Shown piece after piece: positions 1 through 64,000 of a stretch of DNA of 64,000 nucleotides; positions within the stretch are counted from its first letter, which is position 1, and each line of letters begins with the position of its first letter. Source of the DNA: Deltaproteobacteria bacterium. GTDB taxonomy: Bacteria > Myxococcota_A > UBA9042 > DTJE01. Below the pieces are notes generated by a model. That model was not told the origin of the DNA and searched no databases. It saw nothing but the letters and a program-made list of their open reading frames with translations. Position numbers and translations under genes: made by a program. The DNA is taken from positions 1 through 64,000 of the forward strand of contig JAKPOP010000016.1 of assembly GCA_029547805.1 (NCBI GenBank), read 5' to 3'.

Positions 1-157
1 ACATGGTCTGGTCGCCGAGTCAGGGACTTCAAACCCTCAGCCCCCTGGACGGAGTCTGCCCAAATCCCTGCGGATCTGGGCCGGGACGCGCCGGGAACAT
101 GCCCGAGTCAGGCCTGGCCCCTTTACCGGTCAGTCCTGGTCCGCCCGGTCGGGGCTC

Positions 158-187
158 TTGCCAGGGGATGGCATGGAGGACTATCAT
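158..187 (+). promoter_or_regulatory. Candidate sigma70-type promoter for the lipoprotein-folK run
   Basis: A TTGCCA box at 158-163 and a TATCAT box at 182-187 are separated by 18 bases, about 40 bases before the chosen start at 228. The rest of 1-227 shows no convincing gene; it is GC-rich and probably intergenic, and the window edge may cut a neighbour. Prediction only. Confidence 0.4.
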
Positions 188-227
188 TTGCCCTTTCGCG
201 GGCCGAGGCCCGGAACGCAGGTTGGAG

Positions 228-1529
228 ATGACTCGGGGCACTCAGGGATTGCTGCTGTTGGCGCTGCTGGTCGGCTGCGGGGAGGGGCCGACGATCTGGA
301 ATCCCGGCGACCGGGACCTGTCCTGGGGGCCCGACGGGACCCTGGACGTCGCCGGTGACCAAGGAGGTCCAGACCTCCTGGCGGATGCCGACCGGGACGT
401 CCTGGCAGGCGATGACTCGGGCCTGGCCGAGGAGGCCGGCAACGATTCCGTGCCCGATCCGGGGGAGCCCGAGGATGGGTGGGCGGACCTCTCGGACTCC
501 CCGTCGGGGGACCCGGCCGGCGATGGCACCGCGGAGGACTGGCTCCAGGGATCCGATGAGACCGGGGCCGACGATGAGGCCGGGAGCGATGGTTCCCAGG
601 GACCCGAGGACCCGGGGAAGGATCCGGGTCTGGAGGACGCGCCGGCCGACGTCTCCGGAGGCGGGGATGCGGGGCCCGGCGACGAGGGCCCCCTGCCTGT
701 GGGGCTCCGGATTCGCTTCATCGCCGCCAACCTGACCAGCGGCAGCGACCAGTCCTGGGACCCGGGCCACGGGCTCCGGATCCTCCAGGGGCTTCGGGGG
801 GACGTGGTGCTGGTGCAGGAGTTCAACTACGGGTCCAACACGACCCAGGACTACCGGCGCTTCACCGATCAGGCCTGCGGGACCGAGTGCTCCTGGTCGG
901 TGGGCAGCGGCCAGATCCCGAACGGCGTCGTGAGTCGGTGGCCCATCGTGGAGTCCGGGGCCTGGGACGACCCGGCCATCAGCAACCGGGACCTCGACTG
1001 GGCCCGGATCGACCTCCCGGGGCCGCGGGACCTGTTCGTGGTCAGCGTCCACCTGCACACGAGCCCCTCCAGCGACCAGGTGAGGGCGGCCCAGGTGGTC
1101 GCCCGGGAGGTCGTGGCCTACCGGAACGCCCACCCCGGGTGCTGCTGGTACGTGGTCGGCGGGGACTTCAACGGGACCGCCGCCGTGTCCACATCGGGAT
1201 TTGGCGCCTGGCAGGGGGAGGAGGTCTTCTACGTCCGTCCCCCCCACCCGGTGGGCGAGGACGGGTCCACTGCCACGAACCGCAACCGGAGCAGCCAGTA
1301 CGACTTCGTGCTGCTGGACACAGACCTGGTGCGCTTTCAGGTGCCAGCCTGCTGTTCCCCGATGCAGGGGGCGGGACCGGACCGCTGCTATCCGCCGGGA
1401 CTGGTCTTCGACACCCGGGACTTCTCCCAGGCGATCCTGGACCAGTACTTCCCGCCGACATTGACCTCCGACTCCAACGCCTCCAACATGCAGCACATGG
1501 CCGTGGTGAAGGACGTGGTGATCCAGTGA
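228..1529 (+). CDS. Lipoprotein with Asp-rich linker and endonuclease/exonuclease/phosphatase domain
   Basis: The 433-residue product starts with a lipoprotein signal ending in the lipobox LVGC, so it is probably anchored in the cell envelope. Residues of about 30-150 form a low-complexity Asp/Gly/Glu/Pro linker, common in exported proteins of Myxococcota. The C-terminal 270 residues match the EEP (DNase I-like/sphingomyelinase-like) fold: LVQEFN carries the metal-binding Glu, followed by SVHLHT, GGDFNG, YDFVLL and a final SDSNASNMQH segment with the catalytic-type His. The substrate (nucleic acid, phospholipid or another phosphoester) cannot be read from sequence. The ATG at 228 is preferred because it gives the lipoprotein signal directly; the frame is open further upstream without signal-like sequence. 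The next gene, folK, starts 41 bases downstream. Confidence 0.8.
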   Translation: MTRGTQGLLLLALLVGCGEGPTIWNPGDRDLSWGPDGTLDVAGDQGGPDLLADADRDVLAGDDSGLAEEAGNDSVPDPGEPEDGWADLSDSPSGDPAGDGTAEDWLQGSDETGADDEAGSDGSQGPEDPGKDPGLEDAPADVSGGGDAGPGDEGPLPVGLRIRFIAANLTSGSDQSWDPGHGLRILQGLRGDVVLVQEFNYGSNTTQDYRRFTDQACGTECSWSVGSGQIPNGVVSRWPIVESGAWDDPAISNRDLDWARIDLPGPRDLFVVSVHLHTSPSSDQVRAAQVVAREVVAYRNAHPGCCWYVVGGDFNGTAAVSTSGFGAWQGEEVFYVRPPHPVGEDGSTATNRNRSSQYDFVLLDTDLVRFQVPACCSPMQGAGPDRCYPPGLVFDTRDFSQAILDQYFPPTLTSDSNASNMQHMAVVKDVVIQ

Positions 1530-1570
1530 CCAGGGCGGGGGCTTCGGAAGGGGAGGGGCGGAGGGCCGAC

Positions 1571-2155
1571 ATGGGGTCCGGCATGTCCCCGGTCTTGCTG
1601 GCCCTGGGATCGAACCTGGGGCCTCGTCTGCAGAACCTGCGTCGTGGTCTCCAGGCCCTGGTGGCCGATGGTCGGGTGACCCTGGAGTCGGCGTCGTCCC
1701 TCTATGCCAGCGACCCGGTCGATGCGGCGGGGGGGGAGTTCCTCAACGCGGTGGTACGCCTGCGGACTCCCCTGTCCCCCCGGGAGGTCCTGGCCCGGAC
1801 CCGGTTCATCGAGGTCCTGCTGGGACGCCGGGGCAGTCGCCATGACGCCCGGCCCCTGGACCTGGACCTGCTCTATCACGGCGACGTCCGCTGCCAGGAC
1901 CCGGTCCTGACCCTGCCGCACCCCCGCTTGCGGGAGCGACCCTTCGTGCGACTGCCCCTCTGGGAGGTCTGTGGCGACCTCCCGGACCCGGAGACGGGAG
2001 GGCGCATCCGGGACTGGGTCGAGGGCCTCGTGGCGAGAGACCGTCTGGCCCTGCGCCGGGTTCAGGGCCCCGACTGGGTGTCCTACCCCGACGACGCCTC
2101 GGTGGCGTATGATTCGGCGGAACCGATGGCCGGGAGCGAGGAGTGTTGTCGATGA
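1571..2155 (+). CDS. folK: 2-amino-4-hydroxy-6-hydroxymethyldihydropteridine pyrophosphokinase
   Basis: HPPK transfers pyrophosphate from ATP to 6-hydroxymethyl-7,8-dihydropterin in folate synthesis. The 194-residue product has the ALGSNLG start, the SLYASDPVD segment, the metal-binding RPLDLDLLYHG motif and the PHPRLRERPFV substrate-binding segment. The start is set by a GGAGG box seven bases before the ATG at 1571; an in-frame ATG at 1583 would lose only four residues. About 30 residues extend beyond the usual HPPK end (after the LVARDRLALRRV segment) and carry no recognised motif. The stop overlaps the next ATG by four bases, so the two genes are translationally coupled. Confidence 0.93.
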   Translation: MGSGMSPVLLALGSNLGPRLQNLRRGLQALVADGRVTLESASSLYASDPVDAAGGEFLNAVVRLRTPLSPREVLARTRFIEVLLGRRGSRHDARPLDLDLLYHGDVRCQDPVLTLPHPRLRERPFVRLPLWEVCGDLPDPETGGRIRDWVEGLVARDRLALRRVQGPDWVSYPDDASVAYDSAEPMAGSEECCR

Positions 2156-2763
2156 AGCGTCCGAGGTCCCGGGAGGTCCTGCTCCTGGCCCTGCTGGTTG
2201 GGGTCCCGTCCTGTGGCTGGGACCGCCAGGTGAGGCCGCTGCCCGAGGCGGCCGTGGAGGGGAACCAGGTTCTCCTGTACTCCCGGCCCCTGGTCACCCA
2301 TCCGGATTTCGATCAGGCGGAGAGGGACATCCTGCAGCGGGGATCCGGGGAGGACCTGCTGCGGGTCTATGACGACCTGGCCCGTCTGGCCCCCGGCAAC
2401 GTCCGGGTGCTGGTCCGAGGGGCCCTGGCGGCCCTGGCCGTGGACCCCGATGGTCGTGGGCCGGCCATTGCGGACGGGGTGATCCAGGCCCTCGGGGACC
2501 GGGCCGGGAACGACCCGGACGTGACCTGGCTGGTCCTCCGGAGGGCTCGGCTGGCCCTGGCGGCCGCCGACCGTCCCCTGTCGGAGGCGGTTGCGTCCCA
2601 CCCGGAGGAGGCCGAGGACCTGGCGCGTCGGGCAGAGGCATTCGTCCGGTCCTTCCCGGACTGGAAGGGTCCCCACGGCGCCACGGTCCAGGATGCCCTG
2701 CGGCTGGTCCAGGAAGCCCGGGCCGTGGCCCCTGGAGGCGCCCCGTCCGGAGACAGCCCATGA
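2152..2763 (+). CDS. Helical lipoprotein of unknown function
   Basis: This is a 203-residue protein with a lipoprotein signal ending at VPSC. The mature part is Ala/Leu/Arg/Glu-rich and reads as a string of amphipathic helices, similar in texture to TPR or HEAT-like scaffolds, but no family motif is recognised. It overlaps folK by ATGA and overlaps the next gene the same way, so it belongs to the same operon. A GTG at 2143 is an alternative start but would interrupt the clean signal peptide. Confidence 0.7.
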   Translation: MKRPRSREVLLLALLVGVPSCGWDRQVRPLPEAAVEGNQVLLYSRPLVTHPDFDQAERDILQRGSGEDLLRVYDDLARLAPGNVRVLVRGALAALAVDPDGRGPAIADGVIQALGDRAGNDPDVTWLVLRRARLALAAADRPLSEAVASHPEEAEDLARRAEAFVRSFPDWKGPHGATVQDALRLVQEARAVAPGGAPSGDSP

Positions 2764-3062
2764 AGCAGGAAGACACGCAGGAAGGCGCGACGTCCCCGCT
2801 GTCAGCGGACCCACCGCTGCCGGGACCGAAGGCGACCCGACGCCGGAAGAGCCCCGCCCGGAAGAAGAAGTCCTCGGACTGGCAGTTCCTGCTGGTCCTG
2901 GGGCTGGTCGTCTTCGGCGGCGGCTTCCTGGTTGCCAGGTTCATTCTTGAACTGCCGGTCTGGCAGAGCGTGTTGGTGGCACCAGTGGCCTTCCTGGCAC
3001 TGGTGGTGACACTGGCGACCTGGTCGTGGTTCACCCCCGCCGGAAGGCGTCGGGGCCGGTGA
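2760..3062 (+). CDS. Small two-helix membrane protein of unknown function
   Basis: The 100-residue product has a Lys/Arg-rich cytoplasmic-looking N-terminus (residues 1-40) followed by two hydrophobic segments at about 43-60 and 70-90, and ends in a basic RRRGR tail. No family is recognised. It overlaps the preceding lipoprotein gene by ATGA and is followed after 49 bases by the EF-hand membrane protein, so all may be co-transcribed. Confidence 0.65.
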   Translation: MKQEDTQEGATSPLSADPPLPGPKATRRRKSPARKKKSSDWQFLLVLGLVVFGGGFLVARFILELPVWQSVLVAPVAFLALVVTLATWSWFTPAGRRRGR

Positions 3063-3111
3063 CCGTCCAGACCGCCGTTCTGGTCCCCGACCTTTTCACA
3101 GGAGGTCCTGG

Positions 3112-5304
3112 ATGCCCGACTCTCATCGATGGCGTTTCTTCCGGGCGGGCGGCGTGGACCAGGTGGTGCTGGATCGGGGCGACGACCTGCTCCACCTCGG
3201 GGAATTTGACCTGAAGAACTGGGTTGCGCTGGCCTGTCCGGTCCAGGGGGTGGCCTGGGACCCCCGGCTGACCCGGATGCTGGACCGGGATCAGGACGGG
3301 CGCATCCGGCCGCCGGAGGTCCAGCAGGCGGTGGCCTGGGCCTGCGCCGTTCTCGATGCCGACCTCCTGGTCCGGGGAGGCGACTCCCTCAGGCTGGAGG
3401 AGGTGCGGTCCGACACGCCCGAGGGGCAGCGGATCGCCGCGGCGGTTCGCCGGGTGCTGGTGGGCCTCGGGAAGGCCGAGACAGACGCCCTGACCCTGGA
3501 GGATGTCCGCCAGGCCGAGGCCGAACTGGCGAAGGCGCCCTTCAATGGAGACGGCAGGGTCCCGGCGGCGTCGCTGGAGGACCCCTGGCTCCAGGGGGTC
3601 GCGAAGGACCTGCTGGCCGTAATGGGCGGCGAGACCGATGCCTCAGGGCAGCCCGGGTTCACCCGGGAGAAGGTGGAGGCCTTCTTCCAGGCCCTGGAGG
3701 CCTATGCCGTCTGGTACGAGCCAGCCCGGGATCCCCAGAGTCCCCTGCAGCCGCTGGGGGCCGACACCGGCGAGGCCTTCGCCGCGCTGAAGGCCGTCCG
3801 GGACAAGGTCGAGGACTGGTTCATGCGGTGCCGACTGGCTGCATTCGACTCCCGGGCCATTCCCTTTCTGGGACGCACCGAGGAGGACTGGAAGGCCCTG
3901 GCGGCCCGGGACCTGTCGCAGGACAGGGCCGATCTCGCCTCCTTTCCCCTGGCCCGGGTGGAGGTCGGCAGGTCCCTGCCGCTGGGGGCCGGTTGCAATC
4001 CCGCCTGGCAGGACGCGATCCACGCACTCCGGACCCGGGTGATTGACCCCCTCCTGGGGCCTGGCAAGACATCCCTGTCCGAGGTCGAGTGGAAGGACCT
4101 GCTGGCTCGCTTCGCCCCCTACGAGGCATGGAAGGCCAGGCAGCCGGGAACCACGGTCGAGTCGCTGGGCATCGGGCGGGTGGACGAGATTCTGGCCTCC
4201 GATGCCCGGGCACGGCTGCTGGAGGCCATTGACCGGGACCTGGCTCTGGCCCCGGAGGTCGAGGCCCGCCAGGACGTCGAACGGATCCTGCTCTATCGCA
4301 GGGACCTGGTGCACTTCCTGCACAACTTCGTGTCCTTCCAGGATTTCTACCGCCGGAAGACCCCGGCGTTCCAGGCCGGGAGGCTCTTCCTGGACGGGCG
4401 GTCCTTCGACCTCTGCATCCCGGTCCTCGACCCTGCCCGACACGGGACGCTGGCCGCGATGGCAGGCATGTATCTGATCTACTGCGAATGCACCCGCCCC
4501 TCGGGGGAGAAGCGACACGTGGTCGCGGCGGTGACCGACGGGGACAGCGACAACCTGATGGTGGGGCGGAACGGCGTCTTCTATGACCGGGACGGACGGG
4601 ACTGGGACGCGACCATCACGAAGATCGTCGAGAACCCCATCAGCCTCCGACAGGCCTTCTGGTCCCCCTACAAGAAACTGGTCCGGATGATCGAGGAGCA
4701 GGTCGCCCGGCGGGCCGCCGCCGCCGAGGCCGCCTCCAGCGAGAGACTGGCCAAGGGGGCCGAGACCTTGGTGGCCTCCGGGGCCGAGCCGGCCAAGGCC
4801 ACGCCGCCGCCGCCGAAGAAGATCGACGTCGGGACCGTCGCGGCCCTGGGGGTCGCCGTCGGGGGCATCACGGCGGCCCTGGGTGCGATGCTGCAGGTCT
4901 TCTTTGGTCTCGGCTTCTTCATGCCCCTGGGGATCCTGGCCCTGATGCTCGTGATCTCGGGGCCGTCGGTCTTCATCGCCGCGATGAAGCTCCGGAAGCG
5001 GAACCTGGGACCCTTGCTCGACGCCGGAGGCTGGGCCGTCAATGCCCTGACCCGGGTCTCGATCCCCCTGGGGAAGTCCCTGACGCTGCTGCACCAGTTG
5101 CCGCCGGGGTCCGAACGATCGCTGAAGGACCCCTTCGCCCCGCGGCGGAGGCGGTGGCCCTGGGTACTGCTGGTCCTTGCAATCCTGGCCGCCCTGGGAG
5201 GAGTCGCCTGGAAGGCCGGCTGGCTGGACGGGGTCCGGGCCTCCCTGGCCCCGACGGCTCCGGTGACGGGGGAGGCCACGCCGCCGCCTTCCCCGGGGCC
5301 CTGA
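3112..5304 (+). CDS. EF-hand-containing membrane protein of unknown function
   Basis: The product has 730 residues. Residues 58-69 form a textbook EF-hand calcium loop (D-x-D-x-D-G-x-I-x-x-x-E spacing), and FNGDGRVPA near residue 145 looks like a second, degenerate one. A long soluble region is followed by two adjacent hydrophobic helices at about 580-630 and a last transmembrane helix near 685-705, with a Pro-rich tail. A perfect AGGAGG-type ribosome site precedes the ATG. The domain order suggests a calcium-responsive membrane protein, but no characterised relative is recognised. It is the last gene of the + strand run and ends 12 bases from the convergent protease gene. Confidence 0.7.
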   Translation: MPDSHRWRFFRAGGVDQVVLDRGDDLLHLGEFDLKNWVALACPVQGVAWDPRLTRMLDRDQDGRIRPPEVQQAVAWACAVLDADLLVRGGDSLRLEEVRSDTPEGQRIAAAVRRVLVGLGKAETDALTLEDVRQAEAELAKAPFNGDGRVPAASLEDPWLQGVAKDLLAVMGGETDASGQPGFTREKVEAFFQALEAYAVWYEPARDPQSPLQPLGADTGEAFAALKAVRDKVEDWFMRCRLAAFDSRAIPFLGRTEEDWKALAARDLSQDRADLASFPLARVEVGRSLPLGAGCNPAWQDAIHALRTRVIDPLLGPGKTSLSEVEWKDLLARFAPYEAWKARQPGTTVESLGIGRVDEILASDARARLLEAIDRDLALAPEVEARQDVERILLYRRDLVHFLHNFVSFQDFYRRKTPAFQAGRLFLDGRSFDLCIPVLDPARHGTLAAMAGMYLIYCECTRPSGEKRHVVAAVTDGDSDNLMVGRNGVFYDRDGRDWDATITKIVENPISLRQAFWSPYKKLVRMIEEQVARRAAAAEAASSERLAKGAETLVASGAEPAKATPPPPKKIDVGTVAALGVAVGGITAALGAMLQVFFGLGFFMPLGILALMLVISGPSVFIAAMKLRKRNLGPLLDAGGWAVNALTRVSIPLGKSLTLLHQLPPGSERSLKDPFAPRRRRWPWVLLVLAILAALGGVAWKAGWLDGVRASLAPTAPVTGEATPPPSPGP

Positions 5305-5316
5305 GTCCGGGGCCCC
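5295..5316. terminator. GC-rich inverted repeat between convergent genes
   Basis: GGGGCCC at 5295-5301 pairs with GGGCCCC at 5310-5316 around an 8-base loop, exactly between the two convergent stop codons. There is no T-tract, so intrinsic termination is uncertain; it could act on both strands. Confidence 0.3.
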
Positions 5317-6336
5317 TCAGAGGCCTGCAATCGACGCGAAGTCCTCGATGCCCACGAAGACGTCGTCCTCCTGGGCGTCCTCCCCCAGGAAGTCCCAGTC
5401 GAAGGGCAGCCAGAAGTGGCCATCCTCGCCCCATCGCCTGCTGAAGTGGTTGCGGCACTTCCAGGCCCTGCGGCGCCGGTCGTAGCCGACCACCAGGTAG
5501 CAATGGAGCAGGTTCCGATCCCGCCGGGGACGATAGATGCCTCGGTCGTAGAGGAAGAAGTCCCGGGCCACGTGGGACTGGTGGATCAGCGGCCCCTGGT
5601 CCCGCAGGTAGCGCATCGCCCCTTCCACGTCATCGATGTCGATGTAGCGCAGGGACCGGACCCGGGTTCGGGGCCCCGGAAGGGACCGGGGGTCCTGCTG
5701 GAAGCCATCGTACGGGTCCGGATCCAGGTGACGGGGCAGCAGGCCCTCCTCCCGGGCGCGCTCCAGCGCCTTGTCCAGATTCCATCCCTCCCAGCAGAGC
5801 CCGTCGCCGTTGAAGAAGAACTCCGCCTCCGAGAGGCTCGGCAGGTCCATGCGCCCGGTCCGGATCCGGGCCGTCGTCTCGACGGCACAGGTGACCGCAA
5901 AGGAGACGCAGGCCGCGCAGAAGCCCTGATGTTCCGGCGGATCCAGGGGACAGGGGCGCCGGGTGGTCCAGTCCCAGGTCTCGGGAAGGTCTGCCGAGAG
6001 CGGGGCATGATGCGCCCTGGCCACCGGTGCCCGCCTCCGGTCCTCCCGGGCCTCCCCCGGGGTCGCCCGGTCCGCTGACGTCGGAGCCCGCCCGCGACGG
6101 GTCGCCTTCCGGACGCTCTCCCCCTGGACCTGCCCCACCTGCCAGGGCTCGTTCGGGTCCCGGAGCGGCACGCCGATGACGTTGCCGAACCAGCATGTCT
6201 CCCGCAGTCGATAGGCCTCAGGAGCGGGCCAGTCCTCGGCAACGACGCGTCGCATGGCCTCGAGGGTGTCCTGGTTCAGCACCAGCAGGAAAAGGTCCGC
6301 CGGATTGGGATTGGAGCCGGGCGGGCTCGAGGACAT
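5317..6336 (-). CDS. Papain-family (C1) cysteine protease
   Basis: The 339-residue product carries the C1 peptidase signature: the oxyanion Gln and catalytic Cys lie in HQGFCAACVSFA (Q137, C143), the catalytic His in NLLHCYLVVGYD (about 282), and the Asn in KCRNHFSRRWGE (about 299). LPETWDWT near residue 117 is the usual start of a mature papain domain, so residues 1-115 may be a propeptide. No signal peptide is visible, unlike secreted papain relatives, which points to cytoplasmic action. It lies 34 bases downstream of a small Lys/Ala/Pro-rich protein gene and close to a RiPP-type radical SAM gene, so a role as maturation or leader protease is possible but unproven. An AGGGG box precedes the ATG. 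Confidence 0.8.
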   Translation of the reverse strand: MSSSPPGSNPNPADLFLLVLNQDTLEAMRRVVAEDWPAPEAYRLRETCWFGNVIGVPLRDPNEPWQVGQVQGESVRKATRRGRAPTSADRATPGEAREDRRRAPVARAHHAPLSADLPETWDWTTRRPCPLDPPEHQGFCAACVSFAVTCAVETTARIRTGRMDLPSLSEAEFFFNGDGLCWEGWNLDKALERAREEGLLPRHLDPDPYDGFQQDPRSLPGPRTRVRSLRYIDIDDVEGAMRYLRDQGPLIHQSHVARDFFLYDRGIYRPRRDRNLLHCYLVVGYDRRRRAWKCRNHFSRRWGEDGHFWLPFDWDFLGEDAQEDDVFVGIEDFASIAGL

Positions 6337-6370
6337 GAAGACCCCTGACGCAGGGCACGCAACAGGCGGG

Positions 6371-6754
6371 TCAGGCGCCGACGACGTTGATGTCGTTGAT
6401 CTTTCGAGCCGCCTCGGCGAAGTCCCTGAAGTCGTCCACCGAGAGGGACTTGATGAAGGCCCGGGTGCTTGTGGGGGGCAGTTTCAGTTCGTCGATCATC
6501 TCGGTCATGCGGGCCCGGGCCTTCTCCACCAGGGCCTTGTACTCGGCATCGGTGGCCGGTTTCGCCTCGTAGAGGAGGCCCCGGAGGACGTCGTCCATCA
6601 GGCACGCGGCGATGAACTTCTCGAACTTGAGGGGCGCGATGGTCCCGGTGGGGGCCGGCTTCCGGGCCGGGGTCTTCGGGGCCGCGGCCGTCTTCGAGGT
6701 GGGGGCCTTCTTCGGAGCAGCGGTCTTCTTCGGGGGGGCCTTCTTGGAATCCAT
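6371..6754 (-). CDS. Small protein with Lys/Ala/Pro-rich N-terminus
   Basis: This 127-residue protein has two parts. Residues 1-42 are a disordered, histone H1-like Lys/Ala/Pro/Thr repeat. Residues 43-127 are predicted to be mostly helical and end in INDINVVGA. A strong AGGAGG site precedes the ATG at 6754, and a TTGACA/TATCAA promoter sits just upstream. It shares an operon with the papain-like protease. The VVGA end resembles leader-cleavage ends of some RiPP precursors, but nothing follows it, so calling it a precursor would be speculation; a nucleoid-associated or regulatory protein is just as likely. Confidence 0.65.
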   Translation of the reverse strand: MDSKKAPPKKTAAPKKAPTSKTAAAPKTPARKPAPTGTIAPLKFEKFIAACLMDDVLRGLLYEAKPATDAEYKALVEKARARMTEMIDELKLPPTSTRAFIKSLSVDDFRDFAEAARKINDINVVGA

Positions 6755-6802
6755 GCGGGACCTCCTGAGTTGAAGATGGACAGATTCCGGGATCTCACCG
6801 CC

Positions 6803-6831
6803 TTGATATGCGAACCGCTTCTGGATGTCAA
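6803..6831 (-). promoter_or_regulatory. Strong sigma70-type promoter for the small protein and protease
   Basis: On the minus strand TTGACA (6826-6831) and TATCAA (6803-6808) are separated by 17 bases, about 50 bases upstream of the ATG at 6754. The -35 box overlaps the stop codon of the radical SAM gene, so the downstream pair can be expressed independently of it. Confidence 0.65.
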
Positions 6832-8708
6832 GCGACGGAAATCCCCGGTTCGGGGAGCAGGCCCAGGTGGTCCAGATCCTCGGGATCGGCCCGGGCCAGG
6901 GGCACGAACCAGCCGTCCAGTTCGAGGGCGAGTCGCTCGTCGAGGGCCTGGCGTTGTCGTCGGGACCGGGGCGCCCGGGGTCCCTCGGTGAGCAGGAAGC
7001 GGGCCGTCGCGGCCCCGTCCAGGACCCGGAGGCCGCGATGGGGCGCGTCGGGACGGGAATCCCCAAGATACCAGCGACGGCCCAGGCGGAACACCCGGAG
7101 GTCCGCCGGGACGCCCTGCCAGACCTGTCGCCAGCGCGCCACTGCCTCGATCAGGGTGCGGACCCGGTCGGGGCGACGATAGCCGGCGCAGTCATACTGA
7201 CCCACGAAGTGGCTGGCCAGATCTTCGAGGTTCGCCGTCGGTGGAAAGAGGTCGTCGTAGGCCGGGAGGGGCCGGACATCCCGGATGCCCCAGGCCGCCG
7301 GGTCCCGGTGATAGGGCGAGTCCCGGTCGATGCTGACGTGGTAGACCATGCGGGGCGGGACCAGATGGTGCAGCCACGGGATGCGATCTGCGGACCGGAG
7401 ATAGGCCTCCTCCGTCTCTCCGGGCAGGCCCCAGAGGAGGTTCCAGAAGGGATGGATGCCCATCGATCGCAGGTTGCGCAGGGACCGGACCACCTGGGCG
7501 GCGGTGATGCCCTTGTGCATTGCCCGCAGGAAGTCCGTGTCCAGGGCCTCGAAGCCCGGTTCGACGACCTCGACCCTCCCGCGGCGCATCTTCCAGGCCA
7601 GACCCAGTGGCACATCCGGGGGCGAGCAGAGGTGGACCCGGGAGGTCGGCGGGTCCCGGGCCAGCACCCCGATCAGGTCCGGCGGCGCCAGGGTGTCCGT
7701 GAGGAAGAGGGGCCTGCCCGGGTGCCGCTCGTTGAGGGCCCGGATCTCCGCCCGGACGGCGACGACAGGCCGACGCCGGAAGGCCCGCATCGCCCCGTTG
7801 AGCCCGCAGAAGGTGCAATGGCCCCGCTCGCCCCGGAGGCACCCCCGGCTGGCCTCGGTGACCACTTCCAGGGCGTCGTCCCGTCCCGCCCAGTCGGGCG
7901 TCTCGAACTGCCGGGTCAGGTCGTCGAACCGTACCGGCGGCAGGGAGTCCATCGCCGGAGGAATCCCCGGCACGATGCGGGTCTCGGGCCGCCTCCCGTG
8001 CAGGAAATCGTCCAGTGTCCGGGGGAAGGTGATTTCGCACTCCCCTTCGAAGACGTGGTCCACGACCGTACCGGCGGGGTCCAGGGAGGCGATGCCTCGA
8101 GCGGTCGGCCCGAAGCAGTTGCCGCCGCCGATCACGGTGATGCAGTCGGGTCGATGCCGTCGCAGGGACTTCAGGATGGCCATCGAGGAGTTGATCTGGT
8201 CGAAGGAACAGGAGCAGCCGACGACGGGAAAGGGCAGCGCTGCCAGGATCCTGCCGAGGTCCTCGGCGAACCGGAAGGCCTCCTGCTCCAGGCGTTGCAG
8301 GGTCGGGAGGTCCCAGGGAGCGGGCCTCGGATCCAGCAGGTCCAGCCCCGACAGGTGCCGGGCCTTCCCTCGGCCCACGCGGGCCGACAGGGACTGGAAC
8401 GTCCGGCCGTGCCTCCCGAGGGCCGGGAGACCGTGGGCCGCCCGGGCGAAGAGGCGCTCCCCGGGGAAGCCGGTCACAAAGGCGCTGTCCATGCAGAATC
8501 GATCGTAGAGGTCGACGCCGACCCGGGCGGCAAACCACAGGTTCGCATAGAGGATCCGGACCCGCAGGCCGCGGGCGGCGCAACAGGCCTGGAGGAGATG
8601 GGGACCGAAGGCCGCCAGGCGGGTCTGGGCGAAGGGGGGGATCACCAGCAGGGCATCGCCGCCGTCGGCAAACCAGCGAAGGGGGCCTTCCTGCACGTCC
8701 GCCGTCAT
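6828..8708 (-). CDS. RiPP-maturation type B12-binding radical SAM enzyme
   Basis: The 626-residue product matches the ribosomal-peptide-maturation radical SAM family, whose members are thought to modify (often C-methylate) precursor peptides. The iron-sulfur cluster motif has the family's long spacing, C290-x7-C298-xx-C301, embedded in RGERGHCTFCGLNG. The N-terminal 200 residues hold a cobalamin-binding-like Rossmann region with ITVIGGGNCFG. Later segments such as NLLWGLPGETEEAY fit the TIM-barrel core. The start at 8708 overlaps the upstream isoprenoid-synthase-like gene by ATGA, which argues for a joint function. No obvious short precursor gene lies between the two, and the substrate is unknown. 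The long continuous frame upstream to 9812 is a shadow of the neighbouring gene. Confidence 0.85.
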   Translation of the reverse strand: MTADVQEGPLRWFADGGDALLVIPPFAQTRLAAFGPHLLQACCAARGLRVRILYANLWFAARVGVDLYDRFCMDSAFVTGFPGERLFARAAHGLPALGRHGRTFQSLSARVGRGKARHLSGLDLLDPRPAPWDLPTLQRLEQEAFRFAEDLGRILAALPFPVVGCSCSFDQINSSMAILKSLRRHRPDCITVIGGGNCFGPTARGIASLDPAGTVVDHVFEGECEITFPRTLDDFLHGRRPETRIVPGIPPAMDSLPPVRFDDLTRQFETPDWAGRDDALEVVTEASRGCLRGERGHCTFCGLNGAMRAFRRRPVVAVRAEIRALNERHPGRPLFLTDTLAPPDLIGVLARDPPTSRVHLCSPPDVPLGLAWKMRRGRVEVVEPGFEALDTDFLRAMHKGITAAQVVRSLRNLRSMGIHPFWNLLWGLPGETEEAYLRSADRIPWLHHLVPPRMVYHVSIDRDSPYHRDPAAWGIRDVRPLPAYDDLFPPTANLEDLASHFVGQYDCAGYRRPDRVRTLIEAVARWRQVWQGVPADLRVFRLGRRWYLGDSRPDAPHRGLRVLDGAATARFLLTEGPRAPRSRRQRQALDERLALELDGWFVPLARADPEDLDHLGLLPEPGISVA

Positions 8709-9694
8709 GGGGCCTCGTTCTCCGGGGGGGCCTCGACGATCCTCCCGGCCACCCGATCGAGCAAGGACGACAGCCCCCGGTGGGCCGCCGCGTGCCGTCG
8801 TCGGCGGGCGAGATGCGCCTCCAGGCGGGCGTCCAGATAGGTCATCAACGACGGGATCTCCAGGGCCCGGGCCGCCCGGATCGCGGGCACCCAGAGTCGA
8901 TCCAGCATTCCGAAGGCCCAGGCCGGTCCCTCCCGGATCATCCACGCACCCGCGTCGCCTGACATCGGGGGGCGGCTTCGCCCATCCGGGGACCCGGCGT
9001 GACGGGCCGCCTCCCACAGCAGCCAGGTGGTCCGACCGTGGGCCAGGTCCTCTCGCCAGTCGAAGACATCGTCCTCCAACTGGTGCCACCGACCATAGCG
9101 GGTCACGAACCGGTCCCAGGCCTGGGCCCGGTCGGTGCGCTGCCGCAGGTGCAGCACCGCGGTGACCGGGATCAGGGCCGCCCGGGTCTTCCGGGCGGAA
9201 CTGCGACGGTATTCCCGGGCGTCGATCCTCGGGACGACCCCGTCCCGGAGCGTGGCCTCGGAGGTCTCGGTCCAGAGCCTGCGGAAGTCCTCGAAGAAGG
9301 GATGATCGACGGGGAACAGGCGCCGGTAGGGGTCCTCGAAGATCAGGTGCAACGGCCCGAGGGCCGGGAGCAGGGCGAGGGTCTCGGGGCTGTTCCGGTC
9401 GGTCGAGTCGTCGATGAGGCGGATGTGCAGGTACCCGGCCATCGAGGACCGGATCAACGCGCGTTGGAGGGACCCATCGACCCGTTCCGCGAGGCTCTCC
9501 TCCGCGAACCAGGGGAGCCGGAGCAGGGGGAAGGCCCGGACGTCCGTCAGGTAGCGCCAGGGCTCCTGGCGGCCCCGAAGCGAGGTGAACCAGTGGACCA
9601 GACGACGGCCCGTCACCGGCCCCAGGGACCGGAGGTCCCCCCGCAGGTCCTCCCAGGCCCGCCGCACCGTGTCCAGGAAGAGGGCCTCGTCCAT
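8705..9694 (-). CDS. Class I isoprenoid synthase-like enzyme
   Basis: The 329-residue product is mostly helical and has both metal-binding motifs expected of class I prenyltransferases and terpene synthases: DDSTD at residues 95-99, and a second Asp-rich motif at 208-216 in LEDDVFDWREDLAHGR. These would bind the magnesium ions that hold an isoprenoid diphosphate. Overall sequence fits neither canonical polyprenyl synthases nor squalene/phytoene synthases, so substrate and product are unknown. The ATG at 9694 is preferred because GGAGGGA lies just before it; an in-frame ATG at 9751 has no good ribosome site. It overlaps the radical SAM gene by ATGA. A minus-strand TATCAT at 9728-9733 may be its -10 box. 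Confidence 0.7.
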   Translation of the reverse strand: MDEALFLDTVRRAWEDLRGDLRSLGPVTGRRLVHWFTSLRGRQEPWRYLTDVRAFPLLRLPWFAEESLAERVDGSLQRALIRSSMAGYLHIRLIDDSTDRNSPETLALLPALGPLHLIFEDPYRRLFPVDHPFFEDFRRLWTETSEATLRDGVVPRIDAREYRRSSARKTRAALIPVTAVLHLRQRTDRAQAWDRFVTRYGRWHQLEDDVFDWREDLAHGRTTWLLWEAARHAGSPDGRSRPPMSGDAGAWMIREGPAWAFGMLDRLWVPAIRAARALEIPSLMTYLDARLEAHLARRRRHAAAHRGLSSLLDRVAGRIVEAPPENEAP

Positions 9695-9794
9695 GTTCCC
9701 TCCGAGCCGGCCGTCTCCGTGGAGGCGATGATACATCGGCGGGGACGCCATGTCCGGGGGCCTCGGGGCCTCGGCCGTGGGCCGCTCGTTGGGA

Positions 9795-9822
9795 TTGACA
9801 ACGAGGAAGCACGGCCTATAAT
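9795..9822 (+). promoter_or_regulatory. Near-consensus promoter of the rpmH operon
   Basis: TTGACA at 9795-9800 and TATAAT at 9817-9822 match both sigma70 consensus boxes exactly with a 16-base spacer. The rpmH start follows 73 bases downstream. This is the best promoter in the window, as expected for ribosomal protein expression. Confidence 0.8.
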
Positions 9823-9894
9823 CGCGCCCCGGGTTCGTCCCGGGAATTGGACGCCGGAGTCGCGTGGGGTCCGGCGAGGAACGGGGAAGGCAAG

Positions 9895-10047
9895 ATGAAG
9901 CAGACCTATCAGCCGAGCCGGATCAAGAGGAAGCGCACCCACGGGTTCCGGGCGCGCATGGCCACCCGAGGAGGACGCGCGGTGCTGTCCCGTCGCCGGG
10001 CCAAGGGGCGCAAGGTGCTCGTTCCCGAGATCCCCGGCAAGCGATGA
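9895..10047 (+). CDS. rpmH: 50S ribosomal protein L34
   Basis: L34 is a small basic protein of the large ribosomal subunit. The 50-residue product has the family signature: MKQTYQPS followed by [11 protein letters not shown] and the RRAKGRK segment. It opens the conserved rpmH-rnpA-yidD-yidC-jag block. In many bacteria dnaA lies just upstream; here the upstream gene is the divergent isoprenoid-synthase-like gene. Confidence 0.97.
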
Positions 10048-10068
10048 CCCGGGGAGGGTGGTGAGGGC

Positions 10069-10503
10069 ATGGGCCTGCCGCGGTGCCGGCGGGTGCTCTC
10101 GAAACGCGACTTCGAGCGCGCGATGCGCTCGGGCCGGCGGGTCCGCTCTCGAAACCTCGTCCTCTACGCCATCGCGAACGCGGGGGAGACCTCCCGGCTG
10201 GGCCTGGCGGTGAGCCGGAAGGTCGACAGCCGGGCGGTTGGAAGGAATCGCTGGAAGCGGCTGCTCCGGGACATCTTCCGGACGGAGGCCTCTCGCTCCC
10301 TTCCTCCGGTGGACGTGGTGGTGGTGGTCCGGCCACCGGAGGTCCCGGACCCGAAGGAGGGTCGAACGGCCCGGAGGCAGGCCCCGGATCGCGCCGCCCT
10401 GGCGCGGGAGTTGACCGATGCCCTCCGCCGCATGGAGCCATGGCATGGCCTGGGTCGTCCGGTGGCCGGCCCGGTTCCTGGCGGCCCTGATCGGCCTCTA
10501 TAA
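10069..10503 (+). CDS. rnpA: Ribonuclease P protein component
   Basis: RnpA is the protein subunit of RNase P, which trims the 5' leaders of tRNA precursors. The 144-residue product has [10 protein letters not shown] at the start, the GLAVSRKV segment and the RNA-binding signature [14 protein letters not shown]. It follows rpmH after 21 bases. Its 3' end overlaps yidD by 59 bases, an arrangement common in this operon. The Pro/Gly-rich last 20 residues are not conserved and exist mainly because of the overlap. Confidence 0.95.
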
Positions 10504-10720
10504 GCGCTTCGTGTCCCCGTGGCTGCCGCCCTCCTGCCGCTTCCATCCCACCTGCTCCGAGTATGCCCGGGACGCCCTGCTCGTCCACGGTGTCTTCCGT
10601 GGCGGGTGGCTGGGCCTTCGGCGGATCGCCCGGTGCAATCCCTGGAATCCCGGCGGCTACGACCCCGTGCCCGGGACGGCAGATGAACGACCCGGCCCGA
10701 CAGACGAGGAGACTTCATGA
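10445..10720 (+). CDS. yidD: Membrane protein insertion efficiency factor
   Basis: YidD is a small membrane-associated protein that assists YidC-dependent insertion. The 91-residue product has the conserved core [19 protein letters not shown], then [26 protein letters not shown] and GGYDPVP. The ATG at 10445 gives the usual family N-terminus; an ATG at 10418 lies deeper inside rnpA. It overlaps yidC by ATGA. Confidence 0.95.
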
Positions 10721-12576
10721 ATCGGCAGGCCCGAGGATTCTCCTGGATCCTGGTTGCGGCGCTAGGCGTCGCATCGCTGCTGGCTTGGCCGGTCCAGGCC
10801 GACCAGCCCCTGCCGCCGACAGACGGGGAGCAGGTCATCGTCCTCTACGGAGGGACCCAGGTCGAGGCCCGGATCAGCACCTACGGGGGCGCCCTGAAGT
10901 CGTGGCTCGTGCTGGACCCCCAGTTCCACCAGGCCCAGCGCAAGGAACCGGCGACCGCGACGCGCCCGCCGGCCGGGAAGTGGCAGGAGGGCCCCCTGGA
11001 TCTGGTCACCACCTGGTCCCCGGCCTTCTACCCCCTCTCGTTGAACCTCGTGGACTTCCAGGGGCCAGAGGTCGTCCGCCACCGCCAGGACCGTCCCGGG
11101 GACCCGCCACTGCGGGGGGACTTCTGGACCGTCTTCGGGACGGACCCCCGGTTCACGGTGGTGGAGGCCACCCCCACCTCGGTCCGGATGGTCTGGCCCG
11201 ACCCGGCGACCGATGACAGCCCGGTCTTCCTGGAGCGGTCCTACCACCTGATGCCCGACTATCGCCTGGAGGCCCAGGTCCGGATCGTGAACCTCGGCAC
11301 CGAACCGGTCTCGGGACAGGTTCGTCTCCTGATTCCGGCCTGGGAGGCCCCCGACACGGCCTCCGGGGGATGCGGCCAGTCGATGTTCTCGGCCCCGCCG
11401 GACCTGCTGGAGGCGGTCTGCTACCAGGCCGGCAGCCTGGAGAAGAAGAATCGGCAGAAACTGCTCGAGCAGCCGGATTTCCCGGGAAGCGGCCCCGCCG
11501 TCTTCGGGGGGATCAATCGCCGGTATTTCCTGGTCGCGGTGGTCCCGGGACCCGACCTTCCCTCCCAGTGCATGGCACGGGCCGATCGAAACGGCGTGGT
11601 CAACACGATGCTCCAGTGGGGCGACACGGAGGGGAAGGCCTTTGTGGTGAAGCCCGCCCCCGGGGCCTGCCTGCCGGACTACGTGCTCCCGACGGGACGG
11701 TTCGCGGGCCGGATGCCCTGCCGGGAGGCGGCCCGGATCCTGGGCGTCAGCGGGGAAGAAGGCATCGCCGAACTGGACCGGGTCCAGGCCGGGGATTCCC
11801 CCGAGGCTGTCCAGGCCAAGGCCGCTCTGATGGCCCGCCGCCAGAGGACCTTCGCCTTCACCGCCTTCATCGGGCCCAAGGACTTCGATGCCCTGAAGGC
11901 CGCGGGCACCCACCTGGACGACACGATCGACTTCTGGGTGCTGGGGTTCCTGGCCAAGCCGATGCTCTGGCTCATGCGCCTCTCCTACGCGCTGATCCCC
12001 TCCTGGGGGGTCGCGATCCTCTTTCTGACCCTGGTGGTGCGGCTGCTGACCCTCTGGCCCACCTGGAAGAGCATGGTGTCGATGCGGCGCATGGCCGCGC
12101 TGAAGCCCAGGATCGACGCCCTCCGGGAGAAGTTCAAGGACGACCCGGCCCGGCTCAACAAGGAGACGATGGACCTCTACAAGCGGGAGAAGGTGAACCC
12201 GATGGGGGGATGCCTGCCGATGCTGCTCCAGATGCCCATCTGGATCGCCCTCTACCGGACCATCTACGGCGCCGTGGACCTCTACCAGGCGCCCTTGTTC
12301 CTCTGGATTCGGGACCTGTCCAGCCATGACCCCTACTTCGTGATGCCGTTGCTGCTGGGGGTTCTGACCTTCCTGCAGCAGAAGATGACGCCCACGGCGG
12401 GCGACCCGGCCCAGGCCAGGATGATGCTGTGGATGATGCCCATCATGTTCACGGTCTTCATGCTGTTCCTGCCGTCGGGGCTGGTGTTCTACATCCTGGT
12501 CAACACCGTGCTGGGGATCGGGCAGCAGTGGTACATGAACCGCAATCTGCGACCGGCGACGGTGGCCCGGACCTGA
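10717..12576 (+). CDS. yidC: Membrane protein insertase YidC
   Basis: YidC inserts and folds inner-membrane proteins with or without SecYEG. The 619-residue product has an N-terminal hydrophobic helix (about 7-26), a large periplasmic beta-sandwich domain typical of the Gram-negative form (about 40-380), and the conserved five-helix core from about 410 onward, including [12 protein letters not shown], the [15 protein letters not shown] segment and the [12 protein letters not shown] helix. The long periplasmic domain supports a Gram-negative host. It is coupled to yidD by a four-base overlap and followed after 19 bases by jag. Confidence 0.96.
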
Positions 12577-12595
12577 CGGGCATCGAGGAGGAACC

Positions 12596-13384
12596 ATGCG
12601 GGAAGCGGAGTTCGAAGGAAAGACCGAGGAGGAGGCCCTGCTGAAGGCCTCGCAGGAACTGGGGGTCAACATCGCGGACATGACCTGGGAGGTCCTGGAC
12701 CGCCAGGAGGGCCTCTTCGGCATGTTCCTGAAGCAGGTCCGCATCCGGGTCCGGGTGCCCGAAGACGCGGCCCAACTGGTCTATCGGGCCGAGTACGTTC
12801 CGGGCCCCGGGGATACGGGCCTTCGGGAGACGATGGGAGCGAGGCGGGCCGACGAGGTCGTCCCGGCTCCGGAGGCCCGGCCGTCGCCGGAGGCGTCCCC
12901 CCCGGTCGTTGCGGTCCCGGCCGGGGAGAAGGGGACCCGGGCCCGGGACTTCCTGCTGGGGATCCTGCAACGACTCGAGATCCCCGGCGAGGTGACTCTG
13001 CGGGAGACCGACGACCAGATCCTGCTGGACGTCCGGTCCGGGGAGCAGGACCTGTCGTCACGGGAGGACCTGCTGGGAGCCATCCAGTTCCTGGTCAACA
13101 AGGCGGTGAACCGGCAGCCCGAGGACCGGAAGATGGTGGTGGTGGATGCCGGTGGCGTCCGGGATCGGCGGGAGTCGGCGCTCCGGGAACTGGCCCTGCG
13201 GCTGGGACAGCGGGCCCTGGCGACCCGGAAGGCCATCCGGATGGCCCCGATGGATGCCCGGGACCGGCGCATCGTCCACCTGGCCCTCAAGGACGTGGCG
13301 GGGATCCAGACCCGCAGCGAGGGCGAGGAGCATCAGCGCTGCCTGGTCATCGTCCCCGACGGATTCGAACGGAAGTCCGCCTGA
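12596..13384 (+). CDS. jag: Jag/KhpB-type RNA-binding protein
   Basis: The 262-residue product has the three-part Jag layout: an N-terminal Jag-N domain starting EFEGKTEEEALLKASQEL and ending in EGLFGMFLKQVRIRV, a KH domain at about 150-200, and a C-terminal R3H domain ending DVAGIQTRSEGEEHQR. Family members bind RNA and affect cell division and membrane protein production. It closes the rpmH operon. Its last 52 bases overlap the end of the convergent deacetylase gene. Confidence 0.93.
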   Translation: MREAEFEGKTEEEALLKASQELGVNIADMTWEVLDRQEGLFGMFLKQVRIRVRVPEDAAQLVYRAEYVPGPGDTGLRETMGARRADEVVPAPEARPSPEASPPVVAVPAGEKGTRARDFLLGILQRLEIPGEVTLRETDDQILLDVRSGEQDLSSREDLLGAIQFLVNKAVNRQPEDRKMVVVDAGGVRDRRESALRELALRLGQRALATRKAIRMAPMDARDRRIVHLALKDVAGIQTRSEGEEHQRCLVIVPDGFERKSA

Positions 13385-14223
13385 GGAGGCCACGGGCTCC
13401 CGGCACACGGTCGTCCCAACAGCGCATCCAGAGACACCACCCGGAAGGGAGGGGCCGGGTCCGTGGCCAGGGCGCTCAGGGCCTCCAGGGTGTCCGGCAG
13501 GGGATGGCCGATGGCGATGGCGCATCCCAGCGTCCGGGCCGCCGCCGCCAGGTCCTCCAGGCGCGCCCGCAGGGCCTCCGGTCCCGGGTCGTGATCCAGA
13601 AAGACGTGACGTCGGATCGCCGGGACCCCTCGTGCCTGGGCGACGGCCTGGGCGAGGCTCTCTGGGGTCGTGCGACTGTCCAGGAAGAAGAGGCCCCGGT
13701 CCCGGAGCCAGTCGGCGAAGGGCGTCAGGGCCTCCGGGGACCGCGTGAACCGGGACCCCATGTGGTTGTTGGCCCCCCGGGCCTCGGGGACCCGGGCCAG
13801 GGCCCGCTCCGCGACCGCCCGGATCTCGTCCGGCGAGAGGGTCTCCCGCAGGAATTCCTCTCCCTGCATCGCCTCGGGGCGATCCGGCTCCATCGGGATG
13901 TGCACCAGCACCTGCCGCCCCATGCTCGCCAGCGACCGGGAGACTTCCGGGGCCTCCGGGCGGCCCGGCAGCACCGAGAAGGTCAGGTCCAGCGGGAGCA
14001 TCCCGAAGGCCCGGGCCTCCTGCCGGGAGGTCCCCATGTCGTCGATCACGATGGCGACGGGCGGGAGCCCCTCGGGATATCCCCGCTGGGGGGCCGCCGC
14101 CTCCCGGGGAGTCGGGGAGGGCGGTGCCTCGGGGCGGCGCACCGGAAGCCCCGGGGCGCAGGCCACCAGCACCAGCAGCATCGGAAGGCCCCGTCGGGTC
14201 CCGGGACCGCGGGAGGCGATCAT
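13333..14223 (-). CDS. Divergent polysaccharide deacetylase family protein
   Basis: The 296-residue product belongs to the divergent polysaccharide deacetylase (YibQ-like) family. Visible landmarks are VAIVIDDMG, FSVLPG, HIPMEP, NNHMGSRFT, FFLDSRTT and the AIAIGHPLPDTLEAL segment. The N-terminus has a signal ending near LLVLVACAPG, so it is probably a periplasmic lipoprotein. Family members occur next to envC-like murein hydrolase activators and ftsEX, exactly as here, suggesting a role in cell-wall remodelling at division. The start at 14223 overlaps the envC-like gene by ATGA. The 3' end overlaps the convergent jag gene by 52 bases. Confidence 0.88.
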   Translation of the reverse strand: MIASRGPGTRRGLPMLLVLVACAPGLPVRRPEAPPSPTPREAAAPQRGYPEGLPPVAIVIDDMGTSRQEARAFGMLPLDLTFSVLPGRPEAPEVSRSLASMGRQVLVHIPMEPDRPEAMQGEEFLRETLSPDEIRAVAERALARVPEARGANNHMGSRFTRSPEALTPFADWLRDRGLFFLDSRTTPESLAQAVAQARGVPAIRRHVFLDHDPGPEALRARLEDLAAAARTLGCAIAIGHPLPDTLEALSALATDPAPPFRVVSLDALLGRPCAGSPWPPQADFRSNPSGTMTRQR

Positions 14224-15341
14224 CGGCGGCCTCCTCCCCGGGCCAGGTACGGGGCGGGGTCCACCGGCTGTCCCTGGCGTCGCATCTCGAAGTGGAGTCG
14301 CACCGACCGCTCCCCCGGTCCCGCCCGGACGGTTCCCAGGGCGTCGCTGGCCTGGACCACATCCCCCTCGCGGCAGGTCACCGCATCGAGTCCCCCATAG
14401 ACCGTGAACCACCCCGAGGCGTGGTCCAGCAGCACGGTCGGGCCGATGCCCGGTGCCGTGCCGGTCCACGCCACCTGTCCGAAGGCCACCGCCAGGACCT
14501 TCCTCGGGCCCGTGCCCGAGGCCTCCAGGGTCAGGCCGGGGTGCTGGACCCGGGTGTGAAAGACCGGGTGGGCCAGGGGACCGAAGCGGTAGAGGACCCG
14601 TCCTCCCGGGAGCGGGGAGGGGACCCGGCCCCGGAGGGCGTCGAAGTCCACGGGCCCCCGGTGGGTGCCTCGGAGTCGCTCCAGGCGCTGCCGCAGGTCC
14701 CTCAGGGTGCGGTCCCACTCCCGGGCAGCCCGTTGTCGGATCGCCGGGTTCTGGCGCAGGGACTCCAGGATCGAGAGGTGCAGCGCCCGTTCCCGAGACA
14801 GGCGATCCCGGGCCTCCTCGGCATCGTGGGTCAGCAGCCAGGCGATGGCGGCCTCGATGCGAGCCCGGAACTCCTGGACCCGGACGGCCTCCGCGGCCCG
14901 GGAGAGGTCCCGGAGGTCCGCGGCACGGTCCTTTGCCATCCGGTCCAGCAAGGCCAGGCGCCTGGGCAGCAACGGGTCGTCGAACCAGAGGGCCTGCAGG
15001 GCACCCTCCCGCAATGGGGCGCTGGCCCGAAGGAGTCGCAACCCCGCCTGAAGCCGACCCCGGGCCTCGTCCTCCTGGAGACGGGCCGCCTCCAGGGCGG
15101 CCTCCGCCTCGGTCCGCCGGGCCTCGGCGACCTTCACGGCCTCCCGGGCGGACCGGATCCGGGCCTCGGCCCGGCGCATCTCGAACAAGGAGCGGTCCAG
15201 GGTCTCCAGCAGGGACACCTCCCGGGTCAAGGCCTCGGTCGGGGAACCGGGGGGCGACTCGGAGGCCGGTGGCGGATCGCCCCGGCAGGGCAGGGAGGCG
15301 GCCAGCAGGGACCCCAGCAGCAGTCCAGGTCCGGGACGCAT
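14220..15341 (-). CDS. EnvC-like murein hydrolase activator with degenerate LytM domain
   Basis: The 373-residue product has a signal peptide ending near SLPCRGD, about 180 residues of coiled coil (residues 30-210), and a C-terminal LytM (M23-like) domain. The LytM domain lacks the zinc ligands of active M23 peptidases: the usual H-x3-D and H-x-H positions are not conserved (HPGLTLEA, RLHFEMRRQGQPVDP). This matches EnvC-type activators that switch on amidases rather than cut peptidoglycan. The gene lies directly downstream of ftsE-ftsX, the known partner complex of EnvC. The secreted amidase at 21530-24229 is a conceivable target, though this is inference. Confidence 0.85.
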   Translation of the reverse strand: MRPGPGLLLGSLLAASLPCRGDPPPASESPPGSPTEALTREVSLLETLDRSLFEMRRAEARIRSAREAVKVAEARRTEAEAALEAARLQEDEARGRLQAGLRLLRASAPLREGALQALWFDDPLLPRRLALLDRMAKDRAADLRDLSRAAEAVRVQEFRARIEAAIAWLLTHDAEEARDRLSRERALHLSILESLRQNPAIRQRAAREWDRTLRDLRQRLERLRGTHRGPVDFDALRGRVPSPLPGGRVLYRFGPLAHPVFHTRVQHPGLTLEASGTGPRKVLAVAFGQVAWTGTAPGIGPTVLLDHASGWFTVYGGLDAVTCREGDVVQASDALGTVRAGPGERSVRLHFEMRRQGQPVDPAPYLARGGGRR

Positions 15342-15346
15342 GGGGG

Positions 15347-16261
15347 TCAGGCCTCCTTGCGCCGCGACGCGACCAGCGCCCCGGCGAGACCCAGCACGAG
15401 GCCCGCGGCCAGGGCCAGGGGCAGCGCCAGGTCCAGTCGCATCACCAGCACGCGATGGAGGTCGTGGCGACCCTCCAGCCAGGCCGAGAGCCCGTCGGCC
15501 ACCAACGCCCCTCCCAGGACTCCCAGGCCCAATCCGACCATGCCCTGGAGGGCGCCCTGGACCATCAACGGGGTGCGCAGGAAGCCCTCCGTGGCACCCA
15601 GCAGGCGCAGGAGGGTCACCTCGTCGCGCCGGCGGTCCAGCGTCCGGGTCAGGGTCGCCACCACGAAGGACAACGACCCCACCAGGAGCAGCACCGCCAT
15701 CGCCAGCAGGATCGTGCGTCCCAGGTCCACCGCGGCCGCCATCGCTCGCAGCCGCTGGCCGCCCACGACGGGCTCGGCAACCAGGTCGACCTCCTCCAGG
15801 GCGCGCAGGGAGGCCAGCAACGCATCGGGTCCTTCGGGGGCCTCCGGGCGGAATCGGAGCGAGACCTCCAGGGCATGCTGGCCCGGGATGGCCTCGGGCG
15901 GCAGGGAGGCCACCAGGTCCGGCGGCAGCAGGCGGGCGTTCTCGGCCCGGTCCTGCTCCCGGGTCAGGTAGGTCACCGACTCCACGTCGGCCTGGCCTTG
16001 AAGGCGGGACATCAGGCGCTGGACCTCGGCCGTCGGTACCGGGTCCTTCAGGTAGACCAGCACCCGGGAGCCTCGGGCCGCCTGTTCGGACAGGCGCGCC
16101 GCGAGTCCGCCGAAGGCGATGGCCAGGGACACGAGGCTCGCGGTGACGGCCAGCAGCAGCACCGACCAGAGGGTCTGCCCCGGCGCGACGCGGAGTCCCT
16201 GCAGACCCTGGCCGACCAGGTAGAGGCCCTGGCGGACGAGACTCCGGAGTGGGACCGTCAT
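15347..16261 (-). CDS. ftsX: Cell division permease FtsX
   Basis: FtsX is the membrane subunit of the FtsEX complex, which couples cytokinesis to peptidoglycan hydrolysis. The 304-residue product has four hydrophobic helices: one at about 30-55, a periplasmic loop at 60-165 with SRVLVYLKDPVP and DVESVTYLTRE segments, then three near 175-200, 228-250 and 270-295. The cytoplasmic signature RRRDEVTLLRLLGATEGFLR is present. It overlaps ftsE by ATGA and is five bases from the envC-like gene. Confidence 0.93.
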   Translation of the reverse strand: MTVPLRSLVRQGLYLVGQGLQGLRVAPGQTLWSVLLLAVTASLVSLAIAFGGLAARLSEQAARGSRVLVYLKDPVPTAEVQRLMSRLQGQADVESVTYLTREQDRAENARLLPPDLVASLPPEAIPGQHALEVSLRFRPEAPEGPDALLASLRALEEVDLVAEPVVGGQRLRAMAAAVDLGRTILLAMAVLLLVGSLSFVVATLTRTLDRRRDEVTLLRLLGATEGFLRTPLMVQGALQGMVGLGLGVLGGALVADGLSAWLEGRHDLHRVLVMRLDLALPLALAAGLVLGLAGALVASRRKEA

Positions 16262-16959
16262 GAGGCCTCCGTGCTCCCCGGGGCGGGACTCGCCGGTCGG
16301 TCTTCCACCAGGGCGCCCCGATGCAGCCACAGGGTCCGGTAGGGCCACTCCCGGAGCAGGAAGCGGTCGTGGGTGGCCATGATCACGGTGGTTCCCCGGC
16401 GGTTCAGGCGGGCCAGCAGGCGGACCGTCTCGTTGGAGAGGTCCCAGTCCAGGTTCCCCGTGGGTTCGTCGGCCAGGAGCAGGGGAGGGTGCATGACCAG
16501 CGCCCGGGCGATGGCCACGCGCTGCTGCTCGCCCCCGGAGAGGGCGGCGGGGAGGCTTGCGGCCAGACCCTCCAACTGGAGGTCCGCCAGGGCCTCCTCC
16601 ACCCGGGACCGGATCTCCCGCCGGGTCAGCCCGAGGATGTGCAGGCCCAGGGCGACGTTCTCGGCGACGGTCCGGTCCCCCAGCAACCGGAAGTCCTGGA
16701 AGACGAACCCGATGTTTCGGCGCAGGTAGGGGACCGAGGACTCCCGGATCCGCTGCAGGTGTCGCCCGAAGACGAGGATGTCCCCCTGGGTGGCCACCTC
16801 GAGTCGCACGAGCAGTCGCAGCAGGGTGGTCTTGCCGGCCCCCGATGGGCCGGCCAGGAACAGGAACTCCCCCTCGTTCACCTCGAAGGAGACGTCCCGG
16901 AGGGCCTCGACGCCTCCCGGGTACCTCTTGGTGACTCCCTGCAGCGAAAGAAGGGGCAT
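16258..16959 (-). CDS. ftsE: Cell division ATP-binding protein FtsE
   Basis: FtsE is the ABC ATPase that powers FtsX. The 233-residue product has Walker A GPSGAGKTT, the Q-loop in FVFQDFRLL, the ABC signature LSGGEQQRVAIARAL, Walker B LLLADEPTGNLD and the switch His in MATHD. It opens the ftsE-ftsX-envC-like-deacetylase operon, in which every junction overlaps or is within five bases. Confidence 0.95.
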   Translation of the reverse strand: MPLLSLQGVTKRYPGGVEALRDVSFEVNEGEFLFLAGPSGAGKTTLLRLLVRLEVATQGDILVFGRHLQRIRESSVPYLRRNIGFVFQDFRLLGDRTVAENVALGLHILGLTRREIRSRVEEALADLQLEGLAASLPAALSGGEQQRVAIARALVMHPPLLLADEPTGNLDWDLSNETVRLLARLNRRGTTVIMATHDRFLLREWPYRTLWLHRGALVEDRPASPAPGSTEAS

Positions 16960-17006
16960 CGGGCGACTCCCGGGCGCCGTCCAAGGGTAGCAGATGCGAA
17001 GGAATC

Positions 17007-17015
17007 TGGTATAGT
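17007..17015 (+). promoter_or_regulatory. Extended -10 promoter element before the membrane glycosyltransferase-like gene
   Basis: TGG followed by TATAGT (17010-17015) forms an extended -10 element about 65 bases before the chosen GTG start at 17082. No good -35 box is seen. Confidence 0.35.
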
Positions 17016-17081
17016 CCGCCCCCGGCGGCGATCCGGGTGGGAATCGCCGCGGGGCCGACTCGTCTGCCTGGGGAGAAGCCT

Positions 17082-18557
17082 GTGCGCGACCTGTGGAAGC
17101 GATACCGGGTCCACCTGCTGCTCTTCGTTGCCAGCGCCTTCGTCCTGGGCCTCTTCTCCTGGGATCGAATCCTGCGACCCTCCCGGCACTTCCACTTCCT
17201 GGACCTTGCGAACAGTTTCCTGCAGGGACGCCTGGACACCGACACCCCGAAACGCTTCCGGGGACAACAGCCGCGGCCCGAGGACCCCCGGGGGCTTCAG
17301 GCCGCCGTGGACCGGCACCTGACGGGGCCAGGGGGCAAGAACGAGGGGTGGAACGACTGGGCCTCGGTGCGCGTGCTGCGGCTGACCGACGGGACCGAGG
17401 TCCGGGGCGTCTTTCCCTGGTCGGACCAGCAGGGGAGCCAGAAGAACCGGTTCCGGGAACTGGACGGGACCCAGCGGGTGGTCGACCCCGACCTGGACAT
17501 CGCCTCCGATTGCGGGACCCCCCCTCGGCGCTGCGACGAGACGAAGTACTACGTGTCCTTCCCGCCGTTCCCGGCCATCGCCTGGATGCCCTTCTTCCTG
17601 GTCTGGGGATACGACACCAACGACGTGCTCCTGACGGTGCTCAACGGCGCCCTGAACGGCCTGCTGATGTTCCTGCTGCTGGAGGCCCTGGCCCGACGGG
17701 GCCTGTCGGGGCGCACGCGCCGGGAGAACCTGTTCCTGTCGGTGCTGCTGACGTTTGGGACCGTGCACTTCTTCTCGGCCATTCGGGGGGAGGTCTGGTT
17801 CAGCGCCCTGATCATGGGGGTTTCGCTCCACCTGGCCTACATCCTGCTGGCGCTCGAGGCCCGGCATCCCTTCTGGGCCGGGGTGATGCTGGCCCTGGGC
17901 ATGGCCACCCGGACCCCCATCGCCTTTGCGGCCCCCTTCTTCGCCCTGGAGGTCCTCCGGGAGGGAGATCGCCTGCGATGGCCGGGACTTCGGGAGGTGC
18001 TTCGGAAGGGAATTCCCTTTGCGATCCCGGTGCTGGCGGTGGGGGTCGCCCTCATGGCGTACAACCATGCCCGGTTCGAGTCAGTCGGCGAGTTCGGTCA
18101 CACCTTCCTGGCCAACGGGACCCGGCCCTCGATCCGGGAGCATGGACTGTTCTCGTGGTGGTTCCTGAGGGGCAACCTCTCGGCCTTCCTGACCAATCCT
18201 CCGGTCCTGGACGGCACGGCGCCCTTCCTGCACATCACCCGCCACGGCCTGGGCCTTCCCTGGACCACGCCGGCCCTGCTCCTGGTCCTCTGGCCCAGGC
18301 GTTGGGGTGCCCTGGCCCGGAACCTGGCCCTCACGGCCCTGGTGGTGGCGATTCCGGACCTCTTCTACCAGAACACCGGATGGGCCCAGTTCGGGTACCG
18401 CTTCGCCCTGGACTTCATCCCCTACCTGGTGGCCCTGCTGGCCATCGGGGACCGTCCCCTGGACCGGCGGTTCCAGGTCCTCTTTGGCATCTCCCTGCTG
18501 GTGAACGCCTTCGGGGCCATTGTCTTCGATCGGGCAGGGATGTTCTTCTACGACTGA
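17082..18557 (+). CDS. Polytopic membrane protein, glycosyltransferase-39-like
   Basis: The 491-residue product has roughly ten hydrophobic helices. It begins with a short basic stretch and a helix (LLLFVASAFVLGLFSW), then HFHFLDLANSFLQGRL, a motif seen at the first luminal loop of dolichyl-phosphate-mannose-type and related lipid-linked sugar transferases. A soluble insert at about 50-150 precedes the remaining helices. The GTG at 17082 is preferred because GGGGAGAAG lies just ahead of it; upstream codons are not protein-like. Substrate and pathway are unknown. It is divergent from ftsE and convergent with the DUF1634 gene. Confidence 0.7.
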   Translation: MRDLWKRYRVHLLLFVASAFVLGLFSWDRILRPSRHFHFLDLANSFLQGRLDTDTPKRFRGQQPRPEDPRGLQAAVDRHLTGPGGKNEGWNDWASVRVLRLTDGTEVRGVFPWSDQQGSQKNRFRELDGTQRVVDPDLDIASDCGTPPRRCDETKYYVSFPPFPAIAWMPFFLVWGYDTNDVLLTVLNGALNGLLMFLLLEALARRGLSGRTRRENLFLSVLLTFGTVHFFSAIRGEVWFSALIMGVSLHLAYILLALEARHPFWAGVMLALGMATRTPIAFAAPFFALEVLREGDRLRWPGLREVLRKGIPFAIPVLAVGVALMAYNHARFESVGEFGHTFLANGTRPSIREHGLFSWWFLRGNLSAFLTNPPVLDGTAPFLHITRHGLGLPWTTPALLLVLWPRRWGALARNLALTALVVAIPDLFYQNTGWAQFGYRFALDFIPYLVALLAIGDRPLDRRFQVLFGISLLVNAFGAIVFDRAGMFFYD

Positions 18558-18600
18558 TGGCGCCGGAGGCCACCCACCGGGGGGCGCGGCAGGAGGCGAG

Positions 18601-18981
18601 TCATCCCTGGGCGTTTCCCAGGACCCAGGAAAGGACCATCAGCAGCGCCACCAGACCGGTGATGGCCACGAAGACCCGATCGCGGGTCCGCCAGAAGAAG
18701 GCCATCGCCGCCACCACCCGCAGCCAGGGCGTCAGCACCAGCACCCAGAGACCCAGCATCGCCAGGGAGGACCCCTGGCCCCGGACCAGGCCCGGGACCC
18801 AGGCGAGACCCGGGAATGCCTCCTCCGTGGCCGTGTCCGGCAGGGACCCCGCTCCGGGGTGATCCAGAAACCAGGCGACGACGCCCGCGGAGGCCAACAG
18901 GAAACTGGACCAGACCCCGATCCGGAGCACCCGGCTGATTCGCTGCTCGATGGTGTCGAGGTCCGGTGTTCGGATCGTCAT
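18601..18981 (-). CDS. DUF1634-type membrane protein
   Basis: The 126-residue product has three hydrophobic helices and an N-terminal DTIEQRISRVLRIGVWSSFLLA segment typical of DUF1634 proteins. These proteins are regularly encoded next to TSUP-family (TauE/SafE) transporters, as here, and may form a complex with them. It overlaps the TSUP gene by ATGA. Confidence 0.8.
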   Translation of the reverse strand: MTIRTPDLDTIEQRISRVLRIGVWSSFLLASAGVVAWFLDHPGAGSLPDTATEEAFPGLAWVPGLVRGQGSSLAMLGLWVLVLTPWLRVVAAMAFFWRTRDRVFVAITGLVALLMVLSWVLGNAQG

Positions 18982-19811
18982 GCGAAGGCCCTCCAGATCA
19001 TCTGCCCCGACACCCAGAGCAGGACGACCACGAAGACCCGCCGGATCCACAGGGAAGGCAGGCGGGGAAGCAGTCGCGCGCCGAGCATGGCCCCGAGCAG
19101 CACTCCGATGGCCACCGGGGCCGCGATCATGGGCCGGACGTCGCCTCGGGCCAGCCAGACCCCGGCTCCCGCGGCGGCAGTGACTCCGATCATCAGGTTG
19201 CTGGTCGCCGACGAGACCTTGATCGGCAGGCGCATCCCCAGGTCCAGGGCCGGTACCTTCAGGATCCCCGCCCCGACGCCCAACAGGCCGCTCAGGATGC
19301 CCGCCAGCACCATCAGTCCCAGGCCCAAGGGGCTCCGGGTCACCCGGTAGGGCGTCTCCTTCCCGGTGGCGGGGTCCCGGACCCGGCCATGGAGCGCCAG
19401 GCGGTCCGCCAGGGGGTCCGGGGGAACCGGGGCCTCCCGGGAAGATCGGTTTCGGAGCATCAGCACCGCGGTGGCGGCCAGCAGGCCGCCGAAGAGCCCC
19501 TGGAGCATCGCGGCGGGCAACAGGCCGGCCAGGGAGGCTCCGATCATGGACCCCACCACCGTGCCGATCTCCAGGAAGAAGGCCACCCGGAGGTTCGCGA
19601 GGCCATCGCGGACGTAGGCCGCCGCGGCGCCGCTGGAGGTGGCGATGATCGACACCAGGGAGGCGGCGATGGCGTGGCGGATGTCGACGCCGAGCAAAAG
19701 CGTGAGCACCGGCACCACGATGATGCCGCCGCCGAGGCCCAGCAGGGCACCGAGGGTCCCCGCGAGGATCGAGAAGAGAAACGAGACGAGGCTGGCTTCC
19801 AGGGCCGGCAT
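18978..19811 (-). CDS. TSUP family (TauE/SafE) anion permease
   Basis: The 277-residue product has about eight hydrophobic helices and the two internal repeat signatures of the TSUP family: LGALLGLGGGIIVVPVL near residue 20 and LSGLLGVGAGILKVPAL near residue 170. Family members move sulfite, sulfonates or other organosulfur and carboxylate anions; the substrate here cannot be named. It is co-transcribed with the DUF1634 gene. Confidence 0.88.
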   Translation of the reverse strand: MPALEASLVSFLFSILAGTLGALLGLGGGIIVVPVLTLLLGVDIRHAIAASLVSIIATSSGAAAAYVRDGLANLRVAFFLEIGTVVGSMIGASLAGLLPAAMLQGLFGGLLAATAVLMLRNRSSREAPVPPDPLADRLALHGRVRDPATGKETPYRVTRSPLGLGLMVLAGILSGLLGVGAGILKVPALDLGMRLPIKVSSATSNLMIGVTAAAGAGVWLARGDVRPMIAAPVAIGVLLGAMLGARLLPRLPSLWIRRVFVVVLLWVSGQMIWRAFA

Positions 19812-19868
19812 GGGCGCATGTTCCTCCGGGACGGGGCCGTTGGCAAGGGGACTGGACCCACGACGGGG

Positions 19869-21329
19869 CTACAGGAACGGGGAGAAGAGCTTCACGAAGT
19901 GGTTTCGCAACAGGATTCCCGTCGGGACCTGTCGCAGAGATCGCCTGGAGACCCGGGTGGCCCGCTCCCGCCACGTCGCCAGGTAGGCCAGGCAGTCCCG
20001 GGCCAGTTCGGGGGAATAGACCTCCACGTTGAACTCGAAGTTGAGACGGAAGGACCGGGCGTCCAGGTTCGCGGATCCCAGCAGAACCCAGCAGTCGTCC
20101 ACGATCGTCAGTTTCCCGTGCAGGAATTCCCGAGGGACCTGGAAGACCTCGACCCCCGCCTCCACCAGTTCCGGCAGGTAGGACTGGGCCGCCCAGGACA
20201 GGAAGAGGTGGTCCGCCCGGCGGGGGATCAGCACCCGGACCCGGACACCGGCCCGGGACGCGGTGCGGAGGGCCTCCAGGATCGCCTCGTCGGGGATCAG
20301 GTAGGGCGACAGGATGTCCAGGGAGGTCCGGGCGGTGCGGATGGCCCCCAGGAGCAGGGAGTGGAGCCGTCCCAGGGTCCGGTCCGGCCCCGAGGCGATG
20401 CCCCGGGCGACCATCGACCCGTCGGGGCGCAGGGGCGGAAACCAGCGGTTTCCCTTCAGGACCTCTCCCGTGGCCATCTCCCAGTCCTCGGCGAAGACCT
20501 GGGCCAGGTGGGCGACCACGGGCCCCTCGACCCGGAAGTGGACGTCCCGGGAACGGGGGGAGGACCCGTCGGGGGCCGAGACGTGCCGGGCGCTGATGTT
20601 GATTCCGCCCGTGAAGCCGAGTCGGCCGTCGATGACCAGGATCTTGCGGTGGTTGCGCAGGTTCAGGCCAGGATGCTTCAGATAGCGGCCCCGGGGCCAG
20701 AAGGCGGCGACCCGGCCACCGGTGGCCTGGAGGGTCTGCTGGAGGCGGGGCCCGAGGCCCCAGGCCCCGATGCCGTCCACCAGCAGGCGGACCTGGACTC
20801 CCCGGGAGGCGGCATCCCGGAGGGCCTCGACGAACCTCTCCGAGACCTCGTCATCATCGAAGATGTAGGACATGAATCCCAGGCTGTGGGTCGCCTGGGC
20901 GATGGCCTGCAGCATGGCCGGGTAGGCCTGATCCCCGTCCACCAGCAGTTCGAAGCGGTTGCCCGCCGTGAGGGGGTGGCGCCCCACCTGATCCCCGATC
21001 CGGACCAGGGGCAGCAGGGCCTCGGGGACCGGCAGGTCCCTGGAGGAAGAGGCATTGGGGACCGTCCGGAGGCGTCGTCGGGCCTTTCGGGCCACTCGGT
21101 TGATGCCGAAACTCCAGTAGAGCAGGGGACCCGCCACCGGCAGGGACCAGCAGACCACGATCCAGAGGGCGGCCGAGTAGGGACGTCGCTTGTAGAGGAG
21201 CGCATGGAGCGAGCATCCCAGGCTGGCCAGGAAGGCCGCAAGGATGCCCAGGGCGGTCCAGGTCTCCGGTTCCTCCAGGACGTCCCGGATCGCCTCCCAC
21301 CAGAATCCCAACCGTCCCCCCCGACCCAT
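19869..21329 (-). CDS. cls: Cardiolipin synthase-like phospholipase D family protein
   Basis: The 486-residue product has two N-terminal helices (about 20-40 and 50-72) followed by two PLD domains. The HKD motifs are NHRKILVIDGRLGFTGG and HGKLTIVDDCWVLLGSANLD. This arrangement and length match bacterial cardiolipin synthases, which join two phosphatidylglycerol molecules in the inner membrane. The second motif has Asp-Asp where many have Asp-Gly. The ATG at 21329 lies just downstream of a minus-strand TAGAAT (21342-21347), so the transcript may have a very short leader. Confidence 0.88.
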   Translation of the reverse strand: MGRGGRLGFWWEAIRDVLEEPETWTALGILAAFLASLGCSLHALLYKRRPYSAALWIVVCWSLPVAGPLLYWSFGINRVARKARRRLRTVPNASSSRDLPVPEALLPLVRIGDQVGRHPLTAGNRFELLVDGDQAYPAMLQAIAQATHSLGFMSYIFDDDEVSERFVEALRDAASRGVQVRLLVDGIGAWGLGPRLQQTLQATGGRVAAFWPRGRYLKHPGLNLRNHRKILVIDGRLGFTGGINISARHVSAPDGSSPRSRDVHFRVEGPVVAHLAQVFAEDWEMATGEVLKGNRWFPPLRPDGSMVARGIASGPDRTLGRLHSLLLGAIRTARTSLDILSPYLIPDEAILEALRTASRAGVRVRVLIPRRADHLFLSWAAQSYLPELVEAGVEVFQVPREFLHGKLTIVDDCWVLLGSANLDARSFRLNFEFNVEVYSPELARDCLAYLATWRERATRVSRRSLRQVPTGILLRNHFVKLFSPFL

Positions 21330-21529
21330 GGGTCACGGGCCATTCTACCCGAGATGCATCGGCCGAATCCCCCCTTCTGGGACCGCACTCGCTGCCGCGA
21401 TTCGGGGTGGACGCAAGGCGGTCCGTTTCGTTGTTCCGGCCTCCGTCCGGCGGCCCTGTGCACCGCCGTGGAATGGGATAGACTCCTCCGTCGATGGGTT
21501 CTCTGGCCTCGTTGTCCCTGGAGGCGGGA

Positions 21530-24229
21530 ATGGGGATGCGCGGAAGACTGGCGGCGTTCCTGGTACCGGCATGGAGTTGCATCGCAGCGGCCCAGCCCTT
21601 TCAGCCTCCCTCCTCGGTCTTTTCGGGCCCGGACGCCTTCCCGTACGGGTCGGCCCTCCAGGGGCTCCGGGTCGTCGTCTCCCCGGGGCACGGGTGGGAG
21701 GGGGCCGACGGGGGCTTCCAGCGGTCCCGGTGGAAGTGGTCCCTGTGCGGCAGTTGCGAAGGGATCGTCGAGGACCTCTACAACCTGGAGGTCTGTTCGG
21801 ACCACCTGGTTCCGTTGCTGCGACAGGCCGGCGCCGAGGTGCTCGTGGCTCGGGAGATCGACCGGCAGGAGGCCGAGGTGCTGGTCGATGACGGGGACCC
21901 GGGCTATCGGGAGGTGGGCCCCTGGCGCGATGGCACGACGACCGGCCTGGGCTGGAACGGGGGCTACCGGACCCTGCTGGCCTCCCAGGGGGGAAGCGCG
22001 GCCTTCTCCCTGCTGGTTCCCCGGGAGGGGGACTACTGGGTGCAGGTCCGGTGGGCCGCCGGGACCAATCGCTGCGGGGCGGTGACCTACCGGTTCTTTT
22101 TCGGGGAGATGTCCCGGGACTTCGTGGTGGACCAGCGACGAAACGGGTCGACCTGGGTCCATCTGGCGCGCCTGCATCTGCCCCAGGGCGAGGCGACGAT
22201 GACCGTGGAGGCGCCCGAGAGGGGCAACTGCTACGTCATCGCCGACGCAGTGCGCCTGGGGGGCGGGATGGCCCCGGCATCGGGACTGCCCTGGTGGCAG
22301 ATGTCCGCCCGGGACTGGATCACCTGGGACGGCCACCCGGGGCTGTCGGAATACGGGGACGTCACGGTGCGGCCGGCCTACGCCGAGGCGATGGACGGGC
22401 AGGTCTACCTGGCGATGCATGCCAATGCCGGAGGGACCACGACGACCTCCGGGACCTCGACCTACCGGTTCAACTGCCTCACGGACGTCCAGTGGGCGCC
22501 GCTGGACCCGAAGCAGTGCGACGACCCCGCGGGAAGTGCGGCGCTGCAGGCAGCGGTCCAGGGGCGGATCGTCGGGGACCTGCGGCAGGGCTGGGACCCG
22601 GCCTGGCAGGACGACGGGAAACTGGTGGCCAACTTCGGGGAACTCCGGGTCTTGGAGGACATTCCCGGGGTGCTGGTGGAGTCGGCCTTTTTCGACGGGA
22701 CCGAGACGCCCCCTGGGGGTCGATATCCCGACAACCGGTCGCTCCACGACCCCCGGTTCCGCTACATCCTGGCCCGGGCCTACGTGCGAGGGCTCGTGGA
22801 GACCTTCGCCCCCGGGGCGGTGCTGCCGCCTGCCGACGGACCGGACCACATGATGGTGCGCCAGGTCGCCCCGGGGCGGCTGCAGGCGTCCTGGCGGCCC
22901 GTGGAGGGGGCCCGGGGGTACCGGGTCTATCTGGCCTGGGGCGGGCGGGTCTTCGACTCGGGGACCGTGACCGACCGGACCTTCCTGGACATCGAGGCCG
23001 ACGCCGAGGGGCGCCCCGTGGTGGTCCGGGTCACGGCCCTCAACGCCGGGGGCGAGTCCCGGGCCTCGGGAGCGGTCGCGGCTCGGGCGACGGCCGATCA
23101 GAGCACGGCCCGGGTGCTGCTGGTGGACGCGTACGACCGCCAGGACGCGTGGGTCCGGGAGGACCAGAACCATCGGGACTCTCTGGTGGAACACGCCCTG
23201 GCGATCGCCGACCTGGGGTCCGAATGGGGATTCGACGGGGCACAGGACGAGGCGTTGCTGGACGGGGACGTGGACCTGGGGGCGTACCGGGTGACGATCT
23301 GGAACGTGGGACGGGAGTCGGTCGAGCACGAGACGTTCTCGGACCAGGCCCAGGGACTGGTGGCCTCCTTCCTGCGCCAGGGCGGTTGCGTGCTGGCCTC
23401 CGGGAGCGAGATCGGCTGGGACCTGGACCTCCAGGGAGGCACCACGGACCGGGCGTTTCTGCACCAGTGGTTCGGGGCGAGCCTGGCCGACGACGATGCC
23501 GGTTCTCGGAAGGTGGTCGGGGTGGCGGGGGAGGTCTTCGACGGGATCGGAGAGGTGTCCCTGGGGACCGCCGGGGATCCCACCTACGACCCCGCCTATC
23601 CAGACGCCTTCGAGCCCATGGGGATGGCCCGGGCCGTGATCCGGTATGGAAACGGCCAGACGGCGGCGGTGGCCCTGGAGGGCCTGCCGGGTCGATCGAT
23701 GCTGATGGGATTCCCCCTGGAGACGGTGCGGGATCGGGAGGCCCGGGGCGTCCTGATGGGCCGCTTCCTGGACTGGTGCCGGCAGGGATGGTCCGGGGGA
23801 CCCGATGGCGATGCAGGCGAGGTGCCCGATTCGGGGACTTCGGAGGAGGTCCCGGGCGGTCCCGGAGACGTCGAGGACGCAGCCGGATGGCCGGACGGGT
23901 TGCATCCGCCCAGGAGGGACCTTCCCTGGACCGCCGATGGAGGGACCGACCGGGGAAGGGATTCCCAGGGGGGCGGCGAGGGTTCCACGGCCGACCTGCC
24001 CGGCGGCGAGATGGAGTCGCCAGACCCCTGTTCCTGCGGGGGGTGCGTCGCCGGTCCCGGCGGGTCGCCGGTCGCGTGGTCCCTCCTGGTGTTCCTCGGG
24101 ATGGGGGCTGTCCTGGGGCGTCGTCTCGGTCAGGGGGGGCCCAGTTCCCGGCAGAGGTCATCGCCTCCCTCGTCCCGTTCCCGGCAGACACCGGCGTCCC
24201 GGTCGGGACCCCAGGATCGCAGCAGGTAG
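21530..24229 (+). CDS. Secreted multidomain N-acetylmuramoyl-L-alanine amidase
   Basis: The product has 899 residues. A signal peptide (1-21) is followed by an Amidase_3-type zinc amidase split by an insert: VVVSPGHGWEGADGG (48-62) carries the first His, VYLAMHANAGG (about 295) a second His, and VLVESAFF (about 380) the catalytic Glu. The insert at about 120-240 resembles a golvesin-C-terminal-like beta domain. Then come a fibronectin type III-like domain (about 440-520), a glutamine-amidotransferase-like domain (about 525-740), a Gly/Asp-rich linker, and DPCSCGGC with a hydrophobic helix and GRR, similar to MYXO-CTERM sorting tails. About 30 Ser/Arg-rich residues follow, created by overlap with the convergent kinase gene. 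Start chosen for the GGAGG box before 21530. Confidence 0.82.
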   Translation: MGMRGRLAAFLVPAWSCIAAAQPFQPPSSVFSGPDAFPYGSALQGLRVVVSPGHGWEGADGGFQRSRWKWSLCGSCEGIVEDLYNLEVCSDHLVPLLRQAGAEVLVAREIDRQEAEVLVDDGDPGYREVGPWRDGTTTGLGWNGGYRTLLASQGGSAAFSLLVPREGDYWVQVRWAAGTNRCGAVTYRFFFGEMSRDFVVDQRRNGSTWVHLARLHLPQGEATMTVEAPERGNCYVIADAVRLGGGMAPASGLPWWQMSARDWITWDGHPGLSEYGDVTVRPAYAEAMDGQVYLAMHANAGGTTTTSGTSTYRFNCLTDVQWAPLDPKQCDDPAGSAALQAAVQGRIVGDLRQGWDPAWQDDGKLVANFGELRVLEDIPGVLVESAFFDGTETPPGGRYPDNRSLHDPRFRYILARAYVRGLVETFAPGAVLPPADGPDHMMVRQVAPGRLQASWRPVEGARGYRVYLAWGGRVFDSGTVTDRTFLDIEADAEGRPVVVRVTALNAGGESRASGAVAARATADQSTARVLLVDAYDRQDAWVREDQNHRDSLVEHALAIADLGSEWGFDGAQDEALLDGDVDLGAYRVTIWNVGRESVEHETFSDQAQGLVASFLRQGGCVLASGSEIGWDLDLQGGTTDRAFLHQWFGASLADDDAGSRKVVGVAGEVFDGIGEVSLGTAGDPTYDPAYPDAFEPMGMARAVIRYGNGQTAAVALEGLPGRSMLMGFPLETVRDREARGVLMGRFLDWCRQGWSGGPDGDAGEVPDSGTSEEVPGGPGDVEDAAGWPDGLHPPRRDLPWTADGGTDRGRDSQGGGEGSTADLPGGEMESPDPCSCGGCVAGPGGSPVAWSLLVFLGMGAVLGRRLGQGGPSSRQRSSPPSSRSRQTPASRSGPQDRSR

Positions 24230-25992
24230 GTTCCCCTCCGCACGTCCAGTTCCACCCGGTAGGGCGTGCTCCAGGGGTCCCGGATCGGTTCGGCGGTTCC
24301 CGGGCCGGCGCCTTCCGGCAGTACGAGATATCCCCCGGAGTCGGGACGCAGCCTGGGGGAGGCGACCCCCACGAAGTGCCCCTGGTGGGTCAGTTGCTGC
24401 GAGAGGGTCGAGAGTTCCTGCTGGACCCGGTCCAGGCGCCACCAGGAGAGACCGACCGGGATCAGCACCAGGACTGCCGCCAGGGCCCCGACCCCCAGGA
24501 CCCACTTCCAGACATCCGGTGTGCTGCGGGTCCCGGCACCCGGAGGAGGACTCCGGGGAGGTTCCGGGCGGGACCGGGGCGCCGTGGGGGCCGCGGGCGC
24601 GGGAGAAGCCGGTCGGGTCGGTGCGACCGGCGTCGGCACCGCGACCGGGGGACGGGCCCAGGGAGCCGTCGAGACCTCGGGCAGGTCGATCTCCAGGCCC
24701 GGCGAGGGGAAGGGGAGGGCCTCCCGCGGCGGCTCCAGCGGTCGGGGCACGGACTGGGAGGTCCGGGCGTCGGTTGCCGGAGTGCTCGGGGGGACCGTCT
24801 CGGTCGGTGCGGGCGTCCGGGTCTCGGGCGTCGGGGCCTCGGGATGGGTGGGGGTGGGGATGGCCGGGTCCGACCCCGGGGCCACCACCCGATCGCTGTC
24901 GTCGTCGGACCCCAGCACGACGAGCCCGACCACCCGGGTCGTTGGATTCAGGGCCTGCTCCAGGGCCTGGGACATCTCCGCCGCACTGGCGAAGCGCTGC
25001 TCCGGGTCCCGGGCCAGTCCCTTGCCCAGGAAGTTCCGTTGGACCTTCGTGAGGTTCTGGGCGACGGGGAGGGCCAGGGGGTCCATCTCGGGGTCCATCT
25101 TCCGGGCCAGGACGCCCAGGGGGTCGGGGGCCTCGAAGGGACGGGTGCCCGTGAGGATCTCATAGAGCATCACCGCCACCGCATAGAGGTCGGCCCGGCC
25201 GTCCAGGGTGACCGATGCATTCTTGCGGGTGGGAATCTGCTCCGGGGCCATGTAGTAGGGGGTGCCGACCAGACGCCCGGCGGTGATGTCCTCCCCTTCG
25301 AAGTTCGTTTCGTCGCTTTCCAGGCGGGCGAGGCCGAAGTCCAGCACCTTCACGAAGGAGGGGTCCCCGTGGACCGCCAGGACCATGATGTTCTCGGGCT
25401 TGACGTCCCGGTGGATGATTCCGACGGCATGGGCGGCTCCCAGGGCGTTGAGGACCTGCTGGAAGATCCGCAGCACCACGGCCGCATCGACCGCCTCGCC
25501 GGTCCGGAGGCTGCCGATGGCCTTTCGGAGCGTGCGCCCATGGCGCAGGTACTCCAGCACCATGAAGGGCATCTTCCGCTCCAACTGGGTGACCCCGTAG
25601 TCGTAGATCTTGACGATGTTCGGGTGGTCCAGCAGGGAGATGGCCCGAGCCTCCCGCTCGAACCGGCCGACGGCGTGTTTGGTCAGTTCGACGTCGGCGA
25701 TCAGTTTCAGGGCGACTTCCCGGAAGAGGGGCTTCTGGATGGCGACATAGACGGACCCCATGCCGCCCTCGCCCAGATTCGCACAGAGGAGATACTTGTC
25801 CACCATGCGGCCGACGCGGGGGTCGATGGGGCGGCTCTTCCGGGCCGAGTAGGCCCGGGTGGCGTCGTACCAGTCCACGGGGATGCAGTGGTAGGGCCCC
25901 TCGGCGCAGGCCGCCCGGATGCACGGGGTGCCCACGGGGCCCGTGTAGGCCTGGCAGTGGGGGCAGACTCCATTGGCTTCGGTGCGACTCAT
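24130..25992 (-). CDS. Membrane-anchored Ser/Thr protein kinase
   Basis: The 620-residue product has an N-terminal Cys-rich segment (C10, C13, C24, C29, C36) that looks like a zinc-binding ribbon, then a complete Hanks-type kinase domain at about 67-345. The Gly loop is GEGGMG (74-79), the ATP-binding Lys is K96, the catalytic loop is HRDVKPEN (194-201) and the metal loop is DFG (218-220). A Pro/Ala/Thr-rich region (350-500), one transmembrane helix (about 505-528) and a small extracellular domain follow. The layout matches signalling kinases of Myxococcota. Its targets are unknown. It overlaps the convergent amidase gene by 100 bases. Confidence 0.92.
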   Translation of the reverse strand: MSRTEANGVCPHCQAYTGPVGTPCIRAACAEGPYHCIPVDWYDATRAYSARKSRPIDPRVGRMVDKYLLCANLGEGGMGSVYVAIQKPLFREVALKLIADVELTKHAVGRFEREARAISLLDHPNIVKIYDYGVTQLERKMPFMVLEYLRHGRTLRKAIGSLRTGEAVDAAVVLRIFQQVLNALGAAHAVGIIHRDVKPENIMVLAVHGDPSFVKVLDFGLARLESDETNFEGEDITAGRLVGTPYYMAPEQIPTRKNASVTLDGRADLYAVAVMLYEILTGTRPFEAPDPLGVLARKMDPEMDPLALPVAQNLTKVQRNFLGKGLARDPEQRFASAAEMSQALEQALNPTTRVVGLVVLGSDDDSDRVVAPGSDPAIPTPTHPEAPTPETRTPAPTETVPPSTPATDARTSQSVPRPLEPPREALPFPSPGLEIDLPEVSTAPWARPPVAVPTPVAPTRPASPAPAAPTAPRSRPEPPRSPPPGAGTRSTPDVWKWVLGVGALAAVLVLIPVGLSWWRLDRVQQELSTLSQQLTHQGHFVGVASPRLRPDSGGYLVLPEGAGPGTAEPIRDPWSTPYRVELDVRRGTYLLRSWGPDRDAGVCRERDEGGDDLCRELGPP

Positions 25993-26013
25993 CGGGGCCC
26001 CTTCCGCCGAGCC

Positions 26014-26043
26014 ATTCTACGGTGCCACGCGGACCCCGGTCAA
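26014..26043 (-). promoter_or_regulatory. Sigma70-type promoter for the Ser/Thr kinase
   Basis: On the minus strand TTGACC (26038-26043) and TAGAAT (26014-26019) are separated by 18 bases, about 20 bases upstream of the kinase ATG at 25992. Confidence 0.6.
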
Positions 26044-26173
26044 ACTGCGGCCCGGCATCCGAATCGGGGCTTCCTTGACAGGCGGTGCGGGAAGCGGGTA
26101 GGAGGGGAGCGGAGCCAGTGGCAAGGCGGGAAATGGGCCCAGACGGGCCCCGAGGCCGGGGAGGTCGGCAATC

Positions 26174-28315
26174 GTGTCGTCATCACCTCGGACAGGTCTC
26201 GGGATCCCTGTGGGACTGCTGGTCATCCTGTTCGCGGCATTCCCGGCGCCTGCCCGGTCGGAACCGGGCCCAACGCCACCCCTGCCACCGCCGATCGTCC
26301 CCCTGATCCGGGACGAGACGGGATCCCCCCGGACCCGCTGGGCCCTGCCTCTGGTGGGAGCCTTCCAGGAGCCCTGGGGCTTCCGGCTGGTCTTCACGCT
26401 GGACCCCCGGCAGCCCGAGGGAAGGAATCTGGTCGAGGTCCAGTTGCATCGCCTGGGCTCCGGGGGGGACTACGTGGCCCGGACCTCGTCCTTTGGCCTG
26501 CGCTACCTGGGTCCCACCGAGGGAGGACGCCCGGCGGCCGCCGCCGCGCCGCTGATCGAGGAGGTCCGGGAGACGGTGGCCCGCAACGATCGGGGCCCTC
26601 CGGCGGCCGGGGGCGGTCCCCAGGAACCGGTCCCGTGGTCGCCGCCCGGACCGCGGCAGGCCGGATGGATCGACCGGGTGATGGTCGGTATCGGCTTCCT
26701 GCTCGTGGCGCTGTTTCTGGGGGGCCTCCCGTTCATGCTGGGTCGCCTGTGGCGGGAGGTCCGGGGTCTCGCCCCCCGGTGGGTCCTCGGGATGGTGGCG
26801 GCCGGCGCGGTCTTCCGCTGGGTCCTGCCCCATCGCCCGGTCATGTACTACATGGGCTACTGGCTCGTGCAGGCCGCCGCGTCCCTGGAGGATGTCCCGA
26901 AGCACGGCCCGGCGGGTCTCGTCTGGGACCACCTGATCTTCTGGTTCACGGGCCCTTCCCACCGGGCCCTGTCGGCCGGCAATGCGGTGCTGGGGTCCCT
27001 GATCCCCCTGGCCGGGGCGGGGCTGATGGCGCTGTCCGGTGCCGGCACCGTGGGGGTCCGGGCCGCCGCGGCCTTGCTGGCCCTGGTGCCGGTCTTCGCC
27101 CGGGACGCCACCACCGAGAGCCTGCTGGTTCCCGCGACCCTCTGGTGTCTGCTGGGCCTGGCCTCCTGGCTGCGGTACCGCCGGGATCGGAGGTCCTCCG
27201 ATGCCCTGTTCGCGTTCACGGGCCTGATGCTGGCGGCCTTCACCCGTCCCGAGTTCCTCGTGCTGATCCCGCTGCTGCTGGTCCTGCTGCCTCCTCCTGC
27301 TCCCGGACCGGCCGGGCCATCGTCCGGCCCCGCCTCCCGTCGGTCTTGGCCCTGGTTCGTCGCCGCGGCGGTCCTCCTGGCCCTCCGGGTCTGGCACCTC
27401 CGGCTGGCCGTCGGGTCGGAGGTTTCCCTGGGCAATCTCCCGGTCCTGGGCGACCCGGCGTCCTGGATCGCCCTGGCCCCGGACTTCCTTCGTCGCAACC
27501 TGGCCTTCCGGCCCGCCTGGTTTCCCGTCGGGGTCACGGTCCTGGCCCTGGCGGGGATCGGCATCCCGGGACACCGACGGCTGGTCCTGGGACTGCTGCT
27601 GGCCTCGGCGGTCGGCCTCGCCATCTCCCTGGTGGACCTGCCCCACGTCTCCTTGCCCCGGGTCCAGGCCCCGGCGCTGGCCCTGCTGACCCTGGCCGCC
27701 TCGGCCTCCCTGGCGTCCCTCTTCGGTCCCGTGCCCCGGTCCTCGGCCCGTCAGGTCCTCGGCTGGGGCGGGGCGGCCCTGCTGGTCCTGTCCACCCTCC
27801 ATGCCACGGCGGTGCTGCACGAGCGCACCAACGCCGACGACGAGGAGGACCTCTGGCGGGACGTCGCCCGGGCTCTCCCGGAGGAACCGGTCGTGCTGGT
27901 CCGCCGGGGCCCCGAGGACCAGCCGGTCGAGCGCCTGCACCTGTTTCACCCGGACTACTGGTTCCGTCCTCCCTTCCGCAATGACCTCGTGATCAATGCC
28001 GACCGTCTCCAGGCCCTGGACCCCGGGGGGCGGCCCGTCTTCTTCGTCCTTTCGACCCGCTGCTGGCTGCGGGCCTGCGGCGAGGCGGGCATGCATCCCG
28101 CCTGCGCCCGGGTGCTGGACTCCTGGGACCTGGAACCGGTGTTCGAGCGGGAGGTCCCCGTGCGGCGGGTCGAACTGGATCGCAAGGTCCGGCCGGACCA
28201 GGACCTGGATTTCCCCTGGTGCGTGGGGCAATCGGATCGGATGCGGCTGGGGCTCTACCGGCTGGGTGGATCCAGGCGCAGCAGCATCACCTCGGCGTCC
28301 TCCCCGTCCCGGTAG
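26174..28315 (+). CDS. Polytopic membrane glycosyltransferase-like protein with N-terminal exported domain
   Basis: The 713-residue product starts with a signal-like helix (residues 10-28), followed by about 130 soluble residues and then at least ten hydrophobic helices from about 170 to 560, and a C-terminal soluble domain. RPEFLVLIPLLLVLLP and the repeated short loops recall GT39/ArnT-like lipid-linked sugar transferases, but no catalytic motif can be named with confidence. The GTG at 26174 is preceded by GGGGAGG. It is divergent from the kinase gene. Its last 61 bases overlap the convergent rimI gene. Confidence 0.6.
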   Translation: MSSSPRTGLGIPVGLLVILFAAFPAPARSEPGPTPPLPPPIVPLIRDETGSPRTRWALPLVGAFQEPWGFRLVFTLDPRQPEGRNLVEVQLHRLGSGGDYVARTSSFGLRYLGPTEGGRPAAAAAPLIEEVRETVARNDRGPPAAGGGPQEPVPWSPPGPRQAGWIDRVMVGIGFLLVALFLGGLPFMLGRLWREVRGLAPRWVLGMVAAGAVFRWVLPHRPVMYYMGYWLVQAAASLEDVPKHGPAGLVWDHLIFWFTGPSHRALSAGNAVLGSLIPLAGAGLMALSGAGTVGVRAAAALLALVPVFARDATTESLLVPATLWCLLGLASWLRYRRDRRSSDALFAFTGLMLAAFTRPEFLVLIPLLLVLLPPPAPGPAGPSSGPASRRSWPWFVAAAVLLALRVWHLRLAVGSEVSLGNLPVLGDPASWIALAPDFLRRNLAFRPAWFPVGVTVLALAGIGIPGHRRLVLGLLLASAVGLAISLVDLPHVSLPRVQAPALALLTLAASASLASLFGPVPRSSARQVLGWGGAALLVLSTLHATAVLHERTNADDEEDLWRDVARALPEEPVVLVRRGPEDQPVERLHLFHPDYWFRPPFRNDLVINADRLQALDPGGRPVFFVLSTRCWLRACGEAGMHPACARVLDSWDLEPVFEREVPVRRVELDRKVRPDQDLDFPWCVGQSDRMRLGLYRLGGSRRSSITSASSPSR

Positions 28316-28734
28316 TACCGGCGGCGGACGCCCACCGTGTGGAAGCCCGCGTGCTGGTAGAGGGTCTTCGCCGCCAGGTTGCTGGTCCGGACCTCCAGGG
28401 CCACGAACTCCGCCTGGTCCTTTCGGGCGTCGGCCACGACCCGGTCCAGCAGTTCCCTGCCCAGTCCCTGGCGTCGGGCGGCGGGATGGACCGCCAGGTT
28501 CAGCAGGTGGAACTCAGGCCCCGCGACCCACCACATCGCGTAGCCCAGCAGCCGCCCGGAGGCGTCCCGGGCCAGCAGGGACCGGCTGAAGGTGTTGACG
28601 GTCTCCCGCTCGAAGGCGCTCTTGTCCCAGGGGTCATGGAAGCACAGGCGCTCCACGACCATCACCTCAGGGATGTCCTTCCGCCGCATCGGCGCGAAGG
28701 TCCAGGGCGTCGTCTGGTCCGGCTCCAGGGGCAT
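28255..28734 (-). CDS. rimI: Ribosomal protein bS18 N-alanine acetyltransferase
   Basis: RimI acetylates the N-terminal Ala of ribosomal protein S18. The 159-residue GNAT protein has EFHLLNLAVHPAARRQGLGRELL, the acetyl-CoA-binding loop, then LEVRTSNLAAKTLYQHAGFHTVGVRRRYY, the RimI-specific segment. It follows rnj by three bases on the minus strand. An internal ATG at 28689 is an alternative start. Confidence 0.88.
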   Translation of the reverse strand: MPLEPDQTTPWTFAPMRRKDIPEVMVVERLCFHDPWDKSAFERETVNTFSRSLLARDASGRLLGYAMWWVAGPEFHLLNLAVHPAARRQGLGRELLDRVVADARKDQAEFVALEVRTSNLAAKTLYQHAGFHTVGVRRRYYRDGEDAEVMLLRLDPPSR

Positions 28735-28737
28735 CGG

Positions 28738-30417
28738 TCAGGACTCCTCGACCTCGATAAAGGGAAGGATGGCCGGCTTCCGTTCGAGGTTGCGCCGGAA
28801 GAAGGACCGGAGGGACGCCACCAGCACCTCCTCCAGCAGCGATCGGCCGCTGTCCCGGTTCAAGGACGCCACCTGCTCCGCTGCCTGCTGGGCCGCCTGG
28901 TCCAACAGCCCTTCCGGCACCTTCGGCAGGCCCACGCCTCGGACCTCGACGGTGGCCCGCCAGCCCTTCTTGCCGGGTCGGGCCCGGAGCAGCGCCGACA
29001 CGACCCCGGCCTGCCCGATGCGGCGCCGCTCATCCAGGGCCAGTTCCGAGGCCGTGCCCACCAGCGGCTCGTCCAGGTAGTGGGGGGTCAGGGGCAACTG
29101 GGGCTGCAGCCGGGTCTCGGTCCGCGTCACCTCCAGCAGTTGCCCGTTCTCCACCAGGTGCGCCTCCGGGACCCCCTCCTCGGCGGCCAGTTCCACGTGG
29201 GCCCGCAGGAAGGAGTACTCCCCGTGGACCGGCACGAAGGTCCGGGGGCGGACCAGCCGGATCATCTCCCGCAGTTCCTCCCGGCAGGCGTGTCCCGAGG
29301 CGTGGATCGGGGCCATCTTCTCATGGACGACCCGGGCCCCCAGGCGGGCCAGGGAGTTCAGCATCCGGTGGATGGCCTTCTCGTTGCCCGGGATCATCCG
29401 GCAGGACATCAGCACCGTGTCCCCCTCCTGGATCCGGAGGTCCGGGTGGTCCATCCGGCTGGCCCGGAAGAGGGCCGAACGGGGCTCCGCCTGGCTCCCG
29501 GTACAGGCCACCACGACCTCTCGGGGCGGCATCCGGTGCAGCGCCGACGAGTCCACCAGGTCCGGGATCGGGGGCATCCGGAAGGCTCGTTCCGCCGCCT
29601 CCTGGTACACCGACAGGCTGCGGCCGATCAGGCAGAGCCGCCGTCCCGTGGCCCGGGCCGCATCGGCCATCGCCCGGAGCCGGAGCACGTTGCTGGCGAA
29701 CATCGCCACGATCACGCGTCCTGGCGCCTCCTGGAACTGCCGCTCCAGTTCCAGGGCCACCGCCGCCTCGCTCCGGGTGTGTCCCGGGACCTCGGCGTTG
29801 GTGCTGTCGGAGAAGAGCAGGCGCACCCCGGAATCCCCCAGGGCCTGCAGCCGGCTGCGGTCGAACTGGCGGCCGTCCAGGGGGTTCGGGTCGATCTTGA
29901 AGTCCCCCGAGTGCACCACGAGTCCCACCGGCGTGTGGATCGCCAGGGCGTAGGCGTCGGGGATCGAGTGGGTGACCTGGATGTACTCGAAGCGGAACGG
30001 CCCGATCTGGAGGTCGTGACCCGGGGCCACCGGTCGCAGGTCCAGTGGGGGAGCGTCCTTGTACTCCTCCCGCTTCAGCCGGATCAGTTCGCAGGCGAAG
30101 GGCGGGGCGTAGATCGGCGCCGGGCAGACCTCCGCGACGAAGCCCACGGCGCCCAGGTGGTCCTCGTGGCCGTGGGTCAGCAGGATTGCCCGGACCCGGC
30201 CCCGGTATTCCGACAGCAGTTCCAGGTCCGGCAGGATCTTGCTGGCGCCCACGAAGCCGGCGTCCGGGAACTGGACCCCCGCGTCGATGATCACCCAGTC
30301 GTCGCCCAGGCCCATCAGGGCCAGGTTCATGCCGATCTCCCCGAGTCCTCCCAGGGGCAGGAAGCGCAGCACGGGGTCGCGTGTTTCATCGCGGGGGAGC
30401 GTCTTTGCGGAGGTCAT
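28738..30417 (-). CDS. rnj: Ribonuclease J
   Basis: RNase J is a metallo-beta-lactamase-fold endo- and 5'-3' exoribonuclease. The 559-residue product has GGLGEIGMN, the zinc-binding THGHEDHLGA, HSIPDAYALAI, HSGDFKID, the beta-CASP segments with SDSTNAEVPGHT and ACTGSQAEPRSAL, and IHASGHACREEL. The C-terminal domain used for dimerisation is present. It lies between hemB and rimI. Confidence 0.94.
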   Translation of the reverse strand: MTSAKTLPRDETRDPVLRFLPLGGLGEIGMNLALMGLGDDWVIIDAGVQFPDAGFVGASKILPDLELLSEYRGRVRAILLTHGHEDHLGAVGFVAEVCPAPIYAPPFACELIRLKREEYKDAPPLDLRPVAPGHDLQIGPFRFEYIQVTHSIPDAYALAIHTPVGLVVHSGDFKIDPNPLDGRQFDRSRLQALGDSGVRLLFSDSTNAEVPGHTRSEAAVALELERQFQEAPGRVIVAMFASNVLRLRAMADAARATGRRLCLIGRSLSVYQEAAERAFRMPPIPDLVDSSALHRMPPREVVVACTGSQAEPRSALFRASRMDHPDLRIQEGDTVLMSCRMIPGNEKAIHRMLNSLARLGARVVHEKMAPIHASGHACREELREMIRLVRPRTFVPVHGEYSFLRAHVELAAEEGVPEAHLVENGQLLEVTRTETRLQPQLPLTPHYLDEPLVGTASELALDERRRIGQAGVVSALLRARPGKKGWRATVEVRGVGLPKVPEGLLDQAAQQAAEQVASLNRDSGRSLLEEVLVASLRSFFRRNLERKPAILPFIEVEES

Positions 30418-30481
30418 CGGGGCCTCGTTGAGGGTGTTTCCGGGAATGGCCCTGCCCGGTTCGCCTGGCGGGCCGAGTCCA

Positions 30482-31462
30482 TCACTTCCCGGTGATCAGC
30501 CGGGCCGCTTCCAGTGCGAAGTAGGTCAGGATCAGGTCGGCCCCGGCCCGCCGGATGGCGATCAGGGACTCCATCATCGCCCGGTCGTGGTCCAGCCAGC
30601 CCTTCTCGGCGGCGGCCTTCAGCATCGCGAACTCGCCGCTGACCTGGTAGGCCGCCAGGGGCAGTTCGAACTCGTCCCGGGCGACCCGGATCAGGTCCAG
30701 GCACGGTCCCGCCGGCTTCACCATCAGGATGTCGGCGCCTTCCTCCTCGTCGAGCAGCATCTCCATGAGGGCCTCCCGGCCATTGGCCGGGTCCATCTGG
30801 TAGGACCGCCGGTCCCCGAACTTCGGGGCCGAGTCCGCCGCGTCCCGGAAGGGGCCGTAGAAGGCCGAGGCATGCTTGGCCGAGTAGGCCATGATGGGCA
30901 GGTCTTCGAAGCCCGCCTCGTCCAGTTCCTCCCGCAGGAAGCCGATGCGCCCGTCCATCATGTCCGACGGGGCCACCATGTCCGCCCCGGCCTTCGCGTG
31001 GGACAGGGCCTCCTTGGCCAGCAGTTCCAGCGTCGGGTCGTTGAGGACCTGTCCCTTTTCCACCAGCCCGCAGTGGCCGTGGTCGGTGTACTCGCAGAGG
31101 CAGACGTCCGTGATCACGCAGAGGTCGTCGCCGAACTCCTTCTTCAGGGCCCGGATGGCCCGTTGCACCGGGGCCTGGTCGTTGTAGGCCTGGGTGCCCA
31201 GCGGGTCCTTCTTTTCCGGGATGCCGAACAGGATCACCGCCGGGATGCCCAGCCGGACCACCTCCCGGCAGGTCTTCACCGTCTCGTCCACCGACAGCCG
31301 GAACTGGCCCGGCATTGACGGGATCGGCTCCCGGACGTTGCGGCCCGGCGCCACGAAGAGCGGGTAGATGAAGTCCTCCGGGGTCAGGCGGGTCTCCCGG
31401 ACCATGCGTCTGAGGGTCTCGGTCTTGCGCAGCCTTCGCATCCGGCGTTCCGGAAATCCCAT
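30482..31462 (-). CDS. hemB: Delta-aminolevulinic acid dehydratase (porphobilinogen synthase)
   Basis: HemB condenses two 5-aminolevulinate molecules into porphobilinogen for tetrapyrrole synthesis. The 326-residue product has the zinc-type Cys motif [14 protein letters not shown], the first Schiff-base Lys in [18 protein letters not shown] and the second in ILMVKPA. It supports haem and cobalamin supply, relevant to the several B12-type radical SAM enzymes in this window. It is the first gene of hemB-rnj-rimI. Confidence 0.96.
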
Positions 31463-31489
31463 CGGGTCCCCCCGGTTCGGGCCAGGGCG

Positions 31490-31518
31490 GTGGTAGCATT
31501 TTCGCGGCCTTCGGTCAA
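31490..31518 (-). promoter_or_regulatory. Candidate promoter of hemB
   Basis: TTGACC (31513-31518, minus strand) is followed after 17 bases by TGC-TACCAC (-10 at 31490-31495), an extended -10 with a weak core. It lies about 30 bases upstream of the hemB ATG. Confidence 0.35.
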
Positions 31519-31616
31519 GGCGGTTGCGGCCCTCCGGACCGTTGCGACGGAGGCAGGCGGAGGCGATGACCAGGAGCCTGGGGAAGCAGGGACTTGCCGG
31601 AAGACGGCATCTTGCT

Positions 31617-31659
31617 AAACGAAAGCGCTATTGCGTTTGATAGCGAGGCGCGCTATTCA
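31617..31659 (+). promoter_or_regulatory. Promoter with overlapping inverted repeats upstream of the Fic gene
   Basis: TTGCGT (31631-31636) and TATTCA (31654-31659) are 17 bases apart, just before the Fic start. An imperfect palindrome spans about 31617-31638 (AAACG ... CGTTT arms). CGCTAT, ATAGCG and CGCTAT again occur within the same stretch. Dyads overlapping both promoter boxes suggest an operator. The sequence is more AT-rich than its surroundings. Confidence 0.4.
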
Positions 31660-31686
31660 ACGGTGGTTGAATTCAGGGGGCTTCCC

Positions 31687-32850
31687 ATGAAACGCGGCCC
31701 CACAGGAGAATACCGAATCAGCGTGGTCGGTGGAGAGGAGGTCCGCGCCTTCGTTCCCAGGGCCTTGCCACCCAGTCCGCCCCTGGACCTGTCGGGCGTC
31801 CGAATCCGGCTGTTGGAGCAGGCGACGCTGGCCCTGGGACGGCTCGACAGCATCACGATCCTTCTGCCTGATCCCGGTATCTTCCTGTATCCATACCTGC
31901 GCCGTGAGGCGCTTCTCTCTTCGCAGATCGAGGGGACGCAATCCTCATTCTCCGACCTCTTGCTGTTTGAACTCGAGGAGGCGCCAGGGGTGCCCCTCGA
32001 AGACGTTGCCGAGGTTTCCAACTACGTTGCTGCGCTGAAGCACGGGCTAAAGCGCCTGCAAGAAGGCTTTCCGCTTTCCAATCGGCTCATCCGAGAGATG
32101 CACGGAGTCCTGCTATCGAGAGGCCGAGGCAGCGAAACATCCCCGGGAGAGTTTCGTCGTTCCCAGAACTGGATCGGGGGTACCCGGCCGGGGAACGCTG
32201 CCTTCGTCCCACCACCTCCAGGATCCGTGGAAGACTGCATGACGGCGTTGGAGCGTTTTCTCACCGACGAACACTCCACGTATCCGGCGCTGGTTCGCGC
32301 GGCATTGGCCCATGTCCAGTTTGAAACCATCCATCCGTTCCTGGACGGCAACGGTCGCGTGGGTCGCCTGCTCATCGTCTTTGTCCTCCATCACGAAGGC
32401 ATTCTCAAAGAGCCGCTCCTCTACCTGAGCCTCTTCTTCAAGCAGCACCGGTCCGAGTACTATCGCTTGCTGGATCAGGTCCGGACCGAAGGGGACTGGG
32501 AGGCCTGGATCGACTTCTTCCTGGAGGGTGTCGTCACAACCGCGCAGAATGCCGTGGATACTGCCCAACGGCTGGTCGCCCTGTTCCAGGAGGATGCCCG
32601 GCAGGTTCAGGAGGCGGGTCGCATGGCCAGTTCGGCGTTGCGGGTGTTTGATGTCTGCCGCCGGCGGCCTCTCCTCACCATCAAGGAAGGCGTCCGCCAG
32701 ACAGGACTGACCTTCCCGGCGGTTGCCAAGAGCATGGACGCCCTGGCACGCCTGGGCATCGTCCGAGAGATCAGCGGTCGGCAGCGCAACCGCATCTTTG
32801 CGTACGAACGGTATCTGCGGATCCTTGGCGAAGGGACGGAGGCGACGTGA
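31687..32850 (+). CDS. Fic family protein with N-terminal inhibitory motif and C-terminal winged helix
   Basis: Fic proteins transfer AMP (or related groups) from nucleotides to target hydroxyls. The 387-residue product has the full active-site motif HPFLDGNGRVGR (about 215-226). The class II inhibitory helix is S78-S-Q-I-E82-G83, whose Glu blocks ATP binding until relieved. An N-terminal MKRGPTGEYR segment followed by VGGEEVRAFVP, and a C-terminal winged-helix domain (about 315-387), match the common Fic/DOC-HTH architecture. The ATG at 31687 gives this standard N-terminus; the frame is open back to 31594. Base composition is less extreme than in the host genes to the left, marking the start of accessory DNA. 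No antitoxin-like gene is adjacent. Confidence 0.88.
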   Translation: MKRGPTGEYRISVVGGEEVRAFVPRALPPSPPLDLSGVRIRLLEQATLALGRLDSITILLPDPGIFLYPYLRREALLSSQIEGTQSSFSDLLLFELEEAPGVPLEDVAEVSNYVAALKHGLKRLQEGFPLSNRLIREMHGVLLSRGRGSETSPGEFRRSQNWIGGTRPGNAAFVPPPPGSVEDCMTALERFLTDEHSTYPALVRAALAHVQFETIHPFLDGNGRVGRLLIVFVLHHEGILKEPLLYLSLFFKQHRSEYYRLLDQVRTEGDWEAWIDFFLEGVVTTAQNAVDTAQRLVALFQEDARQVQEAGRMASSALRVFDVCRRRPLLTIKEGVRQTGLTFPAVAKSMDALARLGIVREISGRQRNRIFAYERYLRILGEGTEAT

Positions 32851-33064
32851 TCACGGCAGAGAATCTCGAGGGGCGGGGCATGGGGACAGCGGCTGGACAT
32901 CTCTCTGGGCCGCAATCTCTGGACGCCCTGGTTGGGGGTGATCCACGACCCCGCCGGGACCAGCGTTCAGGTCATCATTTCCGCATGTTGGTGAGCATCG
33001 ATCTGCCTCCAATCGCCCGACGGGAGACCTCCAAGTCGAGGGGATGGGTCAGCCGAAAAGGGAC
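32851..33064. other. Region between the Fic gene and tRNA-Ala
   Basis: No convincing gene is seen here. One + strand frame (about 32882-32993) reads in a protein-like way (GQRLDISLGRNLWTPWLG) before a stop, and may be the end of a decayed gene. The family was not recognised. Confidence 0.3.
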
Positions 33065-33093
33065 TTGACAAGGAGGGCGGACGGGGCTAAAAG
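33065..33093 (+). promoter_or_regulatory. Promoter of tRNA-Ala
   Basis: A perfect TTGACA (33065-33070) is followed after 17 bases by TAAAAG (33088-33093). The tRNA starts 31 bases downstream of the -10 box. Confidence 0.6.
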
Positions 33094-33124
33094 CCTTCCC
33101 GCGTTTCGGGGCTCAGCCCTTCCC

Positions 33125-33197
<73 letters not shown>

Positions 33198-33249
33198 CCC
33201 GGGACTGATCGGAATCTTCGAACTCTTCTGGATCTCCGCATTCGGGAAC

Positions 33250-33336
33250 TCAGGCCTCCTTCTGCTGGAAGACCGCGGCTTCGCGTTCGATCGGGCGACC
33301 TTCCAGATCCCGCGTGGTCTCCAGGTCGTGCTGCAT
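33250..33336 (-). CDS. Possible very small or remnant reading frame
   Basis: A 28-codon frame from the ATG at 33336 reads as a natural hydrophilic sequence ending FQQKEA. The frame stays open upstream and protein-like (WHGPARFGPRQ) for about 25 more codons without a start. It may be the 3' end of a decayed gene. No family was recognised. Confidence 0.25.
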   Translation of the reverse strand: MQHDLETTRDLEGRPIEREAAVFQQKEA

Positions 33337-33436
33337 CTGCCGGGGGCCAAACCGGGCAGGTCCGTGCCACGTTTGGACCTGGTGATGAGGCCAGGGAGGT
33401 TTCCCACGTGGGACACCTCCGGGTCCGGTGTCCGGA

Positions 33437-34081
33437 CTACGACCGACCGCCCAGTTCCCGGCGCCAGGACGACGACAACTCGAAAAGCGACGCCAGGGAG
33501 GCGGCCTCCTCCGGGACCGAGGCCCTACGGACCCGCGCCTGCAGCGCCCGGGCCACGCTCCAGTCCGGATGGGGTCGTTCCACGAGCGTCATCGCCATTC
33601 CCGCCGCCACCTCCCCCTCTCGCAGGACACGCAGGTACCAACCGCATCTCGCGGTCTCGAGGACCCGCCGGACCAGTCCTTCCAGATGCCAGCGCCGCTC
33701 CAGTTTCCAGCACGGGGTGCGGGGCTGCGTGATCTGGAGGAGGACCTCCCCCACCTGCCAGGTGTCCCCGATGCAGACCACGTCCTCATCGAGTCCTTCG
33801 ACCGCGAGATTCTCACCCAGGCCGCCGGGCTTCAGATCCTCGATCGCCCCCTCCTTCCTCCATGCCCGGTAGTGGGATGAAGCATACGCGAGCACGGCCT
33901 TGTCCGGCCCACCATGATGGACCAGATCCGCCTGACCATCCCCGAGCAGGCCGGTACGGGTGACTCGGACGGCCCCGAGCACGGCCTCCTTGAAGAGCCC
34001 GGTGACCCAGGGCTGGCCATTGTCCACGGTCCTGAGCATCCCCACGAAAACGCCGACCACGCGACCCTTCGTCTGGCTCAT
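33437..34081 (-). CDS. MOSC domain protein, YiiM-like
   Basis: MOSC (molybdenum cofactor sulfurase C-terminal) proteins handle sulfur or molybdenum cofactor, and YiiM-like members act on hydroxylated compounds. The 214-residue product has GDGQADLVHHGGPDKAVLAY, PGGLGENLAVEG, IGDTWQVGEVLLQITQPRTPCWKL and a Cys in the last motif that fits the proposed sulfide carrier. The ATG at 34081 gives the usual short N-terminus; a GTG at 34114 is possible. It is transcribed toward the tRNA and stands alone. The decayed IS copy begins about 110 bases upstream of its start. Confidence 0.82.
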   Translation of the reverse strand: MSQTKGRVVGVFVGMLRTVDNGQPWVTGLFKEAVLGAVRVTRTGLLGDGQADLVHHGGPDKAVLAYASSHYRAWRKEGAIEDLKPGGLGENLAVEGLDEDVVCIGDTWQVGEVLLQITQPRTPCWKLERRWHLEGLVRRVLETARCGWYLRVLREGEVAAGMAMTLVERPHPDWSVARALQARVRRASVPEEAASLASLFELSSSWRRELGGRS

Positions 34082-34189
34082 CGCGCCCACCGCGCGCGTG
34101 CCCTTGCCGTCCACCCGTACCCATCGTCCATGCTCCCTCCTCCAGCGTGCTCAGGTTGCCCTCCGGCCCCCCGAGCCCTCGCCATCAGG

Positions 34190-34704
34190 ACCCGCCGCAT
34201 GATCTTACCGCCACGGGTGCCGCACCGGGTGCGCCAGGATGCAGCGAAGAAGCACGGCGGGCACATCATGACCGAAACGCCGAACACCGGAATGCCGAAT
34301 GCCTGGGCTGGCACGTCTGCCAGGTGGGAGACCGCTTCAACGCGCTTTGAGCCCGTCGGGATGGCCGTCCAAGAGGTCTTCGGGGCCGTCTGCCGCGAGA
34401 CATCGATCGAGGCGTCGAGGAACGATTCCATCGGACCCTCCAGGAGCAGGCCATCCACGGCCGCGTCTTCCAGAACTACGAGGTGGTGCGCCAGGCCGTA
34501 CGCGCCTCTGTGGAGGACCTCAACGAGCGCTGGCGTGTCTGACACGGCTTCAGGAGCCCCACCCAGTTGCGCCTGAACTGGTCCCAGGAGGCCGCATGAT
34601 GGCATCAGTCCTCACGCGGACCTCCGCGACGGAAAGGGCGACGACGCCATCATGGACTCGCTGGCATCGTCAGGGTCAGTGTCCAGGGAACCGGGTTCGT
34701 TACA
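34190..34704 (+). mobile_element. Decayed IS3-family copy (left)
   Basis: This stretch is a degraded copy of the IS at 51949-53459, in the same orientation. It matches the 3' half of the transposase gene and the right end, with two internal deletions: one removes the WGTDG region, the other the second catalytic Asp region. In addition there are scattered frame-breaking changes. The last 105 bases (34600-34704) remain closely similar to 53345-53459, ending in the same inverted-repeat-type sequence (GTGTCCAGGGAACCGGGT). No intact reading frame survives. Confidence 0.85.
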
Positions 34705-34750
34705 CCCTTCCGACTTCCTGTCAAGTCCACGCTTGCAGCCGATGGGCCGG

Positions 34751-34768
34751 TTGCCGTAATCTCGGCAA
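34751..34768 (+). promoter_or_regulatory. Perfect dyad upstream of the defence operon
   Basis: TTGCCG (34751-34756) and CGGCAA (34763-34768) form a perfect inverted repeat with a 6-base spacer, 60-80 bases before the first gene. A TTGCAG at 34733-34738 lies 18 bases before TAATCT (34757-34762), a weak possible promoter that the dyad would overlap. An operator for the HTH protein encoded next is plausible. Confidence 0.4.
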
Positions 34769-34827
34769 TCGTTGGAAACGGTCGGCATGGTCTACACCAG
34801 CCTGTGCCGCCCTGGAGGATGTTGCCC

Positions 34828-35028
34828 GTGATCTCAGAGGAGTCAATGACCTTGAAGGAGGTCGCGCGCCTCCTGAAGGTCGCCGAGAAGACGGTCAACA
34901 CCATGGCCCAGAACAAGGAGCTCCCGGCGTTCAAGGTCCGCGGCCAGCCGCACTTCCGCCGCGGGGACATGGACCACGGGGTCGAGGAGCAGAAGGCACA
35001 GGCCGCCGGGGAGGACTTCAATGAGTGA
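34828..35028 (+). CDS. Small HTH (excisionase/MerR-like) DNA-binding protein, MAD1-like
   Basis: The 66-residue product is a single winged-helix domain of the excisionase/BldC type: MTLKEVARLLKVAEKTVN is the helix-turn-helix and LPAFKVRGQPHFRRGDMD the wing. Its position as first gene of a methylase/kinase/ATPase operon matches the HTH regulator (MAD1) of methylation-associated defence systems. The GTG at 34828 has GGAGG nine bases ahead; the in-frame ATG at 34846 has AGAGGAG three bases ahead and would give 60 residues. The stop overlaps the methylase ATG by eight bases. Likely role: autoregulator of the operon. Confidence 0.75.
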   Translation: MISEESMTLKEVARLLKVAEKTVNTMAQNKELPAFKVRGQPHFRRGDMDHGVEEQKAQAAGEDFNE

Positions 35029-37123
35029 GCGGGCAACGGCGGGCAAGCGCCGCAAGCGCCATGAGGAGGTCGAATGGGCTGTTGCCGATGTCGTCGACAG
35101 CGACACCGGCTCGTTCGACGATGCTGATGAGGACGACGATGCCGAGTTCGTGCGCGACGGTTTTGTTCTGGATTTCATCTCCGGTACCAGGGAGATGAAG
35201 GAAACCCCCAAGGAACTCGTGCGCCAGCGCATCGCCCGGGCGCTGTTCCACGAGTACGGGATCTCGGTCAACGACATGGAGGCTGATTTCCCGGTGTCGG
35301 TTGGCGGACGCCGCCGTCGGGTGGACATCGCCATCTTCGCGCCGGGCAAACCCCACACCAGCGAGCACCTGCGCCGGGTCGTGGTCTGCCGCCCGGAGCC
35401 CAAGCAGAACAAGCGCGGCGCGGTGAAGATGCGCGACTACGAGCAGGCCGCCAAGGACATCGAGGAGATCAAGCCGTTCTTCGAAGAATGTGAGGAGTGC
35501 GAATACGGGCTATGGACCAACGGCCTCGAGTTCTTCTTCGTGCGGAAGAAGAAGTCGAAGTGGGAGGTCGATGCCGAGCCGATCGGTGACTGGCCGATGG
35601 GCGACGATTCAATTGGCACGCGCGACGTGGTGTCCCACGCGAAGTCGCGCCGCGCGCAACCCGACATGCTGCGCACCGCGTTCCGACGCTGCCACAACTT
35701 CATCCACGGCAACGAGGGAATGCCCAAGGACGCTGCCTTCTGGCAGTTCCTCTACCTCATTTTCTGCAAGATGCACGACGAGCGAGCGCCGCGCGAGCGT
35801 CGTCGTTTCTGGGCAGGGCCGCAGGAGCAGTTCACGGAGGCTGGACGCAAGGAGATCCAGAAGCGGATCGAGCCGCTCTTCAACGAAATCAAGCAGGAGT
35901 ACCGTTCGATCTTCCGCGGCAACGAGGAGATCACCCTTTCTCCGCGGGCTCTCGCCTTCATGGTGTCCGAACTGTCGAAGTACGAGCTAACCCGCATCGA
36001 CGTCGATGCCAAGGGCGCCGCGTATCAGGAAATCGTCGGCACCAACCTGCGCGGCGACCGCGGCCAGTACTTCACGCCACGAGGAGCCATCAAGCTCGTG
36101 GTCGAGATCCTCGACCCGAAGGAGCACGAGAAGGTTCTCGATCCCGCGTGCGGTACAGGAGGGTTTCTGGTTGCCACCCTCGCCCACATGATGGACCGCT
36201 TTCGCGAGGAGGCGAAGATCAGCGCCGGTGACGAGACCTCGGAGGAGTTCCAGTCCCTCCATGATCGGCTACGCGAGTATGCATCGAAGCAAGTTTACGG
36301 CTGCGACTTCGATCCGTTCCTGATCCGCGCCAGCCAGATGAACATGGTGATGGCTGGCGACGGCAAGGGTCATCTCTACAACATCAACTCGCTCGAGTTT
36401 CCCGAGGGCTACCTGCCAGGCGTCGAACCCGCGAAGAAGGACATTCCGTTCGGCTCGATAGACGTGGTGATGACCAATCCCCCCTTCGGCTCGGGCATTC
36501 CCATCACCGACGAGAACATCCTGCGACACTTCCACCTCGCGTCCATCTGGGAGCGGACCGAAGACGGCTCTTTCCGCGAGACCCCGAAACGCCAGAGCAG
36601 CGTTGCGCCCGAGGTGCTGTTCATCGAGCGCTGCCTCGATTGGCTCAAGCCGGGCGGCCGGATGGGCATCGTCCTGCCCGACGGCATCCTGGGCAATCCG
36701 GCCGCCGAGTACATCCGCTGGTGGATCCTCCGGCACGCCTGGGTTTTGGCGAGCGTGGACCTGCCGGTGGAGACCTTCATCGTCGAGGCGAACGTCAACA
36801 TCCTGACGAGCCTTCTGTTCCTGAAGAAGAAGCCGCCGGAGGTGATCCAGCGGGAGGCCATGAGCGGTGCGGCCGACTACCCGGTGTTCATGGCTGTGGC
36901 TGAGAAGGTCGGCTTCGATCGCCGCGGCAACGTCCTGTACAAGCGCTCGCCCGAGGGCGAGGAGCTGACCCGGGACACCGAAGAGATCGAGACCATCACG
37001 GTGGGAGGGCGCAAGGTGGCGCGCACCTTTCGCCGCAAGGAGAAGATCGTCGACAATGACCTGCCTGAGATCGCGGAGCGCTACCGCGCCTTCAGGCGGC
37101 AGCACGCGGAGCCGGGGAAATGA
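35021..37123 (+). CDS. N6-adenine DNA methyltransferase with N-terminal nuclease-like domain, MAD2-like
   Basis: The 700-residue product has an acidic N-terminus, then a domain resembling the N-terminal (PD-(D/E)xK) domain of type I restriction R subunits: VDIAIF with D102 and E126-x-K128. A linker leads to an HsdM-like N6-methylase: helical region at about 210-345, motif I DPACGTGG (374-381) for S-adenosylmethionine, and catalytic NPPF (486-489). The methylase would mark host DNA together with the S subunit encoded two genes later. It is coupled to the HTH gene by an 8-base overlap and to the next methylase by ATGA. Confidence 0.88.
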   Translation: MSERATAGKRRKRHEEVEWAVADVVDSDTGSFDDADEDDDAEFVRDGFVLDFISGTREMKETPKELVRQRIARALFHEYGISVNDMEADFPVSVGGRRRRVDIAIFAPGKPHTSEHLRRVVVCRPEPKQNKRGAVKMRDYEQAAKDIEEIKPFFEECEECEYGLWTNGLEFFFVRKKKSKWEVDAEPIGDWPMGDDSIGTRDVVSHAKSRRAQPDMLRTAFRRCHNFIHGNEGMPKDAAFWQFLYLIFCKMHDERAPRERRRFWAGPQEQFTEAGRKEIQKRIEPLFNEIKQEYRSIFRGNEEITLSPRALAFMVSELSKYELTRIDVDAKGAAYQEIVGTNLRGDRGQYFTPRGAIKLVVEILDPKEHEKVLDPACGTGGFLVATLAHMMDRFREEAKISAGDETSEEFQSLHDRLREYASKQVYGCDFDPFLIRASQMNMVMAGDGKGHLYNINSLEFPEGYLPGVEPAKKDIPFGSIDVVMTNPPFGSGIPITDENILRHFHLASIWERTEDGSFRETPKRQSSVAPEVLFIERCLDWLKPGGRMGIVLPDGILGNPAAEYIRWWILRHAWVLASVDLPVETFIVEANVNILTSLLFLKKKPPEVIQREAMSGAADYPVFMAVAEKVGFDRRGNVLYKRSPEGEELTRDTEEIETITVGGRKVARTFRRKEKIVDNDLPEIAERYRAFRRQHAEPGK

Positions 37124-39141
37124 GCGAAGAGCTTGAAGACCAGATCGAGGGTGAGGAGGAGAGCGACGAGGAGTCCGGTGGCGCGGATACCCTCATCGAC
37201 ATCCTGACCGGCGAGCCGATCGCGGCCTCGGCCAAGAACCGCTTGTTGCAGAAGGTGCTGCGGCAGCTCATCGAGAGCTATGGCTTCGACCGCAAGGACA
37301 TCAAGGCCAACTACCGGCTCCGTGCCAAGGGCAAGCGCCAGCAGTCGGTCGACATCGCCATCATGCGTCACGACACCGAGGCCTGCGACGAAAACGTCGA
37401 GCGAATCGTGGTCTGCGAGAACCAGAAGGCGAGAGAGAAGCTGCGAAGCCCTCACGAGGCGGCCGCCGACCTGCGCAAGCTGCACAGGAAGCTTGAGCTC
37501 TTCCCTTCGTGCCACCTGGGCATGTGGACCAACGGCCACGAAGAGTTTTTCGTTCGGGTCCAGGACACGACCTTCGAGACGAGGTTCCTCAACATCGGCG
37601 CGTGGCCAGCGCCGGGCGAGCGCACCGATGATGTGCTGCGCGAGGGCGGCACCATCCAGGTAGCCGCCGATCCCGAGGACCTCGAGGCTGCACTGGGCCG
37701 TTGCCACCAGTACCTGACCAAGAACCTCATGCTCGGCGGCGACGCCTTCAAGCCGCTCGGCGCGTTGCTCATCTCCAAGCTCTACGACGAGACACGGCCA
37801 GCGGGGCAAAGGCAGTTCTGGATCCGCGGTGACGAGCCCTTCACCGCCGAGGGGCAGGCGGCCATCCGCAGGCGTGTGGCCGCATGCTTCGAGGCGGTGC
37901 ACGTCTGGCAGCCCGAGGTGTTGAAGCACGGATGGGACCTGGATCACCTCGATGCCGCGCAGACGAGCAGGCTGGTGATGGAGCTGGCCCGCTACTCCCT
38001 CGCCGACAGCCTGCCGCGAAGTCGGACGATCGCCTACCGCTCGGCCGTGCGCTCGACGATGGACGGCAAGGAGGGCCGCTATCCGACGCCGCTCAACGTG
38101 GCCGAGATGGTGGTGCGGATGCTCGACCCCGGGCCCAACGACCGAGTGTTCGATGGGGCGTGCGGCACCGGGACATTCCTCGGCATGGCCGCGGCTCACG
38201 TCTTCGAGTCCTTCCTCTCGAGCGCCGGAGTGAAGCCGCACACCGCGACGGCGCAGCAGCTGCGAGAGGCCCAAGCCAAGACGGCCGCGTGGGCGCGCGA
38301 GCATGTGTTCGGCTGCGACATGGCCCCATCTCTCGTCGTGGCCGCGCGGTTGAACGTGCTGCTCACGGCGGGGCACCCCGGCAACATTTTCCGCATCGAC
38401 GCGCGGACCTTCCCCGACGGCGAGCTCGAGGATCAGGAGCGTGCAACGCGGTTGCTGCCTGAGGGGAGCATGGACATCGTGCTCACCAACCCCTGGTTCA
38501 GCACCAAGGACACGATCACCGACGAGGCGATCCTGAGGCGCCACGCGCTCGGCGAGAACTGGAACAGGACCGACGAGGGGACCTTCGTCAACAGCGGAAC
38601 CCCGAAGTCCGGCGGCGTGCCGCCTGAGGTGATCTTCCTGGAGCGCGCCTGGCGCTGGGCCAAGCCGGGCACGGGCCGCATCGCCATCCTGCTTCCCGAC
38701 GGGCTGCTCGGCAATCCAGGCGACGAGTACGTGCGCGCCTGGATCCTGCGCCACTGCGAGGTGCTCGCCAGCGTGGACCTGCCCGTCGAGCCGTTCAAGG
38801 TGACGCTGAAGGACTACCGCCTGACGCCGGCGTTGCCGAGCCTGCTCGTGCTTCGGCGCCGGAGCGAAGAGGAGCTCAAGCTCACTTCCTATCCCGACTA
38901 CTGGGTGTTCATGGCCGTCGTGAACCGCGCCGGTGTTGATGCGCGCGGCAACCTGCTCTTCGAGCGTGCGCCCGACGGCGAGGAGCTTGTGTTCGACGAC
39001 GAGGTCGTCGAGCGGGTACGCGTGGGCGGTCAGGTCGAGTCCCGGGTCGTTTCTCGCCGCCAGCGGCACATTGACGACGAGCTGCCGATCGTCGCCGAGC
39101 GCTACCGGAAGTTCGTCGCCGAGGGGAGGAAGGGACGATGA
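37120..39141 (+). CDS. Second N6-methyltransferase-like protein with altered NPWF motif
   Basis: The 673-residue product is a distant paralogue of the preceding methylase. It has a similar N-terminal nuclease-like domain (D78 in VDIAIM), but the expected E-x-K is changed to E100-N-Q-K103, so nuclease activity is doubtful. The methylase domain keeps motif I as FDGACGTG (344-351), while the catalytic motif is NPWF (457-460) instead of NPPF/Y. LLPDGLLGNPGDEYVRAWIL mirrors the equivalent segment of the first methylase. It may be a modified-specificity or non-catalytic partner forming a heterodimer. It occupies the position where, to my recollection, MADS loci carry mad3/mad4. Confidence 0.82.
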   Translation: MSEELEDQIEGEEESDEESGGADTLIDILTGEPIAASAKNRLLQKVLRQLIESYGFDRKDIKANYRLRAKGKRQQSVDIAIMRHDTEACDENVERIVVCENQKAREKLRSPHEAAADLRKLHRKLELFPSCHLGMWTNGHEEFFVRVQDTTFETRFLNIGAWPAPGERTDDVLREGGTIQVAADPEDLEAALGRCHQYLTKNLMLGGDAFKPLGALLISKLYDETRPAGQRQFWIRGDEPFTAEGQAAIRRRVAACFEAVHVWQPEVLKHGWDLDHLDAAQTSRLVMELARYSLADSLPRSRTIAYRSAVRSTMDGKEGRYPTPLNVAEMVVRMLDPGPNDRVFDGACGTGTFLGMAAAHVFESFLSSAGVKPHTATAQQLREAQAKTAAWAREHVFGCDMAPSLVVAARLNVLLTAGHPGNIFRIDARTFPDGELEDQERATRLLPEGSMDIVLTNPWFSTKDTITDEAILRRHALGENWNRTDEGTFVNSGTPKSGGVPPEVIFLERAWRWAKPGTGRIAILLPDGLLGNPGDEYVRAWILRHCEVLASVDLPVEPFKVTLKDYRLTPALPSLLVLRRRSEEELKLTSYPDYWVFMAVVNRAGVDARGNLLFERAPDGEELVFDDEVVERVRVGGQVESRVVSRRQRHIDDELPIVAERYRKFVAEGRKGR

Positions 39142-40550
39142 GGGAGAAGCAGATCAGAGTCGTCCCGAGTGCCTGGCTCGAGAAGGAGGGCCGACGGCTG
39201 GATTGCGGGCCATACCTGTCGGGTGCGATTGAAGCCAAGGTTTTGCTCGCCAAGATGAAGGCATCGAAGACGCCGCTGTGCAAACTCACCAAGGGAGGCA
39301 TGGCGGGCATCTTCAACGGCCCTCGCTTTCCTCGAGCCTACGTGCTCGATGCTGAATACGGAGTTCCGTTCCTCGGCAGCACCGACATTCTTCAGGCAGA
39401 CCTGAGCTTCGTGCCCCTGCTGGCGAAGAGACAGGTGCAGAATCAGCCGGACTTGTTGATAGACGAGGGCTGGACACTCATTTCTTGCTCGGGAACCGTC
39501 GGGCGCATGGCTTACTCACGTCCGGACATGAAAGGTATGGCGGGCTCTCAGCACTTCATGCGCGTGTTGGCCGATGATGGCAAGATTCGCTCTGGATACC
39601 TTCACGCCTACCTGAGCAGCAGGTTCGGTGTGCCGCTGGTGGTTGGAGGTACGTACGGCTCAATCATCCAACATATAGAGCCGGACCATCTCGCCAATCT
39701 CCCTGTTCCTCGCCTCGACGACCAGCTCGAGCGTCGGGCTCACGATTTGGTCACCCAGGCCGCCAAGCTCCGCAGCGAGTACCAGCAACAGGTCCAGCTT
39801 GCCACGAAGAAGCTCTTTGCCGCCGTTGGACTGAACGATATCACCTCCGGTGCGTGGCACAGCGACAATCCGGACTTGGGCTTCACGCGGAAGCTCGATT
39901 CACCGGCGTCTCTCAGGGCTCTCAACTTCAACCCGAGGTTCCAGCAGCTCTGTGACACGATCCGGGCGAAGTCGTGGAGGCCTCTTGGCGAGCTGTGCAA
40001 ACCGGGCACGCTCAAGCGTGGTGGCCGCTACAAGCGGATCGATGCGGAACCGGAATACTCCTATCAGCTCATTGGGCAGAAAGAGATCTTCTGGGTGCGG
40101 CCGGAGGGCCGTTGGATTGCAAAGAAGTCGGTCGGTACTGATGTGCTCGTCGAGCCTGGCACAACTCTCGTTGCTGCCCGCGGTACGTTTGGTGAGTCTG
40201 AGCTCTACTGCCGATCGGAGTTCGTCTGGGGCAAGGACGCCGAGCGTGCCTACTCCGAGGACTTCCTTCGAGTGATCGCCGATGGCGACAAGATACCTCC
40301 GGGCTGTCTCTTTGCCTTCATGCGATCTGAAACGACATTCCGAATGCTCCGCTCGGTGTCGATGGGAACGAAGTTGCAGGACCATCATCCACGGTTCTTG
40401 CACGAGCTTCCCGTCCCGTATCCCGACAGGCGACAACGCGACGAGATCCACGATCTGGTGACCGACGCCTACGACAAGCGGCATCGGTCGGTGAAGCTCG
40501 AGGACGAGGCCGTAGCCATGGTCGAGGCTGCTATCGAAGGAGGTGCCTAA
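39138..40550 (+). CDS. Type I restriction-modification specificity (S) subunit, MAD5-like
   Basis: S subunits read the DNA target and direct methylase or nuclease partners. The 470-residue product has two target-recognition domains separated by a coiled coil (about 200-230): YGVPFLGSTDI, SGTVGRM and GSIIQHIEPDHLANLPVP in the first half, and SYQLIGQKEIF, AARGTFGESELYCRSEF and HHPRFLHELPVPYPD in the second, the usual twofold layout. It overlaps the preceding methylase by ATGA and abuts the kinase gene (TAATG). The recognised sequence cannot be predicted. Confidence 0.9.
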   Translation: MREKQIRVVPSAWLEKEGRRLDCGPYLSGAIEAKVLLAKMKASKTPLCKLTKGGMAGIFNGPRFPRAYVLDAEYGVPFLGSTDILQADLSFVPLLAKRQVQNQPDLLIDEGWTLISCSGTVGRMAYSRPDMKGMAGSQHFMRVLADDGKIRSGYLHAYLSSRFGVPLVVGGTYGSIIQHIEPDHLANLPVPRLDDQLERRAHDLVTQAAKLRSEYQQQVQLATKKLFAAVGLNDITSGAWHSDNPDLGFTRKLDSPASLRALNFNPRFQQLCDTIRAKSWRPLGELCKPGTLKRGGRYKRIDAEPEYSYQLIGQKEIFWVRPEGRWIAKKSVGTDVLVEPGTTLVAARGTFGESELYCRSEFVWGKDAERAYSEDFLRVIADGDKIPPGCLFAFMRSETTFRMLRSVSMGTKLQDHHPRFLHELPVPYPDRRQRDEIHDLVTDAYDKRHRSVKLEDEAVAMVEAAIEGGA

Positions 40551-43500
40551 TGGCCAAAGTCATCGCCATCGGTCAGCCTGCCAACGAGTCGGAGCGTCAG
40601 GCCATCGCCTACCTGCGGGACAACCTCTCCAACGCGTTCACGGTCATCCACAACTTCGAGCTGAGGCAGGGCCACGAGCTGTACGAGATCGACATCGCCC
40701 TCTTGTGCCCGCACTGCGTATTCGTCATCGACGTGAAGGGGACGCGGGGGCACGTCGACATCTACGGCAGCCAATGGTATCCGGAGGGCCGCGCCCCCTA
40801 CCATTCGCCGCTCGCCATCCTGCGCAACCACGCCAAGGCGCTCAAGACTCTGATCTGCGATCAGTACCCGGCGAATGACGCAATGGGCCGCGTCTGGGTC
40901 GACGCGGCCGTGTTGATGACGGCACCCGATGCACTCGTCGAGGACCACGGAGGTCAGGACGGCCCCTCGGTCGCGTACCTCAAGAAGTGCACCGCCTTCT
41001 TCCAGGACAAGGGGCGAGTGCGCCCGGGGTGCTCGACGGACATCCGTGCCCAGCTCGGACAGATCGAGAAGGCCATCGTCGGCCGCGCCAAACCCCAGAG
41101 CGCCCCTCCCTGCTACGGCAACTGGCAGGTCGAGGAGAAGCTTGGCGGCACCGACCGCTACACCGAGTACCGCGCCAGGCACACGCTGATCGGGACCAGG
41201 CGCGGCGGCACTGCGCGGCTGCGCGTGTACCAGGTGGATCCGTACTTGCCGGAGGAGCAGCGCAAGCGAGAACTCGACCGCATCGGAAACGCGTTCCGGG
41301 CCGTGGCCTCGATCCCCGGCCATCCCAACATCCTGCCTGTTCGCGACTTCTTTCCCACCGAGGCCGAGGACCGACTCGTGCTCGTGACCGGCGACGTGGC
41401 AGGCCACGCCTTGCGCCAGCACATCAAGAAGAGCGGGCTGGCGCTCACGTTCGACCAGAAGATCGCCGTGATCCGAGACGTGCTCGCCGCGCTTGACCAC
41501 GCCCACCGCGCGGACCCGCAGGTCGTCCACCGCAACCTGAACCCGGACGCCGTGATCGTGAGCACCACTGGCCACGCCCTGATCTGTGGCTTCGACTACG
41601 CGCGCTCTGGCAGGGACCGGAGGAGCACCATCGCCCAGGACATCGTCGACGAGATCGACCCGAGGTACCAGGCCCCCGAGTGCCACAAGGACCCGTCGAA
41701 GGCAAGCGTGGCCTCGGACCTCTACTCGGCAGGGCTCGTGTTTTACGAGTTGCTGGTGGGCGAGCTGCCGTGGTCCTCCATCGACGACATGATGGAGAAG
41801 GACGGCGTGTTCCCGGTGAAGCCGTCCGAACAGAAGCCGGATCTTCCCGCCGAGTTGGACGGCTGGCTCCAGGCGCTCTGCTCGTTCGACGTGGAGGACC
41901 GGCCCTCGTCCGCAGCCGTGGCTCTCTCGAGGTTCAACGAGATCGTGGGACCTGACCCGAGGGAGGCCGGAAAGCCGAAGCCGGGTGAGAGCCTGCCGCC
42001 CGTTGTGGCGCGGCCAGAGATCGACTACCGGGCGCTCAAGCGCGGGGAGGAAATCGCCAACCGGTTCCGTATCGAGGAAAAGCTCGGCGAGGGAGGTTTC
42101 GCAGCGGTGTACCGGGTCTTCGACTCCTTCGCGGACACGACCCGGGTTCTCAAGATCATCGTCAAGGATCGGCGATCAACCTTCCAGCGCCTCAAGCAGG
42201 AGTACTGCGTCCTCGAGAAGCTCAAGCCCCACCCGAACGTCGTTCGCGTGGTATGGGCGGACAAGCTTCCCGACGAGACCCCGTACCTCGTCTTCGAGTA
42301 CATTGCCGGCACCGGCGTCGACGACCTGCTCACGAGCGGTTCGGTCTCGCTCGAGGACGTCAAGCGCATCGGCCTCGACACCCTGACAGGGCTCGAGTAC
42401 CTGCACGCGAGCGGCGTCTTCCACCGCGACATCAAGCCGTCGAACCTGCTCTGGACCGACCAGGGGGTGCGCATCATCGACTTCAACGTGGCGGTGCGTC
42501 AGGACGACGAAGAAGCCGGGGCAGGCGGCACGCGACGCTACATCCCCCCGGACCTCGAGTTGTCCGATTCGTTGACGTTCGAGGAGAAGGTTGACTGGGA
42601 CCTGTACTCGCTCGGCATCACGCTCTATGAGTGCGCCACCGGCTGGAAGTACCCGTGGGTCGAGCCGATGCCGCCGGTGAAGGTCCTGCCCAGGGATCCG
42701 CGGGACTACGTCTCGGACATGAGCCCGGAGCTCGCGCAGGTCATCCTCCGCGCGATTGCGCCGAGCCGGGTCGACCGCTTTCTCTCGGCGACCGAGTTCC
42801 GGGAGGCGCTCGCGCGAGTGGTCAAGGTTCGAGTCACGCCCCCGGCGCCGGTGGTCACGATTACGCCCAAGCCGGACGCCGGGGTGCTGGCACGTTTCCA
42901 GCCCCACAAGCCCAACTTCAACCCGTTCGTCACGCACCTGCTCACGATGTACAGCCAGAGCCCGACGACCAACGCGGGCACGCGCGGGCTGGATGACGTC
43001 GGGCGCGAGACGTACATTCCCACCTTGCTTGACGACAGGCTGCGGCCGGCCGTGCTCGCCGGCGAGTTTCGTCTGGTCGCTGTCACAGGGAACGCGGGCG
43101 ACGGCAAGACCGCCTTCATCAACCGGATCGAGGATGCAGACGAGGTGAAATCCACCCTGGTCCGGACGATGAACGGCTCGGAGTTCACCCTCCGAGGTCG
43201 TCGCTTCCTCACCAAATACGATGGCAGTCAGGACGAGGACACCAAGGTCAACGACGAGGTGCTTCAGGAGTTCTTGGGGCCGTTCGCGGGAACGGATTCG
43301 ATCACCTGGCCTGGCGACGAGACGCGGATCATCGCGATCAACGAGGGCCGCCTCATTGATTTCCTGACCGAGCACGAGGACCAGTACCCGCGCCTGCGGG
43401 ACCTGGTCATGGCCGGCCTTGCCGGTGCCCCTGCCTCGGATGGCGTCGTCGCGGTGAACCTCAACCTGCGCGCTGTCGTGGCTGACCCGCCCGGTGTGCC

Positions 43501-44692
43501 TGGGCCCAACTCGATCTTTGACCGACTCTTGCTTCGCCTCGTGAACGACAAGTTCTGGGAGCCCTGTGCGAGCTGCGACATCCGCGACCGATGCTACGTA
43601 TTCCACAACGCCCGGACCTTCATGGATCCCGTGGCCGGTCCCAAGGTCGCCGAGCGGTTGCGACGGCTCTACGCGATCACGCACCTGCGGGGGCGGCTGC
43701 ACATCACCATGCGCGACCTGCGCTCGGCCCTGGCGTTCACTCTCGCGGGCACGCGAGACTGCGACGACATCCACGCCCTGTACGCCAGCACAAGTTCGGA
43801 GGCTCGTTACCAGATCCTGCAGGGGTTCTACTTCAACGCCTGGCGCGGCGGGGCAGGCACCGCGGATCGGCTCCTGTCGTTGCTCGCCGAGATCGACATG
43901 GGAGAGGCGTCGAACCCGGACATCGATCGTGCGCTCGATTACCTGCCGCCTGACGCTGGCGAGCTGGCGCGGTTCACCTTTGCGTCACGGGCCGACTTCG
44001 ACACCCAGCTCCTCGACCGCATGTACCGGGAGCTGCCCCGAGACGCGTCGGCTGGCTCTGCCGCGCGACGTATGGCGGACCATCGCGAGTACGTTGCCAT
44101 GCTTCGCCGGCGCCAGTTCTTCGAGCGTCGCGACGAGAACTGGAAGGAGATGCTTCCGTATCGGACAGCGGACGAATTCTGGCGATTGATCACAGGCCAG
44201 ACCGAACCCGGCATCCATCTCGACGAGATCCTGACGGCCATCAATCGCGGCGAGGGCTTGAGCAACCCCAAGCGGCTCGGCAACGCCCTCGCCCTGCGGG
44301 TCCGTGTGGTCGAGCGCGCCACGGTACGAAGCTACCGGCTGTTCCCAGGTGAGTGCTTCCGCCTCGACCTCCCTTCTGGAGCCAGCAACGAGTTCGTCGA
44401 ACACATCCCACAGACACTGCGGCTCGTCTACACAGCGCCATCTGGGCAGCAAGCCGAGCTACTCGTGGACCTCGATATCTACGAGATGCTGGCCCGATTG
44501 AACAATGGCTACCGGCCGAGCCTCGAAGAGTTGCAGGGCTACTACCTCACGCTGACGGTCTTCAAGAACGTCCTGTCCTCTGCCCCCTACCAGGAGGTCT
44601 TGCTCAGCCGGACAGGCCACGACTTCTACCGCATTCGGCGTGAGTCGGAGGGCACGCTTCATCTGGAGGCGCTGCCGGGAGGGACGATCTGA
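40550..44692 (+). CDS. NERD nuclease-like / pseudokinase / Ser-Thr kinase / NTPase fusion, MAD6-like
   Basis: This 1380-residue protein combines four modules. Residues 1-130 are a NERD domain with PD-(D/E)xK-like residues D48 and D61-V-K63. Residues of about 185-470 form a kinase-like domain whose catalytic motif is HRNLNPD and whose DFG equivalent is GFD, so it is probably a pseudokinase. Residues of about 495-775 form a second kinase with a good Gly loop (GEGGFAAV), HRDIKPSN and DFN in place of DFG, probably active. A P-loop (GNAGDGKT, about 846-853) starts a C-terminal NTPase-like half with a CxxC-x5-C motif near 1005. NERD plus kinase recalls PglW of BREX type 2 and the kinase of MADS. 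It probably senses infection and phosphorylates system partners (inference). Confidence 0.85.
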   Translation: MAKVIAIGQPANESERQAIAYLRDNLSNAFTVIHNFELRQGHELYEIDIALLCPHCVFVIDVKGTRGHVDIYGSQWYPEGRAPYHSPLAILRNHAKALKTLICDQYPANDAMGRVWVDAAVLMTAPDALVEDHGGQDGPSVAYLKKCTAFFQDKGRVRPGCSTDIRAQLGQIEKAIVGRAKPQSAPPCYGNWQVEEKLGGTDRYTEYRARHTLIGTRRGGTARLRVYQVDPYLPEEQRKRELDRIGNAFRAVASIPGHPNILPVRDFFPTEAEDRLVLVTGDVAGHALRQHIKKSGLALTFDQKIAVIRDVLAALDHAHRADPQVVHRNLNPDAVIVSTTGHALICGFDYARSGRDRRSTIAQDIVDEIDPRYQAPECHKDPSKASVASDLYSAGLVFYELLVGELPWSSIDDMMEKDGVFPVKPSEQKPDLPAELDGWLQALCSFDVEDRPSSAAVALSRFNEIVGPDPREAGKPKPGESLPPVVARPEIDYRALKRGEEIANRFRIEEKLGEGGFAAVYRVFDSFADTTRVLKIIVKDRRSTFQRLKQEYCVLEKLKPHPNVVRVVWADKLPDETPYLVFEYIAGTGVDDLLTSGSVSLEDVKRIGLDTLTGLEYLHASGVFHRDIKPSNLLWTDQGVRIIDFNVAVRQDDEEAGAGGTRRYIPPDLELSDSLTFEEKVDWDLYSLGITLYECATGWKYPWVEPMPPVKVLPRDPRDYVSDMSPELAQVILRAIAPSRVDRFLSATEFREALARVVKVRVTPPAPVVTITPKPDAGVLARFQPHKPNFNPFVTHLLTMYSQSPTTNAGTRGLDDVGRETYIPTLLDDRLRPAVLAGEFRLVAVTGNAGDGKTAFINRIEDADEVKSTLVRTMNGSEFTLRGRRFLTKYDGSQDEDTKVNDEVLQEFLGPFAGTDSITWPGDETRIIAINEGRLIDFLTEHEDQYPRLRDLVMAGLAGAPASDGVVAVNLNLRAVVADPPGVPGPNSIFDRLLLRLVNDKFWEPCASCDIRDRCYVFHNARTFMDPVAGPKVAERLRRLYAITHLRGRLHITMRDLRSALAFTLAGTRDCDDIHALYASTSSEARYQILQGFYFNAWRGGAGTADRLLSLLAEIDMGEASNPDIDRALDYLPPDAGELARFTFASRADFDTQLLDRMYRELPRDASAGSAARRMADHREYVAMLRRRQFFERRDENWKEMLPYRTADEFWRLITGQTEPGIHLDEILTAINRGEGLSNPKRLGNALALRVRVVERATVRSYRLFPGECFRLDLPSGASNEFVEHIPQTLRLVYTAPSGQQAELLVDLDIYEMLARLNNGYRPSLEELQGYYLTLTVFKNVLSSAPYQEVLLSRTGHDFYRIRRESEGTLHLEALPGGTI

Positions 44693-46356
44693 TGGCAATC
44701 AAGGGAAAGGACCGCGAGTTCCGACTCCGACAACTCTCATACATCGACTTCAAGCCGGTGAACATGGACCGCGTGCTGACGATGCTGTTCCCTCGTTTGC
44801 GCTTCGGGGGCTACGGTACCCGCCGGCCGCCACGCAAGAACGACCTCACCGTCTCTGATTTTGCTCGCGAGTACGTGAAGGATCCGAAGCAGTTTGCTGG
44901 GTTCGCCGAGCATCAGGACCTCGTCGAGCGATGGATCGAAACGGACCTGATGGATATGGTCAACCGGGGCCGGCCGAACCAGGCGATCGCCGCCCCGAGG
45001 CCGCTGCACGGCAACACCTACAAGTTCCGGAACGCACGTCACGCGCGTGACTACGGCGCCGCCGAGCAACTCTACTGGATGCTCTACTACGCTCGTGGTG
45101 GAAGGGGACAGGTGGCTCGCGAGGCACTCACGCGCTTCTTCTTCGCGGGCATCGATCTGCATACCGACAAATACGATCCGTCCGCGTCGGTGGATGTCGA
45201 GACGCAGGCGCTGCTCCACTTCGACCAGCAGGTTTCCGTGGACATGCGCGACTCCCAGGAGCCCGAGCGCTTTCCTCCACTCTGCATTGGACAGGTGGAT
45301 CTCCTGGCCGACGATACGCTCAGGCTTCTTGCCTACGAGCCGTACATCCCCCGCACGGTCCTGGTCGAGTACCTGAAGACGCTGTTCGCCTTCCACCTCG
45401 GGCTCTACCATCTCCGACTCATCAAGCTCCTGCCCGAACTTGTGCGGCGGCGAAGCGCGGACCCGACTTGCGCATTCGAGGTGTGCCCCGTGTCACCCGA
45501 TCAGATGGAAGCTCACGGTGGTTGCCCGTATCGTGTCTATCTTCTGGCTGACCTCGGCAACGACCTTGACAGCCACATGGCCGCCCTGGCACGGCACAGC
45601 GCGGATGTGCACTACCGCCGCATTCCGACCTACGTCCAGTCGCACTACCTGTTGCGCAAGCTCGATGAGCTCGCAAACTACCTCAGCCATCGAGTGGGCA
45701 AACTACCGACTCCGGCGAACGGCTTCTTTGGCATCGGCAACTTGCTCGCCTTGCTCGAGCCGCCACATGCCGCCGATCGAGAAAGCTACTTCAAGGCCAG
45801 GCTCGCCGGACTGCTGGAGGACACGGGGGGCAATGCCCGAGAGGAGATCGATCCCGAGATCAAGCGCATCACCGAAATGGGCCTCAGCGATCTCGACATG
45901 TACGTCGAGATTCTGATGGCCCTTCGGGGTTCCTACCATCGTCGGTACATCACCGAGTTTCTGGACTCGGTGTTCAAGCGCGGAGACGCCGGTATCATGC
46001 ACCAGTCCAAGGCCAGCCCGCGAAGGTTCGCTGTCGGCAGTCAACTGCTCGAGGTCCTCCTCCAGATCGCGGTCCTGCGCTCGTCTGGTTCCGGCTTCTA
46101 TACGCGTGCATTGCGCATCGACGAGTTGCTTGTCTTCCTGCGTGAACGCTACGGCATCTACATTGATCGACTGCCGTCGGGAGATGGCTTCGGCACCGCA
46201 AGCATCAAGGACCTGGCAGCCCTGAGGCTGAACGTCCAAAGCTTCCGCTGCCGCCTTCGGGAGATCGGCTTCTTCCGAGATCTGTCAGATGCCTATATCA
46301 CGCAGACGATCATGCCTCGCTACACGATCGCGAAGACCAACGGAGGTGCGCCATGA
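44692..46356 (+). CDS. Defence-operon protein of unknown function, MAD7-like position
   Basis: The 554-residue product has no motif I recognise. It is mixed alpha/beta with no signal peptide, no transmembrane helix and no P-loop. The N-terminal 120 residues are basic and aromatic (YIDFKPVNMDRVLTMLFPRL). The C-terminal third is helical with SPRRFAVGSQLLEVLLQIAVL and LRIDELLVFLRERYGIYIDRLP segments that look like a winged-helix domain. It abuts the kinase gene (TGATG) and overlaps the ATPase gene by ATGA, so it is an obligate part of the system. Placement between kinase and HerA-type ATPase matches MAD7. Confidence 0.7.
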   Translation: MAIKGKDREFRLRQLSYIDFKPVNMDRVLTMLFPRLRFGGYGTRRPPRKNDLTVSDFAREYVKDPKQFAGFAEHQDLVERWIETDLMDMVNRGRPNQAIAAPRPLHGNTYKFRNARHARDYGAAEQLYWMLYYARGGRGQVAREALTRFFFAGIDLHTDKYDPSASVDVETQALLHFDQQVSVDMRDSQEPERFPPLCIGQVDLLADDTLRLLAYEPYIPRTVLVEYLKTLFAFHLGLYHLRLIKLLPELVRRRSADPTCAFEVCPVSPDQMEAHGGCPYRVYLLADLGNDLDSHMAALARHSADVHYRRIPTYVQSHYLLRKLDELANYLSHRVGKLPTPANGFFGIGNLLALLEPPHAADRESYFKARLAGLLEDTGGNAREEIDPEIKRITEMGLSDLDMYVEILMALRGSYHRRYITEFLDSVFKRGDAGIMHQSKASPRRFAVGSQLLEVLLQIAVLRSSGSGFYTRALRIDELLVFLRERYGIYIDRLPSGDGFGTASIKDLAALRLNVQSFRCRLREIGFFRDLSDAYITQTIMPRYTIAKTNGGAP

Positions 46357-49300
46357 GCAACGGTTTTCGGGCACTGTCCTCCGTCGATCTGACTCGTGCG
46401 GTTGAGCAGTTGCTTCTTCCGCGACTGGCAGCGACGTTGCGCGAGCGCGGAGCCGGACACTGCATGCGGGTGTCGGATCTGGATGGTGAGTTGATGATCT
46501 CGCTGGCCAAGGGTCTTCGGCGCGAGGTGCCGGAAGCCCAGGTTTTCATTCTGGCCAACGGTTCGACCGCGCCTGACGGAGATCTGCTCATCTCCTCGAC
46601 CAAGCTCGTCGAGCTCCGCAATCCGCTTCCGAACGGAGATCTGCGCCCGCCGCTGTGTGTGTTCTTGCCCGCCAACCTGAGGACGAGCGCTGAAGATTCG
46701 TTCGGCGTCGCCACGTTCCAGGAGTTCCCGGTCAGGGACTCCTACGAGTCCTTGCGCAATCAGTTGCTCGAGCGGATCCCGCATTCGTTGCTGGGCTACG
46801 TTCGTGACGCGCTCCAGCTCCTTCGGGAGCAGCGGTGGCGCTGGGCCAGCGACGTTGCCCAGGTACGCTACCTGCTCTGCGCCCATGCGAACGGCAACGA
46901 CGGTGAAGCATTTGGCGGAGCCTTGTACGAGCTCGGCCTTGTCCCGGACTTCAAGCTCTTTGTCGATCCGACGACGGCATACGGCCGCGTCCGTAGGAAC
47001 CTCGAGTGCGTCAGGCGACTCACCGATGGTGACGCCTCGGTACGCGCGCGTGTTCTCGGGCTGGATCTGGTGAACAAGGGGCTGCGTCGGAGACTGGCCG
47101 AGTACCTGGTGGAGACAGGAGTTGAAGACCCGGTGTTATGGACCCGGAACATCGTTCTCTACCGCCGCAACTGGGATCTCTCGTTCGACAAGTGGGAGTT
47201 TGCCTCCGAGACCTCGCCCGACAAGATCGCGTTCGTGAAGGTCGAGACAGATTTGCCGGTGGTTGCTGACGATGAAACCGATGAGCGCCTTGTGGACTTC
47301 ATCGGCCAGCAGGTGCTTGCACCGAACGAGCGACGCAAGCTCAATGTCGTGATCGAGGTTTCGCCCCATCCTGGCCAGGTTCAGGGGCTCGATCACTTCA
47401 CCGTTCAGATCATCTCCAAGGACACGGGCCCGGTGGGGGTGGTCCACAAGGTGCCTGTTTGGAAGACGAACCGCACCACCTGCAACGTGGCCTTCTCGAA
47501 GCTCAACAAGGTCGAATTCGAGGAGGGCTGGTACAACATCCGCGTGCAGCCCTGGACCGCTGACGGAGATCCGATCCCCATCGACGAGCCGCCCGGCTCC
47601 CCCGCCAGGCGCTCGAACGAAAGCGAGCCCTTCTACGTGCTGCCCGAAGGCCAGATCGAGGAGGAGCCACCTCAGCGGGCGGTACCCAAGGCCGAGAGCG
47701 TGGAACACGCACGCATCGATCGCCAGTTCACGGCAATTCTTCAAGGCCGGGAGCCACAGGACGTGGTGCTGGAGAGTGTGGGTTGGGCCCAGAAGAACAC
47801 CCAGCGCCGTTCGACCGCGCACGACACCATCGAGGCGAAGTTCGGCAAAGAGGGTACCTTCCAGATCGCGGTCGCGAGGTGGCTCAAGATCGTCGAGGAA
47901 CGGATCCTCGCGAGTCCCGAGCGCCCGGTGAGCTGGCGGATGCAGATTCACATGGGACAACCGCAGACGCCAACAGGCGACATTAGCGAATGGCCGGCGT
48001 CGGCCGCCGCGGTGCGGAGCTTCCTCGATGCGCGCACGGAGTACTTCGCCACAGTCACGCAGAACAAAGGCCTCGTCACCCAGGGGCTCGACTTTCTCGC
48101 TGCGAAGGAGAAGGTCCTCGCCTACGCCTCCGCCTACGTCGATTTGCTGAAGGACCTCTCGGCCAAAGTGGAGCGCGAATCAGGCAGGGATCAGCTCAAG
48201 GCCATGGTTGCGCTCCGTGTTGCCCTGGCAGTGGACACTATTCGTCTCGTCATCGAGGACTACCGCGGTCACGTTCGCGAAGCGGCGGTCATCGCGCCGA
48301 CGCATCCTCTGCGGGTCCTGTGGCAACTCGGCTGGGCCCAGCTCGGCTCGGCCTGGGTAAAGGCCACGACGAAGGGGCCGGAAGAGCACGTCACACCGGC
48401 ACGGGATGCTCTCCTGCGCGGGATCTCCTCCGTGAACTTCCCGGCGATGCTTCCGATCAGCGATGGCCGTGTGTTCGTTGCGGTCGACAACATCCATCCC
48501 TTCTGGTCGCTCTATGCACCCGCGACCGAGGAGGATCCACGAGGGCTCCTCGGCGACGTCTGTGCAGCGCTCGGGCTCCCAGAGCCGTCCATCGGTGGGC
48601 TCGCTGTCACCGGTGAAGTGATCGCATCCAGGATCGAGCGCTACCTCGTGCAGCACCCCTATGTCCGGACTCTCGCAATCAACGCGTTCAACCCAGGGCG
48701 CGCGAAAGTGCTAGCCGACGCCCTTGTGGCTCTTCAGAAGCAGGAGCCGTTCAAGGACCTTCGCTACGACCTGCGCCTGTTCGTGCCCGATCCCGACGCA
48801 CCTGGAGTCGGCGAGTCCATCACGGAGCTGCTTGCTGGAGAAGGAACGCTGGCTGGCGAGGCCTTCTCAGTTCCGACGGGCAGCCATGTCTTCCCCAAGC
48901 TGAACGTTGCCATTCGAGGCACCGCCGATTTCCGCGAAGACCCCTCACGCTATCGGTCCCACCTGAGCTTCCTCTTTGACGTCTTCCCGCCCGAGGAAGT
49001 CGGCGCCGGAAAACCATTCCGGCTCGAACGTACGATCCCTCTGCACGGGCTCGTCCAAGACTTCACGGTGCGATACCGGGATGACGAGACGGGTACTGGA
49101 TGGCAGCGTCAGCCCCGCCACGGGACCGCGACGATGATCGCGGGTGCCGAAGAGACGAGCATGCTCCTCGGGCAGCTCCCCGCGCTGCTCTCCGCGGCTG
49201 TTGCGACCGTTGCTCGATCGACTCCCGATTTCGAGTCGCGACCGATCATCCACCTCGAGCTCGATCCGGACGAGCGTGCATTGATCAGCGAGGTCCACGA

Positions 49301-51848
49301 CACCAGCGACTGGGTCTTCACCATCGACCGCAATATGGGGATTGAGTTCTTCGACCACGGCGGGCGCCGCGATAGGCCGGACTACCTCATCGACTACACG
49401 CCCTTCGGGGTTCCCGATCACGGCCACCGCCTTGTGATCAGTTCGAGGTCGCTCGCCGAGCTTGAGGCCATCCTGCGACCGGTACTGCAGCAGTACGGTC
49501 TGGACGCCGAGGGTCGCCAGGCAGTCCTCATCCTGGAGCAGCTCCGTTCTCTGTCAGGCCGCTTGGCATTGAAGCTGGTCTCCTCTCCCACGGCACGCGC
49601 GGAAGCGCTGGGCATGGCTCTGGCTCGCCTATACCTGGAGCACCAGGGAGCGCTTCGAAACCAGATCGTGGTACCGCTTGACGCCCACCTCGAGCTGTTT
49701 CAATCCGCCAAGAAGCAGGCAGAAGCCATTGGCGACGAGGTCACGTTGCGCCGAACTGATCTGGCCCTGTTCGACCTCGACGTCTCCCGTCGAACCATCA
49801 CATGCAATCTTGTCGAGGTGAAGTGCTACGCCCAGAAGCTCGGGCTCAGTGGCTACGGCCAGGTGAAGGAGAACATCACCGAGCAACTCAACCAGAGCGA
49901 GCGCATCCTCCAGAAGCACTTCGATCCGCATCGGACCAAGCCGGACCGGCCCGATCGACTGCTCAAGACGCGTGAGCTGGCCACGCTCCTCGAGTTCTAC
50001 CTCGACCGGGGTTTGCGTTATCACCTCATGGACCCCGTAGCTGGGGAGGAGGCCAGAACCTTCCTCGACGTCCTCGAGGCCGGATACACCCTGCGCTTCA
50101 CGCGAAGCGGGCTGGTGTTCGATTTCGACAAGCCCGGAACCGAGCCACCCGAACATGAGGTCGGCATCGAGTTCCACCGCATCGGCAGGGATCTCATTCA
50201 CGCCCTGGTGGAGCGCCCGGGTTCGGCGCCGTCTTCGGATGACGGCGGCGATGGAGGGGCCGGCGATGAACAGGCTGCGCCGGTGGCGTTGACCAGCGCA
50301 CCGATTCCGAAGCTCAGCTCGGCAGCATTCCTGGTCGAGGAGCGGCAGCGGGTCACCTCGGTTGACCTCGGTTGGAACGGGGAGCATCGCCCTGTTACAG
50401 AAAAACCAGCCGCGCATGAACCGGACGACACGACTGCCTCTGCTCCCGGCGATTCGCCGGTCAACGACGGAGACTCTTCCGGCGGAAGTTCAAGTGTGGC
50501 CGATGCTGCCCCCGTAGCCGAGGAGCAGGCGGTGCCACGCCGGAAGCCTGCGCCGACGGAAGCGCCCAAGGAACCTGAGCCTCAATGCGAAGATGAAGCC
50601 ATCGGGCCAGCGATCACCTCACGAGAGCCTGGAGCGCCAGCCTCGGGTCTGCCATGCGACGTGGTGATCGGCGTCAACGCACCGTCCCCACAATTCGGCG
50701 TGCTTGGCGAAGTGGTGGGCCGCAAGATCGCGCTAGACCTCAACCAGACGCACACCATCAGCCTGTTCGGCGTGCAAGGCGGCGGCAAGAGCTACACCCT
50801 TGGCAGCATTGTCGAGATGGCCTGCATGCCGATCCCCGGGGTGAACGTGCTGCCCCACCCTCTGGCTTGCGTCATCTTCCACTACAGCGCGACGCTCGAC
50901 TACAAGCCCGAGTTCACCTCGATGGTCTTGCCGAACACGGCTACCGCCGAGGTTGCGGCGTTGTGGGAACGCTACGGCGCCAAGCCTCACGGTTTGGAGG
51001 ACGTGGTCATCCTGGCGCCGGCTGCCAAGGTCTCGGAGCGGAGAGCCGAATACCCGGGCATCCAGGTGTTGCCCATCGCCTTCGCCGCCTCGGAGTTGAA
51101 AGCGGCTCACTGGAAGTTCCTTATGGGGGCAGTCGGCAGCCAGAGTATGTACATCCGGCAGCTTGGCCTGATCATGAAGAAGCTACGCGGCGAGATCACG
51201 CTCGATGGGCTTCGCCAGGAGGTCGAGCACTCGGGTCTGTCGGACAACCTGAAGGGTCTCGCGCTCATGCGGCTGCGTTTCGCCGAAGAGTACATCGATG
51301 ACAACTGCCGGCTCACGAATGTGCTGCGGCCCGGTCGCCTGGTAATCGTGGACCTCAGAGACGAGCTGGTAGAGAAGGACGAAGCGCTCGGTCTCTTCGT
51401 GGTGCTCCTTCAGATGTTCTCCGAGACCACCTTCGAGGGGCGGGCCTTCAACAAGCTCGTCGTGTTCGACGAGGCCCACAAGTACATCGACAATCCCGAC
51501 CTCGTCGCCGGGCTCATCGAGGTCGTCCGCGAGATGCGCCACAAGGGCACGAGCATCATGGTCGCCTCGCAGGATCCCCCCTCCGTACCGACGTCGCTGA
51601 TCGAGCTGTCGACGCAGATCATCATGCACAAGTTCAACTCCCCCGCCTGGCTGAAGCACGTCCAGAAGGCAAATGCCGCGCTCGACGAGCTCACGCCCGC
51701 GAAGCTTGCCGAGCTTGGGCCGGGCGAGGCCTACGTCTGGAGCAGCAAGTCGACCGACGACGCCTTCACCAGGGGCGCGGTCAAGGTGCGGTGCCGACCC
51801 CGCGTCACGCTCCACGGTGGTGGGACGAAGACGGCGGTCGAGGAGTAG
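46353..51848 (+). CDS. Giant HerA/FtsK-type ATPase with central nuclease-like segment, MAD8-like
   Basis: The 1831-residue product carries a HerA-type ATPase in its last 400 residues: Walker A GVQGGGKSYTLG (about 1472-1483), Walker B LVVFDEAHKYID (about 1702) and MVASQDPPSVP as sensor region. HerA-type ATPases translocate DNA and work with nucleases. Around residues 1135-1155 a predicted strand pair with LFDLDVS and LVEVKCYAQ resembles a PD-(D/E)xK site (E-V-K). The first 1100 residues are unassigned, with an acidic Ser/Asp/Glu-rich linker at about 1290-1430. It is the last and largest gene of the operon, and likely the DNA-acting effector. Confidence 0.82.
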   Translation: MSNGFRALSSVDLTRAVEQLLLPRLAATLRERGAGHCMRVSDLDGELMISLAKGLRREVPEAQVFILANGSTAPDGDLLISSTKLVELRNPLPNGDLRPPLCVFLPANLRTSAEDSFGVATFQEFPVRDSYESLRNQLLERIPHSLLGYVRDALQLLREQRWRWASDVAQVRYLLCAHANGNDGEAFGGALYELGLVPDFKLFVDPTTAYGRVRRNLECVRRLTDGDASVRARVLGLDLVNKGLRRRLAEYLVETGVEDPVLWTRNIVLYRRNWDLSFDKWEFASETSPDKIAFVKVETDLPVVADDETDERLVDFIGQQVLAPNERRKLNVVIEVSPHPGQVQGLDHFTVQIISKDTGPVGVVHKVPVWKTNRTTCNVAFSKLNKVEFEEGWYNIRVQPWTADGDPIPIDEPPGSPARRSNESEPFYVLPEGQIEEEPPQRAVPKAESVEHARIDRQFTAILQGREPQDVVLESVGWAQKNTQRRSTAHDTIEAKFGKEGTFQIAVARWLKIVEERILASPERPVSWRMQIHMGQPQTPTGDISEWPASAAAVRSFLDARTEYFATVTQNKGLVTQGLDFLAAKEKVLAYASAYVDLLKDLSAKVERESGRDQLKAMVALRVALAVDTIRLVIEDYRGHVREAAVIAPTHPLRVLWQLGWAQLGSAWVKATTKGPEEHVTPARDALLRGISSVNFPAMLPISDGRVFVAVDNIHPFWSLYAPATEEDPRGLLGDVCAALGLPEPSIGGLAVTGEVIASRIERYLVQHPYVRTLAINAFNPGRAKVLADALVALQKQEPFKDLRYDLRLFVPDPDAPGVGESITELLAGEGTLAGEAFSVPTGSHVFPKLNVAIRGTADFREDPSRYRSHLSFLFDVFPPEEVGAGKPFRLERTIPLHGLVQDFTVRYRDDETGTGWQRQPRHGTATMIAGAEETSMLLGQLPALLSAAVATVARSTPDFESRPIIHLELDPDERALISEVHDTSDWVFTIDRNMGIEFFDHGGRRDRPDYLIDYTPFGVPDHGHRLVISSRSLAELEAILRPVLQQYGLDAEGRQAVLILEQLRSLSGRLALKLVSSPTARAEALGMALARLYLEHQGALRNQIVVPLDAHLELFQSAKKQAEAIGDEVTLRRTDLALFDLDVSRRTITCNLVEVKCYAQKLGLSGYGQVKENITEQLNQSERILQKHFDPHRTKPDRPDRLLKTRELATLLEFYLDRGLRYHLMDPVAGEEARTFLDVLEAGYTLRFTRSGLVFDFDKPGTEPPEHEVGIEFHRIGRDLIHALVERPGSAPSSDDGGDGGAGDEQAAPVALTSAPIPKLSSAAFLVEERQRVTSVDLGWNGEHRPVTEKPAAHEPDDTTASAPGDSPVNDGDSSGGSSSVADAAPVAEEQAVPRRKPAPTEAPKEPEPQCEDEAIGPAITSREPGAPASGLPCDVVIGVNAPSPQFGVLGEVVGRKIALDLNQTHTISLFGVQGGGKSYTLGSIVEMACMPIPGVNVLPHPLACVIFHYSATLDYKPEFTSMVLPNTATAEVAALWERYGAKPHGLEDVVILAPAAKVSERRAEYPGIQVLPIAFAASELKAAHWKFLMGAVGSQSMYIRQLGLIMKKLRGEITLDGLRQEVEHSGLSDNLKGLALMRLRFAEEYIDDNCRLTNVLRPGRLVIVDLRDELVEKDEALGLFVVLLQMFSETTFEGRAFNKLVVFDEAHKYIDNPDLVAGLIEVVREMRHKGTSIMVASQDPPSVPTSLIELSTQIIMHKFNSPAWLKHVQKANAALDELTPAKLAELGPGEAYVWSSKSTDDAFTRGAVKVRCRPRVTLHGGGTKTAVEE

Positions 51849-51948
51849 GCCATGGATGGTGTCCGACTGCGATGGACGGTTCTGCAGGCTGATCCATCCC
51901 TTCAGAATGGGAGACTCCTACCGAGGCGGATTCGGGTGGCTCGGTGAG

Positions 51949-51976
51949 TGACCTGCACCCAGTTTCCTTGGACACG
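51949..51976 (+). repeat. Left terminal inverted repeat of the IS
   Basis: This sequence begins TGACCTGCACCC and ends CTTGGACAC. It pairs imperfectly with the right end at 53433-53459, with differences at the second-block A/G and a one-base length change. Confidence 0.75.
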
Positions 51977-52015
51977 AACTTGGGGTCATGACCCCGAGGG
52001 AGGAGGTTCAAGGAG

Positions 52016-52425
52016 ATGAGAAAGATGACGAGGGATCGAGCGGAGGGAGGACCGGGGCAACCGGCCGGGGGCAACGGAGGGGGGCCCAGGCTCCCTTTAC
52101 GGAGTGCCGGGGAGGACGTGCCGGTGGCACGTCCGATAGCCGGGGGGCATCGCCCGGCTGGAGTTGCCCCCGGCGGTGCGGCTGCGGGAAACGGGGCGGT
52201 CGGACTGCCGGAGTCAGGCCAGCGATGGACGGCGACTCGGAAGCGGGAAGTCGTGATTCGGATGCTTCGGGGCGAGTCGATCGAGGCGCTGTCGCAGGAC
52301 TGTCGGTCGAGAGCGACCGGCGAAAGAAGTGGCACGACCGGGCGATGGCGAGCCAGGAGACGGAACTGGAGGAACGAGGCGGAGGGGACCCGCAGGATCT
52401 GCAACTCAAACGTGCACAAGTGACA
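52016..52425 (+). pseudogene. IS3-family transposase orfA, frameshifted
   Basis: The N-terminal helix-turn-helix is readable in one frame (RWTATRKREVVIRMLRGESIEALS). The continuation (SVESDRRKKWHDRAMASQE) lies in another frame. The break falls at about 52294-52306, where CTGTCG occurs twice 11 bases apart; removing 11 bases would restore the frame, so a small duplication is the likely cause. The expected leucine-zipper end is missing. Confidence 0.75.
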
Positions 52426-52453
52426 GCCCTTTCGACCCAAAGAGGTCGCGACG

Positions 52454-53349
52454 ATGATGGTCGCGACCTCGCCTGCGATGAAGCGCCGGCACGGCGTGGA
52501 AGGGGTCTGCGAGGCCTTTGACGTGCCGCTGTCGTCTTCTACGTCTGGCGGGGAAATGAGACCCAGGAACGGCCACCGAAGCCCGCAGGGAGGTGCGGCC
52601 CGAAGCCGAAGCTGACCGACGCGGAGTTGCTGGTGGCGATTCGCGATGACCTGGCGTCGTCGCCGTCCGAGGGCAAGGGCCATCGCAAGGTCTTGGCGCG
52701 GCTGCGTGTGCTGCGCGAGATCCGCGTCGCTCGCAAGCGGGTCCTGCGCGTCATGCGCGAGAACCACCTTCTGTCGCCGCACCGCGTGCGCCAGGGTGCG
52801 GCGAAGCAGCACGACGGACACATCATGACCGACGCGCCGAACGTGATGTGGGGCACAGACGGCACGCGGGTCTTCACGGTCGACGACGGCTGGGTCTGGG
52901 TCTTCGCCGTCGTCGAGCACTGGAACGCCGAATGCCTGGGCTGGCACGTCTGCAAAGTGGGCGACCGCTTCAACGCGCTCCAGCCCGTCGGCATGGCCAT
53001 CAAGGACGTCTTCGGGGCCGTCTGCCGCGACATCGCCCGGGGCGTCGCGTTGCGGATGGACCACGGCACCCAGTACCTGTCCGACCACTTCCTGAACCAG
53101 ATCCGCTTCTGGGGCCTCGCCGCGTCCTTCGCCTTCATCGAAGAACCCCAGACCAACGGCGTCGCCGAGCGATTCCACCGGACCCTCAAAGAACAGGCCA
53201 TCCACGGCCGCGTCTTCCAGAATATCGAGGATGTGCGTCAGGCCGTGCGCGCCTTCGTGGAGGTCTACAACGAGCACTGGCGCGTCGAGAAACTCGGCTT
53301 CAGAAGCCCCGCCCAGATGCGCCGGGACTCGTTCCAGGAGGTCGCATGA
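52454..53349 (+). pseudogene. IS3-family transposase orfB (DDE), frameshifted near its start
   Basis: From the ATG at 52454 the frame reads KRRHGVEGVCEAFDVPLS and then must shift near 52530 to FYVWRGNETQERPPKP. After that it is open to 53349. The integrase core is intact in the second frame: WGTDGTRVF (first Asp), MDHGTQYLSDHF (second Asp) and EPQTNGVAERFHRTLKEQ (Glu). The fragment from 52627 to 53349 could be made as a 240-residue protein, but without its DNA-binding part it is unlikely to be active. Confidence 0.85.
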
Positions 53350-53432
53350 TGGCATCCGTCCTCACGCGGACCTCCCCAACGGAAAGGGCGACGACGCCAT
53401 CATTGACTCCCCGGCGTCGTCAGGTACAAAGG

Positions 53433-53459
53433 AGTGTCCAGGGAACCGGGTGCGGTACA
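53433..53459 (-). repeat. Right terminal inverted repeat of the IS
   Basis: The complement reads TGTACCGCACCCGGTT and ends in GGACA, matching the left end. A nearly identical end is found at 34678-34704 in the decayed copy. Confidence 0.75.
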
Positions 53460-54480
53460 CTCGGTCCTCTTCGTGACCCTGGCGGACCCCCGGGATCACC
53501 GACGGCTGGTCCGACTGGCGTCGGAACACCTCCGGTTGCTGGACGACATCGGTCAGGTCGGCGACGACCGCTGGGGCATCCTGCTCCCCGAAACGTCCCT
53601 CGAGGGGGCCCGGACGTTGGAGCATCGCCTGCTGGAACAGGCCCGCCAGGCGTCGATTCCCTGTTCGATCAAGTCCTACGCCTACGGGGGACTCTGCGAG
53701 ACGCCGGACCGCTGCGGACAGATGACCTGCTCGGGGAACTGCCTCGCCCGGGGCGTTCCCCGGGGAACCCCTCCAGGAGTCGCCGGTCACTCCCCGATGC
53801 CCCAACCTTCCCGGACGTCACCCGACTCCGGCGAGACGCTTCCCAGCCCCCCGTCGAGCATCTTTCGACTGCTGGCCCCTCCGATTCCCCCCTGGAAACG
53901 GGTGCTGGACATCCTGGGGGCATCCGCAATGCTCGTATTGCTGTCGCCCATCTTCCTGCTGGCCGCCATTGCGGTGCGCCTCTCGTCGCCGGGTCCCATC
54001 ATCTTCCGGCAGCAGCGGGTCGGCCTGGGGGGCCGGGTGTTCTGGTTCTACAAGTTCCGATCGATGTACGTCGATGCAGAGCAGCGGAAGAAGGACCTGG
54101 AACACCTCAACGAGGCCCAGGGACCCGTGTTCAAGATCGCCCGGGACCCCCGGATCACCCCGGTCGGGCGCTTCCTCAGGGTCACCAGCATCGACGAGTT
54201 GCCCCAGTTATGGAACGTCCTCCGGGGGGACATGTCCCTGGTGGGCCCGCGACCGCCGATTCCCGACGAGGTGCGGCGCTATGCCCCCTGGCACCGGCGA
54301 CGCCTGGAGGTCCCCGGCGGCCTGACCTGCATCTGGCAGGTCAGCGGGCGATGCGACATCCCCTTCGAGGACTGGATGCGGATGGACCTCCAGTACGCCC
54401 GCAGGCAGTCCCTGGCGACGGACCTGGCCCTGCTCTGGAAGACCGTCGGGGCGGTCCTGTCCCGCCGAGGAGCAAGGTAG
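53434..54480 (+). CDS. Bacterial sugar transferase, 5' end cut by the IS
   Basis: The C-terminal 200 residues are a complete initiating sugar-phosphate transferase (WcaJ/PglC-like): KRVLDILGASAMLVLLSPIFLLAAIAVRL is the membrane helix, then FRQQRVGLGGRVFWFYKFRSM, SIDELPQLWNVLRGDMSLVGPRP and LTCIWQVSGR. Such enzymes load the first sugar onto undecaprenyl phosphate. Residues of about 10-75 resemble a degenerate GGDEF-like domain found ahead of some sugar transferases (VGDDRWGILLPETS). The frame runs back into the IS right end, its only start codons are GTG with no proper ribosome site, and the N-terminal domain begins abruptly. The original start has therefore probably been lost. It is six bases from the next radical SAM gene. 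Confidence 0.8.
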   Translation: MSREPGAVHSVLFVTLADPRDHRRLVRLASEHLRLLDDIGQVGDDRWGILLPETSLEGARTLEHRLLEQARQASIPCSIKSYAYGGLCETPDRCGQMTCSGNCLARGVPRGTPPGVAGHSPMPQPSRTSPDSGETLPSPPSSIFRLLAPPIPPWKRVLDILGASAMLVLLSPIFLLAAIAVRLSSPGPIIFRQQRVGLGGRVFWFYKFRSMYVDAEQRKKDLEHLNEAQGPVFKIARDPRITPVGRFLRVTSIDELPQLWNVLRGDMSLVGPRPPIPDEVRRYAPWHRRRLEVPGGLTCIWQVSGRCDIPFEDWMRMDLQYARRQSLATDLALLWKTVGAVLSRRGAR

Positions 54481-54486
54481 GGAACG

Positions 54487-55944
54487 ATGCGCCTGCTGCT
54501 CGTGAACACCAACACCTGCCGGGATCCCTACCCGGTGGCCCCCCTGGGCGTCTGCCTGCTGGCCTCGGCCCTCCGAGACGAGGCCGAGGTCCAGGTCTTC
54601 GATGGCACCTTCCGGGGCAATGAGGGACTGCGAGAGACCCTGGAGGCCTTCCGACCTGATCTGGTGGGCCTGTCGGTGCGCAATGTCGATGACCTGGTCC
54701 CCCAGGCGGGGACCTTCTTCCTCGATGAGGTCCGGCGAACCTTCCTGGACCCCCTGCGAGACGCACGAGTTCCCCTGGTGCTGGGAGGCAGCGCCTTCAG
54801 CCTGTTCCCGATGGCCCTGATGCAGGCCTGGCAGGCGGACTACGGCGTCGTCGGGGAAGGGGAAGGCCCGATGAGGGACCTCCTGAGGGCCCTGGACCGG
54901 GGAGAGGACCCCCGAGGCATTCCGGGCCTCCTGGTCGCCGGAGACCGGGAGTTCCGGCCTCAGCGATCGCCTCCGTCCCCAGGGCGGCTCTCCCTCCCCT
55001 TCTCGGAGGTGGACCGGCACATCGACTTCACTCCCTACCGGGTCCTGGGTGCCTATCCCATCCAGGCCAGGCGGGGGTGCAACCACCGGTGCATCTACTG
55101 CACCTATCCCGCGCTGGAGGGCCATCGGCATCGCCTGCGGGACCCCGACGAGATCGCCCGGGAGATCGCCGAGGCCGCTGCCCGGCTTCCGGGAGTCACC
55201 TTCGAGTTCGTGGACAGCACCTTCAACGACCCCCAGGGTCATGCGGAGGCCATCTGCCGGGCCCTGATCCGGCGCGGTCCCAGAGTCCGCCTCCGAACGA
55301 TGGGGGTCAATCCGGGACACGTGACCGACGAGTTGATCGACCTGATGCAGCAGGCCGGCTTCGCCCAGATCGACTGCACCCCCGACTCGGCCTCCCCCCG
55401 GATGATCCGGGCCATGGGCAAGAACTTCTCCTGGGAGGATCTGGTCCGAGCAGCCCGGACCATCCGGGACCGGGGCATGCCCACGACCTGGTTCTTTCTG
55501 TTCGGGGGACCCGGGGAGACCGCCGAGACCATCCAGGAGACCCTTGACTTCATCGACCGGGAGGTCTCGCCGGAGGACCTGGTGCTGATGGCCATCGGGC
55601 TCCGGATCTATCCCGGGACGCCCCTGCACCGAGCGGCGATCCGCGAGGGCATCGTGACCCCGGACGAGGACCTGCTGGCGCCCCGGTTCTACATCTCACC
55701 GGCCCTGGGCCATGACCGGATCCGGGACATGCTGAAGGAGGCCGCGGCGGTCCGTCCCCACTGCCTTCCACCGGGCGAGAACCGCCCGGATCCCGCGATG
55801 CTGCAACAGGCCATCGCCATGAGACGGCAACAGGGCCTGACGGAGCCGATGTTCCGGACGCTGCTGCGGATCCGGCGTTCGTGGCCCCGCTTTGCCCGCG
55901 TTCCGATGCCCGGGCATGCCCCGGTGGCAGACGTCACGAGATGA
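54487..55944 (+). CDS. B12-binding domain radical SAM protein
   Basis: The 485-residue product has a cobalamin-binding-like N-terminal domain (residues 1-150, PLGVCLLASAL and LVLGGSAFSLFP) and a radical SAM core with the cluster motif RRGCNHRCIYCTYP (about 197-210). Later segments include FEFVDSTFNDPQGHAE and FFLFGGPGETAETIQETLDFI. Relatives rearrange, methylate or thiolate natural products and lipids; the substrate here is unknown. It lies behind the sugar transferase gene and its last 11 bases overlap the convergent radical SAM gene. Confidence 0.82.
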   Translation: MRLLLVNTNTCRDPYPVAPLGVCLLASALRDEAEVQVFDGTFRGNEGLRETLEAFRPDLVGLSVRNVDDLVPQAGTFFLDEVRRTFLDPLRDARVPLVLGGSAFSLFPMALMQAWQADYGVVGEGEGPMRDLLRALDRGEDPRGIPGLLVAGDREFRPQRSPPSPGRLSLPFSEVDRHIDFTPYRVLGAYPIQARRGCNHRCIYCTYPALEGHRHRLRDPDEIAREIAEAAARLPGVTFEFVDSTFNDPQGHAEAICRALIRRGPRVRLRTMGVNPGHVTDELIDLMQQAGFAQIDCTPDSASPRMIRAMGKNFSWEDLVRAARTIRDRGMPTTWFFLFGGPGETAETIQETLDFIDREVSPEDLVLMAIGLRIYPGTPLHRAAIREGIVTPDEDLLAPRFYISPALGHDRIRDMLKEAAAVRPHCLPPGENRPDPAMLQQAIAMRRQQGLTEPMFRTLLRIRRSWPRFARVPMPGHAPVADVTR

Positions 55945-57280
55945 CGTGCTCCCCGGCCCGGATGCCCCAGAGGGCCCCCGTCTCCCGGTAGAACCGGTCC
56001 AGGGGCAGGCGGGTCCGCAAGACGCAGTTGAAGAAGTTGTAGCGGGCCAGGTCGAAATCGACGATCCGGTCCCGCATCTGCCGGTGCAGGGCCGTGCCCG
56101 GCATGGGAGTCAGCACCGTGTAGCCCGCATAGGCCGTCTGGTGGGCCGCGGCGAACTCCGCCAGGGCCTGGAAGTCCGGGAGATCCCAGTCGGGGTCCAC
56201 GACGTAGTTGGCCCGGAGCAGGATGCCGTGGTCGGCGAAGACCCGGAGTCCCTCGGTGATGTGGTCGGGGGTCAGGGCCTTCTGGTAGCGCCGGAGGTCC
56301 TCGGGACGAGGGGACTCGACTCCGGTGATCACCACCCGGAGGCCCGCCCGGGCCAGGCGGCCGATCAGGTCCGGATGGCGGGCCGCCGTGTCCAGGCGGA
56401 TGTCCATCACCAGGGCCTTCCGGATCCCTTCGGCCTCGATCCGGTCCAGCAGGGCGTGGGTCCAGGGGATGTCCACCACGGTGTTGGCGTCGGCCAACCG
56501 GACCACCTCGTACTCGTCCAGCAGGCGCATCTCCTCGACGATGCTGTCGATGGACCGCAGGAAATACCCCCCCTGGCGCTGGGGCCAGATGCTGCAGAAG
56601 GAGCACCGCGAGGTGCATCCCAGGGAGGTGTAGAGGTAGGTGACCGGCCGGGGGTCCCCCCCGACGGTGTAACTGGCCATCCAGGGCCGCAGGTAGGACC
56701 GGTCCGGCACCAGGAAGTCCCGCCCGGCAGGGTCCACCGGCGGCGGCGGTCCCGGCATCGGCTGCAGGCGACCGGACCTCCGGAACCGGACCCCGGGCAC
56801 GTCGGCGGTCCGCCCCCGGGTCCGCAGGGACCGCAGCAGGTCCCGGAAGACCAGGGCCCCGTCGCCGGGGATCAGGACATCCACGTCCGGGTGGTCGTAG
56901 TCCTCGGGGCAGAGGGTGGGGTGCAGGCCGCCGGCGACGGTCAGGATGTCCGGGTCCACGGACCGGGCTGCCCGGAAGACCTCCATGCCCGCCGGATGCT
57001 CCGAGGCGATGAAGGTCACCCCCACGACGTCCGCCGGGTGGTCCCGGAGCCAGGCGACCATCCACTCGAAGACCGGAGGCGACTCCGGACGGAGGTCGTA
57101 CTCGCCCTTGAGGTCCAGGAAGGTCACATCGGCCTCTTCCCGGGCCGCCACGGCCACGGTCAACAGGCCCAGGGGCGGTCCCACGAGCCGGGTGTGGACG
57201 AACCGGCGGACCGCCTCCGGGGCATGGTCCCGGAGGGCGTTGTGCGGGGACCGGGGGGGGTTGACCAGCAGCACCTTCAT
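55934..57280 (-). CDS. B12-binding domain radical SAM protein, last gene of the acyl-assembly operon
   Basis: The 448-residue product begins MKVLLVNPPRSP, the usual start of cobalamin-dependent radical SAM proteins. Residues 1-160 form the B12-binding-like domain with LTVAGGLHPTLCPEDYD. The cluster motif is SLGCTSRCSFCSIWPQ (about 214-229), followed by IRLDTAARHPDLIGRLARAGLR and VLTPMPGTALHRQM. The start overlaps the upstream enoyl-CoA hydratase gene by ATGA. This suggests it acts on the acyl or polyketide product of the operon, for example by methylation or C-C rearrangement (inference). Confidence 0.83.
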   Translation of the reverse strand: MKVLLVNPPRSPHNALRDHAPEAVRRFVHTRLVGPPLGLLTVAVAAREEADVTFLDLKGEYDLRPESPPVFEWMVAWLRDHPADVVGVTFIASEHPAGMEVFRAARSVDPDILTVAGGLHPTLCPEDYDHPDVDVLIPGDGALVFRDLLRSLRTRGRTADVPGVRFRRSGRLQPMPGPPPPVDPAGRDFLVPDRSYLRPWMASYTVGGDPRPVTYLYTSLGCTSRCSFCSIWPQRQGGYFLRSIDSIVEEMRLLDEYEVVRLADANTVVDIPWTHALLDRIEAEGIRKALVMDIRLDTAARHPDLIGRLARAGLRVVITGVESPRPEDLRRYQKALTPDHITEGLRVFADHGILLRANYVVDPDWDLPDFQALAEFAAAHQTAYAGYTVLTPMPGTALHRQMRDRIVDFDLARYNFFNCVLRTRLPLDRFYRETGALWGIRAGEHVIS

Positions 57281-57870
57281 CGCACGATCCCCCGCTGCAG
57301 GCGATGGATGGCCTCCCGGGCCAGCAGAGGCCCCTGCCCTCTTGCCACCACGCCATCGACCAGGCCCATCTGGACTGCCTCCTCGGCGTCCACCAGCCTC
57401 CCGGTCAGCATCAGGTCCAGGGCCCGGGAGGTCCCGACCCGGCGGGTCACCCGCCAGGTTCCCCCACAGCCGGGCATGACCCCGAAGGATGCCTCGGGAC
57501 ACCCCAGCATGGCCCCCGGGGCGGCCAGGACCAACCGGGCGCAGAGGGCCAGTTCCAGGCCGCTGCCCAGGCAGGCGCCCTCGACCCAGGCCACCACTGG
57601 AAACGGGAGGTCCTCGATGGCCGAGAAGAGGTCCCGGTGGCGGGTGATGGAGGCCCGGTCCTGCCAGAAGGGCCGCAGGGCGTCCCGGTCGGCCCCCGCC
57701 GAGAAGTGCCTCCCCCGTCCCCGGATCAACAGTCCCGCCACCCTCCGGTCCTGGACCGCCTCCAGGGCCACCTCCAGGCTCTCGAAGAACCCCGGGTCCA
57801 TCAGGTTCCCCGGCGGCGCGTCGAGCCACCAGGTCTCGATGCCGTCCCGGACCTCCCGCCCGATCCTCAT
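57277..57870 (-). CDS. Enoyl-CoA hydratase/isomerase family protein (short)
   Basis: The 197-residue product is a crotonase-fold protein lacking much of the usual C-terminal trimerisation helices (family about 260). HFSAGADRDAL gives the acyl-CoA oxyanion region. GSGLELALCA and LGCPEASFGVMPGCGGTW retain both Glu residues of classical hydratases. It is a distant paralogue of the hydratase at 58211-58930 and overlaps genes on both sides by ATGA. It probably hydrates or dehydrates an acyl chain, with ACP or CoA as carrier. Confidence 0.82.
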   Translation of the reverse strand: MRIGREVRDGIETWWLDAPPGNLMDPGFFESLEVALEAVQDRRVAGLLIRGRGRHFSAGADRDALRPFWQDRASITRHRDLFSAIEDLPFPVVAWVEGACLGSGLELALCARLVLAAPGAMLGCPEASFGVMPGCGGTWRVTRRVGTSRALDLMLTGRLVDAEEAVQMGLVDGVVARGQGPLLAREAIHRLQRGIVR

Positions 57871-58214
57871 CGCGGCCCCTCCGGCCCGACGGCCAGCCCG
57901 CAGGCGGTATCCCTGGAGTGGCTGATCGAGATCCGCACCTCTCGGAAGATCTCCGGTTCTCCCGGGACTTCCCCGGCGATGCGGGGGGCCCCGTTCTCGG
58001 CCCCGACGATCCGGAAGTCCCGGGGATGGCAGGACAGGTCCCAGGTCTGCCACAGGCGCACCAGGGCCTCCTTCAGGGCCATTCGTCCGGCCCAGGTCCG
58101 GATCGGAGCCCCCTCCAGGGACGCCGCCTCCCGGTCGTCGAAGTACCGGGACCGTTCCCGGGCCAGGAGGTCCTGGGCCTCGACGATGGGAAGGGTGCAC
58201 AGGACGGCCCTCAC
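57867..58214 (-). CDS. Small 4'-phosphopantetheinyl transferase-like protein (AcpS-type)
   Basis: The 115-residue product has the two signatures of holo-ACP synthases: RTWAGRMALKEALVRLW (Glu-Ala core, metal and CoA binding) and ISISHSRDTACGLAV. The N-terminal Asp-containing motif of AcpS is not obvious, so assignment rests on the second half. It would attach phosphopantetheine to the carrier protein of this pathway. The GTG at 58214 overlaps the upstream stop (GTGA). Confidence 0.7.
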   Translation of the reverse strand: MRAVLCTLPIVEAQDLLARERSRYFDDREAASLEGAPIRTWAGRMALKEALVRLWQTWDLSCHPRDFRIVGAENGAPRIAGEVPGEPEIFREVRISISHSRDTACGLAVGPEGPR

Positions 58215-58930
58215 GTGGCCACCTCCCGGGCCAGTTCCAGGAAGAGCTCGGTCTCCCGCCGGAGGGCCTCCTCCCGAGGCCGACGCCAGGCATTCCCCAC
58301 GGACTCCAGGATGGCCCGGACCTGCAGCGGGGTCCGGTCCGAGACCCACCGGCGAACCAGCCCCCGGGCCTCCTCCTCCAGGCGACCGGCCGGCACCACG
58401 GCGTCCACCAGCCCCCACTCCAGGGCCTCCTCGGCACCGATCAGCCGTCCGGTCAGGATCCACTCGACCCGGCGACTCCGGGAGATCCGGTTCCCCAGTT
58501 CCAGGGTCCCCCCGAGGCCCGGCATCAGTCCCAGGTCCGATTCCGGGAATCCCAGCATCGCGCCGGAGGCGGCCACCCGGGCATGGCAGGCCAGCGCGAT
58601 CTCCAGCCCGGCCCCCAGGCACTGTCCGGAGATCGCCGCGACCACAGGCACCGGGGCATCCCGGATCCGGTCCAGCAGGGCCTTTCCGGCGTCCAGGGAC
58701 CGTGCCAGGGACTCGGGGTCCGGCAGGCGTTGCCGCAGGGCCTCCAGGTCCGCACCCCCACAAAAATGCCGTCCGGACCCGACCAGCACGATGCCCCGGA
58801 TTCCCTCCTGGCCCCAGAACGCCTCCAGACGTCCCGGGTCCACGAAGACCGGGTCGTCCAGGGTGTTCCGGGGCGGGCGATCCAGCACGATCCGCCCCAG
58901 GTCCCCGTCCCGTTCCAGCCGCACCTCCAT
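58211..58930 (-). CDS. Enoyl-CoA hydratase/isomerase family protein
   Basis: The 239-residue crotonase-fold protein has IVLDRPPRNTLDD, HFCGGADLEAL for the oxyanion hole, GAGLEIALACHARVAA with the first catalytic Glu and LGFPESDLGLMPGLGGT with the second. The ATG at 58930 has a GGGGGGA site; a TTG at 58957 is an in-frame alternative. With the dehydrogenase upstream it could carry out the dehydration step of an acyl-extension cycle. Confidence 0.86.
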   Translation of the reverse strand: MEVRLERDGDLGRIVLDRPPRNTLDDPVFVDPGRLEAFWGQEGIRGIVLVGSGRHFCGGADLEALRQRLPDPESLARSLDAGKALLDRIRDAPVPVVAAISGQCLGAGLEIALACHARVAASGAMLGFPESDLGLMPGLGGTLELGNRISRSRRVEWILTGRLIGAEEALEWGLVDAVVPAGRLEEEARGLVRRWVSDRTPLQVRAILESVGNAWRRPREEALRRETELFLELAREVAT

Positions 58931-58953
58931 CCCCGTCCCCCCGTTTCGACCCC

Positions 58954-60072
58954 TCAACCGCCCCGTCCCGGCTGGCGGACCTGCGGATCACCGAAAGGCC
59001 CGGCGTCCGGTCCCTCGGGCTCCGGGGGCCGCCACCAGGGCAGGCCCGTGTCCTGCCATCGTTCCTCGCAACGCCGCCGCCAGTCGAGGTCCCGGGACCC
59101 GGCAGGAGGCCAGGAGGCTCCCAACAGGCCCCCCAGGGCCACCACGAGGTCCTCCTCGCCCAGGATTCCCTGGTCCAGAGTGACCCGGCAGGTCCGCAGG
59201 AACAGGGCCGCGGCGTCCCGGGCCAGTTCCTCGGGACCTGCCCCCTCGGGGACCTGCGGCGCTGGTTCCCGGCAAGGGTCCCGGTCCTCCCCCGATCCCC
59301 AGCGACCCCGGCGGGCCCGGACTCGGAGGGCCGCCTCCAGTTCTTCGTAGGACCGGGCCTCCTCGGGCTCCATCCGCCGGCGGTAGGAGGCCACGGATCG
59401 GGCGATCGTCTCGGGGCCCACGGAGTCCATCAGGGCCAGAGGCCGCAGGCCCGGCCAGGCCCGTCCGAACGCCTCGTCCACCAGGGACGGCTCCAGGCCC
59501 CGGATCACCTGTCGAACCGCCCAGGCCTGGGACGGGAGCAGCAGCCGATTGACCGCCTGGGCGCACCGCGGCCCGATTTCGACGATGGGCCTCAGCCCCA
59601 GGAGGCCCGCGAGCGTCATGAGCCGCTGCCGGACCGGATCGCCGCAGCCCTCGGGCAGGACCACCTCGCAGAACCCCGTCAGCATCGTCGGGTAGAAGAG
59701 ATGCAGGCCCAGCGCCTCCGGGTGGATCTCCCAGGGGATCAAGGACGAGGTGTTGGTCAACACGATCCCGTTGGTCGCCCGAAAGGGCAGCCAGGACTCC
59801 AGCACCTGGCGCTTCGCCTCCAGGTCTTCCTCGACGGTCTCGTAGAGGACGTCGAAGGGACCCCCTGGGTCCATCCCCGGCAGCAGTCCCCGGACCGGCC
59901 CGACAGGGCCTCCGTCGGCCCGCAGGCGCCGGATGTCCCGGCCCAGGTGGGCCAGGCAGGCGGCCAGCCGGCCCTCATCCCGAGAGGCCACGGTGACATC
60001 CCAACCGGCCCCCAGGGCTGTCCGGGCCATGTCCCGCCCCATGCGTCCGGTGCCCAGGACCAGGATCCTCAT
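58954..60072 (-). CDS. 3-hydroxyacyl-CoA dehydrogenase-type NAD-binding protein
   Basis: The 372-residue product starts with a Rossmann motif (LGTGRMGRDMA) and has the catalytic His in LHLFYPTMLTGFCEVV. It also has the C-terminal NRLLLPSQAWAV and LALMDSVGPETIARS segments of 3HCDH enzymes. A Pro/Arg-rich insertion lies near residues 265-290. In this operon it may act as a ketoreductase replacing the usual FabG-type enzyme. It overlaps the acyltransferase gene by ATGA. Confidence 0.83.
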   Translation of the reverse strand: MRILVLGTGRMGRDMARTALGAGWDVTVASRDEGRLAACLAHLGRDIRRLRADGGPVGPVRGLLPGMDPGGPFDVLYETVEEDLEAKRQVLESWLPFRATNGIVLTNTSSLIPWEIHPEALGLHLFYPTMLTGFCEVVLPEGCGDPVRQRLMTLAGLLGLRPIVEIGPRCAQAVNRLLLPSQAWAVRQVIRGLEPSLVDEAFGRAWPGLRPLALMDSVGPETIARSVASYRRRMEPEEARSYEELEAALRVRARRGRWGSGEDRDPCREPAPQVPEGAGPEELARDAAALFLRTCRVTLDQGILGEEDLVVALGGLLGASWPPAGSRDLDWRRRCEERWQDTGLPWWRPPEPEGPDAGPFGDPQVRQPGRGG

Positions 60073-60974
60073 GGCAGGTCCTTCCAGTGGCGGGCACCCC
60101 ACCAGGGCCGGTCGTCGGGAAGCATCCGGGCCAGGGCCACCAGCGAGGATCCGACGCCGCACTCCAGGAATCCGGCAGCCTCCGACGCCGCCGCCACCGC
60201 CTGGGGCCACCGGACCGGCGAGCAGAGATTGTCCCGGACCAGGGCCAGGGCCTCCGGTGCCGTCCGGGCCAGACGACCATCCACCGGCGACCCGATGGGG
60301 ACCTCGGGGTCCCGCCAGGGCTCCCGGGCAGCGACCTCCGCCAGCCGGGCCGCGGCCCCGGCCAGCCGTACCGGGTGATGATAGGCCACCCGGTCGGTCC
60401 AGCGGATCGTCTTCAAGGCCCCCGCCTCCCGGGCCGAGGCCTCCAGGGAATCCAGGGAATCGGGAGTCCCGGCAACGACCAGGGACCAGGGGGCGTTGAC
60501 CAGGACCACCTGGACCCCCTCAGCCCCCGGCAGGGCCAGGACCTCGTCTTCTCCGAGGCCCACGATGCCCAGCATCCCCAGAGGGTCCGACTGATAGGCC
60601 TCCTGGACGAGGTCCCAGGCCACCCGGACCAGGGTGAGTCCCGAGGAGACCGGAAGGGCCCCGGCGGCCACCACCGCCCCATAGACCCCGAGGCTGTGAC
60701 CGAGCGTCGCGACCACCGGCACCCCGGCCTCCCGGACGACCTGGGCCGCGGCGATCCCGAAGGCCTGCAGGAAGACCTGCCGAGGTCCCTCCTCCAGCGC
60801 CATCGCCTGCTCCACGGACAGGCGTCGGAGATCGACCCCGACCACCGAGGAGGCGTCGGCAAGCACCGCATCGAAGATCGGCCGATGGGACTCCCGGAAG
60901 TCCTGCTCCGGACCCGATGGCTGCACGAAGGCCCCAGGGAATGCCAGGGCCACGGGTCCGCGAATCCCGTCCAC
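60069..60974 (-). CDS. Malonyl-CoA:ACP transacylase-like acyltransferase
   Basis: The 301-residue product has the FabD-type catalytic motif GHSLGVYG (Ser94), an upstream AFPGAFVQPSG in place of FPGQGSQ, and the catalytic His in VAYHHPVRL. The altered first motif may reflect an unusual extender or ACP. The start is GTG at 60974, two bases after the KAS III stop. It would load extender units onto the carrier protein. Confidence 0.85.
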   Translation of the reverse strand: MDGIRGPVALAFPGAFVQPSGPEQDFRESHRPIFDAVLADASSVVGVDLRRLSVEQAMALEEGPRQVFLQAFGIAAAQVVREAGVPVVATLGHSLGVYGAVVAAGALPVSSGLTLVRVAWDLVQEAYQSDPLGMLGIVGLGEDEVLALPGAEGVQVVLVNAPWSLVVAGTPDSLDSLEASAREAGALKTIRWTDRVAYHHPVRLAGAAARLAEVAAREPWRDPEVPIGSPVDGRLARTAPEALALVRDNLCSPVRWPQAVAAASEAAGFLECGVGSSLVALARMLPDDRPWWGARHWKDLP

Positions 60975-60976
60975 GA

Positions 60977-62104
60977 TCAGGCTCCGCCGTCACAGCGCCG
61001 CAGCACCCAGCCCGCCTGCATGAACTGGCTGACCTCCGTGACAAAGGAGGCCAGGCGACGTCCCGGGCCAAGTCCCGTCTCCCGCAGGAAGGCATCCATG
61101 GCCAGGAAGGTCATCGGCGGGCCCGCGTAGCCCATCCGGGCCATCCGCTGGTCGATGCGTTCCCGGGGAAACCCGATCCCCTGGAGTTCCGCGGCCACCG
61201 ACTCGACGATGTGCCGGGCCGGCAGGTTCACCTGGAGGTGGTCCACTGCCATGGGGTCGATGCCCGCCCGAGCCAGCATCCGCAGGTATCCCTTCAGGAA
61301 CACGCTGCCGCCGGGCTCCTGGAAGACCCCCGTGGCCAGTTCGTTCCGAAAGGTCTGGCGCAGGTGGTGGGCCGCCGCCTCGAACTCCTCCACCGGGTTC
61401 ATCCAGTAGGCCGGACGGTGGTTGAACATCAGCGACGGCCGGTTCCCGCCCACCGACTCCACGTAGGTGCACTCGACCTCGATCACCGGGCCCCGGGCCG
61501 GGGGATCGACCCCCAGCACCGCCGCGCCGGCCCCGTCGGACAGGAACCAGCGCAGGAACAGGGACTCCTTGTCCACCTTCTGCTGGTTGAAATACTCCGC
61601 CCGGAGTTCCGAGGACGAGATCCCGGCCGATACCGCCAGGGCCCGGTCGTAGTGGCCGTCGGCCAGCAGGTGGTGGGCCAGATAGAAGGCCTTGTAGGCC
61701 GACGTGCAGTTGGCGTGGATCGAGAACTCGGCACAGGAGTCGATCCCGAGGGCCTTCTGGATGCGCACCGAGGCCGTGGGCATCTGGTCCTGGTGAGCCG
61801 ACCCGTAGCAGAGGAGGTCCAGGTCCCCGGGGGTCATGCCTGCCGCCTCGAGGGCCTGGCGGGCGGCCTTCTCGGCCATCGTGACGTTGTCCTCGGTGAA
61901 CTGCCGAGTCCGGGGGTCCAGGGCGTAGTGGACCACCTCGATGTCCAGCAACTGGCGCATCACCGGGCCCATCTCCTCCATCCACCGGCGAATCCGGGGA
62001 GGGGCGTCCGTGAGGGGCCCCAGGACCTCCTGGGCCCGTTCCACCGGGATCGGATCCCCCGGAAGATGACGCCCGGTTCCGAGCAGGAAGACCTTGCGCC
62101 TCAT
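60977..62104 (-). CDS. 3-oxoacyl-ACP synthase III-like (KAS III) enzyme
   Basis: The 375-residue thiolase-fold protein has the nucleophile in IHANCTSAYKA (C133), with FLSDGAGAAVLG and GNRPSLMFNHRP segments and LQVNLPARHIVE near the His/Asn region. The last motif departs from the usual HQAN, so the catalytic His is uncertain. It probably starts chain assembly or performs a specialised condensation. It overlaps the KAS II gene by ATGA. Confidence 0.83.
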   Translation of the reverse strand: MRRKVFLLGTGRHLPGDPIPVERAQEVLGPLTDAPPRIRRWMEEMGPVMRQLLDIEVVHYALDPRTRQFTEDNVTMAEKAARQALEAAGMTPGDLDLLCYGSAHQDQMPTASVRIQKALGIDSCAEFSIHANCTSAYKAFYLAHHLLADGHYDRALAVSAGISSSELRAEYFNQQKVDKESLFLRWFLSDGAGAAVLGVDPPARGPVIEVECTYVESVGGNRPSLMFNHRPAYWMNPVEEFEAAAHHLRQTFRNELATGVFQEPGGSVFLKGYLRMLARAGIDPMAVDHLQVNLPARHIVESVAAELQGIGFPRERIDQRMARMGYAGPPMTFLAMDAFLRETGLGPGRRLASFVTEVSQFMQAGWVLRRCDGGA

Positions 62105-63324
62105 CCCTGGCCCTCCCACCGGCGGAAGATCACGACGCCGTTCTGGCCTCCGAAGGCGAAGGAATTGCTGGCCACATGCCGCAGCGGGGCCCGGCGGGGC
62201 CCGTCGGCCACGTAGTCCAGGTCGCACTCGGGGTCCGGTGTGGTGAGGTTCAAGGTCGGGGGAATCACGCCCTCGACCAGGGCCCTCACGGTCAGCACCG
62301 CCTCGACCCCGGCGGCCCCCGAGAGGCAGTGCCCGGTGGCCCCCTTCGTCGAGGAGACGGGCATCCGCCGGGCATGGGCCCCGAAGACCCGGTGAATCGC
62401 CTGGGTCTCGTAGAGGTCGTTCAGGGGGGTCGAGGTCCCGTGGGCATTGACATGGTCGATGTCCTCCGGGGAGAGGCCCGCCCGGGCCAGCGCCAGTTCC
62501 ATCGTCCGGGCCATGCCCACGCCGCCGGGCTCCGGCGACAGGATGTTGTAGGCCTCGCTGGAGAGCCCCGGACGGTACATGACAGCCAGGATCCGAGCCC
62601 CCCGGCGTTGGGCATGGGCCAGGCTCTCCAGCACCAGGAAACCGGCCCCCTCCCCCATCACGAAGCCCTTGCGCCGGGCGTCGAAGGGCCGGGACAGGCC
62701 CGCCACGTCGTCATCCGGTTCCGCCAGGGCCATCAGGGCCGTGAACCCCCGGATGTCCAGCGGATTCAGGGCCGATTCGGCCGCGCCGGCCAGCACCACG
62801 TCGCAATCCCCTCGGACGATCCAGTCCCAGGCGGCGGCCAGGGCATAGGTCCCGCTGCTGCACGCGGTGCTGACCACCATCGACGGCCCGGTCCAGTGTC
62901 CCCGAAGGGAGATCCAGGCCGCCGAGGCGGAAGTCATGTTCCGGAGAATGCGGTTCGGGTCCTCCTGGTCGCCGGTGGGGGCATAGCCGGTCCCCGTAGC
63001 CCCCACCACGACCCCGACCCGGGTCGGGTCCATGCCGTCCGACGAGAACCCCGCGTCCTCCATCGCCGCCTCCGCACAGGCGACGGCCATCTGAGTGGCC
63101 CGGGTCATCTGGCTCCGGGTCCGGGGCTTGATCCGTTCTCGAAAGACCTCGTCGGCCCCCTCGGGCAGTTCCACGCCCACCGGGACCTCCAGTCCCGCGG
63201 GGTCGAAGTGGGTGTAGCGCCGGATCACGCGCCTGCGGTCCAGGATGCCCCGCCAGGTCGCTTCCAGGTCCAGGCCAAGCCCGGTCATGCACCCCAGGCC
63301 GGTGACCGCCACGACCGGTTCCAT
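62101..63324 (-). CDS. 3-oxoacyl-ACP synthase II-like (KAS II) enzyme
   Basis: The 407-residue product has the full Cys-His-His triad of elongating ketosynthases: STACSSG (C155), NAHGTSTPLND and TKGATGHCLSGAAG, then SNSFAFGGQN at the C-terminus. It would extend the acyl chain with malonyl-ACP. It lies one base downstream of the thioesterase gene. Confidence 0.93.
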   Translation of the reverse strand: MEPVVAVTGLGCMTGLGLDLEATWRGILDRRRVIRRYTHFDPAGLEVPVGVELPEGADEVFRERIKPRTRSQMTRATQMAVACAEAAMEDAGFSSDGMDPTRVGVVVGATGTGYAPTGDQEDPNRILRNMTSASAAWISLRGHWTGPSMVVSTACSSGTYALAAAWDWIVRGDCDVVLAGAAESALNPLDIRGFTALMALAEPDDDVAGLSRPFDARRKGFVMGEGAGFLVLESLAHAQRRGARILAVMYRPGLSSEAYNILSPEPGGVGMARTMELALARAGLSPEDIDHVNAHGTSTPLNDLYETQAIHRVFGAHARRMPVSSTKGATGHCLSGAAGVEAVLTVRALVEGVIPPTLNLTTPDPECDLDYVADGPRRAPLRHVASNSFAFGGQNGVVIFRRWEGQG

Positions 63325-63325
63325 C

Positions 63326-63739
63326 TCACTCCTTCCCGGGGTCCCCCACCGGAACCCCGACCCGCAGAAATGCCTCGGGCACCGGGGCCGGTCCCCCTCC
63401 AACCGGGTCCAGGAAGGCAATCACGCTCCGGGCCCGGGCCACCAGTTCCCCGGCCCGGACGATGCGATAGTCCAGGGTCAGGCGGAAGTCGTCGGCCTCC
63501 CGCAACCGGACCTCGACCTCCAGTCGATCCATCAGGCGGGCCGGCCGGAGGAAGCGCATCGAGAGGTCCGCCATCACTGGCAGGCAGCCATCGGGGTGCA
63601 CCGGAAGGCCCCGTTCCAGCAGGAACCGCAGCCGGGCCCGCTCCAGGTAGGCCACCAGCCGGGCGTGGTGGGCAATGCCGTAGGAGTCCACGTCCTCGAA
63701 CTCGACCGTCACGGGCACCCGCAGGACCCCATCCCTCAT
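63326..63739 (-). CDS. Hot-dog fold acyl-CoA thioesterase (YbgC/FadM-like)
   Basis: The 137-residue product has the 4-hydroxybenzoyl-CoA thioesterase-family start, FEDVDSYGIAHHARLVAYLERAR, with the catalytic Asp. It would release the finished acyl chain. It overlaps the PPTase gene by ATGA and precedes KAS II by one base. Confidence 0.87.
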   Translation of the reverse strand: MRDGVLRVPVTVEFEDVDSYGIAHHARLVAYLERARLRFLLERGLPVHPDGCLPVMADLSMRFLRPARLMDRLEVEVRLREADDFRLTLDYRIVRAGELVARARSVIAFLDPVGGGPAPVPEAFLRVGVPVGDPGKE

Positions 63740-64000
63740 CCCGCCTCCCCTTCCCGCGACGACGGGCCATCATGGATCAGCACCGCGGCCCGCACCTCCT
63801 GGGAGTCCTGCCAGACGTGAACCTCCAGCACCATTCCCCGGAGCCGGTCAGCCAGATCCCCGTGCAGTCGAACCGCCGTCCGGCCCGTCCCCGGTTCGAT
63901 GTTCACCTCGCACTCCCGCAGGTCGTAGGGCTCCTCCAGGGCCTTCCAGAGGGCCTCCTTGACGCAGAAGCCTGCACAGAGCCGCACGGCATCCCACTCC
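63736..64000 (-). CDS. 4'-phosphopantetheinyl transferase superfamily protein, 5' part outside window
   Basis: Only the C-terminal 87 residues lie in the window. FCVKEALWKALEEP matches the Lys-Glu-Ala core of Sfp/EntD/AcpS-type PPTases, and the following beta strands fit the fold. The N-terminal half is beyond base 64000. It is the first visible gene of the operon; an acyl carrier protein gene is expected further upstream. Confidence 0.7.
   Translation of the reverse strand, partial: EWDAVRLCAGFCVKEALWKALEEPYDLRECEVNIEPGTGRTAVRLHGDLADRLRGMVLEVHVWQDSQEVRAAVLIHDGPSSREGEAG

Follow-up and report, generated by a model that had tools for sequence, protein, structure and literature searches.

An isoprenoid synthase-like gene shares a four-gene operon with a radical SAM gene and a candidate peptide precursor in a deltaproteobacterium

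Organization of the operon

The stretch of DNA analyzed here (the window) comprises 64,000 nucleotides from a Deltaproteobacteria bacterium (GenBank assembly GCA_029547805.1, contig JAKPOP010000016.1) and contains an operon of four genes on the minus strand. The first gene (8705..9694) encodes a class I isoprenoid synthase-like protein of 329 amino acids, referred to here as the IDS-like protein, which we propose to be a peptide prenyltransferase. The second (6828..8708) encodes a B12-type radical SAM C-methyltransferase of 626 amino acids (TIGR03975). An SD-like GGAGG precedes the ATG of the IDS-like gene at 9694, and the TGA of this gene overlaps the ATG of the radical SAM gene by 4 bp (ATGA). 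A sequence-only reading of this DNA had described such an overlapping pair, and we confirmed both open reading frames, their coordinates, their strand and the overlap. The pair was therefore correctly placed, but the reading overlooked two further genes of the operon. After a gap of 73 bp lies a gene for a protein of 127 amino acids (6371..6754, minus strand), preceded by a perfect Shine-Dalgarno match, AGGAGG (6761..6766, minus strand); this is a candidate for the short precursor that the reading had suggested looking for nearby. After a further 34 bp lies an intact gene (5317..6336, minus strand) for a papain-like C1 peptidase of 339 amino acids, the proposed leader peptidase. The upstream boundary of the operon is an intergenic region (9695..9894) common to the operon and the divergent rpmH, which lies 200 bp from the operon start. 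We found neither a nucleotide cyclase gene nor an RRE-protease gene next to the window operon. Elsewhere in the window, positions 34819-51848 likely hold a MADS (methylation-associated defence system) with two mad2-like methyltransferases, mad5, mad6, mad7 and MAD8 in order, the last scoring 207.7 bits against NF047742 (cut-off 175).

The radical SAM protein belongs to a peptide-modifying family

We found that the radical SAM protein carries the cluster motif CX7CX2C as CLRGERGHCTFC (residues 290-301, with C290, C298 and C301), in agreement with the earlier reading. It scores 330 bits against NCBIfam TIGR03975 (cut-off 281.85) and is a divergent member of this family, most others in the phylum scoring 400-717 bits; its relative at locus L028, described below, scores 360 bits. 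The B12-binding domain PF02310 was matched weakly (15.9 bits against a cut-off of 32.1). In a tree of the window protein and proteins from 24 further loci of the phylum, in which the outgroup rows were long-branched and the base of the family had a support of 82/85, the window protein nested within the TIGR03975 family in a clade of 6 rows with L102, L109 and L114 (support 100/100). This clade and the TIGR03975 score bear out its expected place within the RiPP family. Prior studies have demonstrated that PoyC of the polytheonamide pathway, which has a CX7CX2C motif, C-methylates valine (PMC5682303). The sequence-only reading had also raised a terpenoid as substrate of the radical SAM enzyme. 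We found no support for this, and action on a free terpenoid was dropped as a candidate since the enzyme family is peptide-specific. A separate region of the window (54487-63999) holds a lipid or aryl-type fatty acid cluster with StlD/DarB-like and FabF-like ketosynthases and two other B12-type radical SAM genes, one of which is near the ladderane-associated TIGR04072 (320.8 bits, cut-off 360).

The IDS-like protein has the fold and motifs of trans-isoprenyl diphosphate synthases

Both Asp-rich motifs that the earlier reading had seen are in place. The first (FARM) is DDSTD at residues 95-99 (D95-D99), and the second is QLEDDVFDWRED, from residue 205 (Q205, D209, D212 and D216). As a single protein it scored 17.2 bits against Pfam polyprenyl_synt PF00348, below the gathering cut-off of 27, and an NCBIfam scan gave no match. 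A profile of 14 family members, when compared with the PDB, matched trans-isoprenyl diphosphate synthases (trans-IDS) only (19 of 19 matches, best E 0.002). The AlphaFold model of the protein (pTM 0.79) was matched by Foldseek to trans-IDS structures with a probability of 1.00. Since the single protein falls below the Pfam cut-off, "isoprenoid synthase-like" is an apt label.

Residues D95, D99, R168, Q205, D209, D212 and D216 are invariant in the 14 family members, and the IDS-like protein is therefore predicted from its sequence to be an active, Mg-dependent, diphosphate-ionizing enzyme. The trans-IDS-like peptide prenyltransferases (ComQ, PalQ, ChrP) have a conserved Gln shortly before the second Asp-rich motif. 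The window protein has Q205 at this position, but the ordinary synthase of the same genome has Gln there too (AFQVVDDLLD). Chain-elongating synthases carry a pair of Arg residues after the first Asp-rich motif that serves in IPP/diphosphate binding. We found RR within 8 residues after this motif in 2 of 32 family members, and the window protein lacks it; the pattern used missed the first motif of the genome's ordinary synthase, so this count has no control from that protein. The near-absence of the pair in the family favors an acceptor different from IPP.

Candidate precursor and C1 peptidase

The 127-aa protein has a disordered N-terminus rich in Lys, Ala and Pro, a helical middle and a conserved C-terminus, ARKINDINVVGA. 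It contains one Cys and no Trp, and its homologues likewise lack Trp. With the Lys/Ala/Pro region left out, the helical halves of the small proteins of the window and of genome G005 are homologous (shuffle p 0.0005). What makes this protein a candidate precursor is where its gene lies, its size, its translation signal and its conservation. Profile, hhalign and shuffle tests did not support an assignment as an NHLP-type (NF038399/TIGR03793) peptide: the protein gave no match to NF038399, its hhalign probability against NHLP-like peptides was 0.4 and the shuffle tests gave no support. The AlphaFold model had a pLDDT of 66, and a PDB search with it returned nothing meaningful. We found no NF038399 peptide elsewhere in genomes G000, G001 and G005. 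The C1 peptidase scores 66.1 bits against PF00112, has the catalytic residues Q137/C143, H278 and N296 in place and is 38% identical to its G005 counterpart. Papain-like C1 peptidases are a known type of RiPP leader protease. One of them, the C1A protease PoyH, cleaves off the leader during the biosynthesis of polytheonamides, a proteusin pathway (PMC10885120).

The operon is conserved in two other genomes

All four genes are present in two other genomes, G001 and G005. In G001, of the same genus, the IDS-like, radical SAM and small-protein genes are 78-80% identical to those of the window and the peptidase gene is also there; the operon is split over two contigs (L029/L034), and the truncated ends of these contigs suggest that the IDS-like and radical SAM genes are adjacent across the break between them. 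In G005, an uncultured Myxococcales of another genus (CAIZWN010000029.1), locus L028 holds in turn the peptide, the C1 peptidase, a cyclase-AAA-TPR protein, the IDS-like protein and the radical SAM protein, with short overlaps among the last three genes. The pairing is thus kept outside the source genome, as the sequence-only reading had required of it. Across the two genera the three enzymes share approximately 38-44% protein identity while the gene order is altered, and this conservation despite rearrangement argues for a joint function. A search with a three-member IDS-like alignment retrieved just these two known relatives, a search of genome contigs with the single IDS-like protein gave no matches and the 14 aligned members were too diverse to yield patterns.

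IDS-like genes are associated with NHLP-type peptides across the phylum

In an alignment search, 35 of the 379 genomes from the phylum proved to carry the IDS-like family; all sampling belongs to this one phylum, in which many genomes are fragmented into short contigs. Associations were counted on six-frame ORFs at 26 family loci; genes were called with a home-made codon model, and 20 further neighborhoods were added to the locus set. We found that an Os1348/NHLP-type peptide lies within 2.2 kb of the IDS-like gene at 17 of the 26 loci, with a start 13-135 bp from that gene at 13 of them. A nucleotide cyclase is present at 20 loci, a homologue of PqqD-RRE/M50 proteases at 14 and a class II terpene-cyclase-like gene at 7, while methyltransferases (4), C1 peptidases (3), radical SAM proteins (2) and a WelO5-type halogenase (1) are less frequent partners. 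The usual partners of the IDS-like gene are therefore peptide, cyclase and protease, and the radical SAM protein is one among several variable tailoring enzymes. Its pairing with the IDS-like gene, confined to one bacterial family in this single-phylum sample, is a lineage-specific variant of the broader association between IDS-like genes and peptides. No relatives of the IDS-like family were found on plasmids.

The NHLP-type peptides of the family are 66-79 amino acids long, with the consensus LxGRALxDAxFRxxLxADPxGTLxAEGYE. Five of those tested scored above the 40-bit cut-off of NF038399, an Os1348-type model of the NHLP clan, and those of L030 and L033 are remote NHLP-type members (hhalign 94%). 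Matches to NF038399 are rare (27 in 189 genomes), and a rough Fisher test of its co-occurrence with the IDS-like family by genome, in which the number of IDS-positive genomes in the sample was estimated, gave p ~1e-7. Genome G257 contains two IDS-like genes and two NHLP-type peptides, paired. In G038, G042 and G048 the NHLP-type peptide is at a locus other than that of the IDS-like gene, and therefore precursors can be unlinked; in G038 and G042 the IDS-like gene has no adjacent peptide, and one peptide cluster lies elsewhere with a methyltransferase, a C1 peptidase and a cyclase. Loci of this arrangement are L090 (3511-6689) and L091 (7760-10827), where an NHLP-type peptide, a methyltransferase, a C1 peptidase fusion and a cyclase are found together and the IDS-like gene is at a separate locus. 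Almost all family peptides lack Trp, and their C-terminal tails have no nucleophile in common.

Several further features lie beside the IDS-like gene and peptide. Proteins of 550-630 amino acids resembling class II terpene cyclases are encoded at L077 (2017-3669), L076 (8905-10608) and L079 (9753-11642, minus strand). The L079 protein contains RGIPPDSDDLGL (DxDD), and proteins of this kind have QxPDGSW-like repeats and weak PDB matches to copalyl diphosphate synthases and terpene cyclases; those of L076 and L079 gave no Pfam match. The DxDD-like and QW-like motifs are no more than suggestive of class II terpene cyclases. Immediately after an NHLP-type peptide, L031 (645-1752, genome G055) encodes a carrier-independent halogenase of the WelO5 type (PF22814, 195.7 bits) and then a methyltransferase, with an IDS-like gene adjoining, and a halogenated peptide-terpenoid is a possible product. 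Large nucleotide cyclase/AAA/TPR proteins recur beside the IDS-peptide pair (L028 7487-11515, L030 5363-9283, L090 6682-10623) and possibly act as sensors of the product.

A proposed pathway and its alternatives

Our data suggest that the window cluster probably makes a modified peptide. The operon holds parts that match the precedents of PalQ, a member of the IDS superfamily whose substrate for prenylation is an NHLP precursor (PMC10853753), PoyC and PoyH, and we therefore propose prenylation and C-methylation followed by cleavage. The 127-aa protein, made from its strong ribosome site, would supply a leader (the N-terminal and helical part) and a core (the C-terminal tail, about ARKINDINVVGA). 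The IDS-like enzyme would hold an allylic prenyl diphosphate via Mg2+ at its two Asp-rich motifs, ionize it and pass the prenyl group to the precursor rather than to IPP, in the manner of PalQ and ComQ. The B12-dependent radical SAM enzyme would C-methylate an unactivated carbon of the core, the side chains of Val, Ile and Asn being candidates, and the C1 peptidase would then free the modified core. The sequences show what the genes encode, that the catalytic motifs are intact, that the genes form a conserved operon and that the family as a whole is associated with RiPP precursors. We infer which protein is the precursor, that the peptide is the acceptor of the IDS-like enzyme, which residues are modified, in what order the steps run and what the product does, and we give this four-gene RiPP pathway an even chance of being right. 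The isoprenoid-decorated peptide of the sequence-only reading is supported at the level of context and precedent (PalQ/PalX, ComQ/ComX) rather than of chemistry. Every trans-IDS-like peptide prenyltransferase characterized so far has Trp as its acceptor (PMC13290415), and the absence of this acceptor from the 127-aa protein and from almost all family peptides speaks against prenylation. Also against the proposed pathway count the lack of detectable homology between the 127-aa protein and NHLP-like peptides, the restriction of the radical SAM pairing to one bacterial family and the lack of a nucleotide cyclase or RRE-protease gene beside the window operon.

Beyond the window, we tentatively envisage, at somewhat less than even prospects, an as yet undescribed class of peptide-terpenoids in Myxococcota. 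Stand-alone IDS-like maturases would prenylate a non-Trp residue on Os1348/NHLP precursors, class II cyclase-like enzymes would cyclize the chain in some lineages and tailoring would vary (halogenase, methyltransferase or, here, radical SAM C-methyltransferase). The nucleotide cyclase/AAA/TPR proteins may detect the product, in a manner distantly reminiscent of ComQXPA.

It is also conceivable, though unlikely, that the IDS-like enzyme turns prenyl diphosphates, by elongation or cyclization, into a free terpenoid, the RiPP peptide being either a parallel product or just a docking or regulatory protein. The trans-IDS fold and both Asp-rich motifs would suit such an enzyme, the second motif at L080 and L085 (NDVMGYERD or NDVLGWERD) resembles the NSE metal motif of class I terpene cyclases and the class II cyclase-like genes could use free prenyl diphosphates. 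However, the usual partner of the IDS-like gene is a RiPP-type peptide with an RRE-protease or C1 protease, the radical SAM partner in the window belongs to a peptide-modifying family and the elongation-type Arg pair is confined to the 2 of 32 members noted above.

We think it distinctly unlikely that the small protein is a pearlin-like carrier scaffold, on which a short C-terminal unit that was added, or its own last residues, are modified by the IDS-like and other enzymes and released by cleavage as a small molecule. The family's NHLP-like peptides do stop a few residues past the leader domain (tails RGEYLA and RKAAS), and variable tailoring genes (methyltransferase, halogenase, radical SAM) would suit a small product; yet the C-terminus of the window precursor is longer and conserved, and inspection of the neighborhoods, which used no profile, noticed no peptide aminoacyl-tRNA ligase. 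Slightly less probable again is a histone-like 127-aa protein with no part in the pathway, the real precursor being encoded at an unlinked site or left unannotated. Its Lys/Ala/Pro-rich N-terminus, its lack of homology to NHLP peptides and the unlinked NHLP-type peptides of G038, G042 and G048 would fit this, but its gene is in the operon in three genomes, one of them rearranged, directly before the C1 peptidase gene, its helical half is homologous across genera and G000, G001 and G005 have no NF038399 peptide elsewhere. Fortuitous neighbors with no joint function, a reading that the restriction of the radical SAM pairing to one bacterial family would favor, are highly improbable given the 4-bp overlap and the four genes kept across two genera in changed order.

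Comparison with known systems

IDS-derived prenylated RiPPs so far comprise very few systems, with a Trp acceptor in all. If true, the proposed peptide prenylation would extend them to a large, poorly mined phylum and to Trp-free precursors, and would combine separate prenyltransferase and class II cyclase genes as well as radical C-methylation; in the window operon, a single peptide would undergo both radical methylation and isoprenoid chemistry. With three to five genes each, the family's gene sets lend themselves to testing, and the recurrence of the family beside small precursor peptides suggests a type of peptide-terpenoid natural product that has been little explored. In the literature we searched, which did not extend to Hubrich et al. 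2024 (polycyclic isoprenoid RiPPs), we found no description of IDS-like enzymes that occur with Os1348-type peptides or of such enzymes in myxobacteria.

The peptides beside the IDS-like family match the same NHLP-clan model (NF038399) as Os1348 of Pseudomonas sp. Os17 (PMC7726476), whereas the window precursor does not; the Os1348 cluster has an acetyltransferase, an HEXXH protein and a SagB-type dehydrogenase, with no IDS reported. Likened by description, ComQ/ComX of Bacillus (PMC13290415, PMC10853753) also has an IDS-derived enzyme whose substrate is a ribosomal peptide, and a sensory gene lies next to them. ComQ differs in that its second Asp-rich motif is not a proper one and that its acceptor is Trp, and ComX is not known to be a precursor of the NHLP type. 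ChrPC combines an IDS-like prenyltransferase and a cyclase domain (reviewed in PMC13290415). In the ChrPC/NctPC fusions, again likened by description, an IDS-like or ABBA prenyltransferase and a terpene cyclase act on a RiPP with a Trp acceptor (PMC13290415). The sister loci have both kinds as separate genes, and the window operon has no cyclase gene. The polytheonamide pathway (PoyC, PoyH; PMC5682303, PMC10885120), like the window, joins a CX7CX2C B12-type radical SAM enzyme and a C1 peptidase in one RiPP cluster, but it has a proteusin (NHLP) precursor and no isoprenoid enzyme. In PalQ/PalX/PalP of Paenibacillus alvei (PMC10853753), as here and likened by description, an IDS-superfamily enzyme adjoins a precursor of the nitrile-hydratase-leader type, and PalQ shares the first Asp-rich motif with the window IDS-like protein. 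A regulator in the cluster is a further likeness, a histidine kinase in the PalQ cluster and a nucleotide cyclase in most relatives here. PalX ends in a Trp acceptor, whereas the window precursor lacks Trp. PalQ/PalX/PalP is described as three genes without a radical SAM enzyme or C1 peptidase, whereas the window operon has both.

What the first reader, a model, noticed from the sequence alone, without database searches (positions are those of the whole stretch)
34705..51848. Seven-gene MADS-like defence operon with a second methylase in place of expected genes
Seven genes overlap or abut at every junction (8-base overlap, ATGA, ATGA, TAATG, TGATG, ATGA). Content and order (HTH, N6-methylase, ..., S subunit, kinase, unknown, HerA-type ATPase) match my recollection of the methylation-associated defence system mad1-mad8. 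Here only one gene, a methylase paralogue, separates the mad2-like and mad5-like genes, where I recall an AAA ATPase (mad3) and mad4. If confirmed this is a distinct subtype, or a separate system sharing modules.
Basis: partly seen in the sequence, partly recalled or inferred. Interest (0 to 1): 0.9.

Follow-up and report, generated by a model that had tools for sequence, protein, structure and literature searches.

The report
MADS phage-defence operon with two methylases
This is a recurrent subtype of the known bacterial anti-phage system MADS in which a second, consistently altered DNA-methylase gene takes the place where other versions carry two different genes, suggesting that the system marks its own DNA with an unequal pair of methylases.

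Summary
Confirmed: seven touching genes, window 34846-51848, order mad1-mad2-mad2'-mad5-mad6-mad7-mad8. It belongs to MADS: five of seven proteins pass NCBI's curated MADS cut-offs; mad2' misses by 0.5 bit, mad1 scores 59.7 against 80. Missing mad3/mad4 is not peculiar: of 80 related loci holding mad2 and mad5, 30 have mad3-mad4, 27 have mad2' in the same slot, 23 have neither, none has both. The second methylase is what matters. Mad2' is a discrete family (52-91% identical to the window's; the other Mad2-type hits 35-39%) in about ten phyla by record title, including 10 of 5,426 complete E. coli genomes, nine of them annotated "MAD2" twice. All 26 full-length rows read NPWFS where Mad2 reads NPPFG, yet keep cofactor- and base-pocket residues; dN/dS is 0.09. 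Best reading: a Mad2-Mad2'-Mad5 heteromer, a MADS counterpart of the non-canonical type I methylase PacII M1M2S (m6A plus m4C). Activity, base choice and complex formation are untested; five relatives lack an intact mad2', so it is not indispensable. New variant of a known kind; the founding MADS paper could not be read.

The parts
34846..35028 (+). mad1: 60-aa excisionase/HTH-type DNA-binding protein, likely regulator
   Evidence: NF047737 59.7 bits, below cut-off 80; TIGR01764 30.8 bits; PADLOC mad1 E 0.003
35021..37123 (+). mad2: N6-type DNA methylase (HSDR_N_2 + N6_Mtase), motif IV NPPF
   Evidence: NF047738 1019 bits; PF02384 and PF13588; NPPFG in 85 of 86 Mad2 rows
37120..39141 (+). mad2': diverged methylase paralogue, motif IV NPWF
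   Evidence: NF047738 719.5 bits; 35-37% identity to mad2; NPWFS in 26 of 26 full-length rows, the window's included; AF2 model pLDDT 85.4 matches type IIB and type I methylase subunits
39138..40550 (+). mad5: two-TRD specificity (S) subunit
   Evidence: NF047740 574 bits; AF2 model pLDDT 88 with two long helices and match to PacII S, Z 16.5 over 160 residues; most variable gene between near-identical operons
40550..44692 (+). mad6: NERD + Ser/Thr kinase protein, PglW-like N-terminal part
   Evidence: NF047741 758 bits, PglW 239 bits below cut-off 990; PF00069, PF08378
44692..46356 (+). mad7: weakly SspG-like protein
   Evidence: NF047733 629 bits; PADLOC mad7 E 9e-118, SspG E 6e-7
46353..51848 (+). 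mad8: large HerA-like ATPase with weak DndH/SspH similarity
   Evidence: NF047742 221 bits; PADLOC mad8 E 1.3e-44, DndH E 3e-7, SspH E 3e-5, HerA E 1e-4
33125..33199 (+). tRNA-Ala(GGC) upstream of the operon; context only, no second copy of its 3' end found in the window

Best explanation
The operon is a horizontally moving MADS anti-phage system of a two-methylase subtype. Shown: gene content and order; the separate Mad2' family with invariant NPWFS; its slot between mad2 and mad5, exclusive with mad3-mad4 in the loci examined; purifying selection on mad2'; exchange of mad5 between otherwise near-identical operons. Inferred: Mad2, Mad2' and Mad5 assemble as an M1-M2-S trimer. Mad5's two target-recognition domains would read a bipartite site, Mad2 would methylate adenine in one half, and Mad2' would occupy the other half with a remodelled pocket, either adding a different mark or giving asymmetric recognition. 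DNA without the mark would be attacked by the restriction arm Mad6 (kinase with a nuclease-related domain), Mad7 and Mad8 (weakly SspG- and DndH/SspH-like), with Mad1 regulating. My odds: MADS subtype 0.95; heteromer with Mad2 and Mad5 0.65; Mad2' itself catalytically active 0.5.
For: MADS identity. Discrete family: 27 loci at 52-91% best-segment identity against 53 at 35-39%, one side of a branch at 100 (26 full-length rows). Motif: NPWFS 26 of 26 against NPPFG 85 of 86. Y321, D345, G349, T350, G351, N457, P458, F460 and F559 are kept in 26 of 26, while near them Mad2's Q320, F322, R325, G326, P459 and G461 became R, P, L, N, W and S in 26 of 26, and G352 became T in 25 of 26. Slot exclusivity: 0 of 80 with both. 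Mad2' was never seen without mad2 (27 of 27; mad2 is in pieces in L021 and L036 and cut by a contig end in L037). Overlap of 4 or 1 bases with mad2 in 22 of 27. dN/dS of mad2' 0.093, of mad2 0.090, window against L020. Fold: RM.BsaXI Z 27.9, PacII M subunit Z 22.7; Mad5 to PacII S Z 16.5. Mad5 swap: E. coli GmF052 vs EC11 42.5% in mad5, 96.3-100% in the other six. Precedent for two different M subunits with one S: PMC9613975 (abstract, passages, section 7).
Against: No experiment and no complex model. Five relatives inside the same Mad7 clade (L059, L068, L073, L085, L095) keep the other genes without intact mad2', two of them (L059, L085) with mad3-mad4, so Mad2' is not indispensable there. 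PacII M2 has NPPY, not NPWF, so the m4C analogy does not carry over by motif. NPWF may abolish catalysis. The pocket changes are 7 of 39 sites at which the two families are each conserved but differ; whether they cluster more than chance was not tested. No methylome was examined. Counts come from the best 80 of 298 hits ranked by similarity to Mad2' and are not prevalence.
Confidence: 0.62

Rival explanations
1. Mad2' is a non-catalytic pseudo-methylase: it partners Mad2 on Mad5 as a structural and DNA- or cofactor-sensing half, so only one strand or half-site is methylated. (This overlaps the best explanation, which leaves activity open; the odds are not exclusive of it.)
For: The catalytic motif is changed the same way in 26 of 26. 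EcoP15I (PMC4490356, abstract) shows a methylase dimer with one subunit recognising DNA and the other methylating.
Against: N457, P458, F460 and most cofactor-site residues are invariant in 26 of 26; a dead site would be expected to drift.
Confidence: 0.4
2. Mad2' is an independent second methylase that modifies its own sites without forming a heteromer with Mad2.
For: It is a full-length M-type subunit with its own N-terminal domain.
Against: One specificity gene per operon in the 27 loci with mad2' (in two pieces in L036), and mad2' is not seen without mad2 in any of them.
Confidence: 0.15
3. Mad2' is a redundant duplicate of mad2 with no special role.
For: Loss in five relatives; RefSeq names both genes MAD2.
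Against: Only 35-37% identical to mad2 in the same operon, single origin, dN/dS 0.05-0.16 in six pairs, invariant altered motif.
Confidence: 0.08

Closest known systems
MADS (methylation-associated defence system; NCBIfam NF047733, NF047737, NF047738, NF047740-NF047742; PADLOC mad1-mad8)
   Same: mad2, mad5, mad6, mad7, mad8 in the same order; RefSeq applies these names to the same seven-gene order in E. coli
   Different: No mad3/mad4; a second, diverged methylase in their place
Non-canonical type I R-M methylase M1M2S, PacII (PDB 7vru, 7vs4; PMC9613975)
   Same: Two different M-type proteins plus one two-TRD S subunit; M1-like motif NPPF
   Different: PacII M2 has NPPY and makes m4C; Mad2' has NPWF and belongs to the MAD2 family; no HsdR helicase subunit among the seven proteins (Mad2 and Mad2' do carry an HSDR_N_2-type N-terminal domain)
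BsaXI, type IIB R-M (PDB 8w0p, 8w2p, 8w2q)
   Same: Closest solved relative of Mad2' by sequence profile and by fold; methylase with an N-terminal domain and a separate S subunit
   Different: One RM polypeptide species (recalled), no kinase or ATPase restriction arm
Ssp/Dnd phosphorothioation systems (SspG, DndH, SspH)
   Same: Weak similarity of Mad7 and Mad8 to their subunits
   Different: MADS uses a methylase, not phosphorothioation
BREX / Pgl
   Same: Mad6 N-terminal part is PglW-like
   Different: PglW score 239 against cut-off 990; no PglZ hit in the NCBIfam or Pfam lists

Membership tests
MADS | Core proteins Mad2, Mad5, Mad6, Mad7, Mad8 over curated cut-offs | tested here: met
   1019/720, 574/400, 758/460, 629/410, 221/175 bits
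MADS | Mad1 HTH protein over curated cut-off | tested here: inconclusive
   59.7 bits against cut-off 80, right size and place
MADS | Gene order mad1-mad2-...-mad5-mad6-mad7-mad8 in one operon | tested here: met
   same order in RefSeq-named E. coli loci
MADS | mad3 and mad4 (recalled as part of the eight-gene founding system; layout seen in L016) | tested here: not met
   No room for them: mad2, mad2' and mad5 overlap one another. But 50 of 80 related loci also lack them and RefSeq applies MADS names without them, so I do not treat them as defining
MADS | Methylation-dependent protection against phage | not testable with these tools
   needs a bench test
Non-canonical type I R-M (M1M2S) | Two different M subunits and one S subunit encoded together | tested here: met
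Non-canonical type I R-M (M1M2S) | M2 with motif NPPY | tested here: not met
   NPWFS in 26 of 26; NPPY stated in PMC9613975
Non-canonical type I R-M (M1M2S) | HsdR restriction subunit | tested here: not met
   no HsdR helicase hit among the seven proteins in Pfam or NCBIfam (PADLOC lists for mad2 and mad6 were cut at 25 rows); only the HSDR_N_2 N-terminal domain on Mad2 and Mad2'. Elsewhere in the genome not searched
Non-canonical type I R-M (M1M2S) | m6A on one strand and m4C on the other | not testable with these tools
   needs a methylome
BREX / Pgl | PglW, PglX and PglZ family proteins | tested here: not met
   PglW 239/990 bits, PglX models 24/900 and 18.9/400 on mad2; no PglZ hit in Pfam or NCBIfam lists

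The most novel reading that the evidence does not exclude
Mad2' is an active methylase whose tryptophan-modified pocket (NPWF) acts on a different base or in a different state than Mad2 does, so this MADS subtype writes an asymmetric two-mark self code through one S subunit; the code is re-keyed by swapping mad5, and the slot can be switched between mad2' and mad3-mad4 as alternative ways of completing the same machine.
Probability: 0.3. Interest if true: 0.75.

Novelty: new variant of a known kind. Interest (0 to 1): 0.55.

Why it matters
How MADS restricts unmarked DNA is listed as unknown in a 2026 paper (PMC12904381, passages). A subtype with an unequal methylase pair gives a handle: Mad2 alone, Mad2 with Mad2', and Mad2 with mad3-mad4 can be compared in one scaffold. 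It also shows that NCBI's MAD2 model lumps two families (9 of 10 further Mad2' proteins tested pass the 720-bit cut-off), which hides the subtype. NPWF is a fully conserved change of one residue inside a well-studied catalytic motif, so its effect on catalysis or base choice can be tested directly.

Tried and rejected
Considered and rejected: (a) BREX/Pgl membership. (b) A recent tandem duplication of mad2: identity is only 35-37% and the family has one origin in the tree. (c) Integration at tRNA-Ala with a repeated 3' end downstream: no second copy of the 20-base tRNA end in the window with up to 3 mismatches. (d) An active PD-(D/E)xK nuclease in the N-terminal domain: in Mad2 the candidate ExK is often E-P-N, and the alignment shows no such acid in the 26 Mad2' rows, so I make no nuclease claim. 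(e) Reduced internal symmetry of Mad5 as a sign of an unequal M pair: half-to-half scores were lower in mad2' loci (median 115, n=25, against 148, n=27, with mad3-mad4 and 136, n=21, with neither), but relatedness confounds this and I drew no conclusion. (f) A first three-state labelling of loci used too loose a threshold; its counts are discarded in favour. (g) A sigma-70 promoter scan upstream of mad1 found nothing.

Literature: Maestri et al. 2024 (Cell Host Microbe, doi 10.1016/j.chom.2024.07.005), the founding MADS paper, is not held. I could not check whether it already shows two-methylase loci, and the eight-gene layout is recalled (the Piscinibacter plasmid L016, shows it). Paper searches listed no paper that, from its title, abstract start or the passages I opened, describes a second MADS methylase; the search for NPWF with methyltransferase returned 0 papers. 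That library lacks most subscription papers and all bioRxiv preprints. The single-protein viral scan found nothing. Plasmids (9 records, at most 36.3% identity) and phages (1 record, 29.8%) held no close Mad2' relative at E 1e-30 or better.
Full report
WHAT IS THERE. The first gene is a 60-aa HTH protein starting at 34846; 34705 is not a start codon. NCBIfam names five proteins as MADS above curated cut-offs: Mad2, Mad5, Mad6, Mad7 and Mad8. The second methylase scores 719.5 bits on the MAD2 model (cut-off 720), and the HTH protein 59.7 on MAD1 (cut-off 80). PADLOC agrees for mad2, mad5, mad6, mad7 and mad8 and gives mad1 only E 0.003. Mad6 has a NERD domain and a protein kinase domain. Mad7 has weak SspG similarity and Mad8 weak DndH, SspH and HerA similarity.

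THE HOST. The genome has 4.08 Mb in 32 contigs. The operon has 63.8% G+C against 70.3% and 70.5% in its flanks. The near copy L020 (titled Patescibacteria) shares the operon as far as the locus reaches, but its upstream 7.7 kb has no match in the window; its downstream side is not held. The operon therefore looks horizontally acquired. MADS is rare in this phylum: Mad7 occurs in 4 of 377 genomes, and of these four loci only the window's has a second methylase.

Absence of mad3-mad4 is ordinary. I scanned genome contigs with a five-row methylase alignment; 298 stretches encoded a relative and the best 80 were kept. With three loci fetched by place and four plasmid loci, and with two duplicate loci dropped (L014, L015), 80 loci have both mad2 and mad5. 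Thirty carry mad3 and mad4, 27 carry mad2', 23 carry neither, 0 carry both (bit-score thresholds 100 for mad2', mad2 and mad3, 60 for mad4 and mad5). Five further loci without a scored mad5 are outside the count (L084, L090, L091, L093, L096; L093 has mad3-mad4, L084 mad3, the others none). The window itself is not counted. Because hits were ranked by similarity to Mad2', these numbers are not prevalence.

MAD2' IS A FAMILY. In one search the 27 mad2' loci are 52-91% identical to the window's Mad2' (best segment) and the other 53 only 35-39%. The tree of 112 rows puts all 26 full-length Mad2' on one side of a branch with support 100 (quick method, midpoint root, long branches flagged, so its root and depth are open). 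Record titles place the 27 in Pseudomonadota, Thermodesulfobacteriota, Acidobacteriota, Chloroflexota, Gemmatimonadota, Bacillota, Poribacteria and Omnitrophota, plus one 'Patescibacteria' title and one unclassified; 14 of the 27 titles are not MAGs, 13 are, and MAG labels may be wrong. One more locus came from IMG/VR (L100), next to what look like phage tail and lysis genes (my reading of the sequences). In E. coli the gene is in 10 of 5,426 complete genomes, the same 10 that carry this Mad7; a Mad7 DNA probe from an Aeromonas locus lacking mad2' found none, which says nothing about more diverged MADS. In the four E. coli loci opened the operon lies beside a tRNA-Leu and an integrase gene. 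Nine of the ten records carry 'mads2' twice; the tenth has 'N-6 DNA methylase' twice.

THE ALTERED SITE. Motif IV reads NPPFG in 85 of 86 Mad2 rows (the other is L021, whose mad2 is in pieces) and NPWFS in 26 of 26 Mad2' rows; four E. coli Mad2' proteins, three of them opened as separate alleles or copies, agree. Per-site counts (after dropping Mad2 rows L017, L018, L019 and L021) show Y321, T323, P324, D345, G349, T350, G351, N457, P458, F460 and F559 invariant in Mad2'; D400 is kept in 25 of 26. Near them Mad2's usual Q320, F322, R325, G326, P459 and G461 are R, P, L, N, W and S in 26 of 26 Mad2' rows, and G352 is T in 25 and A in 1. These are seven of 39 sites at which both families are conserved but differ; 116 sites are conserved and the same. 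In PacII M2 the second proline of the motif is P287, which forms an aromatic cage with F180, Y288 and F373, while N285 and P286 hold the target amino group (PMC9613975, passages). The equivalence of W459 with P287 rests on the N-P-x-[FY] motif and is my inference. The pattern looks to me like pocket remodelling with the cofactor site kept, rather than decay. dN/dS of mad2' is 0.093 between window and L020 (mad2 0.090) and 0.054-0.162 in five other pairs.

FOLD AND PARTNERS. The Mad2' model (pLDDT 85.4) matches RM.BsaXI best (Z 27.9, 411 residues, rmsd 3.4), then a Listeria methylase (2f8l), CamA and type I M subunits, including PacII's (Z 22.7, 372 residues, rmsd 4.1) (Foldseek; sequence profile). 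The Mad5 model (pLDDT 88) has two domains each followed by a long helix, and matches PacII S (Z 16.5, 160 residues, rmsd 2.5), with longer but looser matches to other S subunits. Mad5 has no Pfam hit. Mad5 is the exchanged part: between E. coli GmF052 and EC11 it is 42.5% identical while the other six are 96.3-100%, and between window and L020 it is 39.9% while mad2, mad2', mad6, mad7 and mad8 are 88.6-94.4% (mad1 not compared; mad8 over 924 codons). Mad2' overlaps mad2 by 4 bases in 18 of 27 loci and by 1 in 4; in the other 5 no such overlap was found, among them L021, L036 and L045, which have other ORFs in between.

MECHANISM. I propose that Mad2 and Mad2' sit on the two helices of Mad5, as M1 and M2 do on PacII S, and mark a bipartite site asymmetrically. 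The restriction arm (Mad6-Mad7-Mad8) then acts on DNA without the mark. The first part rests on homology, operon coupling, exclusivity and never finding mad2' without mad2 in the loci seen; the second part on the known MADS assignment and weak Ssp/Dnd similarity. Whether Mad2' methylates, and which base, is open: I put activity at about even odds.

RESULTS AGAINST. In the Mad7 tree (61 rows) the mad2' loci plus L059, L068, L073, L085 and L095 form one side of a branch (support 99/94), and the presence of mad2' needs 5 changes. L068 and L073 keep short remnants of mad2', and L085 has a 35-bit remnant downstream of its mad3-mad4. So mad2' has been lost or replaced while the rest stayed; Mad2 can presumably work without it. 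This argues against an absolute requirement, and it suggests that the slot can be switched (inference from one weak remnant and two clade placements, L059 and L085).

NOVELTY. MADS is known, and two 'MAD2' genes in a row are already in RefSeq. What I did not find described (searches; listings and some passages only) is the second gene as a separate, altered family that excludes mad3-mad4. The founding paper could not be read, so this claim is provisional.

Noticed in passing
window 31594-32850 (+); L045 8723-9847; L068 11959-13080; L018 29376 onward: A Fic-domain gene lies upstream of the window's operon; Fic-like genes (by sequence similarity to it) are inserted inside the MADS operon between mad2 and mad2' in L045 and between mad2 and a mad2' remnant in L068 (74% identical to each other, 33-34% to the window's), and one follows mad8 and a PP2C phosphatase in L018.
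   Followed up: partly
L036 8877-10004; L040 8379-9488; L079 12030-14158; L080 12058-14025; L089 12079-14046: The stretch between mad2 and mad5 takes other inserts too: a protein with a HExxH-type peptidase motif (L036, L040), an ATPase-like ORF plus a second ORF (L079), and a 655-aa ORF that by eye looks like an AlbA/RecG-type ATP-binding protein (L080, L089) (identities by eye only). It looks like a variable cargo slot.
   Followed up: no
L017, L019 (plasmids), L042: Loci with a MADS-type methylase and S subunit but no mad6-mad8 found in the stretch held; L042 also has mad1, mad2' and only a short mad5 piece.
   Followed up: no
L100 1-8000: A two-methylase MADS operon in an IMG/VR contig directly follows ORFs that look like phage tail and lysozyme genes.
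   Followed up: partly
L101-L104, around the operon: In E. coli the operon sits in a tRNA-Leu island with an integrase on one side and transposase remnants and a contact-dependent inhibition pair on the other.
   Followed up: no
L021, L036, L045, L098: mad2, mad2' or mad5 are split into pieces in these loci; sequencing error or real decay was not distinguished.
   Followed up: no
window 33437-34114 (-): A MOSC-domain gene lies between the tRNA-Ala and mad1.
   Followed up: no
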